A stretch of 64,000 nt of DNA from Eucommia ulmoides (Eukaryota; Streptophyta; Magnoliopsida; Garryales; Eucommiaceae). Where the stretch lies: NCBI GenBank assembly GCA_016647705.1, contig CM028335.1, positions 9,376,905 through 9,440,904 of the forward strand, read 5' to 3'. The position numbers and the translations under genes are program-made. Positions 1 through 64,000 of the stretch are shown piece after piece; within the stretch, counting starts at the first letter, position 1; each line of letters begins with the position of its first letter. The notes under the pieces are model-generated. The model was not told where the DNA came from. It worked only from the letters and a program-made list of their open reading frames with translations, and did no database searches.

Positions 1-1303
1 ATAACCTAACTTTATTTAGGAAATTCAAATTAAGTTTTTAATAAAATATACTAAACTAAACTAAAATACTAATTAAACTAAATATACTATAATACTATAT
101 TGAGACGTTTAGGGGAACAGATTATCTAGGGATTAACTTCATTTTCTTAAACGTGTTTGATTTCGTTTCAGTCTATAATAACGGTGTTCAACCTATCTAA
201 CAATCTCGATATCGTAAACTCATTCACTCTCTCTCCCGAGTGTAAAGTGAATAAATATGTGACTTCGCGTTAACGTTGAAATCCCCCTCTAGCATTTTTT
301 AAAACACATAGTAACATGAGTTTTACCCCAACGTCATGGATTGCATACTTTCTAACGCCCTCCCGGGTCATTAGATTGTCGCGTTGTGTTTAAACCCTAG
401 TCTAAATTCGAAAATACCTCTCCCGAGTGTCTTAGATATATTTAGAAATCAAACTTTGATTTCTAAATATATCTAAACAAGTATATAATGGAAATACAAG
501 AATGGTAAACACAATCGAATAACAAAGAATAACTGTTAAAGAAACACAATTCAAACAAACAACATTTTCATAAACTATATTAATCCCATAAATAATCTAA
601 GTTTAGCTCATGGCCATAACCTTCTATACAATAAGAAATGAGTTAAACATACTCAAATAATAAAGAAAAGTTAATAAATGAAGAGAGAAATGAAATAAAC
701 TAGCAGTCGTCCAAAGATTTGACGCTAAAACCGCTTTGAGATCGCTTCTCCTTCTTTACTTTGTGTTCTTCTCCTTTGGGGTTTGGATGAGCTTCCAAAA
801 ACTTCTCAAAATACTCCCTAATATGTTCTCAAACGTGTTGGGGATGAAGGGATCAAGATAAGGGGTGCAAAATATCCTAAAATATCATTAAAACACTTTA
901 CAGCTAGATCTGGACCGCCGCGGCAGTAGAAATGCAGAGAGTTTAGCAACTCTCTGCTGTTTGACTGCCGCGGCAGTGGTGTCAACGCTGCGGCGGTGAC
1001 ATATTTTTTTGTTTTGGCTGTAACATTCTCGTCTAAACTCCAATTAGGGTGATTCAAAAACCTATGGAAAGCTAAGATAAATATTTACAATTTCAATGTT
1101 TGAGTTATCCAAAATCGGATTAAATAGTCATAAAAAATGGCCTTGAAGTTACTATACTTGTACCAATTTTGCACATTTTTGCCCTTTTATTCAAAAACCT
1201 ACCAAACAACACAAAAACATATTAAAACAACAAAAGTTATTGAAAACACACAAATATTTGAATCTAAAAGTACTTGATTTGTCGATAAATAAATCACTTA
1301 TCA
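1..1303 (-). mobile_element. Athila-like LTR, cut by window edge
   Basis: This LTR reads on the - strand. Its start is the TGATAAGTG-type end at 1303, and the rest runs left off the window. It shares with the other Athila-like LTRs here the block after the promoter (seen inverted at about 190-440) with the words CTCTCCCGAGTGT and CAACGTCATGGATTGCAT. It also has a GC-rich palindromic stretch around 910-1000, including the perfect palindrome ACTGCCGCGGCAGT at 964-977. No polypurine tract abuts the right end, so it is either a 5' LTR whose element lies to the left or a solo LTR. It is old and non-coding. Confidence 0.75.
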
Positions 1304-2490
1304 ACTTTCTCATGATACCAAATAATATCAAGCCATGTAATCTTTAAGGCACCAGAACAAAAAGTATATCTCAATAATAACATACGTATTAAAAAGGTAT
1401 TGTTGATCCCCTCCTCAATAATAATTATTTAAAAACCAAGAGACATGAGATGTATAAAAATGACATATTATCATCATATAGCTAGGTACTTAATATCTAT
1501 AGATATATCCATATGCATAAAGTATTAACTTAAAACATTAAGCACAAATTAATATGCCGTGAATATTCAAATGATCTTATATATATGGTATCAAAAATAG
1601 ATTAACAACCATAAAAGGACACCAACCATGATCCGTTTAAATTCATACAATAGACTGATCAAATAAGATCATGCTAAAAACTTATTTTATCAAATATTTG
1701 ATTCAAGAAATAACTCAAGCTTAATCAATGAATCAGTATTAGCTGTAAGCATATAATCAAGGTCCTGAACAATTCAAATCAAATAAATAATTCTTTATTA
1801 TTTAATTCACCTCAATATAAAATATCATACATTTTAATAACTCAAAATAAATAAAAAATCAGCTCAATTCAACTTATTTGTATAAAAATATATGACATGA
1901 ATGAGAGTACATTACACAAATGATCTTGCTAATATGCAAGAAGTTATTAATAATACTTAGTGTGATCACAAACACTCGATTCATATTCTAAATCATGTAA
2001 CATGTTTCAAAATTGAACATATGATCACTACTCAAAATAAGCACATAAAAACACATTAATACCCCTTAACTAAATATGATTCTCAAAATCACCATCCAAT
2101 GTTTCTAAGACAAGTAACGTATCATTTAAGATACGTCTTAGAAACTATTACCAATTTACCTATTTGGTAAGTCGGACACCTCACTCTTTAACAAAATTAA
2201 TGAATTTAAAATGCGGAGGGTTAGGAGTACATTTTCTCTCTTTCGGGACAACTTTGTTTTTTACCTTATTTATATCAATGATTGATTTGGGTGCACAATT
2301 CTTCTTGGTCTATTTGTATCCTCTCTACCTTTGATTATTGTCATTTGATTCATTGAAGATTCTCTTTACACGTATCGCTTATGGCTTCATGGTGATATCC
2401 CATCTTGGTGTGTGAACATGACTTGTTGTGTTAGGATACATAAAACACATCATCCATGATTTGTGAACATGACTTGTTTAGCTAAGATGT
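1304..2490. other. AT-rich intergenic DNA with one strong hairpin
   Basis: I see no gene here. The stretch is AT-rich and ends with the target duplication of the solo LTR at 2491. It contains a perfect inverted repeat at 2101-2145: arms of 11 bp (GTTTCTAAGAC) enclose a second paired segment, GTATC/GATAC. This may be the end of an unrecognised DNA element. Confidence 0.5.
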
Positions 2491-3814
2491 TGGTAGCGAA
2501 ATTTTACGTCGCAATTTTTACCACAAGTGTACGAGTCAAATTTTAATAGAATAGGGGAAATAGGGTTGTCGTATCCAGAGGGATTGGATTAGATTGTCTC
2601 TAAGTACCATGATTGTCATAACCTAACTTTATCTAGGCAACTGAATTTATAGTTTTTGTTAATAAAATATACTAACCTAAATTAATTACTATAATACTAA
2701 TATAACGTTAATGGGAGTATATTGTCTAGAGATTAACTTCATTCACTAATACGTGTTTTATTCAATCTAGTTCATATCAATGGCATTTGTCCTATCCGAC
2801 AATCTCGGTATCGAAATCTCACTCACTACCTCTCCCGAATGTAACGTAAATGAATATGTGACTTTGTGTCAACGCTGAAGTCCCACTCAACCGTCTATAC
2901 AACACTTCGTCATATAAGTCTCACCCCAACGTCACTTATTGCACATTTTCTAGTACCCTCCCAGGTCATTAAATCATCGCATTGTATTTTAATCCTAGTC
3001 CAAATTCAGGGTTACCTCTCCCGAGTGTCAAACCCTGTATTCTCAATATATCTTAACAAGCATATAAAAGTGGAAGCATGACAAACACAATCAAACATGA
3101 ATGAAAAATCGATAACGACACAAAGATCAAATAAACAACGTTTTCATAAACAGAATCATTCCCTAGACAATATATATTTAGTTTCTTATGACCATAACCA
3201 TATATACAATAATATACAAGCTAAACATATACAAACTATCAATCAAAACTAAGAAATAATGAAAGAAACCAAGAGACTAGCCGTTATCCGAAGAACCGGC
3301 GCTAAACCGCTCCGAGAACGTTTCCTCCTTCTTGGAATTGTGATCTTCTCATGGTTGATAATGGTTTAGAGCTAAAAAAATACTCCCAAAAACATCCTTA
3401 GTGCTTGGGGAAAGAAGAGAAGATATAAAGGGATCAAAATATCCTAAAAAATATCCCAAAATATCTAAATTGTCAAGTATCGGACCGCAGCAGTAGTGGA
3501 GAAGGCAGTGGGATTTCTGGCGGGTGACCTCTGTAACGGTGGGCAAATAGACAGATTATGTTGCATCCTGTAATTTTACCACTGCAACGGTGGAGTTGCA
3601 GTTATAGGATGGCCTTATTTGCCTGTTTTCTACCTCTCTTCTACCGATGTCTAACCGATTTGCTCTATTTTAGCTCGTTTTCATCCATTTTCGTCTCAAA
3701 CACCTTATTTGCCTAAAAACAAATATAAACAAATAAGACCATATTAAAACACACAACAACACACGAAAACTACAAAAATTGGCATGGAAATAGATAGGTA
3801 AATTTTACCTATCA
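2491..3814 (-). mobile_element. Solo Athila-like LTR with 5-bp target duplication
   Basis: A complete LTR of 1,324 bp on the - strand. It starts TGATAGGTAAAATTTACC at 3814 and ends ...CGCTACCA at 2491. It is flanked by perfect direct repeats GATGT at 2486-2490 and 3815-3819. No internal region is present, so this is the usual product of LTR-LTR recombination within one element. The shared post-promoter block lies inverted at about 2780-3060, and a GC-rich stretch lies near 3480-3540. Confidence 0.9.
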
Positions 3815-3856
3815 GATGTTAAACCTAATCGAGTTAAAACCAACTCTAATGTTAAT

Positions 3857-5623
3857 TGTTGGCCCAGTGAGCTACCCAAGAGAGGCGATGAATTGGGTAG
3901 ATATAAAATTTAATCCAAATAATAATACTTCAAAAAATCAAATAATTAATTTTATTCTAAATTAATTATTATCTTTATAGCAGTAAAAATATATTATCAA
4001 CTAGATGCACACCAAATAACAAAATATAAATAAAGTAAATAAAGCAGCACACTAGAAATTTATAATGATTCACCAAGTTATTCTTGGTTAATCCAGTTCT
4101 CTGAGCTCCATGGAGAGTCGCACTCACTAATCACTAAGATTCCTTTAAACAGATCGGAACCAAACCTTTACACAATGATTCTTTTCACAGGCTCAGAATC
4201 AACCTTTACAACTTCTTTTTCTCAGGCTCAGGAATAACCTTTTCTTTTTCCTAGGGTCAAGAATAACCTTATCTTTTTACAGGTTAAAGATTAATCTAAT
4301 TCTATTATAGGGATAATCACGACCTAATTCTTTTTATATCTTAGGCTTAAGAATTAAATCTCACAATCACTCCAAGTATCTTTTTCCCATGTAAGGATGA
4401 ACCCTTTACAATTCACTCACAAATTATTCTAGTCAGAAAGAATCACACCTATCTCTTTTCACAGGAAAAGAGTAACCTAACCTTTTTGTACTTAGGTAAA
4501 GATCAAATCTCAATCTCTTTACTGGAAGAGATTAAAACCCAAAGCTACTCTTGATTAGATATTTCCAATAATATCTAATCCGACACACAACTCACCAATT
4601 ACAATAAAATTGATAAGTTTTTTCCACTCGGAGCTTCTACCACCTCAAATAAATTTAAACTCAATTAATATCCTGATATTTACTAGTGATAGAATTAAGT
4701 GAAGAAACAAAAATTTGATTATAAAAAAAAAAAATTAGAGTAGCACAAAATTGAGCACATAATCAGATTATTACCAAAATCGTATTAAAAATATTTTTAT
4801 ACTTTCAAAGTTCAAAAAATGATTTTACAAGATTGAATAACCAAGCAAACAATAATATTAATAAACTTAATAAAGAATAAGCTTGGAACAACCTCACCAA
4901 GAAAACATAAAAATCTGATTATAATAAATATAGTTAGCACACAAATAAGTACATAATCAAATTATCACAAAAATTATTTTAAAATAATTTTTATACTCTT
5001 TAAAGTTCAAAAACGATTTTATCAGTCAAGCAAATACAGAAAAATAAATATTCAATAGATATTAATAGCTTGGAAATATATCACCAGAATAACACCGAAG
5101 AATTATAGATTGAAATGCTAGACAACTCAACTCGGTGACACCAACACAATCAGTGCTTTAACTCGAGAATTTTAACTCTAGAATGATCTCTCAATATTTT
5201 TCAGTATAATATCATAATGATAACTCTCAGAAAGCTCAGGAACTAAATAGTTCTTGATATGGTGTCTTTTTTATGTGAAATCCACATGTCTATATATAGG
5301 GAATTGAAATAAGTCTTCCAACAGCTAGTTTTCAAATAATAAGTATCTGAAAAACACCTATATAGACCCCATATATCATTATATTTCATTTTAGATATAA
5401 TTTATTTAAATATAGCTTTCAAAACATTCAATTAAGTCCCTCAAAAAAAAAAAATTCAAACTCAAATCGATAAGATAGGAAGTATTAAAATGACCAATTT
5501 GAACAACACTTTAATTTCATGTACCAAATCTATAGGGATATTCAAATATCAGTTGCTTATCTTAAATAACATTAAATCCCTAAGATATCTCTCAAGTCTT
5601 AACCATAAAACGGCTAGTGATGA

Positions 5624-5661
<38 letters not shown>

Positions 5662-6506
5662 CAAAATCATGAAATCCTCAAATCCTGAAACTGAACCATT
5701 GGTTGACCGACTAGCAGGCGTAGGTCAACCTACCAATTCAGAACGTAGCCCAAGCCAAAATCTCTTTGCCCATAGGTCGACTGCCATTTTTTTCCTGTTA
5801 ACCGGAAGATTCAGAGACTTCTATAGGTCAACCTCCCTGTCGACCTAACGATTCAGAGAGTTCATTCTTTGGTCATAGTTCGACCTCCCTGTCAATCGAA
5901 CAATTCAGAGAGTTTGTCTAATTTTCATAAGTTGACCTAACTATCGACCGAACAATTCAGGGACTGCTCAAACTCATCACCTTCCCATCAGTTCACCGGA
6001 CCTCTTGTGTAGGTTGACCTATTGAACTGGAACACTTTTTTCTTTATTCATTTCTTCGACGCATTTGCCCCTTTAACTGATTTCTTTTCTCGGTTAACTT
6101 AACTAACACTTAAATTCAATTTTAATCATTTATCATTCTTAAATAAATATTACTTCTTCAATAACATACCAAAGCAAATAAGTTAGCTAATTAGGATCCT
6201 AATAAAGACACACACATATATAAAATTATTTTTGTATTGTGTGTGATTCTAATCGGGATACATTAAGAGTAAAAATAGATCAAAGTTGTCTTTACCTAGA
6301 TTCTTCAAAATCTTCAATCTCTTAAAATCCGTCTCTGCATCTTTCACAATTTCTTCATGATGTTATCTTTTTTGCATTGTCTCTGCATCCTTTATAATTA
6401 CTTCATGATACTGTTCTGAATTCTTTAAACTGAAACACTCAACAAATCCATTACTTTCACCAAAAATATCAGCATTTTATTGTTCTTCAAAATCTTAGGA
6501 TCAACA
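3857..6506 (+). mobile_element. Unclassified LTR-like dispersed repeat, copy 1
   Basis: It starts TGTTGGCCCAG and ends GGATCAACA, so the ends form the short inverted repeat TGTTG/CAACA expected of an LTR. The start is followed by a GAATTGGGTAG word found again at 9558. About 4100-4560 carries a decayed tandem array of units of about 35 bp (forms of TCAGAATCAACCTTTAC). About 5690-6040 carries repeated GTCGACC/TCAACC words. No matching 5-bp target duplication is seen, and no coding region is recognised. Partial copies lie at 9558-10261 and, inverted, at 15380-16965. A Ty1/copia origin is a guess. Confidence 0.5.
5628..5659. repeat. T homopolymer, 32 nt
   Basis: An uninterrupted run of T inside the LTR-like repeat. 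It is simple-sequence DNA and its length in the assembly may not be exact. Confidence 0.9.
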
Positions 6507-6540
6507 TAGTTTTTTGGTGACGTAAAAATACTCGTGATAG

Positions 6541-6724
6541 CTAATAATTAAAAATATTTTTGGCTACGAATGAATTCCGTAGCTACACCATTTGCTCCAA
6601 AAATATTTTGGTGGGAAGACATTTGGCTACAACTTTTATAGTTTGTTGTGAAAAAATGACATTTAACTACGAAATTTTATTTCATAGCCAAAATTTTGTA
6701 GGCAAAAGTCATTTTCTTGTAGTG
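6541..6724. mobile_element. Terminus of a CACTA-like element or MITE
   Basis: The right end reads ...ATTTTCTTGTAGTG at 6724, the reverse complement of the CACTACAAGAAAAT terminus typical of plant CACTA elements. Upstream are related words (GGCTACGAA, GTAGCTAC, GGCTACAA) that look like subterminal repeats. The matching left terminus was not found, so the left coordinate is approximate. It has no coding capacity. Confidence 0.5.
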
Positions 6725-6729
6725 GCTAT

Positions 6730-6905
6730 GAAGAAACCGTGTCGAGTGAAAATAAAAATGAGTGGAGCAAAGTTGTGCAAGAAGAGATGAAGTCTTTGCA
6801 TGAGAATTGCACTTGTAACTTGGTATAACTTATTAAAGGTAAGAGATTTTTAAAGGATAATTAGGTTTATAAATCGAAAACTAAAGAGAATAACTCACTT
6901 TTGAG
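6730..6905 (+). pseudogene. Ty1/copia reverse transcriptase remnant
   Basis: A short fossil translating to the start of a copia RT domain: words like EEMKSLHEN, then a lysine/glycine/arginine-rich stretch, then VYKSKTKEN, in the family's order. Only a small slice of the domain is left, it is broken, and no LTR is attached. It abuts the CACTA-like end at 6724. Confidence 0.6.
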
Positions 6906-7021
6906 GTACCAAAAAAAAAAACTAGTGTCAAATGAACCCAAAGAATCCTCAGTTTATAGAGTGGATGAAGGGTAGCCCTTGCGACACCAATCTAACAACT
7001 CCAAAATAAGAGACCCTTGAG

Positions 7022-7312
7022 AATTTTACCAACCTCTACTCTCCGAGCATCTCCTACTCAGATATCACCAAAGTGAAGATCCTTGGGGACCTTACCGAGC
7101 TTCGCTCTTGTGCAACCCCTGTTCAGATATTACAAAATGGGACACCCTTGAGGATGTTGTCGAGCTCTGCCCTCCACAACCCTGTTTGGATATCATCAAA
7201 GGGAAGACCTTTGGGGACCTTCCCAATCTCTACTCTACATGTTGCACCTTCTCGGATATCACCAAAGGGTCGAACCTTTGGGCCATTATCGAGATCTGCC
7301 CTCTAAGCTGTC
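7022..7312. repeat. Minisatellite, about four units of 63-65 bp
   Basis: Four diverged tandem units share the frame CAGATATCACCAAA...CCTTGGGGACCTT...CGAG. The words GATATCACCAAAG (at 7064 and 7255) and CTTTGGGGACCTTCC mark successive units. Open frames across it are a by-product of the repeat period. The origin is unknown; it could be an LTR or transposon subterminal region. Confidence 0.75.
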
Positions 7313-8414
7313 TCTACTCAGTACAACAGTTATAGAGGCCTTCAGATGCCAATTCCAAGCTCTGGGCTATGCTCACCAATTATCCTTTACTCAGATTATC
7401 CTTCTAAAAGTCACTCTCAATGTCTATTTGAGCCCAGATTGAGGACTTATGTCCCGAGGTCAAGACCGAAGGAAGACCGATAGACCACAACGTACGGTGG
7501 GCTAGGTCCCTCCCCCTTGATCTTGTCAGGATATCCCATGGATTCTCCTTGATGGTCCTAGAGGCCAAGCCTAGAGGCTTAATCTCTTTACGTGGCAACT
7601 CATTAGCCACATTCCAAGTTAGTGTAATTAACCAAGCTCAAACCTTAGAGTTGCGATGATAATTAAGTTCTTCTCCTAGTAAACACTCAGGCATTCAATA
7701 CCCCAATTAATGCTCAACCACCATATTGAAGTGTATTAAAGTTCTTTTCCCCCGAACTCTTACTCTCACGCTGGAGGGACTTCATGAGGCACAAACCCGG
7801 TAAGTCTTTATGCAGGTACAAGCTGGGAACTCCAACTTGGATTTTAAAGAAATAACTGAACTTATTTGCGGAGTTGTTGTTGATTAAACTTATTTGTGTG
7901 AAATTCGTCAAATTTGATTGCCTATATTTCGACAAGAGGCTTATGAAACCACCTATGAGGATTTGACCAGTGAAAACATTGATGTAAGGGATGCCAATAT
8001 CTCGTTGATAGCCAAAATGTCCTTGTGTTCAATCAATCTAGAATCATACCTTCCTGAATCAATTGCTAGGTACATACTCACCCTGATGTTCTTGTTTTAT
8101 TTTAGAGGATTCAGAAACTACATAGTTTTTTTTTTTTTTAATCTCTTCCGCTTATTGAGCCTATATTTTGTTAATGCTTGCTTCATATAAGTGGAAAATA
8201 TGTATATCATACTAACAAACAGCAATGGTTTCTAATTTTGTTGTACATAGAATCAAAGAAATAAACAAAAACATATTTTTAGGATGTATTTCTATATTTT
8301 CATTCCGTTGTTACTTTTTTGTTCTTCCAGTTGTTTTTGTTCCATTGTTGTTGTTTTGTTCAAACTATTATCTGTCGTTTAAACTTATTCATGCCATATA
8401 TTTCCTTTGTCCAG
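7313..8414. other. No recognised gene; possible decayed repeat
   Basis: A 90-codon open frame at 7918-8190 has no recognised similarity and runs into a hydrophobic T-rich tail, so I do not call it a gene. 7330-7600 is less AT-rich and looks like an old repeat, but I cannot classify it. The last part is T-rich, like an intron upstream of the P4-ATPase fragment. Confidence 0.4.
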
Positions 8415-8751
8415 GTGGAGTTCATATTTTTTGATAAAATTGGAACTCTAACTAGAAATTTGATAGAGTTTTTTAAGTGCTCAATTGGAAGAAAAATATT
8501 TGGCTTTGGTGTCAGTGAGATTGAAATAGGAGGAGTACTTCAAACTGGCGTAAAGAAAATCAAGATATATTAGGTTTTATATATACAGGAAAATATATTC
8601 TAATGTTAGGAAATTAATACTTCAATGAGATAAAATTCACAGATTATGGAATCATCAAGTACGGCATGCTACAAAGGCTTCAATTTTGATGATGCTCGGC
8701 TTATACGAGGAGCTTGGAGGAACAAACCTAATCTCGATATGTGCAAGGTTG
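8415..8751 (+). pseudogene. P4-ATPase (ALA3-like flippase) pseudogene fragment
   Basis: Two pieces match consecutive parts of a plant aminophospholipid flippase. The first (8415-8573) reads [20 protein letters not shown] and then a stretch like the GTGVTEIE region. The second (about 8650-8751) reads [19 protein letters not shown] and ends ...MCK before a GTTGGT donor. The acceptor CAG just before 8415 sits where intact ALA3 genes have an exon boundary, so this is a genomic copy, not a processed one. The phosphorylation motif DKTGT appears as DKIGT, and the first piece ends in a stop before the second. The rest of the roughly 1,200-residue protein is absent. It is a dead fragment. Confidence 0.75.
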
Positions 8752-9557
8752 GTAGTCCTTCTCTATTATAATTGTCTCCTTAATTTTCAAAATCAAATTT
8801 CATATTTTTTTTATTGGGTTAAAATCAAATTCCCGGGGGTTAGATATTGAACAAGTAAGCAACCCTGCACAATATGGTCTTCGAGAAGCTCGGATGGGAA
8901 CGATTTCTTGGGAAGATGTGAGAAAACTCTTTAATCTAGTTTTGTGTTTTTTTTTTTTTATTTTCTTCTAGATTTAGTGATTGATGATTGGAGACCCATT
9001 ATTTTCATTTGTGATAACATGTGTAAAAAAATAATTATTTTTTTTATTTTTTTCATAAATCGTTTTGCAGTATATCGCACAAAACAATGTGCAAAAGTTG
9101 TCTTCTTGTTTCTTATCGAACGAGTAGCAAAGAAAAAAGGCGTAATTTATATTTTCATGTCTTTCTTTTGTGATGACATTCTTTATTTGCTATTTACAGC
9201 ATAATTGCAATCTCAAGTTCTATCCAAAAGGTTGGTATCTGCACATTTTAATTGCAAATTTAATTTTTCAAATTTCCTCATAAATTAGCATGGTGCTGAG
9301 ATATTTTTTTTTGCATTTTCTGAAATTTCATTAGCTCAAAAGAGCTGAACTTTTTTTTGCATTTTCTACATTTTTAAGTTTTTTTTTGGTTCGCAAGACC
9401 AATTAAAAACATGTTTTGTGGCCCCTGGGGATTGGAGCTCATTAAGTAACAATTCGAGCAAAACATGGGATATGGCTTTTGGGGATTGAAGCATTGACCA
9501 CGAGACGTCACAGTGAGGTAAACTCTACTTTCTAGTCATGAAATATGTTAGAAATTT
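8752..9557. other. No recognised gene
   Basis: A short exon-like stretch at about 8848-8919 is bounded by an AG and a GTGAGA and is open on +, but its product is not recognised. It could be a further decayed piece of the neighbouring pseudogene region. The remainder is T-rich with several homopolymer runs. Confidence 0.35.
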
Positions 9558-10261
9558 TGTTGGTCCAAAGATCTACCCAAGAGGGGGTGAATTGGGTAGT
9601 TATAAAAAATTAAATAATTGAATCAAACACAAATAATTAATTTTCCTAAATCAATTATTATCTTGTTACGCAGCGAAAATGCATGTAGCTAAGTGTACAC
9701 CTAAACAAATAGAAAAATAACAATGCAGTACACATTGATATATCCTGATTCGGTAAACTACCCTTACCTACATACAGTCTCCCAAGTTCCACGGAAATTT
9801 GCAATCCACTAAACTTCGAAACCTTTTACAAGTAGAAACCAAACCCTTACAATTTTTTTCACATGCTTAAGACTAACCTAATTCTTTTTCCTAGCTCAGA
9901 ATCAAACCTTGACTATCCTAATTCTTTTTGCAGACTTAAAATCAACCTTTACAATCTTGATTCTTTTCATAAGTTCATAATCAACCAACTTATCATTTTC
10001 ATTGGCTTAGGAATAACCTTTACAATCACACTTAATTCAATTACAGAAAGAACTAAAATCTACTCTTTTCAAGGGAAAAGACTAAACTAATATTTTTGCA
10101 AGTCAAATATCAGACCCTAATTTTTTTCTTAGGTTAAAGATCGAAATCTAACTACCCTGATTAGACATCAACCCAAACATGTCTAGAAATTGATCTTGAA
10201 TTGATCGGTTCACTGCCCCTATAGGGATCAGTCAACCGACTGCCCTTAAGGTCTGGTTTGG
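9558..10261 (+). mobile_element. LTR-like dispersed repeat, copy 2 (partial)
   Basis: It starts TGTTGGTCCAAAG with the GAATTGGGTAG word and follows copy 1 (from 3857) through the decayed array of about 35 bp. It is cut at 10261 by the Athila-like element. The DNA beyond that element (15380 onward) is the same family in the opposite orientation, so a head-to-head join existed before the insertion. Confidence 0.6.
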
Positions 10262-11863
10262 TGATAGGTGTAAATTACCTATATATTTCAAAACCAAATT
10301 TGTTAATTTTCGAGTACGTTTATTATGTTTTTAATACGTTTTAATGTGTTTTTATTCTTTTTGTATTAAAACAAGTGTGTGGGGTGAAAATGTATGAAAT
10401 TGGAGCATAAACAATCAAATCGTATCGAGAACAGTCGGAGAACAGTGGAAAAATAAGTAAGGCGGCAAGATTCTGCAAACAAGCCCACAGCCGCGGCGTC
10501 TAGACCACTACCGCAGTGGTGAAGATGCTGAGAAGATCAATTTCATGCTGAAAGCCCACCACCTAGGTGAAAATCCAGCAAAATGTTTTCCACAATCACC
10601 GCCTTCTCCACTGCCGCGACGAGCCTTTAACCGACATACTCCACCGCCTAGGCGGTGGCCTCTACATAGAGTAGATATTTTGTTTGATATTTTTTAGCCT
10701 ATAAATACCCTTCTATCCTCCTCTCTTCCGAGGACTTCGGCCCCTAAGGCCTTAGGCTATATTTTAGGGTTAGGAGAAGGGATTTTTTAAGGAGAGTTCT
10801 CAACCCGAGGTGGAGGACGAAGGAGGGAGCAATTGTTCGACGGTTCTAGCACCAATTCTTCGAATATAGGCTAAGTCGCTCGTTTCTTTTCTTTGTTTTC
10901 TACATTTTGGAAGTTGTTGAGCATGTTTACACCATTTTACATTGTATACAAGGTTATGACCATTGGCTAAACATAAGTTGTATAGAGATTATTAATATAA
11001 TTTATGAAAACGTTGTTTAGTTGAGTTTGTGTTTTGTTTGCGATTGTTCTTCGTTATGTTGATTGAGTGTGCCGTATTGTTTGTTTATCATGCTTAGATT
11101 TACATATCGAGAATACAGGGTTTGACAAATCCCAGATTTGGACTAGAATAAACAAACGCCATGATTCTATAACCTGGTCGGGGTTAGGATTGTGGACAAT
11201 CTATGACGTTGGGGCAAGACGCACGTGACCCAGGGTCGATAAGACGTTGAGGCAGATTTCTTCGTTGATTCGAAGTCACGTATTCCCTCATCTTACACTC
11301 GGGAGAGGTGGCGAGGGAGTTTCAGAACTGAGATTGTCGATAGAATAAACACAATGCACGATCCAATGACCCGGTCGAGAGTTGGATTATGTGCAATCAA
11401 TGACGTTAGGGTGACACTCATGCAACCTAGGGTCGTTAAGACGTTAAGGGAGACTTCTTCGTTGACACGAAGTTGCATTATATCCCCCGTCTTACACTCG
11501 GGAGAGGTAGCAGAAGTGTTTTAGATACCGAGATTGTCGGATAAGTTAAACGCCATTAACATAAAAACGAGACTAAACACGTATTCATAGACGAAACTAA
11601 TCCCTAGACAACCTATTTTCTCAAAACTATCTCATATTAATATTAGTATTAGTATATATTAAATTAGGCTATATTAGTATTAGTATTAATTAATTAAATT
11701 GCATTTTTGGTCACCTAGATAAAGTCAGGTTATGACAATCGCGGTACTCGAAAGTAACGACACCAATCCATGTGGATACGATACCCAACCGAAAGGTCCA
11801 TTATACTAAAACTTGATCCATACGCTTGCGGTGAAAGTGACAGCGCTTATTTAGCGGCCATCA
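10262..11863 (+). repeat. 5' LTR of element A
   Basis: 1,602 bp. The U3 holds GC-rich palindromes, including the 18-bp perfect palindrome CCACCGCCTAGGCGGTGG at 10641-10658, upstream of a TATAAATA box at 10700-10707. Downstream, a block of about 190 bp is present twice in tandem (about 11130-11335 and 11336-11530). Confidence 0.9.
10700..10707 (+). promoter_or_regulatory. TATA box of LTR A
   Basis: TATAAATA is followed by a pyrimidine-rich start region. The same box is at 14207-14214 in the 3' LTR. It is about 440 bp from the LTR start, just downstream of the palindrome cluster, which fits a U3 promoter. Confidence 0.6.
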
Positions 11864-13767
11864 AGTTTTTGGCGCCGTTGCTGGGGATTAGTTGTTGTCA
11901 AATTCCGTTTTCAGCAATCGTCACCAAGTTTTTGATGACGTTCCCGAGGATTGGAAAGAGTGTTACTATTGATATTGTGAGTAAATAACTTAATTTTAAT
12001 CTAGGCACTTCTTTTGTATATAATTTTTGTTTGTAGTTTTGTTTTTATTTTTCGGCAGGATGCTTGAAAATGTTAGATTGATAGGTACTCTTACGTTTCC
12101 TTCATAGCAAAATCTCGCCAGTCTAGAGGGCATGTGTCGGGCCGAGAAAATTAAATCAAGCACTTCTTGGGAGGCAATCCAGGGTCAAAAATAAGTTAGA
12201 TATATCTCCGTCAATTTGAGTCGAAGGCGAAGTGAGATCCTCTCGCCTCCCAGGTATGTGTTCTAAACCCCCGTCTTCAATATCATGCTATATACTATCA
12301 TTGGGATTGCTGACGGGTCGTTTTGGACATCACCTATGTTGAGTTGGTGGTGATGTGTAGTATGTTTTAGTATGTGTTTATGTTAGTAGTTAAGTTTTAT
12401 TGTTTTTATCATGTGCATGCTCGTTTAGGATTAGATTGTTTAGTTTAGTTTAGTTGTTGTTTTGTGCTGAGTTTTGATATCATCTGGGCCTTTACCCGAT
12501 GATGATTATGTCCCTTGATTGTTTTGAGGTCGAGCCTAAAGCTCATTCATGTGTGTTCTATGTGCTTAACGTATCATCTTAGTAAAAGTTATTGTAGATC
12601 CTAAATGCACGAGCACGTAAACTCGATATAGCACTATCTAATTGATTTGAAACCGATTATCCATCAATCAATTTTATGACAATAGGAATTCTAGAACTTG
12701 ATTTGGGGGAAATTCGAGGGAAAATCCTAGGTAAGATTGTTTAGGAGATATGATTTAGTCATTCATTTTGTCGCTTGAGCCTTTTAAGCTTATCTTGATA
12801 TATGTTTATCCCTCGTTACCCTGTTGAAGCCTAAAAACCGTTTCAATTCTAAACACTTAGCAAATACCATAGCTGATTGAACATTTCCAAACCTACATCG
12901 CTAAACTAAAGGCACAATTTGAGTGAATCAAGTTAGTATTTCGCTACTTGATGTGAGCGGTTGGGTTTAGGACGAAATTCTAATTGGTTTGGTATTCAAT
13001 CGCTTGTCGTTCATATTTTTGTACATTCCTAAAGTTGTAAGAATTCGAATACGTTTTGGGTTGTGTTACTTAACCATTTTTTGCACATTCCTAAAATTGT
13101 AGAAATTCGAATGAGTTTGGGGGTGTGTTATGGAAAAAAAAATTGTTTCTTTTTGACATGACAAGTGAGTACGACGTTCTTAAATGTATGTTCAGGGTTG
13201 TTTCTAATTAAACTATGGGGTTTCGAGTGTGAGAATGTCAAGCGATGTGCCTCGGGTAATGTTAAGTTAACAACGTTAACCTGTTTTTTATTCCAAAATA
13301 CCCATGGCCATTATTCCAAAACCGATCCAAGCCCTATTGATCTTTATGAACCTCCAAGCCTACATTAGTGGAGAATAGAACTCAAGTCAGACGTATGGTT
13401 TCCCTATACTAAAAGGTTTTAGTCATTAACTTTATTTAGGGATAATCCCATCTAATCAATGGATAGTAGTATATTTGTGTTTAATCACACACACTTAAAA
13501 ATGATCTAGAATGGTGCTTACTATTTTTGAACGTTGAAATTCTAGAACACCACATGATGTGATTTATACTTGAACTTGATAGGATTTGGGGGGGGGGGGA
13601 TGAGGGAAAAATCGTTCGCCCGGTAGATGATAATCAAAACTTACACATTTTTGTTTTTAGTGTTTTTTTCATTTTTAGTTTTCAATTTCGTAATTAGTTT
13701 TTATATTTTCTCGTACTGTGTGGGTGTTTTGCTCGAGGACTAGCAAAATTTCGAGTTCGGGGGTATT

Positions 13768-15374
13768 TGATAGGTGTAAATTACCTATATATTTTCAAAC
13801 CAAATTTGTTAGTTTCCGAGTACGTTTATTATGTTTTTAATACGTTTTAATGTGTTTTTATTCTTTTTGTATTAAAACAGGTACGTGGGGGTAAAAATGT
13901 ATGAAATCGGAGCATAAATGATCAAATCGTATTGAGAACTATTGGAGAACGGTGGAAACATGAGCAAGGCGGCAAGATTCTGCAAACAAGCCCACCGTCG
14001 CGACATCCAAATCACTGCCACGGCAGTGAAGATGCTGAGAAGATCAATTTCATGCTAAAAGCCCACCGCCTAAGCGAAAATCCACCAGAATGTTTTCCAT
14101 ATCCACTGCCTTCTCCACCGCCGCGGCGAGCCTTTAACCAACATACTTTACCCCCTAGGCGATGGCCTCTGTATAGAGTAGATATTTTGTTTGATATTTT
14201 TGAGCCTATAAATACCCTTCTCTCCCCCTCTCTTCCAAGGACTTCAGCCCCTAAGGCCTTAGGCTATATTTTAAGGTTAGGAGAATGGATTTTTGAGGGA
14301 GAGCTCTCAACCCGAGGTGGAGGATGAAGGAGGAAACGATCGTTTGACAGTTCTAGCGTCAATTCTTTGGATATAGGCTGAGTCGCTCGTTTCTTTTCTT
14401 TGTTTTCTACATTTTGGTAGTTGTTGAACATGTTTACGCCATTTTACATTGTATACATGGTTATGGTTGTTCGCTAAACATAGGTTGTATAGGGATTATT
14501 AATATAATTTATGAAAACATTGTTTAGTTGAGTTTGTGTTTTGTTCGCGATTGATCTTCGTTATGTTGATTGTGTGTGCCGTATTGTTTATTTATCATGC
14601 TTAGATTTACATATCGAGAATACGAGATTTGACAAATCCCGAATTCGGACTAGAATAAACAAACGCCACGTTTCTATAACCCGGTCGGGGTTAGGATTGT
14701 GGACAATCTATGACGTTGGGGCAAGACTCACGTGACCTAGGGTCGTTAAGATGTTGAGGGAGACTTCTTCGTTGATTCGAAATCACGTATTCCCTCTTCT
14801 TACACTCGGGAGAGGTGGCGAGAGAGTTTTAGAACTGAGATTGTCGATAAGGTAAACACAACACATGATCCAATGACCCGATCGAGAGTTGGATTGTGTG
14901 TAATCAATGACGTTGGGGCGAGACTCAGGCGACCTAGGGTCGTTAAGACGTTGAGGGAGATTTCTTCATTGACACGAAGTTGCGTTATATCCCCCATCTT
15001 ACACTCGAGAGAGGTGGCGAATTAGTTTTAGATACCGAGATTATCAGATAAGTCGAACGCCGTTAACATAAACCAAAACAAGACTAAACACGTATTTGTA
15101 AACGAAACTAATCCCTAGACAACCTATTCTCTCAAAGATATATCAAATTAATATTAGTATTAATATAGATTAAATTAGGCTATCTAAGTATTAGTATTAA
15201 TTAATTAAATTGCATTTTTGGTTGCCTAAATAAAGTCAGGTTATGACAATCGCGGTACTCGAAAGTAACAACACCAATCCCTGTGGATACGATACCCGAC
15301 CAAAAGGTCTATTATACTAAAATTTGATCCAAACACTTGCGGTGAAAGTGACAGCGCTTATTTAGCGGCCACCA
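13768..15374 (+). repeat. 3' LTR of element A
   Basis: 1,607 bp, collinear with the 5' LTR, preceded by the G-rich polypurine tract and followed by the target duplication CTTGG. Confidence 0.9.
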
Positions 15375-15379
15375 CTTGG

Positions 15380-16965
15380 CTTGCACATTGTATTGATCGG
15401 TTAACCGAAGGTCTAGAGGTTGGTCAACCGACTGTCTGGTTGATATTTCGAGGATTTTAAGGATTTGTTCAATACTAGCTGTTAACTAGCCATTTTGGGC
15501 ATATTTAATTGACATATTCTGGGGATTTGAATATATTAGAGATATAATACACTTATTTTGATATCCCTATAGATATGGTACATAAAATTGAAATGTTTCT
15601 CAATTTGGTTCATTTAATTCTTTCTATCTATGCGATTTGAAATTTAGAACTAATTTGTGGACTTAATTAAAAGATTTAAAAGTCATATTTGAGTGAATTA
15701 TACCATGAATGAATGAATGACTATGATATATGGGGTATATAGGTGCATTTAAATGTCATATCTTGTGGAAACTAGCTGTTAGATGAATTGTTACAAAACA
15801 ACTTAAATAGATCTGCAAATTTGACATATCATTACACCACATCAATCAAGAACTATTGAAGTTCCTAACCTTTCTAGGAGTTGTTATTCTGATAATATTA
15901 TGTGAGATCATTCGTAAGATTATTTGAGAGAAGTTCTCAAGATAAAGCGCTGATTGTTTTGGCGTCACCGATTTGAGTTGTCTAGCGATTCAATTTACAT
16001 TCTTCAATATTTTCCTGGTGATATCTTTCCAAACAATTATTCTTTATTGTGAATTCATATTACTATATTTGCTTGGTTGATAAGATCATAGTAAAATCGT
16101 TTTTTAACTTTAAGAGCATAAAAATTCTTTTTAAAACAATTTTTGTGATTATCTGATTATATTTTTAATTATGTGCTACCCACATATTTATTATAATTTG
16201 ATATTAAATTCCTCACTCAAATTCTATCACATAGTAATTTCGGGACATTAATTGAGTTTAATTTTGTTGAGGTGGTAGAAGCTCCGAGTAGGAAAAAAAA
16301 CTCAGTGTTTTGTTGTAATTAGTGAGTTTGTGCGGATTAGATACGATTAGGATTGTATCTAGTCAGGGTAGCATGGGTTTCAATCTTTTTCGAAAAAAAT
16401 ATTGAGGTTTGATTTTTACCTAGAGTATAAAAGGATTAAGCTATTTTTTTCTCTTGAAAAGAGTTAGGTTTTAATTCTTCCTGAATTGAATTAATTGTGA
16501 ATGATTTGTGATAGTTTCATCATTACCAGTGAAAATGATACTTGAAGTATGGTAAGGTTTGATTCTTAGCCTAGTAAAAGAATTAAGTTGTGATTCTCCC
16601 TGTAACAGAATTAGGTTAGTCTTTAGCTTACAAAAAAATAAGGTTCTTCCTTAGTCCGTGAAAAGATAATTGTAAAGATTGATTCTGAGCCTATAAAAAA
16701 ATCGTTGTGAGGGTTTGATTCCTACCGTTAAAGGAATCTTGGGATTAGAGAGTACAAATCTCTGTGGAGTTCCAGGAAATGAATTAGGCAAGAGTAGCTT
16801 ACTGAACCAAGATATATCTTGGTGTGCTGCATTGATTTACTTTATTTATATTTTGTTGTTCGGGTGTGCACCTAGATTTAAACACTTATCCGCTGTGTAA
16901 CTAAGATAAATAGTTGATTTAGGATAAATTGATTATTTGATTACTTAAGTGTTGAAAAGATTTAA
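15380..16965 (-). mobile_element. LTR-like dispersed repeat, copy 3 (inverted, partial)
   Basis: The reverse complement follows copies 1 and 2: the words for the primer-like CTCGGAGCTTCTACCACCTC, the array of about 35 bp, and the GTGTGCACC region occur in the same order. The TGTTGG end is missing on the right, so the copy is truncated. It joins copy 2 head to head at the point where element A later inserted. Confidence 0.6.
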
Positions 16966-17560
16966 TTTTGATTAAATCGGAATCGGGGCGGAATGAATCG
17001 TCATTCCACCATTGATTCCGATTCTCTTGTTTGATTGTCCAACGGAATAAAAAATTTGATTTAATCGGAATGAAAGATAATGGAGTTGAATTCTATAATT
17101 TATAGGCTGGAATCCACCCAGTCCAATGGAATTAAAAAATAATTTTTACAAAAGCTGATTCCCAATGCTTATCCCTATTATTAGAAATAAAATGTTTTTG
17201 TAGTCATTTTTTTTAAAATAGTTTATTATTAGATATATATATTCAAAATTAATATCTAAAAGAGACATTATGAGAATGTTATTATGTTTCATTATTCAAT
17301 TTCTTCTCTCATACATGACAACCAAATAAAATAATGAAATAGTGAATCCATTAATAAATCCATTGCATTTATTTTTTCATTTCACTCTACTTTGATTTTA
17401 TTCTATCCGACGAAGAAGCAAACCATAACAATCAAATAAGATAATAGATTAGTAATTTTATTTTTCAATTCATTTCATTTCTCTCTCATTTTATTCATTC
17501 TCTATATTGCTCTGATAAAAATCCTGTAATTTTCGGTCAATTGTATTTTTAACCATTTTA
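16966..17560. other. Possible hAT-like MITE remnant and AT-rich DNA
   Basis: 16975-17110 contains inverted GGAATCGG/CCGATTCC and GGAATGA/TCATTCC words of the kind seen in plant MITEs. The termini are not clear. No coding region is seen. Confidence 0.3.
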
Positions 17561-17757
17561 GCAACGGGTACTGCTGATTTTGCCATTTTGGAGAAGCAGC
17601 CAAGCTAATGGCCCCGCAATCTCTCCCCCAATTTCATGGCTGTTCTCCTACTGCGGCAATGAAGTACCAGCGGTAGTGCCACTCCAATTGTAGCAATGAG
17701 ACGCCGCGGTCGCTTTTACCAGGTTCCATAAATGCTCCTTCCTTCTCAAACTTTACG

Positions 17758-19560
17758 CTCTCTCTCTCTCTCTCGCAACTGTTCGGTTCCTAAGAAAATT
17801 TCCCGGATAGTCGGAACTGCTCCTTCTGATCATCAAAGGTAATAATAGGTTTAGGTGATTTTTAGATGTATTTATATTGGTAAAAATTAGAAATTGCCCA
17901 AGAATTGGGATTTTTCTAGAAGGGTTTTGTTAATCGTTCTTAAAAAAATTATTTTCCGAGAAGTTTTTTTTGTTCATTTCAAGAATTAGGGTTCCGGGTT
18001 TTTACATTTTTTTCACTTTCTCTATCGCTCAAGCCACTACCATTAAGGCATCAAGCCACCGTCGCACCGTCCGTCGCCCAACCACCACCACCGGAGCCTT
18101 CAATCATTTTTCGCGCTGCCACCAAGACAACCAGTGAGGAGTGAACCTTCGGAAACAACCCTCTCTCTCTATATCTCTAAGCAAATCATGGCCGCCACCA
18201 CTACATTTGGTGGTGGCGGCGGCGGCGGCCCAGATCTTCCGTCTACTGTCAGATCTCGTTACTTTCCCCCAGATGTGGGTCGCCACCAAGGAAGGCATTA
18301 GGATTCATATCCATTATGTTCATTTTCTGTGATTGCTGGATTTCTCCTCCTGCTTTTGCTTGTGTTGAACCCAGCTGCTTACTACTAGGGTCTGTTTGGT
18401 TTCTAATTGCTGAACTTTTTATATTTTGATTGGGCCTAAAAATGATATAAAACTTGTTTGGTGGTCAATTGCAGATACCAAAAGGCTAGCCTTTCTTGGT
18501 TTCGAAGAGTTCGTCACGGCCATGTAGCCTAGGTATGTGGCCGGCATGTCCTAACGGCCACTACTGTCACTTGCCCGGGAATGCGTCAGAGAAGACTATT
18601 TTTCTAATATGGTAAGTGATATGGGTAGCAACTCTTGTAAGTGATATTATAATTTTTGCCTCTCTTAGAATTAGTTTAATTTCTTCTAGGTCAGTAGATG
18701 TCAAATTTTGCCGGTGATAATTTTCTTCCTTTTTATTTTTTAATTAATTTTGTTTGTAATATTGTTTTCTTCTCTCTCTTGAAATGCACAGCTTTCGAAT
18801 AAAATATTGTTAAGACAGGACTTCTGGGAACATGAATTGGGCGCACAATCACGGGATTTGTTCAGCAGAGAAGATGGACTGGTTACCCTATTTTCAAACG
18901 GTGCTCTACCAAATTACTAATTAACTAGGAGAGAAGGAAGATGATGTTGGCTTTCCTAGGAATCCCTCAGCAACCTTGCCAGAAAGTCGCCGCTGCCGGA
19001 CAAGATATGTAATTGGTTCCGGTGAAATTAAGGCGCACTTAGATCTCATATAACCAAACATGTGTGGTGTCGTAGGATTTGCATGACACGTATATATCTA
19101 TTCCGGTCACCCGTTGGACTGTTGCCTGAATATTTACTTCGTAATAAGCCACATCCTCCAATGTTATGCCACAGGATTGACGTGGCTTATCACAAATTAG
19201 ATACTCTGAAAGCAGTTGAATGAGTAACCGAAATGGATATCTACGTGTCATATAAATCCTCACAACACCACACATGTTTGGTTGTACGAGATCTAAGTTT
19301 GCCTTGATTTCACCGAACCACCTACATTCTTGTCATGTGGCGGCAACTTGCTTGGAAAGGTTGCCAAGGGATTCCTGGCAGGCTGGGAAAGCCAACATCA
19401 TCTTCCTTTCCTCCTAGCTAATTAGTGCTTAGTAATCTATACTAGCTCATTTTATATGATACTATATTGGAAGTGTCTAGTAAATTAGAACTGAGTGGAT
19501 CGTGGGTTCTTCAACTTGTTTGATTCTGGATTCTGAATGTAATATATGTTCAAATGTTGT
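17758..19560 (+). ncRNA. Candidate spliced long-hairpin RNA gene (possible young MIRNA)
   Basis: The order of signals suggests a transcription unit. A TATA-like CATAAATG lies near 17730 and a (CT)n-rich leader from about 17758. A donor at 17838/17839 pairs with an acceptor at 18474 (ATTGCAG), a short exon runs 18475-18532 with donor GTATGT, and an acceptor (ATGCACAG) ends at 18791. The last exon contains an imperfect fold-back of about 520 bp (18913-19435) and then AT-rich 3' sequence. No long reading frame survives splicing. Plant MIRNA genes have this form, and very long imperfect stems are typical of young ones that arose by inverted duplication. The alternative is a fold-back transposon near an unrelated gene. 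Exon limits are my reading of the splice signals, not observed transcripts. Confidence 0.45.
18913..19435. repeat. Imperfect inverted repeat, arms about 245 bp, tiny loop
   Basis: The arms 18913-19158 and 19170-19435 pair with scattered mismatches and small bulges around a loop of about 10 nt near 19160. Two uninterrupted paired blocks stand out: 21 bp (18936-18956 with 19386-19406) and 19 bp (AACCAAACATGTGTGGTGT, 19052-19070 with 19265-19283). The outer ends are ATTACTAA/TTAGTAAT. No matching target-site duplication is seen outside them. Confidence 0.9.
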
Positions 19561-20217
19561 TCTCTGTTCTTGTGTGTATAATAGATCCGAATTCATCTTT
19601 AATTGGTTATAGTTTGCATTCCTCTACGGCACAAAAATGGTTGAAAAAACAAAATTTTGGAGGCCAACTGCGGCACAAGAGTGCCGGTACTCTTCGTGTC
19701 GGAACCGAAGTACTTGGTGAAAGAGTGGGGTAATAAATTGGTAAAATTTTGAAATACTTAAAGCTGCTAATAGAACTTACAAATTTTAAATTTTGTTTAC
19801 ATGTGGTATAATTACAACTTAACATAATATTGTTACAATTTTATCTAATATTAATTACGATTGTAGACACTACATTTTATCTCGCTGGCATGGGACATTT
19901 CAGTCTAGGGTTTTGAGGATCAATTTTTGCATAGAAATTGTAATTGAAACTTGAAAGGCTAAATTAAAATATTTGGACAAAAATATAAACATAAACACAT
20001 GTACCATCCAAATGATCCAATTTGGAAAATAGGTCCATATAAAATCTCTAAAATTTTAAGTCTCCACTTCAAACCTTCAATTTTGTACTTCCAAATGCTA
20101 CCTAATAGAAGCCAACCCCAATATGTGTATTGATCCTAGGTTTTTAGGGATTATATTTTGGTACACCAATTTTTTTTTTAAAAAATGTGGAAACAAAATT
20201 GTCTATAATTTGAATTT
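19561..20217. other. Intergenic DNA, includes 3' flank of the ABCG gene
   Basis: This is the stretch between the end of the candidate hairpin transcript and the ABCG stop codon on the other strand. The part nearest 20217 would be the ABCG 3' untranslated region. No further gene is recognised, and the two units are tail to tail. Confidence 0.5.
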
Positions 20218-23200
20218 TCACATAGGTCCAAAGGTCAGCAAACAAAGAAAAGCTACAAAACGACTACATATACCGGTGAGAACAAGCAAAGCTATACACC
20301 GATTCCGATCATGGAGATTGTACCCACTATCCATTAGAGCCCCACATCGGGTTATCAACCAAACTCCAGTATATCTGGAAAACAAAATCACAAAAACGAC
20401 GGTTTTTACGTTCAAATTCAACAGAGATTCAAATTCAAGAGATACAAACTCCTGTTTGTTTAGCGTTTTTGTTCTCATATTTCTGTTTTAAACCCAGAAA
20501 ACTACGATAACAAAAATATCAGAAGTAGAACAAAAGAATCTGTTTTGTGTTCTACTCCCAGATTTTAAAATCAAATTTTCAAGACAAAACTGAACTGTTC
20601 TCAGATATCTAAGACGTGGGAACAAGAACACTAAACAAACGCCACCTTAGGAACAACCAAAGGCGAGCTTTAGCTATATACCAACCTTTCAGCATTGGCA
20701 GTGACAAAAGCTTCCAAAGCCCATTTCGGGTAACAGTATGTTCCAACAAGTTCAGCAACCTTAGTATCTTTATCCTGATTTGAGATCAGGGTCAACACAA
20801 TAGGAAGAAGAACACACCACTGCACCAAGTAATTATAAATTGTTAGTTTTTTAAACCTAATTGCAGAAACATTTTTACCATTGATTCTCATGGATTAATT
20901 AGATCATCCGTACCAATTGAGCTTGACTGGGTTCAAAGCAAATGGCGAATATGTAGGCTATTCCGGTCACGCAATACACTAAGCCGAGCAAAACAATGTA
21001 ATTATCCATGAAAGTTGATCTTGGGTTGTTGAAGAAATAGTAGAGAGAGAGATAAACTAGAGGCTTGACTACTGTATTGAAATGGTCCATTGTATCTTTG
21101 GAGAGAAAATAGGCTAAGCTGCTCATCCCACTTGATCGCTCTCTTCCGTATTGTAATTTATCCAATGAAAAAGATCTCAAGGCCGTGATTTTGGTTAATA
21201 GGGCTGCAAAAATGCATAGATAATATTTTATTTTATTTTTGCAAATTTAATGATTTGAAATGATGCAAAAGTATATCTAAATCTAACAATTGAGTGTGTT
21301 TTTTTAACTTACAAACAGCAATAACGGTATACATATAACCAAGCGCCCCAAATGTGTCATCGCTCACTTTTGCAAGGAACCCTAAGCATGCTCCGGCAAG
21401 CAAAAGGATTAAATAATCTGCTGCTTGGATTCTCGCATCTCTTAGTCTCTGTTTGCCAGTCCTGAGAAAGTTTGATCATAGATGGCCATTAGCCAAACAA
21501 ATCCTTTTAAGCAAGACTCACTTTCCAAATGAAGAATTTGCTGGAAAAACTAGTACTGTTTCAGCATTGGGATCATTCTAATTGTAAAAAACTCTACTTC
21601 AAAGACCGTTCAAAGTGACCTTTGTTTTGTGTTTCTGCTCCCGGATTTCTTTTTCTGGGAGCAATAACCCAAAATCTGGGAACAATTCGATTATGTTCCT
21701 AGGAATTTGTTCTAAAAACTGAAGTGGAAAAGAAAAACTTGTTCTCACATTTCTGTTTCCGTTTGCACAAAACAGAAACACTAAAACTAACGGGTGAAAA
21801 AGAATTCAGATTTTGTACCTCCCGAGGTAATATCTATATTGTCGGAGCACACCAGGGGTGATTCGATTGGATAAATCATGGGCTTTGAAGAAACTTTGCT
21901 GCTTGAACTCGGGATTTTGCCTCAAATCTTGAAACATATCTCCAGGCAAAGATTGTTCTTTAGCTCCATCAGCGTTCGCATTCACTCCTTTTGATGATGT
22001 TGCGATTTGATCACAGTATTGCATCATATCTTGTGGAACAGCATAACCATTATGAAGCATCCATCTGACAGGAAGCTGTTGAACAGTCACACCCGAGCCT
22101 GGTTTCACTATACCCTCAAGAATATCAATGAAATGGTCCGGTGGATTGCCCCGGTCAGGTACTTTGATTCCTAACCCAGCAAAGTAATCTTCAACTTTCT
22201 TCACAGGTCCATGGTAGACGGTAAGACCACCTTTGGCTAGGAGTATTAAATCATCAAACATCTTGTATAAGGTGTAGCTGAACCAGGAAAGACAATAAAA
22301 AAAATCACTTTTAAAAAATAAATTATTAGGCACCGTTTAATAAACTTTTTTTACAGTATGTTTTGCTTTTAAGCAAAAAGTACTTAAAATTAAAATAGTA
22401 GTAGTGTTCTGAACTTCAAATTTTTATTTTTTTTTAAATCGATAAAGTAAAAGATTAGAAGTACTTCTTTCTAACCAACAAAAAATAATAATTTTTATTT
22501 CTTTTCATTTATAATATTTAAGAGATTGATGGACTATGCCCTCTCTATTCAAATTTCTCAACCATCTACAAAAAAAAAAAATCGATTAAGAGATCGTTTA
22601 TGTCGATAACGCTAATCAAATACACTTGCTTTTAAGTAAAATTACTTTTTTGGTCAATCAACTCTTTTGATTACAAAAAGTACCGAGAAAATGCATTACC
22701 AAAGGCTGTTTTCTTTTTAATCAAAATACAGATTAGAACAAACCTGGGTTGGTGAACAACCATACATATGTTCACGCCTTCGAGAGCTTCCCGTCGAAGG
22801 GCCCTCAAAAGTAAGTTGGAAGATGAACTGTCCAATCCAGAGGTGGGCTCATCCAAAATCAATAATGAAGGTTCCATTACCATTTCAAGCCCAACGTTTA
22901 CTCGTTTCCTCTGACCTCCAGAAATTCCCCTTTTTTCAACTGTCCCAACCAGGGAACTCCTCACTTGCTGCAGCCCTAATGAATCGATAACCCTTTCAAT
23001 GACAAGAACTCTATCGGGTTTTGGCGTGTCCGCAGATAATCTCCATTTGTGGAAGAACCCACAACAAAAGATATAAATCTCAATCAGCAATACAAAAAGA
23101 AGAGCAGAATCATAAAAAGTTCATAAAAATATATTACCTGCATCGAGCACTGAACCGGAGGTTTTCTTCTACTGTCAAGTTTCCATGCACAATATCATCC

Positions 23201-26200
23201 TGTGGCACAAACCCTATAATTTTCTTGTAAGAATGAATGGATTCAACAGCCCCATTTATAAGGATTGAACCCGACATGGTGCACCCAGTTATTTTCCCTG
23301 CCAGAGCAGAAAGAAATGTCGTTTTTCCAGCCCCCGATGGGCCCATCACAGCCGAAATTCGACCAGGCCTAATTTTCCCAGTCACACACCTCATCAGATG
23401 CTTGTTTTTCCCCTTCAACGTTATAGTTAAATCCTTGAAAGCAACCTCGATCATGGGCCGTGTCTTAACTTCAGTGTCAGTGGCCATCGAAATAACTCCC
23501 GAGAAAGTCAAATTCTTGTTATGCTGCTCCATAGCTTTCTCTTTCTCGAGCTGACCGTAAGCATACTTAAATATCTGGCTACGTGTATGCAACTGCTTAT
23601 GTTTGGGAACTTGCCTTTTCATGTTCTTATCCCCGATCTCCAAATTGAAGCCCTGATGATTATCAGGGTTATCATCAATCGAATGCAGCATCTTTGTGAG
23701 ATTACTCGGTTCTTTTATCTTTTCTTTTGGTTCAGGTTTAGGTATATTCGGAACCTTAAGCGGTTCTGTTTGTCTTGCACTTGTTTTCCTTGAAAATGTG
23801 CGTGATAACTGCTGTTGCAAGCCCACAGCCCGTTTCTTGGCAACTTCTTTGGCTGATTTCCATCTTTCTCTTGCCTGAGCAGTTTCACGCGCGTGTCTTG
23901 CTGCAGCTTCCCGGGACTTGGCCTGTCTCTCATTACGAGTTGAGAGGACTTGGTCCGAGCAATTATAGACAATTAACAATATAAAACTCAACGCAGCCTA
24001 CGAAGACAAAGCAAAAGAATGTCAGATTCTAAACAAAACGTCCTACTGAAATCTAGATAGCCTTTGGTGATGCTTTTCCAGGTATGTTTTATATCAAAAA
24101 AATGGGGGAAAAAATCCACTTAAAGTAGAAGTAAAAAAAATCAAAAATATATTTAATAGTGTAGAAAGAATATCTTGCTTTTATTCTCATATAATATCTT
24201 TTCGTTCAAAAGAATTTCATAGATGGTAGAGTTAATTTAAGTAAAGATAAGCAACAACTTACAAGGAAGAGTATCCCATATAGATGCATGTTTGGACTTG
24301 ATGTATTTGCTTCGCAAGAACTTAATTCGAAGCATGCTGCAAATGACAAATTAAATATAAATGCAAAACCATACATTTTTCCAGTTATTGAACAGAACAT
24401 AGCATTGAAACTATAAGATGCAACACGCATATCAATGACTTTCTACTAGGATCCCACATTGACTAAGTATAGGATTGGTTGGGGGGTTATAAGTTTCAAG
24501 GCACCCTCTCCTTGCAAGCTAGTTTTCAAGGGTGAGTTCTACCTAATGGGTTTGTAACCATTGGTTCGTACCAAGTATGGGCTTGGTTCGTATCAATTGG
24601 TATCAGAGCATGGTCCCAGAACCACGTCGTCGCCTACGTGGCAAGCTGACTAGTGTGCTGGGGTAAAGAGGCCGGAGGGGCAAAAAGGCCGACGTGGACA
24701 TCGGTTGTGGAAGCGTGGGGGTAATGTTAGGATCCCACATCAACTAAGTATGGGATTGGTTGGTGAGTTATAAGCTCCCTGGCACCCTCCCCTTGCAAGT
24801 CAGTTTTCAAGGGTGATTCTACCTAATGGATTTGTAACCATTGGTTCATACTTTGTACCGAGTATGGGTTTGGTTCGTATCAATAATGTTAGGATCCCAC
24901 ATCGACTGAGTATGGGATCGGTTGGTGGGTTATAAGCTCCTAGGCACCCTCTCCTTGCAAGCCGGTTTTCAAGGGTGAGTTCTACCTAGTGGGTTTGTAA
25001 CCATTGGTTCGTCCCAAGTATAGGCTTAGTTCGTATCACTTTCATGTATACTTTTTACTTTTCCCGATTTTATTAGGTAGTTTTTGGTAGTATGGAAAAT
25101 CAGATTTGGAATTGGAATTGGAATTAGGAAAGAACATGTAAAGATGCCTTGAAAGAGGAGGATTTCCGTAGGCTTTATATATAGCTCAAGATCAGGTAAT
25201 ACAAGCGATGTGGGATTGAACACGCCCCCTCACACGCAGCATAAACTTGACAAATCACTGCGAAGCGATATTGGGGGAGGAGCCCAACATTGATGTGGGA
25301 TTCAACAAATCCCAATTTCATAGCTTTGGTTCCACAATCCCAAACTCTACCCTAAGGTAACTACAACAGGAAATTAGTTCTACTGGTTTCCAAGTTTCAA
25401 AAGGCTACCTTTTTGAGATGTAGTGCCCATCCTACAGTAATGCCTGAAAAAAATTACAACAAAAATATAACATCAGTGAATGCAGATGCAGAGTAAAATG
25501 TAGTGATTTATTATCATTAAACTGTAGTGAGCCAAGATAATAAAATTAAAATCATTCAGCTGATATGCCCCTGCAAAATATGCTAAAATGTGTTGAGGGT
25601 TGTGAAAAGATGAGTTAACTGAGATTTTGAGATAAAAATCAATACCCACTACTGCAAGGTTTCATTATAGAAGTAGTAGGACAGTAAGATCCAGCTGAAC
25701 AGAAAATCTCAGGGGTACTCTGCTCGTCGGCCCATATATCAGCTCCACCACAAGTGTGATTTGGCTTTCCAGGAGGTAATTGGTATCGATATCTGCATAT
25801 TTTCTTCACAATATATGTATTAATGGATCACAATAATCATGAAAATCATAAGGCACTGTTTGATAACGTTTTTCCTTAAGTACTTTTATAATAAAAAAAT
25901 TAATTGAAAAAAATAAAAAATAAAAATAAAAAACATATATATATATAAAAACGTGTTTGGCAACGTAGAGACAATAACTTAGTGTTATTCATATAAACGA
26001 TTTCTTAATCCACAAAATTTTTGTATGGGGTTGAGGCAGAAGTCTTACTCCATGAATCTCTAAATATATAAACAACAAATAAATAAAAAACTATTTTGCT
26101 TTTCAACAAAAATACTTGTACTCTTTATTTTGTAAAAGGTACTATTTGAAACGCAAAACAACCGCCACTATTATTTTTAAGTGCTTTTTTCCATAAAAGG

Positions 26201-27410
26201 GAAAGTGCTTTAAAAAACGTTATCAAATGGTGCTTAAGTTTTATACTATATATGAATATCGAGTTACAACCAAGATATACTTACGGATCACAGATGCCTG
26301 TAGTTCTATTGAGCTTTGCAGTTGGGCAGTAAGCACCTAGAGGACAAGCTTTTAAAAAATATAAAAATAAATAAATAAATAAATAAAATAAAATAAAATT
26401 GAATCATTAATCGGATTCAGTTCAATAAATTTGAAATGTCTCATATTTTAAACCAGATGATCAATAACAGACACATAAGAAATGTCGACTTACGCATCAT
26501 GCAAGTCAAGCCCCGAGGACAGAAAAAACCGGCACAACAAGGTTTACAGCCTCGAGCTCTATCGGGCATGTCCTTCGCCTCCCTGAGGTTAACCTTCTGG
26601 TGCATACCGACATCACAAGCCCATCCCGGCTCACATCCAGGAACCCATGAACTCAGGTTACAATTCCTGTTGGGTTTTAAGAATTGAGCGTTTGTTGACA
26701 TCCTATCAAAGAAACTACTGAAGTAGAACTTCATCTCTGCTACTGTACATATTCTCTGCCCGATATCTGTAATTTTGTGAATTTTTAACCATTAAAAACG
26801 ACTTGTTAAACAAGTGAAATTTCAGATGAAACAACAGAAAATGCCTGAAGATTTTCAGAGCTTCTTCAATTAGCCTTTTAATGTCGTAAAATAGAGATTC
26901 ATTTGTTACGTTTTCTCCGTGATCTATATGGTTCATAGAACTTCGATCTAATGAATCGAAGAACAAGAACAATGAGTGAATAACTCCAAATAAATAGTTA
27001 TATATGGATAATGGCAAGTTAAAATACCGAGATTCTTCTTAGCACAGTCATCCACAAAGTCCAAATTACTTGAAAAATTGAATGCTCCATTTACATCGGC
27101 ATCTCTGGAAAGAATCAGAATTATAGGCAAATCGACGAAAAGGATTAAAGCAGCAAACTGTTTAAGTTTAAGCTGTGGGCATTACTCACACATTCTTAAT
27201 GCAAAAACCCAAACTCTGGGATATATCCTTCTGATACATGGTGGTGAGATTTCTAATCTGGCCATAGATAATCGCTCCATAGTAATCTTGCAGTGCAGGT
27301 TGCCCTTCCGCAAACCAAATGATCGAAGAAGACCGTGAGAGTCCCAGGACAAGGATAAGAATCAAAGACAGCCGCGAAACCCAACAGGCTTTGATCCTCG
27401 CCCGTCTCAT
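20218..27410 (-). CDS. ABCG24/28-like: ABCG-subfamily half-transporter (ABCG24/ABCG28 type), 14 exons, intact
   Basis: Exons, 5' to 3': 27410-27190, 27104-27028, 26766-26494, 26348-26285, 25792-25646, 25443-25409, 24336-24263, 23997-23138, 23040-22744, 22277-21819, 21461-21313, 21203-20914, 20819-20686, 20374-20218. All introns are GT-AG and all phases close, giving 3,237 nt and 1,078 aa, normal for this clade. An N-terminal hydrophobic signal/anchor (about 12-32) precedes a Cys-rich luminal domain (about 80-280) and a membrane segment near 290-310. Next come a basic linker and the nucleotide-binding domain: Walker [10 protein letters not shown] about 516-524, signature ISGGQ 623-627, Walker B LLILDE 643-648, H-loop His 680. 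Membrane helices follow from about 835. The family pumps lipophilic or small organic substrates out using ATP; Arabidopsis ABCG28 acts in pollen-tube growth. The substrate here is unknown. The ATG at 27410 was chosen because it opens directly into the anchor and no upstream ATG is in frame. Confidence 0.95.
20451..20643. mobile_element. MITE-like insertion in ABCG intron 13
   Basis: The ends CTGTTTGTTTAGCGTTTTTG and (inverted) GCGTTTGTTTAGTGTTCTTG form a terminal inverted repeat of about 25 bp with few mismatches. It is about 190 bp and non-coding. No clear target duplication is seen. Similar GTTCTCATATTTCTGTTT words are at 21735 and 57510. Confidence 0.5.
21594..21790. mobile_element. MITE-like insertion in ABCG intron 10
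   Basis: Inverted words (CCGTTCAAAG...TTTGTTTTGTG on the left, the inverse of CACAAAACAGAAACACTAAAAC on the right, given in parts) enclose about 190 bp rich in TGTTCTCA and CTGGGAGC motifs. It appears related to the insertion at 20451. The boundaries are approximate. Confidence 0.4.
22327..22700. mobile_element. Possible hAT-like MITE in ABCG intron 9
   Basis: The left edge GGCACCGTTTAATAAAC resembles the terminus of the clearer element at 25851 (GGCACTGTTTGATAACG). The interior has the same AAGTACTT and TTTAAGTA words. The right end is weak, so the call is tentative. Confidence 0.3.
24444..25038 (-). mobile_element. TRIM retroelement with three LTRs in ABCG intron 6
   Basis: Three direct repeats of about 152-158 bp (24444-24595, 24725-24882, 24887-25038) start (TGT)TAGGATCCCACATC and end GGTTCGTATCA (third copy GTTCGTATCA). 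After the first lies TGGTATCAGAGC (24598-24609), the standard initiator-tRNA-Met primer-binding site. Before the second lies a purine-rich tract (GTGGGGGTAA). The set is flanked by perfect CTTTC direct repeats (24439-24443, 25039-25043). The internal region is only about 129 bp with no coding capacity, as usual for TRIMs. The element itself reads on +, opposite to the gene. Confidence 0.9.
25180..25320. repeat. Small repeat remnant in ABCG intron 6
   Basis: Two copies of a GATGTGGGATT(C/G)AACA word (25209 and 25295) flank about 65 bp with CGCCCCCTCACACGC. Such words are common in small plant retroelement remnants. The family is not identified. Confidence 0.3.
25851..26235. mobile_element. hAT-like MITE in ABCG intron 4
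   Basis: The terminal inverted repeat AGGCACTGTTTGATAACGTT / AAGCACCATTTGATAACGTT (the latter inverted, ending at 26235) encloses about 385 bp of AT-rich, non-coding DNA, with further pairing of AAGTACTTTT/AAAGTGCTTT inside. The exact target duplication is unclear. It lies wholly within the intron and does not disturb splice sites. Confidence 0.6.
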
Positions 27411-28038
27411 TTCAATCACTGAAATCTATTCAGCATTCACATTCACATTCAAATGAAAATCCGAGTTATGGAAATTCGTTATCCCATAGGTAGTGATGAT
27501 TACCCATGGCATTGCACATAACCAGCTCGCTAACGAACGAACACAAACGACAAAAGAGAGAATTGGAATTAGCCGAGAGATGAGTGAAATCGACGCAGAG
27601 AATGAGCTGAAATTCAAACGAGATTTTACCGAATTAGATGGTTACGGTGGAGTTTCGGGATCCAGAGAAGCAGAAGCTTTGGGGGGAAATCGATTCCGGT
27701 CTTGTGAACAGAGGAGGAGGGTTCTAGGGTTTGGAGGGAGCTCCATGTTTTTTGGATGAAAAAATGGAGGGGAGAGAAGGAGGGCGAAATTGAAGGGGAC
27801 AGATGGGTATTGTCTCTCTTTGTCTGTGGCGCGCGCGTGTGGGTGAATTGTGCCTTCTTCGAATGATGGGTTCATCTCACTCGTCGTGTGAGTAAATTTT
27901 ACAAACACCTGGAGGGCGCGAAGGTCGTCCATTGCCCAACTGATTTAAACCGTAGCAGCCCCTCTTTCGTTACTGTTTCTGTTCTTTCATTCTTATCCTT
28001 ACTCTCAAAATTACAGAATCAGGTTTCGTAAATACTTT
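27411..28038 (-). promoter_or_regulatory. ABCG leader and proximal promoter, copy 1
   Basis: This stretch upstream of the ABCG start codon is GC-richer than the flanks and runs to the point where similarity with the second copy ends (28038 matching 57339). 27510-28038 is the duplicated part. Open frames in it are short and not conserved in frame between copies, consistent with untranslated/promoter DNA. Beyond 28038 comes about 100 bp and then the Mutator-like remnant, so little original upstream DNA remains attached to the gene. Confidence 0.6.
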
Positions 28039-28138
28039 GAGTTCTTTACCTAATAATTATGAAATAAAAACAAAATTTCAGAAAAATATAGAACAAAATC
28101 TTATTTACAGTGGGCACATAAAACGCATAGGAGAAATG

Positions 28139-29219
28139 GGTTTTGGTTAAAAATGCACAACCCTTATGTGTTTTTAGTCGGGGGAAAGAAAAAAACTTAA
28201 ATCGGAAGGACAGTTATACAAACACAAAAAACACAGGCGATTAACAAAAAAACGCAAATATCATTTGCGTTTTTTCCTTTCCCATGCACCTCTGCAAGTT
28301 CTGCAAAAAAGTGTGGAAGTGGGTGAAAAAACGGGTCAAAAACGCAACTATGATCTGCAAGTTTATTTCGATTTCGAAAATTTGTTCGCCGGTTCTCCTC
28401 CATCGTAGTTGACCGCCGGTCTTCTCTTCTCCTCCATTTCAATCTGCCGATGTATTTTTTTTTTTTTTCTTTTGAAATGTAATACATATGTGTATATATG
28501 TGTTGTGTGTATATATGTGTATATATTTATAATTTTACCATGTGTATATGCGTGTATATATGTGTGTTGTGTATATATGTGTGTGTGTGTGTTTTGTTTT
28601 TTGAAATGTAATACATATGTGTATATGTGTGTATATATGTGTTGTGTGTGTATATATTTATAATTTTACCGTGTGTATATGCATGTATATATGTGTGTTG
28701 TGTTGTGTATATATGTGTGTTTTTTGGTTTTTTGGTTTTTTTTTTTTGGTTTTTTGAAATATAAATCTAGGTTTGTGTTTGTGCTTGTGTTTAGGGTCTA
28801 AGATTTTTATTAATTAATTACATTAAATTTCGATTTTTATTTGTGTAGATCGGTTTTAGATGTCATTGTTATTATATTTCGATTTTAATTACAAATTTAT
28901 TTTTCGGTTTCAATTAGAAATTTTATTTTAGGTGTTTTCAATAAGTTAGTTACTTTCAACTTAAAGTTGTGTGTTTAAATAGTTAAATTTTGTAGTTGAA
29001 TTCAATTTTTTTTTAATGATAATGATAATAATATTGTCTTTATTTTGTTTTTATTTGTGATATTATTGTTGTTTGAAATGAATACCGTTATATTATATTC
29101 GTATTGAAGTGGTAGAATATTGGAAGGAATTGAATTTTGGGTGTCGTATAGTATGTCTGCGGCCAAATCGTTGGATGTTTGTCGGAGGATTACATTAAAC
29201 GAATTGATTGCGATGATAC
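28139..29219 (+). mobile_element. Mutator-like element, left part
   Basis: Near the right edge (about 29080-29219) the + strand translates to the N-terminal region typical of plant MuDR transposases: SGRILEG, then SYSMSAAKSLDVC, then RITLNELIAM. It is cut at 29219 by the Ogre/Tat-like element, and its continuation is at 55773. The left terminus is not certain. A change in sequence character at about 28139 and the palindromic AACGCAAATA/TATCATTTGCGTT near 28250 suggest it. The reading frame is decayed. Confidence 0.55.
28450..28740. repeat. Tandemly duplicated TG/TA-rich microsatellite block
   Basis: A unit of about 130 bp, beginning GAAATGTAATACATATGTG and containing (TG)n, TATATG runs and a shared TTTATAATTTTACC word, is present twice (28476-28602 and 28603-28740). 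The shared non-repetitive word shows a segment duplication, not just slippage. Confidence 0.8.
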
Positions 29220-31508
29220 TGTAGACACAACATTTTGACCATCCCACAAAAAAATAAAAATAATTATGCTTCATTTTATAGTTAAATTTGTTTAATTTAA
29301 TTTCGTTTTATTTCATTTGTTCCAAAAAAATTAAAAAAAATAAAGGAAAAAAAATGAAATTAAAAAAAAAAGGTGTGAAATTGAAATTAAAAAAATGGGA
29401 CTGAAATTGAAAGAATGAAAATATGAGGAGTAAGAGGAAAGAGAGAGAAAGTTTGGGGTCCAAACTGAGAAAGAGAAAAATCAGTGAGAGAGAGAAAGGG
29501 GCTAGGCCCCACCTGTGGTCAACTAAAAGAGAGAGAGAGAGAGTGAGGGGGGGAGAGAGAGAAAAAAAAAAAGGAGACAGAGGGCAAAGGAGGTGGACCC
29601 CAGCCTTTTGACCAACTCGAAAAAAAATAATGCAAACAGTGGCCGCCTTTCCCCTGCCACATGTCGCGACTTGGTGAGGCGGTGATGGGGCGCGTGTTTT
29701 ACAAGCGCCCTATGTCCAGAATATTCCCTTTCTCTCCATGTTACAATTTTATCATTTCTCAGTCTAATAATTTGGACTGGGTTTGGCGACCAGACCTAGT
29801 TTTAGGGTTTTCTAAAGTGTTTTTTCACGCCCGATCTTCTTCTATAAATAGGACCCTTCTCCTCCCACTTTATTCATTCAGGAATTGAGAGGAGTCACCT
29901 CCTTTAGAAGAGTGATTCTCAAAACCTTTTTGGGAAGCTGTCCGCATGAGAGAAAAGCCCGAGCGTCAAGATTCTTGGCCTAGAACAAGTATATTTTTAT
30001 TTTTTTTAGTTTATTTAAATATTTCGATAGTTTAAATTCTTGCAAATTTTATTTATTTATTGTCGTTCAATAACTCGATGAAAAACGTCAGGACGAGGTT
30101 CCCCATTCTTAATCTAAACCTTTAAGCGTTTAGACGAGAACACTCACTGTTTTTTATTTATTTTATTTCTGTATTTTTTTGTTTCGTTTACAAATAAAAA
30201 TAAAAAGAAAACGAAAAGTCATCCGATGATCTGATGAAAACGCTGGAACGGGTTTCCCTTAACCCCGAGCGTGAGGTGAATGATGTTTTATTATTTATGT
30301 TGTTGCATTTGATTTTTTTTATTTTTTTGCATTTTTTTTATTTTTTGTTTATTTTATTCCTCTTATCAAAACCCTAAGGAAAAAAAAAAAAAAAAGAGAG
30401 AGAGAGAGAGAGAAAATCAAAAAAGAATAAATAAAAAAAAAAAATTATTGGTAGAAATTAATCCTTACGAACCTTAAGTTAAATCTGACGATCTGATAAA
30501 TTGTGGAAGAGTTTTCCGTGGCCTCGTTTTCATTCCTTGACCCGAGTAGAATTTAGAAATGAATGGTTTTAAGAAATCTCTTCCCTCGATAAATTTTTCG
30601 TGAGATTTCGTTTTAAGTTTCGAAAAGATTAATTTCACCTAAATTGTTTCCGCGAAACCTCCCTTAATTCTCATATCCATAGAATTTGAGGGAATTTCAA
30701 ATCGAGATTTCTTTAAATTAATCAGACAAACTTAAAATAATTTTTTTTTTTTTTTGCATCCATCTAGCATATTTACTCGTTGCACTATTTAGATGGCATG
30801 TTCAGTACACTTTTACCACTTATATTTTTCATTCATTAAATTAAATCATTTATTTTTTTATTTAGTCACTTAAAAAAATAAAATAAAATCATTTAGATGT
30901 AGTTTTGCATTCATATTTTCAAATCTCATTTATCTATTTTTAGTTTGCCTATTTAAATTAAAAAAATCCCTTGGAAACATATATAAAACCCCATGGGGAT
31001 CATCCTTATCGAATTCTTAATATTCGATAAGAGGTTATACCGGGAGAACATTCCCAAAAATCTAAAAACTTGTCCTACCTTATTTGTGAAAAGTACCAAA
31101 AAGATTTTATAAGAAGAGAATGATTTCAAAATAAAATAAAATACTTGGACTAAACTAATTGGATTTAATTAGACATAAGATACTATTTTCGGATGGGCAT
31201 CTTGGGGTGCCTAACATATTTTCCGAGCGTAACCGACCCTCTAGCTTTTAAATGAATCTTTGGTTTGACCTTATTTTTTGAGGCAATTTGTTACTTAGGC
31301 CCTTTAAATTGTTTTTTCTAACAATTCGGTGACCTAACATACCATTTAAACCCAATGTTAGATGGTGACTCCTTATTTTTTAAAAAGCGGCCTAAGTATT
31401 TTTTTTTTTAAAAAAAAACCCAGCACTTTAAAAACCCCTCTCTTTCCTTAAGCTTATTATTTTTTATTTTTTATTTTTTTTTCCTTTTCAGAAAAACGAA
31501 GCGCATCA
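29220..31508 (+). repeat. 5' LTR of element E
   Basis: 2,289 bp. It has an A-rich and then GA-rich (GAGA)n stretch at about 29280-29590, a TATAAATA box at 29843-29850, and a run of T/A homopolymers downstream. Confidence 0.9.
29843..29850 (+). promoter_or_regulatory. TATA box of LTR E
   Basis: TATAAATAGGA(C/T)CC is present in both LTRs (also 54169-54176) at the same distance from the LTR start. Confidence 0.6.
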
Positions 31509-32059
31509 GCTGGTGACTCCATTGGGGACTGTTTGAGGGTCGAGCTTAATATGTCCAAATATTCCATGTCTGAATGTTATATTTTATTTTGTTATCTTTT
31601 CTTTCTATTTTTTGTAAATAAGTTGTGAAGTTTATTTCTTTTCTTTTCTTTCTTCTCTCTCGGGCTCTTATATTGTTATAAACCCTCCGACACAAGTCTA
31701 GTCGTCTTGTATCCATATTATCCCCTTGGGATTATATGATATAAGACGGGGGGTTTCATACTTGATGGATTGATGATATCTTAGGAAGTCTTAAAAACCA
31801 AACGAGTTCGAAGTTTCCAATACCGGTTAAGCTATGAAAGAATTTTCATAAATCATTATCTGTTTTGATCGATCGTTATTGGAATTGAAAACTTTGAACT
31901 CGGATGGGTTTTAAGACGACCTAAGACCCACGTGGACTAATAAAGGGGTTTGTTGTAAAAACAGGACGAGATAGAAAAATTGGACCCAGAAAAGCAATTC
32001 TGGTTACCTCCATCCGAAGTCCGGTCTTTACTCGTAGCCGGGCCCAGACTCACTCCAGG

Positions 32060-32350
32060 ATGACATCAGAAAGCAATCCCGAATCTCTCCATGCGGCCCA
32101 GATGGCTCGTACGCAGGAAACCATTGACGTGTTGAGGGAAAGAATCAACGAACTTAGCCGGCCTCAAGAGACGCCTGTTCCCCCGTCTAGTGGAACTCCC
32201 GTGACTGAATCACCAAATGGAAACCCTCTAAGTGCCAAGATGGAGAACTCCGTGCCAAATCCAAACCATGCTGGCCCGAACTTCGCGGGATCAGTCTATT
32301 GTGGACCCCAGATGGGCTATCATCCTTTCGCCTATGGAGCACCAGTATAC
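32060..32350 (+). pseudogene. Gag-region remnant of element E, left of insertion
   Basis: An open stretch opening with an ATG after the leader, rich in charged residues with a short coiled-coil-like segment (about residues 13-35) and then Pro/Asn/Gly-rich sequence. This position and composition match the start of Tat/Ogre gag. It is interrupted at 32350 by the insertion of element B. Confidence 0.55.
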
Positions 32351-34028
32351 TGATAGGTGTGAAAAACCTATCTATTTCCAATCCAAATTTGTTAGTTTTC
32401 AAATATATTTATATAGTATTTTATTATGTTTTAATTAGTTTTCATACTTTTTGTATAACTCAGGTCTATGAGGCAAAAAGATAGGAAACTGGAGCTAAAA
32501 CGTTGAGATCGAACCAAAGCGGTTCGAAGTTACGGTGGATAAATAAGCTCGGAGGCTAAAAGATAAAACAGGCCCACCGCTTAGGCGTCCAAACCACCGC
32601 ATAAGCGGTGAAGATGCATAGAAGAGCAAAATGTTACTGACGGACGACCGCTTGAGCGGAAATTCTACCGCTTAGACAGAAATCCAGCAGAGGACGAAAA
32701 AGGGCTACTGACAGGGCGGAAATCCAACAGAATATTCTCCAATCCACCGCCTACTTCACCGCTGAGGTGATCAGACTTAACCGACCTAACTCCGCCTAGG
32801 CGGATTTGCCCTGCACAGCCTTTAGATATTTTTAGATATTTTTAGGATATTTTTGCTATAAATATCCCCTCTCCTCCTCCTTGGCCAGTAGTTCTCTTCT
32901 CTCTCTTGCATTTTTTAGCCCCTTAGGTTATATTTAAGCCGAGGGTTAGGAATTTTAGGTGTGGAGCTCGCATCCCGAAGTAGAGAAGACGGCTAATCGA
33001 TCGTTGAGCATTCTTAGCGGTATATCTTCGGACGAGGCTAAGTTCTTCGATTATTTTTCCTTATTTCTTTATCTTAGGAGTATGTGAGCATATTTAGCTC
33101 GTTATTTCATTGTATATGCGGCTATGGCCTCGAGTTAAATATAGATTGTAGTAGGGATTAACCTATAATTTATAAATACGTTGTTTGGATGATTTCAGTG
33201 TTGCGCTTGTGATTGTTCTTCATAGTTTGATTGTATTTATCGTATTGTTTGTTTATTATGCTTGGATTGATAAATGGAGAATACGGGGTTTTGACAAACC
33301 CCAGATTCGGATTAAGGTAAACAAACGCCGCGATTCTATAACCCGGTCGGGGTTTTAATCGTGGACAATCGATGACGTTGGGCTAGACACACGCTACCTA
33401 GGGTCGTTAAGACATTGAGGAGGACTTCTTCGTTGGCTCGAAGTTGCGTTATATCTCTCGTCTTACACTCAGAAGAGGTGGCGATGAAGTTTTAGAACAG
33501 AGATTGTCGATAGGGTAAATACAACGCGACGATCCAATAACCCGGGAGGGAGTTGGACTGTGTGCAATCAATGACGCTGGACGAGACTCACGTGACTTAG
33601 GGTCGTTAAGACGTTGAGGGAGACTTCTTCGTTGACTCGAAGTCATGTATTCTCCCGTCTTACACTCGGAAGAGGTGGCGGTGGAGTTTACGTACCGAGG
33701 TTGTCAAATAGGTCAAACAACGTAAACGTGAGTAAATCAGAATCGAACACGTATTTGTAAACACGTTAATCCTTATGCAATTCTTCACCCTAAAACATAT
33801 TAACATAATAGTGTAATTAATTTAGGATATATTAGTATTAGTTTAATTAATTAAATACATTTGTTTTCGCCTAGATAAAGTTAGGTCACGACAAACGCGG
33901 TATTCGATAGTAATGACAACAATCCCTGTGGATACGATAACCCGATCTTAACGATCACACTATACTAAAACTTAGACCTCGTATACTTGCGAGTGTAAGT
34001 AGCGGCGTGTCATTTCTGCGCGCTACCA
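32351..34028 (+). repeat. 5' LTR of element B
   Basis: 1,678 bp, with CCGC(T/C)TAGGCG-type palindromes at about 32570-32820, a TATAAATA box at 32857-32864, and two tandem copies of the post-promoter block (about 33280-33500 and 33510-33720). Confidence 0.9.
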
Positions 34029-36095
34029 AGTTTTTGCCGCCGTTGCCGGGGATTAGTGTGAATTTTATTTGATTATTGTCAAATGTTGTTCCCGTCAACG
34101 CTTACCAAGTTTTTGGCACCGTTGCCGAGAATTGTTTTGATGTTATTGTCGAAAAAACGCGGTAACAGCTCTGGACTTAAGTTTTAGATAGGAGAAACAA
34201 GTGTTTCGTATTCCCGGGTTTGGCGATGTCGTTCATTGTCGATATTGTGTGAAAGTGACCTAATTTTACTTTAGACATTTCTTTGTATATAATTTTTGTT
34301 TGTAGTTTTGTTTTTATTTCTTATGCAAGGTACGTGCCGATGTTAGATCAACGGGTATTGATACATCCCTTTCGACGGGATTCCAAGCTGTTTATTGTGC
34401 TAGGCCAAGCACATAAGCCGGTGAGGCGTTTCGTTAAGAGATTGAGCCGATCAAAGCTAAATCTCGCCAATCTTGAGGGTATTCTGAATGTCGGACCGAG
34501 GACATTAAACCATACGCTTCTTGGAAGGCAACCCAAGTAATTCTTTTTGATCCATCTCATCCGACTTGATTCGGAGGCGAGAGGAGGTAAGTGTTTTAAA
34601 CACCCTTTGTTAGCATGCTTTAAATTTCATATGTTGAGAATGATGATTGGGTTCGCTGAGGACACTGTCCACTTTGAGTTTGGAAGTGATGTGTAGTAGT
34701 AGTATGTTAGTTTATGTGTTATTATTTTTCTGTATTGCATGTGTGTTTAGGTTAGAATGTGTTTATGTTTTTATGTTGTTGTTTATATGTTAAGTTTTGC
34801 AATCATCTGGGCCATCACCCGATGATAAAAATTACCCCTGGTTGTTTTCGAAGTCAAGGGTAATACCCATGCATGTGTGATTCTGTGTGCTTGACTATAC
34901 TTTTTGGTAAAAATTATTGTAAATCCTAATTTGCACGGGCACATAGACTCAATCTATTTTTATTCAATTGATTTGAGGACAATTATCGATTAACCAAATT
35001 CATGACACATTAAAGATTCTAGAACTTGATTGAGGGAAAGCTTGAAGCGAAATCCGAGGCGAGGTAGTTCAGGAGATGTGATTTAGGCATTCTCTTTGTC
35101 GCTTGAGCCTTTTTAAGCCTACCTTATTACATGTTTATCCCTCGTTACCCTATCAAAGCCTAAATGCATATTCAATTCAGAACACATAAACCAATACCAC
35201 GACCAATTGAATTCCTTCCAGTCCTTTATCGCTAAACCAAAGGCACATTTGAGTGAATCAAGTTAGCCGTTGCAAAGGCTTCTTGATGTGAGCAGTTGGG
35301 ATTAGGGCGAACTTCAAATTGGTTCGGTATTTGAGTACTCACTTGTCATTTTTTATTTGTATTTCACACACCCCTTCAATTGTAACATTCAAATAAGTTT
35401 GGGGGTATGTTCGTTGAAAAGAAAAGAAAAAAAAAATAGAAAAGAAAAAAAAAATAATAAAGAACCAAATGTAAATACGGTTTTTATTTCCGTTTCTTTT
35501 TGACAAGTGAGTACGTCAATCTTAAATACATGTTCGGGATTATTTTCAATCTTTCTATGGGGATTCGAGAGTGAATGTGCCAAGCGTTGAGTCTTGGGTA
35601 ACGTTAAGTTAACAATGTTAACCCGTTTTCTATTCTAAATTACCCTTGGCCGAATAAACCAAAACCGAACCAAGTCCTAATGATCTTCATGAACTACTAA
35701 ACTTACATTAGTGGAGAGTAGACCCCAATCTTGCTTATGGTAATCCTTAACTCATGAATTTCGTTGGTGGATAATCCAATCTGAACGTTGTATAGTTATA
35801 TTATTGAGTCTCGCACTAACACGTTTAGAGGATCTAGAATAGCGTTCACCATTATTGCATGTCGAAATTCTAGAACATTACATGTTGTGTGTTACCGCCT
35901 GAACTCGATATAACTGGCAGTTGTTGAGGGAAAAATAAATAGGTCGTTAGAAGAATTTAAAACTCGCCTGTTGTTATGTTTAGATTGTTTTTAGGTTGTT
36001 TGTTATTTAATTCAGTTTGTTGTTTTTGTAATTTTTTTTCATTTTAGTGTGTATGTTTGGCTCGAGGACTAGCCAAATTTTGAGTTTGGGGGTAT

Positions 36096-37790
36096 TGATA
36101 GGTGTGAAAAACCTATCTATTTCTAATCCAAATTTATTAGTTTTCGAATATATTTATATAGTATTTTATTATATTTTAATTAGTTTTCATATTTTTTCTA
36201 TAACTCAGGTGTGTGAGGAAAAAAGATAGGAAACTGGAGCTAAAACGATGAGATCGAACCAAAGCGGTTCGAAGTTACAGTGGATAAACAAGCTCAGAGG
36301 CTAAAAAATGAAACAGGCCCACCGCTTAGGCGTCCAAACCACCGCATAAGCGGTGAAGATACATAGAAGAGCAAAATGTTACTAATGGACGACCGCCTGA
36401 GCGGAAATTCTACCGCTTAGGCAGAAATCCAGCAGAGGACGAAGAAGGGCTACTGACAGGGCGGAAATCCAACAGAATGTTCTCCAATCCACTGCCTACT
36501 TCACCGCTGAGGCGATTAGACTTAACCGACCTAACTCTGCTTAGGCGAAAATTCCACCGCCTAGGCGGATTTGCCCTGCATAGCCTTTAGATATTTTTAG
36601 ATATTTTTAGGATATTTTTGCAATAAATATCCCCTCTCCTCCTCCTTGGCCGGTAGCTCTCTTCCCTCTCTTGAATTTTTGAGCCCCTTAGGCTATATTT
36701 AAGCCGAGGGTTAGGAATTTTAGGTGTGGAGCTCGCATCCCGAAGTGGAGAAGACGGCGAATCGATCGTTGAGCGTTCTTAGCGGTTTATTTTCGGACGA
36801 GACTAAGTTCTTCGATTGTTTTTCCTTATTTCTATCTTAGGAGTATGTGAGCATATTTAGCTCGTTATTTCATTGTATATGCGGCTATAGCCTCAAGTTA
36901 AATATGGATTGTAGTAGGGATTAACCTATAATTTATAAATACGTTGTTTGGATGTTTCGGTGTTGCGTTTATGATTGTTCTTCATAGTTTGATTGTATTT
37001 ATCGTATTATTTGTTTATTATGCTTGGATTGATAAATGGAAAATACGGGGTTTTGACAAACCCCAGATTCGGATTAAGGTAAACAAATGCCACAATTCTA
37101 TAACCCGGTCGGGGTTTTAATCATGGACAATCGATGACGTTGGGCTAGACACACGCTACCTAGGGTCGTTAATACGTTGAGGGAGACTTCTTCGTTGGCT
37201 CAAAGTTGCGTTATATTCCTCATCTTACACTCGGAAGATATGACGAGAGAGTTTTAGAACGGAGATTGTCAATAGGGTAAATACAACGCGACGATCCAAT
37301 AACCCGGAAGAGAGTTGGACTGTGTGCAATAAATGATACTGGGCGAGACTCACGTGACCTAAGGTCATTAAGACGTTAAGGGAGACTTCTTCATTGACTC
37401 GAAGTCATGTATTCTCCTATCTTACACTCAGAAGATGTGGCGGTGGAGTTTACGTACCGAGGTTGTCAAATAGGTTGAACAACATAAACGTGAGTAAATC
37501 GAAATCGAACACGTATTTGTAAACACGTTAATGCCTATGCAATTCTTCACCCTAAAACATATTAACATAATAGTGTAGTTAATTTAGGATATATTAGTAT
37601 TAGTTTAATTAATTAAATACATTTGTTTTCGCCTAGATAAAGTTAGGTCACGATAAACGCAGTATTCGATAGTAACGACAACAATCCATGTGGATACGAT
37701 AACCCGATCTTAACGATCACACTATACTAAAACTTAGACCTCGTATACTTGCGAGTGTAAGTAGCGGCGTGTCATTTCCGCGCGCTACCA
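36096..37790 (+). repeat. 3' LTR of element B
   Basis: 1,695 bp. It includes the perfect 12-bp palindrome CCGCCTAGGCGG at 36557-36568, in a segment absent from the 5' LTR at that point. Confidence 0.9.
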
Positions 37791-37953
37791 TATACCCTAG
37801 CCAGGGGCATATCTATCGAGCTCCACCTGAAGGTTCGGCCCCTCCCGCAGCCTAGATCTTTATCCACCCGGAGAGGGTCGTTGCTCTCCCGAATGATTCG
37901 AATGTTAATCGACCAGCCCCGGCCGTTAAAACAACAAACAGAAACGAAGATGG

Positions 37954-39261
37954 ATGCCCTCTAGCCTGGGTTCTGAAATGAAAGAATTGGAGAAAACCAT
38001 AGAAGAACTAAAAAATGAGAAACCATCCAGAAAAGCGGCGTACAAGGAGCTGTCAGCACCACCCCGGGTGGTGTATCTGGAAAACTTCGTAGTTTTGGAG
38101 TTCACAAAATATGACAGTAATAGCCCTCCAGAATGGCATGTCAGTATTTACAAAGGGAAGTTGGGAGTTCATGCTAGGAACAAAGACCTTTGCCTGAAGA
38201 TGTTCTGACGATCGTTAAAATGACCGATTCTCGGCTAGTACATAACCTTAGACCTGGCACAGATTAAGACATTCGAGGATCTGGTAGAGGCCTTCTGTCA
38301 ACAGTATGTATACAATAAAGATGTCGCGTCGGACTGTAATACCATTTACCAGATATTGAAGAGAAAATATGAAAGCTTCCGAAGGTATATTGCCCGCTGG
38401 AGGGAAGAAGCTGCCAAAGTTGTTCCTAGGTTGAGTAATGAGGCTCAGTTGGAGATATTCAAGTCAATCCGGATGCCACTGTTCTATCGAGATCTATCAC
38501 GCATAGCAATGACTTCCTTTAGTGATGCGATTAAGCAAGCCGAGGTGACAGAAGAAGGAATAAGGAATGAAAAGATTGAAGGGGCCTTGCCTAACCTGAC
38601 AAAGAGGTTAGCCCCGCCAAAGAAAAGAGAAGATGAGGTAGGTGTCATCGTTTCCCCCCAACAAACCCTCAACCAAAACAATCATCAAGCTTCCTATCCC
38701 CAAAACTATCCAAACCAGAATAGCCAATATCGCAACTATTCCCCTCAAAATCGCCAAAGCCAATATCACCCCCTGAACCAACCCTATTCCCAAAGCTATT
38801 ACCGCTACTACCAAAACGCACCTCCACCTTACCAAAACTATACTCCCCAATATTATCCTCAAGCCTACCAAACACCCTCATATTAGCCAAACCAAAATAT
38901 ACCACCTCAAATTCCTAACCACACCTTAAAGCCAAGAACCCAATACCACCAAGGCTCTCTACCTCGTGCTACTGGAGAAAAATTTCGGAATGATGACAAG
39001 GAGCTGCTAGACCTTCTAGTCTCAATCACCGAGTTGTACCGAAATTGTTTGAAGCAGGGGATGCTGACACCCCTTCCATCATACGAACTTAATCCTGGGA
39101 GTAGAGCAGCTTCTTCGAATGCTTTCTGTGAGTACCACTCGAGAACCAGAGGACATGCAACTGAGCAATGCTTTCATCTAAAGGACAAGATCCTAGAGTT
39201 CATACAGATAGAAGCCATCACGTTTCCTAAGAAACCTGAGGTCGGTATGCCAAACTGTTAG
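37954..39261 (+). pseudogene. Gag-region remnant of element E, right of insertion
   Basis: Three blocks follow the Tat/Ogre gag order. 37954-38208 has a VYLENFVVLEFTKYD-like stretch. 38356-38886 begins with the YESFRRYIARWREEA capsid word and ends in a Gln/Tyr/Pro/Asn-rich tail. 39034-39261 has the FCEYHSRTRGHATEQCFHLK zinc-binding-like motif. The reading frame is broken in a few places. No protease, RT or integrase follows. Confidence 0.75.
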
Positions 39262-40115
39262 CAGAATCCGCTACCTGAGCATGCACGTTCAAGGAGTGGG
39301 GAAGTTAGTCTTTACCAAAATATTAGTGGAAATGGGAGCGAGTCATGTGCCTGAGACTCGATTTGATAAATCTAAATACTGCAAAACCAGGGTTCTTGTT
39401 TATTTTCAATTTGCTAGGTGTTTTTGATAAAATTGGGAAATCTTCACGTACTTACCTTTTCATCCCGTTGGTCTTTTGGATGGAAAATTATTTGCTCTAT
39501 AATGGCTTTTAAATTTCAATAAATGTAATACTGTTTTATCCAAAACTGTGGTCTAATGTTTGAATATTACTTTTTCAGGTACCCGAAATTGCCTACATAT
39601 GTTGTATATGATGTGACTGAGCGAGAATGCAAGTATATGATTTCAATACAGAGCTAGACCACGATCCAATGGGAATAGAAACAAAGAAAGGTTTTGTTCA
39701 GCCAAATGATGGTAAGATCTAAAAGGCCCCTAACCAAATTCGACAACAACTCTAGAGTATCGGGGGATTCGAAAGTCAAGATTGGTATCCACTATCCTAA
39801 CGATGCTTTGATATATTGTTGCAAGATGATCAAGCTATCTCCGGTGATCCTGTAGTGATTGATAAAACTAGGTGTAAATATCCTGGTTCGCTTGCTGTCT
39901 GAATTACCCAATGGCGAAAAGGGAACACAATCACCCCAGGCCAATTATCCCAATGAAGAAACTCTCAAATGTTGCAAGAATGTCTCAATTTGCAAAGAAG
40001 ATCAACTTCATTGATAAGCTTAGCTGCCCCTGAACCATTATAAGTTCGATCATCAAAAAAAAAAAGGAAAAAGAAGAAAAAAAAAATAGTAAAGGAAAAA
40101 AGTGGTGTAACCGAG
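39262..40115 (+). other. Element E interior between gag and element C
   Basis: No protein family is recognised. It includes A-rich runs at about 40055-40105, ending GTGTAACCGAG, the left target duplication of element C (40111-40115). It is probably decayed or rearranged E sequence that once led to pol. Confidence 0.4.
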
Positions 40116-41057
40116 TGACAAGTGAATACGCTTATACTTTACCAAAAATATTTAAACTGAAACCCCGATTGCCCGCTTCAAGTTAGCATAATCTAATGCT
40201 ACTTGATTTCACTCAATTTTTACTTTTATTCTTAGTGACAATGGTTAAAGTATGGAAACAAGTTCAGAATTGAAAAGTTTATGCCTTCGACAAGAGAACG
40301 AAGGAATAAATTTTCAGGTTAGTTTCAAAAGGTTCAAGTGAAAAATTTGAAGGCCTATATCATGCCTCCGAAATTACCTCACCTATAATTTTGCCTCAAG
40401 CCTCCCCCAATCAAGTTCTAGATTCTTCATTTCTATCATGAACTTATTACTAAATAATCGGCGTCAAATCGTTCAACTAATTATACAATGAGTTTATGCG
40501 ATCGTGTGATTTAGGATCAAAATAATTTTTACCTAATCGACATGCTAAGCACATAAAACACACATGAATGGAATTACCCCCAACCTCAATATGCAATTAG
40601 GGGATAATTTTCATCATTGGGACATAATTCGGACGAACTCAAAAACTCAGCATGCACGTACAACTACATTCATTAACATATCTACTATAATTCTAAAAAC
40701 TAACATTACTTATGCTAATGATCCTTACACATGCATAACTAATCATTACACATGCATAACAAAAAGAATTTCAAAATTTACAAAAATTAAGCATTAATAC
40801 CATTATAAGCAAAAATTTGTCCACAAAAAGAATTTTGTCCCATTCACATAAAAAAAAAAAAAAAAAAAAATCATCCTTTATATTCCAAAAAAAAAAAAAA
40901 ACTACATGCTTGCATGTTTAATACCCCCAAACTTGAACGAGGCAGTGTCCTCACTGCCTAGGTAGCGAACCCAATAACAGAATAGAAATCTAAGTATTGA
41001 AAACTGGGTCGGACACATACCTAGGAGGGAATACATACAAGTCTAACCTCCTACCAT

Positions 41058-41689
41058 TCATTGGGGAGGAGATGGTAGTTGCAGCTCATCGGTCTCGAAA
41101 GGCGGCATGGGCGTATAATGCATCATGTCGATTCCGAGGTGCTCAAATAAAACCCTTTGATTTTGATCTTGCTGCCTAATGTAGTGCTCCATGTAAATCT
41201 CCATCCGAGAAAAAATATTTTGGAGATGGCTCATGTTGGATTGGAGACCACGAATATCTCGCGAAATCTGGTTTAGTTGGTCATGGCTGGTTGTGGGCGT
41301 TGGTGCCTCTAAAGGGCCGGCTTCTTCCTCGTCAGGATCCTTTTCTTTCTCAACTGGTCCTCCCTTCCACAATTGGTTAATCATTGAAAGATTGAGCGGT
41401 TGTTTAGGTGGCAAGGGGCTTGTCGCTGTGACACGAACTCCGGCACGCAGAAATAGAATGGTTAGGAATGAGGGAAAAAGAAGGCCACCCTTCGTTGTTT
41501 TGGTAGTATGAAGTATGGAAGAGTAGATGTGCCAACCGACATTGATGGGGGTCCCTCTATCGATGCCATGTAGCATAAAAGTGCACTCCTTGGAAACATC
41601 TAAAACGTGGGAGGTGGGGAGCAGATTCGCGCAGATGAATTGATGCCATATCTTTGGGATTGGTTTCAGAAACCGCGCCTTAAAGATGG
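41058..41689 (-). pseudogene. Third-ORF remnant of element C (C-terminal side)
   Basis: The open stretch resembles the C-terminal half of the plant transposon protein domain found after pol in Athila-like elements: a hydrophobic first part, then an acidic Glu/Asp-rich stretch, then a coiled-coil-like region (QLNQISRDIRGLQSNM). The N-terminal side lies at 43241-43706, separated by the solo LTR. Its role in the family is not settled. Confidence 0.6.
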
Positions 41690-41694
41690 CCTGA

Positions 41695-43235
41695 TGATAG
41701 GTGTAAAATACCTATCTAATTCTAAACCGAATTTGGCAGTTTTCGAGTATTTTATTGAAGTTTGAATATCTTTTTAGCTATTTTTATTAGTCAGGAGTAG
41801 GGACGTAAACAATCGGGAAGCCGAGCGAAATGGTAGAGAAAATGGTAGCCAAAAAGATGAAAAAAGAAGGTTTCAAAGAACAGCGTAATTCTGCCTTGGC
41901 AAAGCATCCACCGCTTAGGTAGAAATTCATCAGAAAGTTGCAAATGCTAAAAAGTTGAAATCTGCCTAGGCGAAGTTTCCACCGCCTAGGCGAAAATCCA
42001 TCAGAACGCTGGAAGTGCTAAACTGCTGGAAGAGCTGTACTACTGTAAATCCGCCTAGGCGAAGTAGCTACCACCTAGGCGGAATTCCGTCAGAAAGAAA
42101 GGGGCCCAAGAAGTTAGTCCTCCGCCTAAGCGAATAAACCATCGCCTAGGCGAAATTCTAACCGACTTAAACTTCGCCTAGGCGCAGATTCTACCGCTTA
42201 GGCGGAATTCGCAGAAAAGCCCAAAATATATGTTTAGATATTTTTGAACCCCTAGGCCTATATATACCCCTTTCCCACATATGAAACCAATTGTTGAAGA
42301 ACCCTAACCCTAGTAGAGAGATCTTAAGCTATATTTTGAAGATCAAAAAGGAGATTTATCATTCAGACAAAGAAGAATCACTTGCGGATCGATCATTAGC
42401 GACAGTGAACCGTTTCACTTCCAGATTTGATCGTTTCTCTCTTGTTTTTATCTTTGTAATCACTTTTTCATATCTAAGAATATTAAATCCCTCTTATTTT
42501 GTATGGTATATGGCTAAGATCTCATAGTATTAGTTAAATGTTACTTAGGTGTAGTTGAAATCTTGTAATTGTTAAGTTGAATGAATTAATGTTACTTAAA
42601 TGTGTTGTTTGTCTAAATCCGATTGTGTTTACCATTATTCTTGATATTATGCTTGTATTGATAAACCGAGAATTCAAGGTTTGACACTCGGGAGAGGTAA
42701 CCCTGGATTCGGACTAGGGTAAATACAACGTGACGTTCTAACGACCCGGGAGGGCGTTAGAACGTATGTAATCCATGACGTTGGCTAAAGACTCACGCGA
42801 CCTAGGGTCATAAATGCGTTGAAGGGGACTTCTTCGTTGACACGAAGTTGTGTAATCCCCCGTCTTACACTCGGGAGAGGTAGCAGATAAGTTATCGATA
42901 CAGAGATTGTTGGAATAGATAGAAAACCATTATAGCTAACTTAATGACGTTGATTATGCATTATGTGAAAGAAATCAATACCTAAGTAATTAGTGTAATT
43001 AGAACTAACTTCATAGTTGTCATTTATTTTAGTATATTAAATAGAAAACAAACAAATTTTGATTAGTCGAGATAATATGAAACTATCTAAATCGCAATAC
43101 TCAACCAAATTACCTGCCATTCCCAGTGGAACGATATCCGATCTTACAAGATCCATTCTATTAAAACTAGATCTCATATACTTGCGAGTAGTCAATTACC
43201 GCGAGGACGATGGTTGTGAGCCCTCGCGCGTAACA
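41695..43235 (+). mobile_element. Solo LTR (D) of the element C family, inside C
   Basis: 1,541 bp, starting TGATAGGTGTAAAATACC and ending ...CGCGTAACA, with perfect CCTGA duplications at 41690-41694 and 43236-43240. It is closely similar to the 5' LTR of element C but in the opposite orientation. It has a dense array of CGCCTAGGCG-type palindromes at about 41910-42215, a TATATATA box at 42259-42266, and one copy of the post-promoter block at about 42660-42900. The perfect duplication shows it is a separate insertion, later reduced to one LTR. Confidence 0.92.
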
Positions 43236-43240
43236 CCTGA

Positions 43241-43706
43241 CCCTGCCATATGTTTTTCCATTGGGTGTTACCCATAGTTAGGGCTTGAATCACAACATTC
43301 ATCATTGGTGTGGCAGTTTCGGATAAATCCCGCAGGCTTCTGGCCCCGTCAAACCCAGCAACTCATTGAAGTAGTCCACATTGAACAAAACTGGGATGTT
43401 TTGGACCTTCGTCTGAAAGCCAGTGGCCTCGGTAATATTCGCGTAAAATTCACGTACCAGGGCCAACTCCCCTAATGAGGGTGAAGTGCAGAACTGTTCT
43501 CATTTTCGACTTTGTATGACTGTCCTGAATTCTTCAGGGAGTTCTTGCAAAGGTCTGAACCCTCTTTGGCGAATGCCGAAACGCCTACTTTCATGTTTGT
43601 TGAAATGGGCTTCGACTTGCTTGGAAACGAATTTTAAGGAGTTGTAATCCGTGGCAACCGAAGATTCTTCTGTGCGTGGTTGTTTAGATGCTCGACGCTT
43701 TGCCAT
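43241..43706 (-). pseudogene. Third-ORF remnant of element C (N-terminal side)
   Basis: It starts MAKRRASKQPRTEES, a basic opening typical of this ORF class, then a segment with FRPLQELPEEF. It precedes the solo LTR. The upstream 43710-44340 has a TATAG acceptor-like and a GTAAGT donor-like site, in line with the spliced leaders known for third ORFs of this family. Confidence 0.55.
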
Positions 43707-44339
43707 TTTGCCTATAAATCACAATCACAACACAAGTCACAACAATAACAATAGAACACACATTTCAACCCATTATCAGCGAACACACAATGCCCTTTTA
43801 ACAACCACATACCAACCAAAACCAAACAATATGAATTTCACAATATATCATACCAACCAAAACCAAATCACACTTTTTTCGCAATGTAGCATAAAATAAA
43901 CGATTCCCATTGTGTATCTACATATAAACATGATAGGTTTAACCAAAAATCAGTCCTAAATCCCTAATAGCATGAAAAACGCAATGCTAGGGTTTAAAAG
44001 GGTTTAGGGTTCTATCCAAATCCAAGGATTTTTGAAATAAATATGTAAATGAAGCAAAGATTTCGTCAATCAAATATAAAATAGGATCATTGATACTTAC
44101 TTGTTGAAACATTTTGGTCAAATCACTTGAAGATGTCGATTTCGCACTGTTCATCGCTTAAAGCCTAGATTTCCGAAAATGGGGAAGAGAAATCCAACGC
44201 TTGGATGAAGATTTTTGGTGGAATTCCAAGTTTTTTGCAATTTAGGATGAATTTTTAAAGTGAGGAAAGAATTTGGGATGGTGAAATTGAGAGGTTTCTG
44301 AAAATTTTAGGAAGGAAGTGCCGTTTGCGAAGGGAAAGG

Positions 44340-44600
44340 CTCCTATTTAAAATAGGGCTGCCATGAATTCGCCTAGGCGAAGTAGCGCCTTTTGTTTTTT
44401 TTTTAAAAGACCTTCTGACGTTAATTCGCCTAGGCGGAGGTTTTTCCACCTAGGAGAAGTTTCGTCAGTGTGAAACCCTTCGATTCTGTTATTAATCTGC
44501 CTAAGCGGTGGTTTTTTCGCCTAGGTGAATTTACGCCAGTATAAAAACTCATCCTTCTGTCCTATTTCCTCCTAGGCAAAGTTACGGCAGTGTGGAGTTT
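44340..44600 (-). promoter_or_regulatory. U3-like promoter module ahead of the third ORF in element C
   Basis: Reading on -, this holds five CGCCTAGGCG-type palindromes or half-palindromes (for example ATTCGCCTAGGCGAA at 44368-44382 and TTCGCCTAGGCGGAG at 44421-44435). It is followed by the A/T box TATTTTAAATAG (about 44343-44354) and a pyrimidine-rich segment. The LTR of the same element has the same order: palindrome array, TATA-like box, CCTTTCCC. It lies between integrase and the third ORF, so it may serve as an internal promoter. Confidence 0.5.
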
Positions 44601-44879
44601 GGTTGGATTCCTTCATGTTTTCACATTTTTGCTCTATACCTCTTACTTCCACTTTGTTCCTCAAACAATTTTTAGCATGCAATTCAACCCTAAGTATCTA
44701 GCCTCATCAATTCACCACAAAAAATAATATTTCGAGATCAATACGATCTCCAAAAAGTAATTTATACAAAAGTTGGGAATGTTCATTACCCCCGATGGCA
44801 TATCAAAAGATATTGCTTGGTTTTACGTCCCAGCTGAATGTTTATGAATTCCGGCTTTATCCTTCAAGGAGGGAGATGT

Positions 44880-47800
44880 TCTCCACAACTCGCTCTTCAT
44901 CCTTGAAGTAATGCTTGATTCGCTCCCCGTTAACTCAGAAAGTTCGTCCGTCTTCTCCTTCTAACTCGATAGCACCAAATGGATAAATATGCTTGATCCG
45001 GAATGGTCCAGACCACCGGGACTTCAACTTTCTGGGAAAGAGTCTCAACCTTGAGTTAAACAACAGAACTTGTTAACCCGGACTGAACTCCCTCCAGACT
45101 ATCATTTTATCATACCACCTCTTCATTTTATCTTTATAAAGCTTGGCATTCTCATAAGCCTCGTGCCGGAATTCCTCCATTTCATTCAATTGGAGGAGAC
45201 GTTGCGTACCAGAAGCCTTTAGGTCAAAGTTGAGTTTCTTAATCGCCCGAAATGCACGGTGCTCCAATTCAACGGGCAAATGACACGCTTTCCCAAACAC
45301 CAATCGATACGGTGATATGCCAATCGGTGCCTTAAAAGTCGTGCGGTATGCCCATAAAGTATCATCAAGCTTCACCGCCCAATCCTTACGATTAGTATGA
45401 ACCGTTTTCTCCAGAATTAGCTTGATTTCTCAGTTTGAAACTTCTGCTTGGCCATTTGTCTGTAGGTGGTATGGCAGCGCCACCTTGTGCCTAATCCCAT
45501 ACTGTACCAACAAAACACTAAGCATTTTGTTATAGAAGTGGGTTCCCTCATCACTGATGAACGCTCGAGGTGTCCCGAACCGTGTCATGACATTTTGTTG
45601 AAGGAACTTTAAAACCACTTTGGCATGATCGGTAGGTGTTGCCACGGTTTCGACCCATTTGGACACATAATCCACTGCTAACAGAATATACTCCTTGCCA
45701 AATGATGGTGAAAATGGCCCCATGAAATCTACACCCCATATATCAAACAACTCAAGCTCAAGAATAGACGTCAATGGCAATTTATGTCTTCTCGATATGT
45801 TACCCACCCTTTGACATCTATCACAAGTTTTCACAAACATGTACGAATCTTTAAACGAAGAGGGCCAGTAAAAACCTTATTGAAGTACTTTTGATACTGT
45901 CTGAGTCGCACCAAAATGGCCGCCACAAGGTGATAAATGGCAATGACAGAGAATACTAGTCATTTCCTCCTTCAGAACACATCTCCGGATCACCTGATCA
46001 ACATATTTATTAAATAGCAATGGCTCGTCCCACAGATAATACTTTGTATCAAAAAGAAATTTCTTCATTTGGGCTCTAGTCAAATCAGGTGGTAACACAT
46101 TAAATGCAAGATAGTTCACAATGTCCACATACCAAGGAAGTGCATTTTCAACCGAAAATAGTTGTTCGTCAGGGAACACTTCCGTGATACTAGACTCCTC
46201 ACCAACGTCTTCTTGAATCAACCTTGACAAATGGTCGACAACAACGTTCTCACTCCCCTTTTTATCCCTTATTTCAGCATCAAACTCTTGTAATAGAAGA
46301 ATCCACCTTATCAATCTCGGCTTGGCATCTTTCTTTGCGAACAAGTACCAGATAGCCGTGTGATCTGTGTAGACGATCACTTTTGAACCAATGATATAAG
46401 ACTGGAACCTATCACAAGCAAAAACAACAGCTAGTATTTCTTTCTCAGTCGTGGTGTAATTCTCCTGGGCATCATTCAATGTCTTACTTGCATAATAGAT
46501 TGAGTGAAAGATCTTCTCCTTCTGTTGGCCTAACACTGTGCCAACGACATAATTACACGCATCCCACATAATCTCAAATGGCATCTCTCAGTCTAGAGCG
46601 ACCATTATTGGAGTCGTGATCAACTTCTCTTTTATCACCTTAAAAGCCTCCATGCAAGCCTCATTGAATTCAAATGAAGTATCCTTCTCAAGAAGGTGAC
46701 ATAACGGCTTCACCGTTAATAAAGCGTCGGTAAAAGCCGGCATGCCCCAAGAAACTTCGAACTCCTTTTACATTAATCGGTGGCGGAAGCTACTCAATCG
46801 TTTCAATCTTTGCTCGGTCCACCTCAAGCCCCTTGGAAGAGACTCGATGACCCAAGACGATATCTTCTTTAACCATAAAGTGGCACTTTTCCCAATTAAG
46901 AACTAAATTCTTTTCCTCACATCGGTAAAGAACAAGCGCCAAATTGTATAGACAGTAATCAAAATATGACCCAAAGACTGAGAAGTCATCCATGAAGATT
47001 TCCATTTTCTCTTCCACCATATCAGAAAATATTGCCATCATACACCGTTGAAAAGTCGTCGGTGCGTTGCAAAGGCCAAATGGCATGCGTCTATAAGCAA
47101 ACGTCCCATACGGGCATGTAAAAGTAGTCTTTTCTTAATCTTTCAGTGTAATGGCTATTTGATTGTAACCAGAATAGCCATCAAGAAAGTAATAGTACTC
47201 ATATCCGGCTAATCGATCAAGCATTTGGTCTATGAAAGAGATAGGAAAATGATAATTCCTTGTCACCTTATTCAATCTTCTATAATCAATGCACATATGC
47301 CATCCCGTGATGGTCAATGTAGGAATAAGGTCATCCTTATCATTCTTCACCACCGTCATACCTCCTTTCTTGGGCGTCACTTGCATCAGGCTAACCCACT
47401 CACTATCGGATATAGCATATATAATTTCTGCATTCAAGAGCTTCAACACCTCCTCTCTCACCACTTCTTTCATAGCTGGATTTAGTCGTCGTTGATGTTC
47501 AATGGAGGGTTTGAACACATCCTCCATCAAAATCTTATGCATGCAAACCGAAGGGCTAATTCCTTTGATATCCGATATAGACTAAGCAAAAGCAGATCGA
47601 TACATCTTCAAGATTCTCTGCAACTTACTCTCCTCTTCTTCCGTCAAAGATGATGAAATTAAACCGGATTGGTCGAATTCTCTCCCAAAAAGATATACCG
47701 AAGATGTTCTGGTAATTGCTTGACTAATAATCCCCCGTGAGGCGGATTTGATTTATGGGGAGAGTTTTCAACTTCTTCAATCTCCGCTACATGAATAGAA

Positions 47801-48256
47801 TCCTCTACATCTTTAGATTGAGCATCCAAAGTCAGCACGTAATCTACAACATCAAGTTCTGTGGTAGAGCCTTCATCACCAAGATCCCTCATAGATAAGG
47901 AATTTGTGAGAGTATGCTCTAACGAATCCGTCGCCATATTTGCAAGAAAGAACTCCCTCACGCAAGAGTCCACAACATCAACTCGGTGGCGATTGGGAAG
48001 TACATCCAAAAAAGTTCATAGTTTTAAAAATGTTGAACCTTATCTCTTCATCATTCACTCTTAACATCAGATTTCCATTATGCACATCAATTAAGGCCTT
48101 TCCCGTTGCAAGGAAAGGTCTTCCTAGGATGATCGAGATTTCTCTATCTTCTTCTATTTCTAGCACAACGAAATCCACCAAAAATATGAATTTGTCTACC
48201 TTTACTAGCACGTCCTCAATGATACATTTAGGATAGGTTAACGAACGATTCGCCAT
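44880..48256 (-). pseudogene. Pol region of element C (protease, RT, RNase H, integrase)
   Basis: In - strand order: a protease-side block with SIILGRPFLATGKALIDV (about 48256-47980); RT with RMLNxxIIY-like and FLDGYSGYNQ (47542-47135) and with IFMDDFSVFG (47086-46790); RNase H with YYASKTLNDAQENYTTTEKE and VIVYTDHTA (46584-46200); and integrase with a zinc-binding-like start, WGVDFMGPF, FISDEGTHF and NGQAEVSN, then a tail with [15 protein letters not shown] (about 45960-44880). The order protease-RT-RNase H-integrase is that of Ty3. The region is broken in several places and cannot be active as it stands. Confidence 0.85.
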
Positions 48257-48970
48257 TTGAAGAAAGATCGTTGTCGGCTTTGTACGCCCAAGTTCTAACT
48301 TCTGTTAAACGGAAGAAGGCATCAAATTAATACTCACCCCAAGATCACAAAGAGCCTTATCAAAATGAGATTTCCCGATAGTACACAGAATTGTGAAACT
48401 ACCCGGATCCTTCAATTTGGTAGGCAACTTCCTTTATAGTACTGCACTATACTCCTTCGTTAGTTTTACCATTTCGTACTCCTCCAACTTTCTCTTCTTT
48501 GTCATAATGTCTTTCAAGAACTTGCCATAGTTGGGCATTTGCTCTAATGAATCCGCAAAAGGAATGTTGATGTGAATTTTCTTGAAAATTTCAAGAAATT
48601 TTTCAAATTAGGCATCCAACTTCCTCTTTTGGAATCTTTGAGGATATGACAATGGGGTTACTAAAATTGGTGAATTTTCTAAAAATGTTACTCGTCCCGG
48701 CATCACCCTTTCATCTCTTCTTCTCTCCTTGACTTTCTGTTGGTTCTTATTCTCATTCAAGTTTTCACTCGGCTTCTCTTTTCTTTCATCGATTTTTACT
48801 TCAACTTCCTCCTCCACAATTGTTCTTGGTTCATCATGATGAAACTCATGACTCACTCCTGGCTCGTTTTCCATAGGCTTGCTCACCTTCACTTCTCTTT
48901 CGCTCCTCAACTTAATCGTCTTGCATTCCCTAGGGTTGGTTTCCGTATTGATTGAAAACTTTCCCTTTTG

Positions 48971-50098
48971 TTACTCTTGGATGGACTTAGCAAGCTGCAC
49001 GATTTGAGTTTCTAAAGACTTCACCGTGGCATTGGTGTTTATACAAGTTGTATCGATTGAGTCAAGCTGTGTTTCATGTTTGTTCAGTCGGTTATGCGTC
49101 TCACGCATTATAGTCTGAGTCTCCTTCATAAACGAACCCAAAACTTCATCAAAATTTGATTTTGGATTATGCATTGGTGGTTGTTGCATTTGACGATTGG
49201 ATTATATCGAATATCCCGGAGCTTGATTTCCATATCCCAGAGGTGGCCGCAAAGAGTTCTGATTGTTTGCATATGAGAAGTTCTCATGGTTGCGAAGTCC
49301 AGGATTGTAAAGAGTTGGAATGTTGGTAGCGGGCCTGAAAGTATAGGCTCGATTGTTTAGAAAGTGGCATTCCTCGAACTCATTATCCAATCCGGATTGA
49401 GAATAACTTGTTGCAATCTCCTCCCCTTGACTTGACAAAGCACCTTTTGTAGACAAGACGACCAATTGATCCGAGAGCTTGGACACTTGGGTCGATAACG
49501 TTGCAATATGGTCAGATTCTTAGATAGAAGAGACCCGTCTTCTTGTGTTCCTCTCATTCAGCCATTGATAATTGTTAGCCGCCATTTCTTCCAATAGTGC
49601 ATTAGCTTCGGTCGGGGTTTTGGATAACAATGATCCCCCTGAGGCAGCATCAACGATCATTCTGGTTTGGCCATCCAACCCGTTGTAAAACAATTGGGTT
49701 TGAAACCAATCCGGATACCCGTGTTGGGGGCACCTTCGCAATAGATCCTTGAATCGCTCTCACGCCTCAAATAACGGCTCAAAGTCTCTCTGGCAAAACT
49801 GCGCAATCTCACTTTGGAGTTGAGAAGTCTTAGAAGGTGGGAAGAACTTAGTAAGGAACCTTTATGCAAGGTCCTCCCAAGTATTAATGCTCCCCGGTTG
49901 GATCGATTAGAACCAACCCGTTGCTCTATCTTGTAAAGAGAAAGGAAATAACCTCAACCGTATGACATCTTTGGCAACACCATTTATCTTTACAGTGTCA
50001 CAAATCTCAAGAAAGGTTACTAAGTGGACGTTGGGGTCTTCATGAAGATTCCCGCGATACTGGTTTTGTTGAACCATGTTAATTAGGGCGGGATTCAA
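48971..50098 (-). pseudogene. Gag region of element C
   Basis: It begins MNPALINMVQQNQYRGN, then DPNVHLVTFLEICDTVKING and RLRLFPFSLQDRATGW, the capsid words of the Athila/retrotransposon gag family. It continues through a region with several broken frames to a coiled-coil-like part at about 49189-48971. Confidence 0.75.
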
Positions 50099-50468
50099 CT
50101 CAAAATTATTTGCTTGGATCGGCTGCCTCCAGATCCCCGAATAATTATCCAGTATTAAAGGTCTATAATAGTCCCTAAGGACTCGTTGTGGTCACTCTTG
50201 CTCCAGAGGCTGGAGTGTGTGCGACTCCGGCGGTTGCTGAACATGTTCACATCCCCTGGCCATAGTGGTAGCTTTCCTCTCTTTTTGTTTACTAATGTGT
50301 TGACTATGTCGCATGTACTGCTTAGTTCAAACAAATAAATCAAATAAACAAATGAATTGAATAAAATTAAAATCAAAAGAATTATTGTGATTAACATTCA
50401 ACTACTTGATCGCAATATCAACTTAATTGAAAAACACTGTGCATTCCTCGACAACAGCGCCAAAAACT

Positions 50469-52020
50469 TGTACGTGCGAGGATTTCATCATCGTCCTTGC
50501 GGTAATGACTACTCGCAAGTATATGAGGTCTAGTTTTAATATAATGGATCTTGTAAGATCAGGTATCGTTCCACTGCAAAACACGTGTAACTTGGTTGAA
50601 TATTGTGAATAAAATAGTTTCATATTATCTCAACTAATCAAAATTTGTTTGTATTATATTTAATCTACTAAGATAAATGATAACTATTAGGTTAGTTCTA
50701 ATTACACTAATTACTTAGGTATTGAATAGTTCTAATTACACTAATTACTTAGGTATTGATTTCTTTCACATAATGCATAATTGACGTCATTTAGTTAGCT
50801 ATAACGGTTTTTATCTATTCCCAAAATCTCTGTATCTATAACTCCTCCGCTACCTCTCCTGAGTATAAGACGGGAGATTACACGACTTCGTGTCAACGAA
50901 GAAGTCCCCCTCAACGTCTTAACGACCCTAGGTCGCGTGAGTCTTAAGCCAACGTCATGGATTGCATACGTTCTAACGCCCTCCCAGGTCGTTAGAATAT
51001 CACGTTGCATTTACCCTAGTCCGAATCCAGGGTTACCTCTCCCGAGTGTCAAATCCCATATTCTCGGTTAATTAATACAAGCATAATATCAAGAAAAAAG
51101 GTAAACACAACCGGATTTAGACAAATAACACGTTAAAGTAACATTAATTCATTCAACTTAACATTTACATGATTTCAACTACACCTAAGTAACATTTAAC
51201 TAATACTACAAGATCTTAGCCATATACCATACAAAATAATAGGGATTCAACATTATTAGATATGAAAAAGTAATTACAAAGATAAAAACAAAAGAAGAAC
51301 GATCAAATCTGAAAGTGAAACGATCCACTGTCACTAATGATTGATCCGTAAGTGATTCATCTTTGCTCGAATGATGAATCTCCTCCTTGATGACCAAAAT
51401 ATAGCTTAAGAACTCCCTACTAGGGTTAGGGATCATCAACCACCTTTTTCAGATGTGGGAAAGGGGTATAAATAGGCCAAAGGTTTCAAAAATATCTAAA
51501 CAGATATTTTGCCCTGTTCTGCGAAATTCGCCTAGGCGGTAGAATCTTCACCTAGGAGGAATTTAAGTCAGTTAGAAATCCTCCTAAGTGATGGTTTATT
51601 CGCCTAGGTGGAAGACTAACTTCTTCATCTTCTTTCATTCTGACTGATTTCCGCCTAAGCGGTAGAAACTTCGCCTAGGCAGATTTTAACATTTAAGCAC
51701 TTCCAGCATTCTGACGGAATTTCGTCTAGGCGGTGAAAACTTCGCCTAGGTGGATTTCAACATTTCAGCACTTCCAACCTTCTGACGGATTTCCGGCTAG
51801 GCGATGGAAACTTCACCTAGGCGGATTTTCGCTATTCTTGAAACCTCCATTTTTTTATATTTTGGCTACCATTTTTTCCACCGTTTTGCTCAGTTTGTCG
51901 ATTGTTTACGTCCTTACACCTGACTTATAAAAAATAGCTAAAAAGATATTAAAACTTTAATAAAATACTCAAAAACTGGCAAATTCGGTTTAGAAATAGA
52001 TAGGTATTTTACACCTATCA
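50469..52020 (-). repeat. 5' LTR of element C
   Basis: 1,552 bp on -. The palindrome array is at about 51530-51830, the TATTTATA box (in GGCCTATTTATACCCC) at 51467-51474, and one post-promoter block at about 50810-51060. A short direct duplication with AATTACTTAGGTATTGA is at about 50700-50760. Confidence 0.9.
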
Positions 52021-52025
52021 CCGAG

Positions 52026-53520
52026 CAAGAAGCGTTGTTGCAAATGTGGAAAAGATTTGAAGAGAAAAGAAATAAGATAGATTGATTATTCAAGTTTTCC
52101 GCCTAGGTCCAAATTGGCGGGTAAACAACGTTTTTCGGGATCAGAACTTGATGGATTTGAATGGAATCAGAATTTGTGAAAAGAAACATTGGTCGTGGCC
52201 TTGAAATGTATTGGAACCGCATTCCGCTGCAATCCGACTTAAGATCTCACAGAAAATCATATTGGGGATTGAAGGTACTCGTTTTAGTAATTTTTGACAT
52301 TTGCCTATTTTTTTTGGATTAAATCAATTTTGTAGGATTTAAGAAAACACAGAGCATGTAGGAGTATTAGATACTCAAGCATTGAATCATCTAATAATTT
52401 GAAAAGACAAGAATCCAGTCGAACAAGCCAAGGAGACTTTGATGAGGTATGTTGGGCCTTCCCCTGAGTTGAACAGTGAAATTTCGAAACTAAAAAAAAA
52501 AAAAAGTAAAAAAGTTTTGTCGAATCACCCCAAAGTATGTCGAGCTCTCAGTTGAAAAGTGAGACTTCTAAATTCAAATGGAAAAATCTCCCGATACTGT
52601 CCCATAAAAGTCAAGGGCCGTCAGTCAAATAACCGTGATGAAAAAGGGGGGAACAGAATTGCGAAGCCATCAAAGGTGACTTAATTTACAGACTAAGATT
52701 TTGTTTTGGAAGTGTTTTCTTGTTCATTACAGGGATTTCGAAAAGGCTGGGAGCATGGATTTCCCTGTCATCAGGACCTCTTACCTTCCTGCCAACTCAA
52801 GTTGGAGACTCTTATTGCTGAAAACTCATAAACTCTAAATGAGCATTTAGGTATGCGTTTTGCCCTGAAAGGGGCGTCAAGTGAATTACGCTAAACCTGA
52901 TTCTTGACGTAATACTAAAGTATGTAGGCAACCTGTAAAGGTTCGGTCATCTGAGAGTCAGCCCCAGCCAAAGGCTGGGGCACATTTTACATCTTTGCTA
53001 TCTCATTTTTGTCCAGCCACAAGTTGGGGCCTATTTTATATCTTTAGACTTTTTGTTGTCCCCAGCTAAGAGGGCTAGGGAATCTTTCTTTTATTACTCT
53101 AAACAATCCTCTAAACAGCCAATTGTTCATCATGAGTATCGTCATAAGTCTTTCTTTTATTACTCTAAATGATCCTCTAAACGGTCACTGGTTCGTCATG
53201 AGTATTGTCATGAGTCATTCTTTTATTACTCTAAACGATCATCTAAACGGACACTCGTTCGTCATGAGTATCGTCATGAGTAATTTTTTTTTTATTTATC
53301 ACTCTAAACGATACTCTAAACGGACATTTGTTTGTCATGAGTATCGTCATGAGTCATTTTGTTATTACTCTAAACGGACATCTATTCAGCATGGGTATCA
53401 TCATGAGTCATTTTATTTATTCTGTCGCTAAAAATTCACTTTGAAACATGGGACAATCAAAGTGACTTGGTCTTTTGTTTTTGCCAAGCGAGTGAAACTC
53501 GCATAAGAAAGAAGGGCAGT
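52026..53520 (+). other. Element E 3' interior with tandem repeats
   Basis: No protein family is recognised in 52026-52950. At 52961-53090 about three units of about 50 bp share CCAGCC...GGGGC...TTTTATATCTTT, the first with the perfect stem GCCCCAGCC/GGCTGGGGC. 53100-53430 is a second array. The polypurine tract and 3' LTR follow. Confidence 0.55.
53100..53430. repeat. Minisatellite near the 3' LTR of element E, about five units of 60-70 bp
   Basis: The unit contains ATTACTCTAAACGATC, CTCTAAACGGACA, TTCGTCATGAGTATCGTC and ATGAGTCATT. Five diverged copies lie in tandem. Hypervariable tandem repeats upstream of the 3' LTR are known for Ogre/Tat-like elements and are a source of satellite DNA. 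Confidence 0.85.
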
Positions 53521-53800
53521 TGTAGACACGACATTTTGACTATCCCACAAAAAAATAAAATTAATCATGCTTCATTTTATTGTTAAATTTGTTTAATTTA
53601 ATTTCGTTTTATTTCATTTGTTCCAAAAAAAATAAAAAAAATAAAGGAAAAAAAATGAAATTAAAAAAAAAGTGTGAAATTGAAAGAAGAAAAATGGGAC
53701 TAAAATTGAAAGAATGGAAAATATGGGGAGTAAGAAGAAAGAGAGAGAAAGTTTTGGGTCCAAACCGAGAGAGAGAGGAGAGAAAAGAGAGAGATAGTGG

Positions 53801-53837
<37 letters not shown>

Positions 53838-55767
53838 TGAGAGAGAGAAATGGGTTGGGCCTTGCCTGTGATCAGCCGAAATAGAGAGAGAAGGGGGAGT
53901 GAGAGAGGGCAAAGGAGGTGGGCCCCCGCCTTTTGACCAGCCACGAAAAAAAATAATAATGCAAACAGTGGCCGCCTTTCCCCTGCCACGTGTCGCGACC
54001 TGGTGAGGTGGTGATGGGGCGCGTGTTTTACACGCGCTCTGCGTCCAGAATCTTCCCTTTCTCTCCCTTTTACAATTCTACCCTTTCCCAATCTAATTTG
54101 GACTGGGTTTAGCAGCCAGACCTAGTTTTCGGGTTTCCTAAAGTGTTTTTTCATGCCCGCTCTTTTCCTATAAATAGGATCCTTCTCCTCTCACTTTATT
54201 CATTCAAGAATTTAGAGGAGTCACCCCCTTTAGAAGAGTGATTCTCAAAATCTTTTTGGGAAGCTGTCCGCGTGAGAGAAAAGCCCGAACGTCAAGATTC
54301 TTGGCCCAGAACAAGTATGTTTTTATTTTTTTCAGTTTATTTAAACATCTCGATAGTTTCAATTCTTGCAAATTTTATTGATTTATTGTCGTCTGATGAC
54401 TCGATGAAAAACGCCAAGACGAGGTTCCCCATTCTCAATCTGAATCTTTAAGCGTTTAGACGAGGACACCCGCTGTTTTTTATTTATTTTATTTATGTAT
54501 TTTTTTGTTTTGTTTACAAATAAAAATAAAAAGAAAAGTCGTCCGATGATCCGATAAAAACGCCAGAACGGGTTTCCCTTAACCCCGAGCGTGAGGTGAA
54601 GGATATTTTATTATTTATGTTGTTGCATTTGATTTTTTTATTTTTGTTTATTTTATTCCTCTTATCAAAACCCTAAGAAAAAAATAAATAAAAAATAAAA
54701 AAAGAATAAATAAAAATAAAAAATATTTTATTAGTAGAAATTAATCCTTAAGAACCTTAAGTTAAATCCGACGATCCGATAAATCATGAAAGAGTTTTTC
54801 GTGGTCTCGTTTTCATTCCCCAACCCGAGTGGAATTTAGAAATGAACGGTTTTAAGAAATCTCTTCCCTCGATAAATTTCTCGTGGAATTTCGTTTAAGT
54901 TTCGGAAAGATTAATTTCAATTATTTCCGCAAAACCTCCCTTAATTCTCATATCCATAGAATTTGAGGGAATTTCAAATCAAGACTTCTTTAAATTAATC
55001 GGGCAAATTTAAAATATTTTTTTTTTTTGCATCCATCTAGCATATTTACTCGTTACACTATTTAGACGGAATGTTCAGTACAGTTTCACTACTTAAAGTT
55101 TTCATTCATTAAATTAAATCATTTATTTTTTTTATTTAGTCACTTAAAAAAAAAATCATTTAGATGTAGTTTTCCATTTATATTTTCAAATCTCATTTAT
55201 CTATTTTTAGTTTGCCTATTTAAATTAAAAAAATTCCCTTGGAAACATACATAAAATCCCCCAGGGACCATCCTTATCGAATCCTTAATATTCGATAAGA
55301 GGTTATACAAGGGAACATTCCCAAAAATTCAAAAACTTATCCCACCTTATTTGTGAAAAAATACCAAAAAGATTTTATAAGAAAAGAATGATTTCAAAAT
55401 AAAATAAAACACTTGGACTAAACTAATTGGACTTAATTGGACATAAGGTACCATTTTCGGATGGGCGTCTTGGGGTGCCTAACATCTTCCCCAAGCATAA
55501 CCGACCCCCGAGCCTCTAAATGAATATTTGGTTTGACCGTGTTTTTGGAATCAATTTTTTACTTAGGCCCTTTAAATTGTTTTTTCTAAAAATTCGGTGA
55601 CCTAGCACACCATTTAAACCCAATACTAGGTGGCGACTCCTTATTTTTTAAAAAGTTATCTAAGTATATTTTTTTTAAGAAAATTGACGCTTTAAAAATC
55701 CCTCTCTCCTTAAGCTTATTATTTATTATTTATTATTTTTTTCTTTTTGGAAAAACGGAGCGCGTTG
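53521..55767 (+). repeat. 3' LTR of element E
   Basis: 2,247 bp, collinear with 29220-31508. It has a longer (GA)n run at about 53740-53900 and a TATAAATA box at 54169-54176. Confidence 0.9.
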
Positions 55768-55772
55768 GATAC

Positions 55773-56840
55773 GATCTTATATTCTTGAGGATGGAGTGGA
55801 TGGAACTTTAAAGTTAAAGTGTAGGTTGCCGATAGCTACTATTGGGCCGAGAAATTATAGACATATGTTGTTTTTTGTTGATGATGCGGGATTAGACCAT
55901 GTGTTTTAGATATCTCGTAAGGTATCCTCATTGCTTGATGTTGAGGTGTATGTCGAGGTAGAGCGAGCTTTTGATCACGCTCCAACTTGTTCTTCCCAAC
56001 CTGGTCCTTTTACCTAATTTTTAAGTCAAAGTTTCAATCCTCATGTTGCCGCCTTATCCGGACAATTTTTTTCGTATAACATTCCTATGTTCGATCGCTA
56101 AGTTATTCAATCCAGCTACACTCACTGATCTCCCTACATTCCCGAAGAATATCAACCCCAGACAGTGATTGAACGTGATGCAGGTACCAGTTCTGTTGCT
56201 CCACATCACCATCATTTACCAATTAGTCCACCGCATGACAATAATTACGGTAGGTATGATAAGAATGTGGAGTATGAGCCAATTACAGTCGATAGTTTCC
56301 ACAACAGCGAACATACAGATTTCAAAGATGCTGTTGCATTAGAGGAAAAGGGGAATAGTGGGGATGGAGATGAAGATATAGACGTCGAGCTGAGGGGGCA
56401 AGGGAGTGAATAGTTGCCGTTGCATATGGTTTCTTCATTCTAAAATGAATTAGAATGGGGTGATGATGATGACTTAGAAAAGTATGAGCCAAAGTTATGA
56501 AAGAATTTCTGGAACTCGGAAATGAACAAATTTTGTAGCAGTATGGTATTTAAGGACAAAAAACATGTTCAGAATGCCATGAAATATTACCATATTATGA
56601 AAAATAAAAAGTTTTGTGTGGTGGATACGCATCCTAAAGTTTGGTCGCTTAAATACAAGCCCGGTTGCGGGTGGAGGATGCGGGCGACTTTGAAAAAAGT
56701 CACAGAATGTTCCACAATGAGCCATACACGTGTTTCTACAATCATACGACCTTAGATCACGAAAACTTGGATTCATGTGTCATTTCTAATATGATACTTG
56801 GACAAGTCGAAGAGGATCCGGAAATAAAAATGGGAGTTAT
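55773..56840 (+). mobile_element. Mutator-like element, right part, truncated
   Basis: This continues the transposase-type sequence broken at 29219. Around 56516-56755 the + strand translates to the MuDR N-terminal domain (FCSSMVFKDKKHVQNAMKYY, then a GCGWRMRA word). Downstream is a decayed CYNHTTLDHENLDS-like stretch and VEEDPEIKMGVI, in the order expected for plant MULE transposases. It stops abruptly at 56840/56841, where the ABCG promoter copy begins, so the catalytic part and right terminus are missing. The frame is broken, with several stops and frame changes. Confidence 0.7.
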
Positions 56841-57339
56841 CATTGCACATAACCAGCTCGCTAACGAACGAACACAAATGACGAAAGAGAGAATTTGAAT
56901 TAGCCGAGAGATGAGTGAAATTGACGCAGAGAATGAGCTGAAATTAAACCGAGATTTTACACGAATTAGATGGTTACGGTGGAGTTTCGGGATCCAGAGA
57001 AGCAGAAGCTTTTGGGGGAAATCGATTCCAGTCTTGTGACAGAGGAGGAGGGTTCTAGGGTTTGGAGGGAGCTCCATGTTTTTTGGATGAAAAAATGGAG
57101 GGGAGAGAAGGAGGGCGAAATTGAAGGGGACAGATGGGTATTGTCTGTGGCGCACGCGTGTGGGTGAATTGAGCCTTCTTCGAATGATGGGTTCATCTCT
57201 CTCATCATGTGAGTAAATTTTACAAACACCTGGAGGGCGTGAAGGTCGTTCATTGCCCAACTGATTTAAACTGTAGCAGGACCCGCTTTCATCTTATTCT
57301 CACTCTCAAAATTACATAATCATGTTTTGTAAATACTTT
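56841..57339 (-). promoter_or_regulatory. ABCG leader/proximal promoter, copy 2
   Basis: It matches 27510-28038 base for base over long stretches from CATTGCACATAACC to AAATACTTT, in the same orientation, with small gaps (copy 2 lacks a CTCTTTGTCT stretch and part of the CCCTCTTTCGTT region). It holds no ABCG coding sequence, since the first coding base of the gene is 100 bp before copy 1 begins. If active it would drive transcription on - into the Mutator remnant and the retroelement nest. Confidence 0.9.
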
Positions 57340-58317
57340 ACGATTTCCAACATTTTGAAAATAATTTAGAACTATTTTATAAATTTTTAAAAATATCAAA
57401 AACAATTAAAAGTATTGACTCTTATTCACTCCCATAAAATTATTTTCACTATCATCCCGTCGGTCACTTTTACCTTTTGGCCACCGTACATTTTAAAACC
57501 AAACGTGTTTCTTATTTTTGTTCTCATGAATTAAAGGAAAGAATTTCAGAAAAATAATTGTTACCAAATTTATTTTTATTTTTAGAATATTGCAGAACGG
57601 AAATAAAATTTTCATCTCATTTTCTCCTAATTTATTAAAAATAAAAACAAAAAATGAGAACACTAACCAAACGGCTCCTCACTTTGACAAAAATAAAAAA
57701 TAAAAAATTATAATATTATTATTCACTTTGGATCCCTAAATTTTGAATATGGGTTCAATTTTTGCCACAATAATTTTGCATACTCCATACCAACTCTCAA
57801 CCTTTCAAATAAGAAAATTAGTAGATGATCATTGAACCAGAGCCACTTTATCCCTTTATCATTATACAAATTTTTATCCTTAGTCTTTTTTTATTTCAAT
57901 TTATATCCATTTTTTAAGTTAAATTATTTTTTGTTATTTAACCACGCAGTGCAATATACTTATGATATTAAATACAAACTACATTGAGTTTATAATAAAC
58001 AAGTTAAATTTAATGTAATTTATATTAAACAATTCAATACAAAAATTAAAATTTTAAAAAGTCAAAAATTAATAAGTAAATTATTTTTAATATAATGGAA
58101 TTATTTTCTCTTGAAAGAGTCATTAATCACCAAATCTCCTCCTTTTACAACCATAAAAAATCTAGGGAATCTTGTTAAGAGGTCCCAAGACTCAAAAAAT
58201 AATTTTCTAAGGATCGTGCCATGTGTTAAAAAAATCACTGTTTCAAGACTCCGCAGAGTGATAGTTTTATGGAATGGGACCTTTCACCAAATTTTTCAAA
58301 AATCTACATAAAAAAAA
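57340..58317. other. AT-rich DNA, possibly the original ABCG upstream region
   Basis: No gene is seen. 57490-57680 has facing words (ACCAAACGTGTTT...TTTGTTCTCAT and the inverse of ATGAGAACACTAACCAAACG) suggesting a small MITE of the type seen in the ABCG introns. The rest is AT-rich and unremarkable. Confidence 0.4.
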
Positions 58318-60901
58318 AGGTTAATTACACTTTACCCCCTTTGGTTTGGCTCATTTGCACTTTACTCCCTGTAGTTCAAACATCGCCACTTACCCCCGTG
58401 TGGTTTGTGGACCTAAGTGCAACCCTCAGTACGTTAACGAAAATCGTGGAATGTCAATTTTACCCTTCTTTATATCTTAACACTTAGACGTTTCTTCCTC
58501 ATCAAAACCCTACCCACTTCTCATCTGAAGTTCTTAGCGTCTGCACCATCTTCTCACTTCCTCACCATTGTTCCTCACTTCTATACCGACGTTCCTTACT
58601 TTCTCACCGTCGTTCCACCAGATGATCGCAAAATCCTTCTATCTTTAAGACATTCATCACTTGTTCTCAATCTCGCTCTTCTTTCACGCAGATATGAGAA
58701 CCATAGGTAGTTCACCTCACAATACTTCCAAATTTGAGAACAATAACCCTAGATCGTTCTCCGATTGTTCGATTTTGCTCATTTTTCCAGTTCATTTTCC
58801 ATATTCCACGTTCATTTTGTTCATTTTGATCTCATATTCTTCGATTTCTTTTGTAGTTTACTCTAGATCCGAGAACGATAACAAGGTTTTGGAAGAATCG
58901 TGAAATATATGTTCGATTATTGAAGAGTGTTATAAGAAATCTACGATTTGCAGGGTTTCACTGTTGAAGGTAAAAAAAATTTGTATTTCCTTCGTGTTAA
59001 TTGATATTTTGAGTTTTAACGTTTCGAAAATGGGGGTTTTCATGTTCCGAAAATAGAGGTTTTCATGTTTCGAACTGGAACGACTTTTGAAATTTAGGGT
59101 ATTCATGTTCCTCGTTTTCATCTTCTGAACTGGAACGACTTTCGAAAGTTTTTTAACTGAACTTGTTTGACAAAATCAATATAAACTAGAGCTGATCTTC
59201 TGAATGTTTTTTATAGTGAAATTTAGGGTTTTCATACTTAGAATTTGATCTTGTTTGATTGAACTAAACTGTTCATGTGTAATGTGGGTTTGGCGAACAT
59301 GAATTACATGCAAATGTTTTTTGCGTTTGATTCCTAATCATTGATTATTGAATTCGATATGAAATGGTCCCCATTTTTCAATTAGATTTGTTTAGTAGGT
59401 CCCCTTGTTCCCCAACATTGGGGACAAGAACCAGATGAGAAGATGAAGCACAAGGGAGCAAGAAAAAGAGAAAGACAACCTATTCATTGGGTAAGTTTCT
59501 GGTGCAACAAATTACTTTTTTTTGACACGATCATAAAACATACTTTTAGACAAAAAAATTTAGCCATTATTATATTTGGACAAAAACCATACTTTTTGAG
59601 CACACATTTTGAGCACAAATTACTATGTTTGGACAAAAAAACACACTTTGTTAGCACAGAAAAAGGTCTTGAATTGGACAGTCTGTGGACAGTATTTTTT
59701 GGACAGCTAGAATTGGTATATTGTTGCCATTATTGTGTTGAGTGTTACTGTTGTAGGTTTTGACAACTAGAATTTTGGATAGCATTTTTTGGATAGCATT
59801 TTTTGGACAACGTTTGGATTGTGTAGACTATTTTTTTGGATAGTGTTTGGACTGTGTGGACAGGTAGAAAGGGTTGGATTTTGTCTTGGTGTTAATGTTG
59901 CAAGTTTGTAGTGTTTTTTTTTTTTTGGACAGTTGGGATTTTGCACAGGTTTTTTGTATTGTGTTTGGACAGTGTTTGAGTAGCTATTTTGAAGTATTTT
60001 GATGGCAAATTATGTAACTACATGATACATTATGTTTTTTTTTAATGGTTTAAATGTACTTATAGATGTACTTTGATATATTAAATTGGTATATTGTAGT
60101 GAAATTATGCAATTTGATATGTATCAGATAATCATTATTTTGAATTTCATGGATAATGGGTTAACAAACAAAAAGATGGATCATTCGAATTTCATTACTT
60201 CAAAGATTACACATTCATACATTCATTTCATTGCCATGAACATAGCTAAAATTCCAACAATAAACACACAAAACACAATTTTTTGAAAAATGACATGATT
60301 TGCTTCAATGATTTGAATCTTCACCTCTAATTTTTCCAATCATTTTTTAAGAAGAAAATAATCTTCATCACTAACTTCGTTAATTTTCTCTTTTCCTTTG
60401 AATGGAACTTGATCTTCATATCAACCCAAAAATGAGTTGCATCTTTTGTTACTATATCCGTAGTACCATTTTTTCTTTGAAGGTCTTTCACTTTCAACAA
60501 CTTTCAAGTTGGCTATTCAACCAGATTAGCATTTTTTTTCCAAAATCACTACCATAAACACTTGAAGAAGATATTAAAAATAAAAATATGAATTGTGGAT
60601 GAAAAAAATAAGTGAGAAGTGTTGGTTTTGTGCAAAAAAAATAAGTGAGAAGTATTGGAGTTATATAGAAAAATATGGAGGGTAAAATGGGAACAAGGAA
60701 AATGTATTTTGGAGGAAAAAACACAAAAAACATGTCCATCTTCGTTGCTGGCGCATGAGGCGCACATTTGTCAATTTTAACAGAAAATGTTAAATTTGCA
60801 CTTAGGCTCAAGACCACAGGGGGGTAAGTGGTGACGTTTGAACCACAGGGGAGTAAATTACAATTGAACCAAACCACAGGGGATAAAGTGTAATTAACCC
60901 T
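58318..60901. mobile_element. MULE-type DNA transposon with long terminal inverted repeats
   Basis: The left end GGTTAATTACACTTTACCCC and the right end (inverted AGGGTTAATTACACTTTATC) start inverted repeats that continue for about 130 bp with scattered differences, through words such as CACTTACCCCC and CCTAAGTGCAA. The flanks ATAAAAAAAA (58308-58317) and ATAAAAAATT (60902-60911) are a plausible 10-bp target duplication. The interior of 2.3 kb has no transposase, so it is non-autonomous, but it carries the decayed cargo gene at 60223-60473. It also has TTGGACAG-rich repetitive DNA at about 59540-59960. Confidence 0.8.
60223..60473 (-). pseudogene. Decayed GRF-zinc-finger-like cargo gene in the MULE
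   Basis: One - strand frame reads WYYGYSNKRCNSFLG, then DEDYFLLKK, a coiled-coil-like stretch (LEKLEVKIQIIEANHVIFQK) and a C-terminal membrane helix (VFCVFIVGILAMFMAMK) before a stop. Plant GRF-type proteins carried by such elements have the end of the zinc finger, a coiled coil and a terminal membrane helix in this order. Two in-frame stops interrupt it and the N-terminal zinc-binding part is not clear, so it is a relic. Confidence 0.45.
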
Positions 60902-62794
60902 ATAAAAAATTAAAAGGGAAACTTTAAGTTTAGAAGGACCTAGAAGGTTTAAAGGAGCTTGTATGAGCCCTCCTTAACGTATATATGTATTCAATAAATA
61001 TATTTGAAAAGAACAATCTCTTAAATTAATAAGTCTATGCATTCGATGAGAAATATAAGTGGCTTGGAAACCTTTTGTCCTTTCTAGGAACTCTCAAAAA
61101 TATGCATTTATTTATTTATAAATTTTATTTTATTTTGAAATCCATGTTATTACTAGCAAAATAATCAAAAAATACCTAAGTATTTCATGTGTAAATATTG
61201 AGAATTTACTAATATAAAATTAAACTTTTTTCAAATTTAACCATAATCATAAAATGAAACCAACAAATCAATATACTTGGTCTAAAAATGAATAATAATA
61301 AATACCAATGTTTATTTTATAAAATATTATAAATTTCTAAAATTTAAAAACACGAATTATTATTTAAACATCATATATTTTTACTTCAAAATGCATAAAA
61401 TTTTGATTCAAAGTGAAACATGAAATTAAAAATGAATACTTCATTTATAGCGTGTTTGCTACTCCATGCTTTGTAGACACGGGTGTGAAAAAACTTGAAC
61501 AAAAAAATATCTTTAATTTTTTTTATATGATTTCTTATAGAACATACACATGTTTTTATTAGAACATCAATAATAACTAACAATTAAACACCACCACCAA
61601 CTAACAACGTATATTACAAATACAACATAATCAATCCCCAAGAATGTAGATATTAAACAATTGAAATAATACCAAATACGGGTTAAATCAAAACAAAACC
61701 AAAGTGGAAAAAAAAAGGTTTATTGCCTATTTAAAACTTATTACTTCAACACTACATTTTGTACATGAAACAAAATAATCAGCAATTTAAAATTTAAAAT
61801 ATAATCCCATTAGACTTCTCTTCATTCCTTATTCTCCAAAAAAATGAAAAATCTGAAGAAAATACGTTCTAAAAAAATAAAATAAATCTAAATTGGGAGT
61901 CACTCATGTTTTTGGATAGTATAAATAAAACAGAAATATACATGCTAAGCAAATTGAATTTAGAAGAAAAATAAAGCATTAATAGTAAGAGTATTTAAGC
62001 ATACAACAAACACAATAAAGTTGAGAGTTCTTTGCAATTAAAACTCCGGATTCGATCTCGTTTAGTAATAAAATAAAATTAGTCAATTTACAACCTGATA
62101 GTCCCAAATCTAAAGTAGTTGTCTTCCCTATTCTACAAACAGATTAAAGTAGTAGAAAAATGTAAAATTATTTGACAACATATATAAGAAACGACAATAT
62201 AAATAATTATCTTAAAATAACACAGACAAAACCAAAACAAACTACAAACTATGAATTCAAAAAATCAAGAATTTCTTTAATGAACCAAAGCTAAGAAAAG
62301 GTATTGCAATTAATGGTCTTACCACAAAAAGAAAAAAAAATGGATTCGTCAAAGCTAATTTTTAAGCATCACCATCCAACATAACCATTGAAGTTCAATG
62401 CCATTGAAAATCTCAACTATTCATCTTCCTCGAATGCCAAATAGGCAGATGAAGACCTTATAGTAAGAACATTGATGGAGTTGTTATAGATGTCGGCTAA
62501 TCAAAACAAACTCTAAAAAACAAAATAAATTATTTAAATTTAAATAAAATATCTAAATAAAAGTTGCTAGCAATAACAAATCCAAATCATAAACTAAGAT
62601 ATAATACATACGAAAATAACGAATCGAAATATTAGATTCATAGTAAGTGAAGTAAATGATTATCTACCAATATCAGTGTAAAAGTTGCTCTTAATAATTT
62701 TTAATCATCTAACAATGATGATAAGGTAGATCTTCTAAACAATAATTTAATTTACTTTTTAAACAAAAAAAATATATCATATAAAATGAATTGA
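60902..62794. other. AT-rich intergenic DNA
   Basis: No gene, RNA gene or repeat end is recognised in this stretch of nearly 1.9 kb. A few short open frames on both strands have no family signature. Confidence 0.5.
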
Positions 62795-63083
62795 CACTAC
62801 AACAAAAATGACTTAATAGGACACTTTTTTGGAGACAATTCATAAATAATGTCCTTATAAAACCTTATTGAGACACTTACTCCTAGTGTCCTTATAATTT
62901 GCCCTAAAAAATAATATCTTTATAATATTTATTTAATAAGACACATTTTTAAAAATATATAATAAAAAATAAAAATATTATAAACAAATTTAATAGGACA
63001 CATATAAAAGTGCGGACTCAAAATTATTATATTTTTTAAAATAATAAAATAGACAAAAATAATTTCATTTTTATTGTCTAATT

Positions 63084-63086
<3 letters not shown>

Positions 63087-63141
<55 letters not shown>
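63087..63141. repeat. (AT)n microsatellite
   Basis: About 27 uninterrupted AT units inside the CACTA element. Confidence 0.95.
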
Positions 63142-63146
<5 letters not shown>

Positions 63147-63663
63147 GAGAGAAAAAGAGTTGAAAAAGAGTTTTAAGGGCACAAATAAAAATTTCATTTT
63201 TAATCTCTAATTAGAAAAGTATAATTATGAATCAAATTGAAAAAGAAGTATAAACTATTTGTATATATAATTATGAACTAAAGTGTTTTCAGACTTCTCT
63301 TCTATTTTATTTATTTTCATTTTGGTCCTCGGTAGTTTTAATTAAAAGAGTTTGACCTAAAATAGAAATATTAATTTTTAGATATACCTAAATGTAAATG
63401 CCTACTTTTTCATTTGGAGCTAGGCAGAACTCCTTGTTTCATTCAAACGCTTGAGCTACACTTGAGCTAGGCAGCTAGAAAAAGCTCGACTAGAAGCTCA
63501 ATCCATTCATCTTCGGAGCTCAATCCATTCATTAATTCATCGCTCAATCCATTCATTTTCAGAATCTTCACTTCTCTTCCAACTTCTCTTCTGACTTCTC
63601 AATCAATCGAAGAAAATAAATGAAGAAATTTTGAGAATCGACCGGAGCTTAATAGCGGATAAT

Positions 63664-64000
63664 CGTTCCAATAGATCCAATTTCTCAAGCAATCGATTCA
63701 ATCTTAGTTGTTCTTCTTCAAGCTCGGCTTCGGTTGCTGCCTTTCAGGTATGTTTATGTTTTAGGTTTAAGTTTTCTGCCATACCATAGAAATTTTCTGG
63801 TATAGCTTTGTAATTTTTACCTTTCAGCTTCGATTATTTCTAGAATTACTTAGTAATTTTCGCCACCGGATCTGGAATTAGGTGATTAAATAGATCCATT
63901 TCTTTTTTACTCTACTTTGATACATAAATTCAGCTGACTAATATAATTTTCTAGTATAGTTCCAATCGATCCAATTTCTCAAGCAATCGATTCAATCTCA
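63664..64000. repeat. Direct repeat in the CACTA leader region
   Basis: A word of about 41 bp beginning GTTCCAAT(A/C)GATCCAATTT and ending CGATTCAATCT occurs at 63666-63706 and again at 63959-63999, about 250 bp apart. Confidence 0.8.

Follow-up and report, generated by a model that had tools for sequence, protein, structure and literature searches.

How did an ABCG-type ABC transporter gene of Eucommia ulmoides come to have the DNA upstream of its start codon in two direct copies, with about 29 kb of transposon sequence between them? The window, by which we mean the whole stretch of 64,000 nucleotides that was analysed, raises this question with three features.

20902-27410, minus strand: ABCG-type ABC transporter gene, the part of the coding sequence that is seen; the ATG was read by eye at 27408-27410
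27510-28038, minus strand: leader and proximal upstream region A, the gene-side copy, which ends at the insertion point of a MULE
56841-57339, minus strand: far leader copy A'

The identity of the gene follows from four ORFs at 20902-23997 that match the Pfam domains ABC_tran or ABC2_membrane_7 (eight proteins were scanned). Its first exon, read by eye, occupies 27192-27410 (73 amino acids) and has no Pfam match. The copied stretch lies upstream of the ATG and consists of leader and upstream DNA; it is from this position only that we infer the name leader/promoter. Over the tested exon, the closest ABCG paralogues are on C5 (76% protein identity) and on C12 (two pieces, at 72% and 60%). We considered whether the leader is conserved at a paralogous ABCG locus and rejected this, as searches of the plant's own genome with exon 1 and the leader gave no relative elsewhere. 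Close to the 3' side of the gene there is a near-palindrome of 511 bp (18916-19426, 78% self-complementary), and to the west of the gene an LTR-like pair (10262-11860 and 13768-15371, together spanning 10262-15371) with a K2P distance of 0.107.

The initial annotation had described 27510-28038 and 56841-57339 as direct copies of each other, and both self-BLAST and global alignment confirmed this. Self-BLAST of the window pairs 27510-27968 with 56841-57290 on the same strand at 93% identity, and the global alignment of the two full stretches has 498 aligned bases with 23 substitutions (95.4% identity) and 6 indels. The divergence is uneven, with 16 differences in 436 bases of the leader part and 7 in the 62 bases of a repeat at its end. 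When the gene-side copy was compared with the 947-Mb genome to which it belongs, eight matches were obtained, namely the two copies themselves and six matches of 50 to 73 bases, five of which (L004-L008) continue as copies of a dispersed repeat. No third copy of the leader was found in this genome, the remaining matches being short pieces of repeat; the search skips very common words, and the absence of further copies is to be read as not absolute.

What ends the gene-side copy is a MULE, of which two pieces are present.

28039-29219, plus strand: left terminus and bases 1-1101 of the MULE, in patchy alignment to a 7171-bp copy at locus L070
55768-56846, plus strand: bases 1097-2184 of the MULE, cut before the catalytic MULE domain and with a weak match to the MuDR DNA-binding domain
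57330-57339: TAAATACTTT, the presumed target site of the MULE, in single copy, with the same bases also at 28029-28038

The true terminus of this MULE starts exactly at 28039. With 28036-28760 as the query we obtained 75 matches, and those that reach the start of the query begin mostly at its base 3 or 4 (28038 or 28039). Sixteen other distinct places in the genome start exactly at 28039 with GAGTTCTTTACC-like sequence, a count based on 60 loci, many of them overlapping, and on the plus strand only. The flanks printed at these left ends differ, apart from those of L022 and L023, which form a related pair. With up to 4 mismatches allowed, a 21-base pattern of the terminus was found in reverse orientation at 11 further places. 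The related pair (G000:C17:3584197 and 3587673) consists of two left ends of this family that lie 3.5 kb from each other and have about 320 bp of matching flank; it is possibly another tandem duplication at a MULE.

The 7171-bp copy at L070 is a complete relative, with inverted ends of about 66 bp that are 82% alike and with the 10-bp sequence CATTGAGTTG on both flanks as a target-site duplication. MULEs make target-site duplications of 8 to 11 bp. Terminal inverted repeats are seen in the complete relative, the window copy having kept only its left end, and the 10-bp target duplication is likewise that of this one complete relative, the right end being lost at the locus studied here. The remaining 70% of the L070 element is unmatched in the window, except that its right inverted end matches the left one. 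The transposase domain is present in the family but absent from the window copy: PF10551 (MULE transposase) was found in the relative L069 (E value of 1.6e-10) downstream of the point at which the window copy is cut, and the window piece has only a weak match to PF03108 (E value of 0.02, below the curated cutoff). Pfam did not find the catalytic domain in the window ORF or in six ORFs of L070. Members of the family also carry the plant mobile domain PF10536 (L069:4207-4728 and L070:5691-6275); its position in L069 is downstream of the transposase domain, and in L070 it is the only domain that the tested ORFs gave.

The corresponding place in the far copy has a different structure, which involves a dispersed repeat.

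27957-28038: first part of a dispersed MITE-like repeat that the MULE interrupts (approximate left limit)
57285-57680: MITE-like repeat, uninterrupted across 57339/57340, the empty MULE site (limits approximate)
57340-64000: upstream DNA native to the ABCG gene, displaced from it by about 29 kb

The last 80 bp or so of the gene-side copy are the start of this repeat, which is cut there by the MULE. Loci L004-L008, five of the six with short matches to the gene-side copy, belong to the repeat as well and pass on into sequence like that from 57340. With 57340-58310 as the query, matches to the dispersed repeat start 4 to 24 bases into the query in most of its rows, and some relatives align also to the left of 57340. 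When the query was 57240-57700, we scored 40 of 2330 candidates; among the 39 non-self matches, 23 crossed 57339/57340 by 15 bases or more and the other 16 did not, 15 of them starting 5 to 24 bases to the right of the boundary and one further right. A query in which the gene-side flank was joined to the sequence from 57340 onward was bridged by 8 of 10 loci in BLAST (L003 and L074 gave no bridge), and the far copy as it stands was bridged at the boundary by 6 of 10. A query of the gene-side copy with the MULE stopped at 28012 in 7 of 8 matching loci, and in L008 it ran 7 bases past the boundary. Within 12 bases of the boundary, five of the eight bridging loci align without gaps and the other three have 1 or 2 gap columns; identity there is modest, with 5 to 11 mismatches in 24 to 25 columns. 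No evident MULE footprint was seen in the repeat of the far copy at 57339/57340. The far copy is a MULE-free site, and it carries the undisturbed insertion site together with the native flank. Since the MULE cuts the repeat in the gene-side copy but not in the far one, the DNA from 57340 onward is best read as the native continuation. This agrees with the proposal in the initial annotation that the native upstream DNA starts at 57340, and it is supported by the repeat being continuous across 57339/57340 with no MULE right end there.

The repeat is a possible candidate for a PIF/Harbinger (Tourist) MITE, a family that has a 3-bp TAA/TTA target duplication and characteristic ends. In the relative L006 the ends are GGCCCTATTTCG and CCAAACGGGGCC, with TTAA on both sides as seen by eye; the window copy showed no clear target duplication. 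A second dispersed repeat is present in the native upstream DNA at 58153-58310, 86 to 92% identical to many genomic copies.

The unbroken repeat also bears on the alternative in the initial annotation that the MULE captured the ABCG promoter, as Pack-MULEs do with host DNA. The leader copy does adjoin MULE sequence, as such a capture would have it, but the supposedly captured DNA is not between two MULE ends, and no right end was found in 57340-64000. Moreover, the leader copy runs on into its own repeat and beyond, and no dispersed copies of it were found in the genome search. We consider capture extremely improbable.

The second junction that has to be explained is that between the MULE and the far leader copy.

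56841-56846: CATTGC, microhomology at the join of MULE and leader copy

The statement that the join at 56840/56841 cuts a MULE in its course holds, since the relatives carry on in MULE sequence beyond it. The cut falls at about base 2184 of 7171, after the weak match to the DNA-binding domain and before the catalytic domain. Relatives of the MULE read GTTATCATTGC and then CTCC (CTCCGTGAAGG), the native leader reads CCATGG and then CATTGCACATAACC, and the window reads GTTATCATTGCACATAACC across the join. All 16 plus-strand relatives that were printed, from 29 loci searched, pass the join point without leader sequence; most of them share one continuation, and 11 of the 16 have the exact CATTGC. 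In 200,000 random joins between the L070 MULE and 27301-28039, at least 6 shared bases occurred in 0.17%. Joins with 6 shared bases are typical products of template switching or microhomology joining; for a homologous crossover they are far too short. Because only these 6 bases are common to both sides, the join is the product of illegitimate joining or template switching.

A false join made during assembly would give the same order of features, if a contig of the MULE-bearing haplotype that ends in the MULE had been joined to a MULE-free contig that starts in the leader. Such a false haplotype duplication would make the two leader copies alleles. However, the window contains no N, and the microhomology would be a surprising product of such a join, as it is reached by so few random ones, and assemblers need overlaps far longer than 6 bases. 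The 4.6% substitutions and 6 indels between the leader copies are also high for alleles. For these reasons we regard an artefact as rather improbable. About equally improbable is an order of events in which the leader was first duplicated in tandem, the MULE then entered the gene-side copy, and a deletion finally took away the right part of the MULE as far as the second copy. The final order would be the same and the CATTGC join suits a deletion equally well, but three events are needed instead of two, and neither junction of the MULE piece leaves any sequence unexplained.

The outline that we think probably applies is that of a MULE insertion followed by repair or joining with a MULE-free chromosome, by either of two routes. 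The MULE inserted into the MITE-like repeat at the far end of the leader, after base 28038, as both the interrupted repeat and the exact MULE terminus show. A break would then have arisen in the MULE on this chromosome, perhaps through its own excision. We consider excision as the trigger doubtful, since work on animals favours breaks within the element (PMC8277862). The left side would have kept or copied about 2.18 kb of the MULE. The right side would have come from the MULE-free chromosome, as one stretch of native upstream DNA, unbroken repeat, and leader (about 500 bp). These sides would have joined at the CATTGC that they have in common; the join and its microhomology are seen directly, and the direction of copying is presumed. 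The predicted product has the order gene, leader, left third of the MULE, leader copy, and native upstream DNA. What would be expected of break repair with the empty site as the template is found here, namely an undisturbed second copy with its native flank and CATTGC at the join.

As to the route, the initial annotation had proposed an unequal exchange between a MULE-bearing and a MULE-free chromosome. The contribution of both chromosomes stands; a crossover is not established by the 6 shared bases. A reciprocal exchange fits the order of the product, the MULE-free far copy, and the native DNA from 57340, and it would work also if the LTR retroelement described below was already in the MULE. 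On the other hand, the bases shared at the join are far too few for homologous crossover, and the exchange would need two breaks and interchromosomal end joining. We consider it unlikely, and its chances overlap with those of the outline of which it is one route. We favour non-reciprocal copy repair, by synthesis-dependent strand annealing (SDSA) or by template switching with microhomology joining, because it needs one break, whereas reciprocal exchange needs two and interchromosomal joining. The same data fit copy repair and reciprocal exchange, and it is by inference that we choose between these mechanisms of joining.

Most of the distance between the leader copies is due to retroelements that are nested in the MULE piece.

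29220-55767, plus strand: outer LTR retroelement, 26.5 kb with its nested insertions, with LTRs at about 29220-31508 and 53521-55767
29215-29219 (left) and 55768-55772 (right): GATAC, target-site duplication of the outer LTR element
32351-37790, plus strand: second LTR element, nested in the outer one, with the LTR pair 32348-34028 and 36093-37790 and with TATAC on both sides

The outer element, for which Ogre/Tat is a tentative label, is one insertion inside the MULE piece. This follows from the GATAC on both sides and from the alignment to the MULE, which resumes after the element with an overlap of 5 bases (bases 1097-1101) that are this GATAC. A larger tandem duplication that includes 29220-31504 and 53521-55763 was considered and rejected, as these are the two LTRs of a single element that GATAC flanks on either side. 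Minus-strand ORFs at 45433-47581 match reverse transcriptase, RNase H, and integrase (10 of the 14 ORFs of the nest were scanned), so that the nest probably contains additional insertions. There is also an inverted pair of repeats in the nest (41695-43212 and 50489-52020, 86 to 89% identical), partly like the LTRs of the nested element, and it encloses the minus-strand reverse transcriptase and integrase ORFs.

The 26.5-kb element entered the MULE piece and another entered that one, as the nested target-site duplications show; the first of these insertions may have come before or after the repair. The initial annotation had the retroelement insertion widen the gap after the exchange; separate insertions into the MULE piece are borne out, and the order is not fixed by the divergence data. 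The K2P distance between the leader copies is 0.048, that between the outer LTRs 0.096, and that between the nested LTRs 0.062. Leader copies and outer LTRs do not differ in transversions (10/498 versus 51/2178, p = 0.74), and the leader copies are lower in transitions (p = 0.0004) and in total divergence (p = 0.001). The nested LTRs have diverged less than the outer LTRs (p = 0.0004); their transversions are fewer than those of the leader copies only at p = 0.06. An excess of transitions in the outer LTRs is what we would expect of methylated elements. The outer element could already have been in the MULE before the repair event. Taken at face value, the lower total divergence of the leader copies would date the repair later than the retroelement insertion, and a short copy tract would then be implausible; it is only in transitions that the outer LTRs exceed the leader copies. 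If the repair came after the outer LTR element, a left copy tract of only about 2.2 kb would be excluded, and the exchange and deletion models would gain.

At the level of single bases, the locus lets us see how one transposon insertion and one repair event can duplicate a leader and move the gene's distal upstream DNA 29 kb further out. No outgroup genome is needed to read this history, as the empty site is recognisable from a dispersed repeat. This makes the locus a useful case study of promoter evolution and an aid in recognising events of this kind, or the haplotype misjoins that resemble them. The processes involved are already known, and the locus is a clear and legible instance of a type of rearrangement described before; a non-exhaustive search of the published literature did not find the exact arrangement.

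Patch-mediated tandem duplications in rice were reportedly described by Vaughn and Bennetzen in 2014. Our locus resembles such duplications in that host DNA is duplicated in tandem through break repair; those are mostly shorter than 200 bp, and no transposon whose true terminus forms the edge of one copy separates them, as is the case here (PMC7971508). The Pack-TIR model, which describes gap filling at TIR elements in animals and favours breaks within the element over excision as the trigger, also has features in common with it: a break in a TIR element, filler from host DNA that is often nearby, microhomology at the join, and internal truncation (PMC8277862). In contrast to that model, the filler here is the allelic empty site and runs into the native flank, the second end of the element is lost, and the host leader region is duplicated (PMC8277862). 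In the maize p1/p2 locus a truncated MULE is likewise found at a duplication junction upstream of a gene, and the authors consider repair of a MULE-induced break; elsewhere in that locus, filler DNA was copied from close to a break (PMC2686159). Whole genes are duplicated there, whereas here it is only a leader of about 500 bp (PMC2686159).

A last comparison concerns what the far leader copy might do. It is oriented towards the truncated MULE, and we consider it very unlikely that it starts transcription into the MULE and yields antisense RNA of the 5' part of the transposase gene. Mu killer contains a partial Mutator-family transposase gene, for which transcription from a flanking host gene was proposed (PMC3440606). 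Only the position beside a leader copy is similar here, and whereas Mu killer is an inverted duplication that leads to a hairpin RNA, no inversion of the MULE piece was seen at our locus (PMC3440606). If true, antisense RNA in tissues in which the ABCG gene is active would represent a host-promoter-driven silencer of the MULE family resembling Mu killer, one that would have arisen from break repair and not from inversion.
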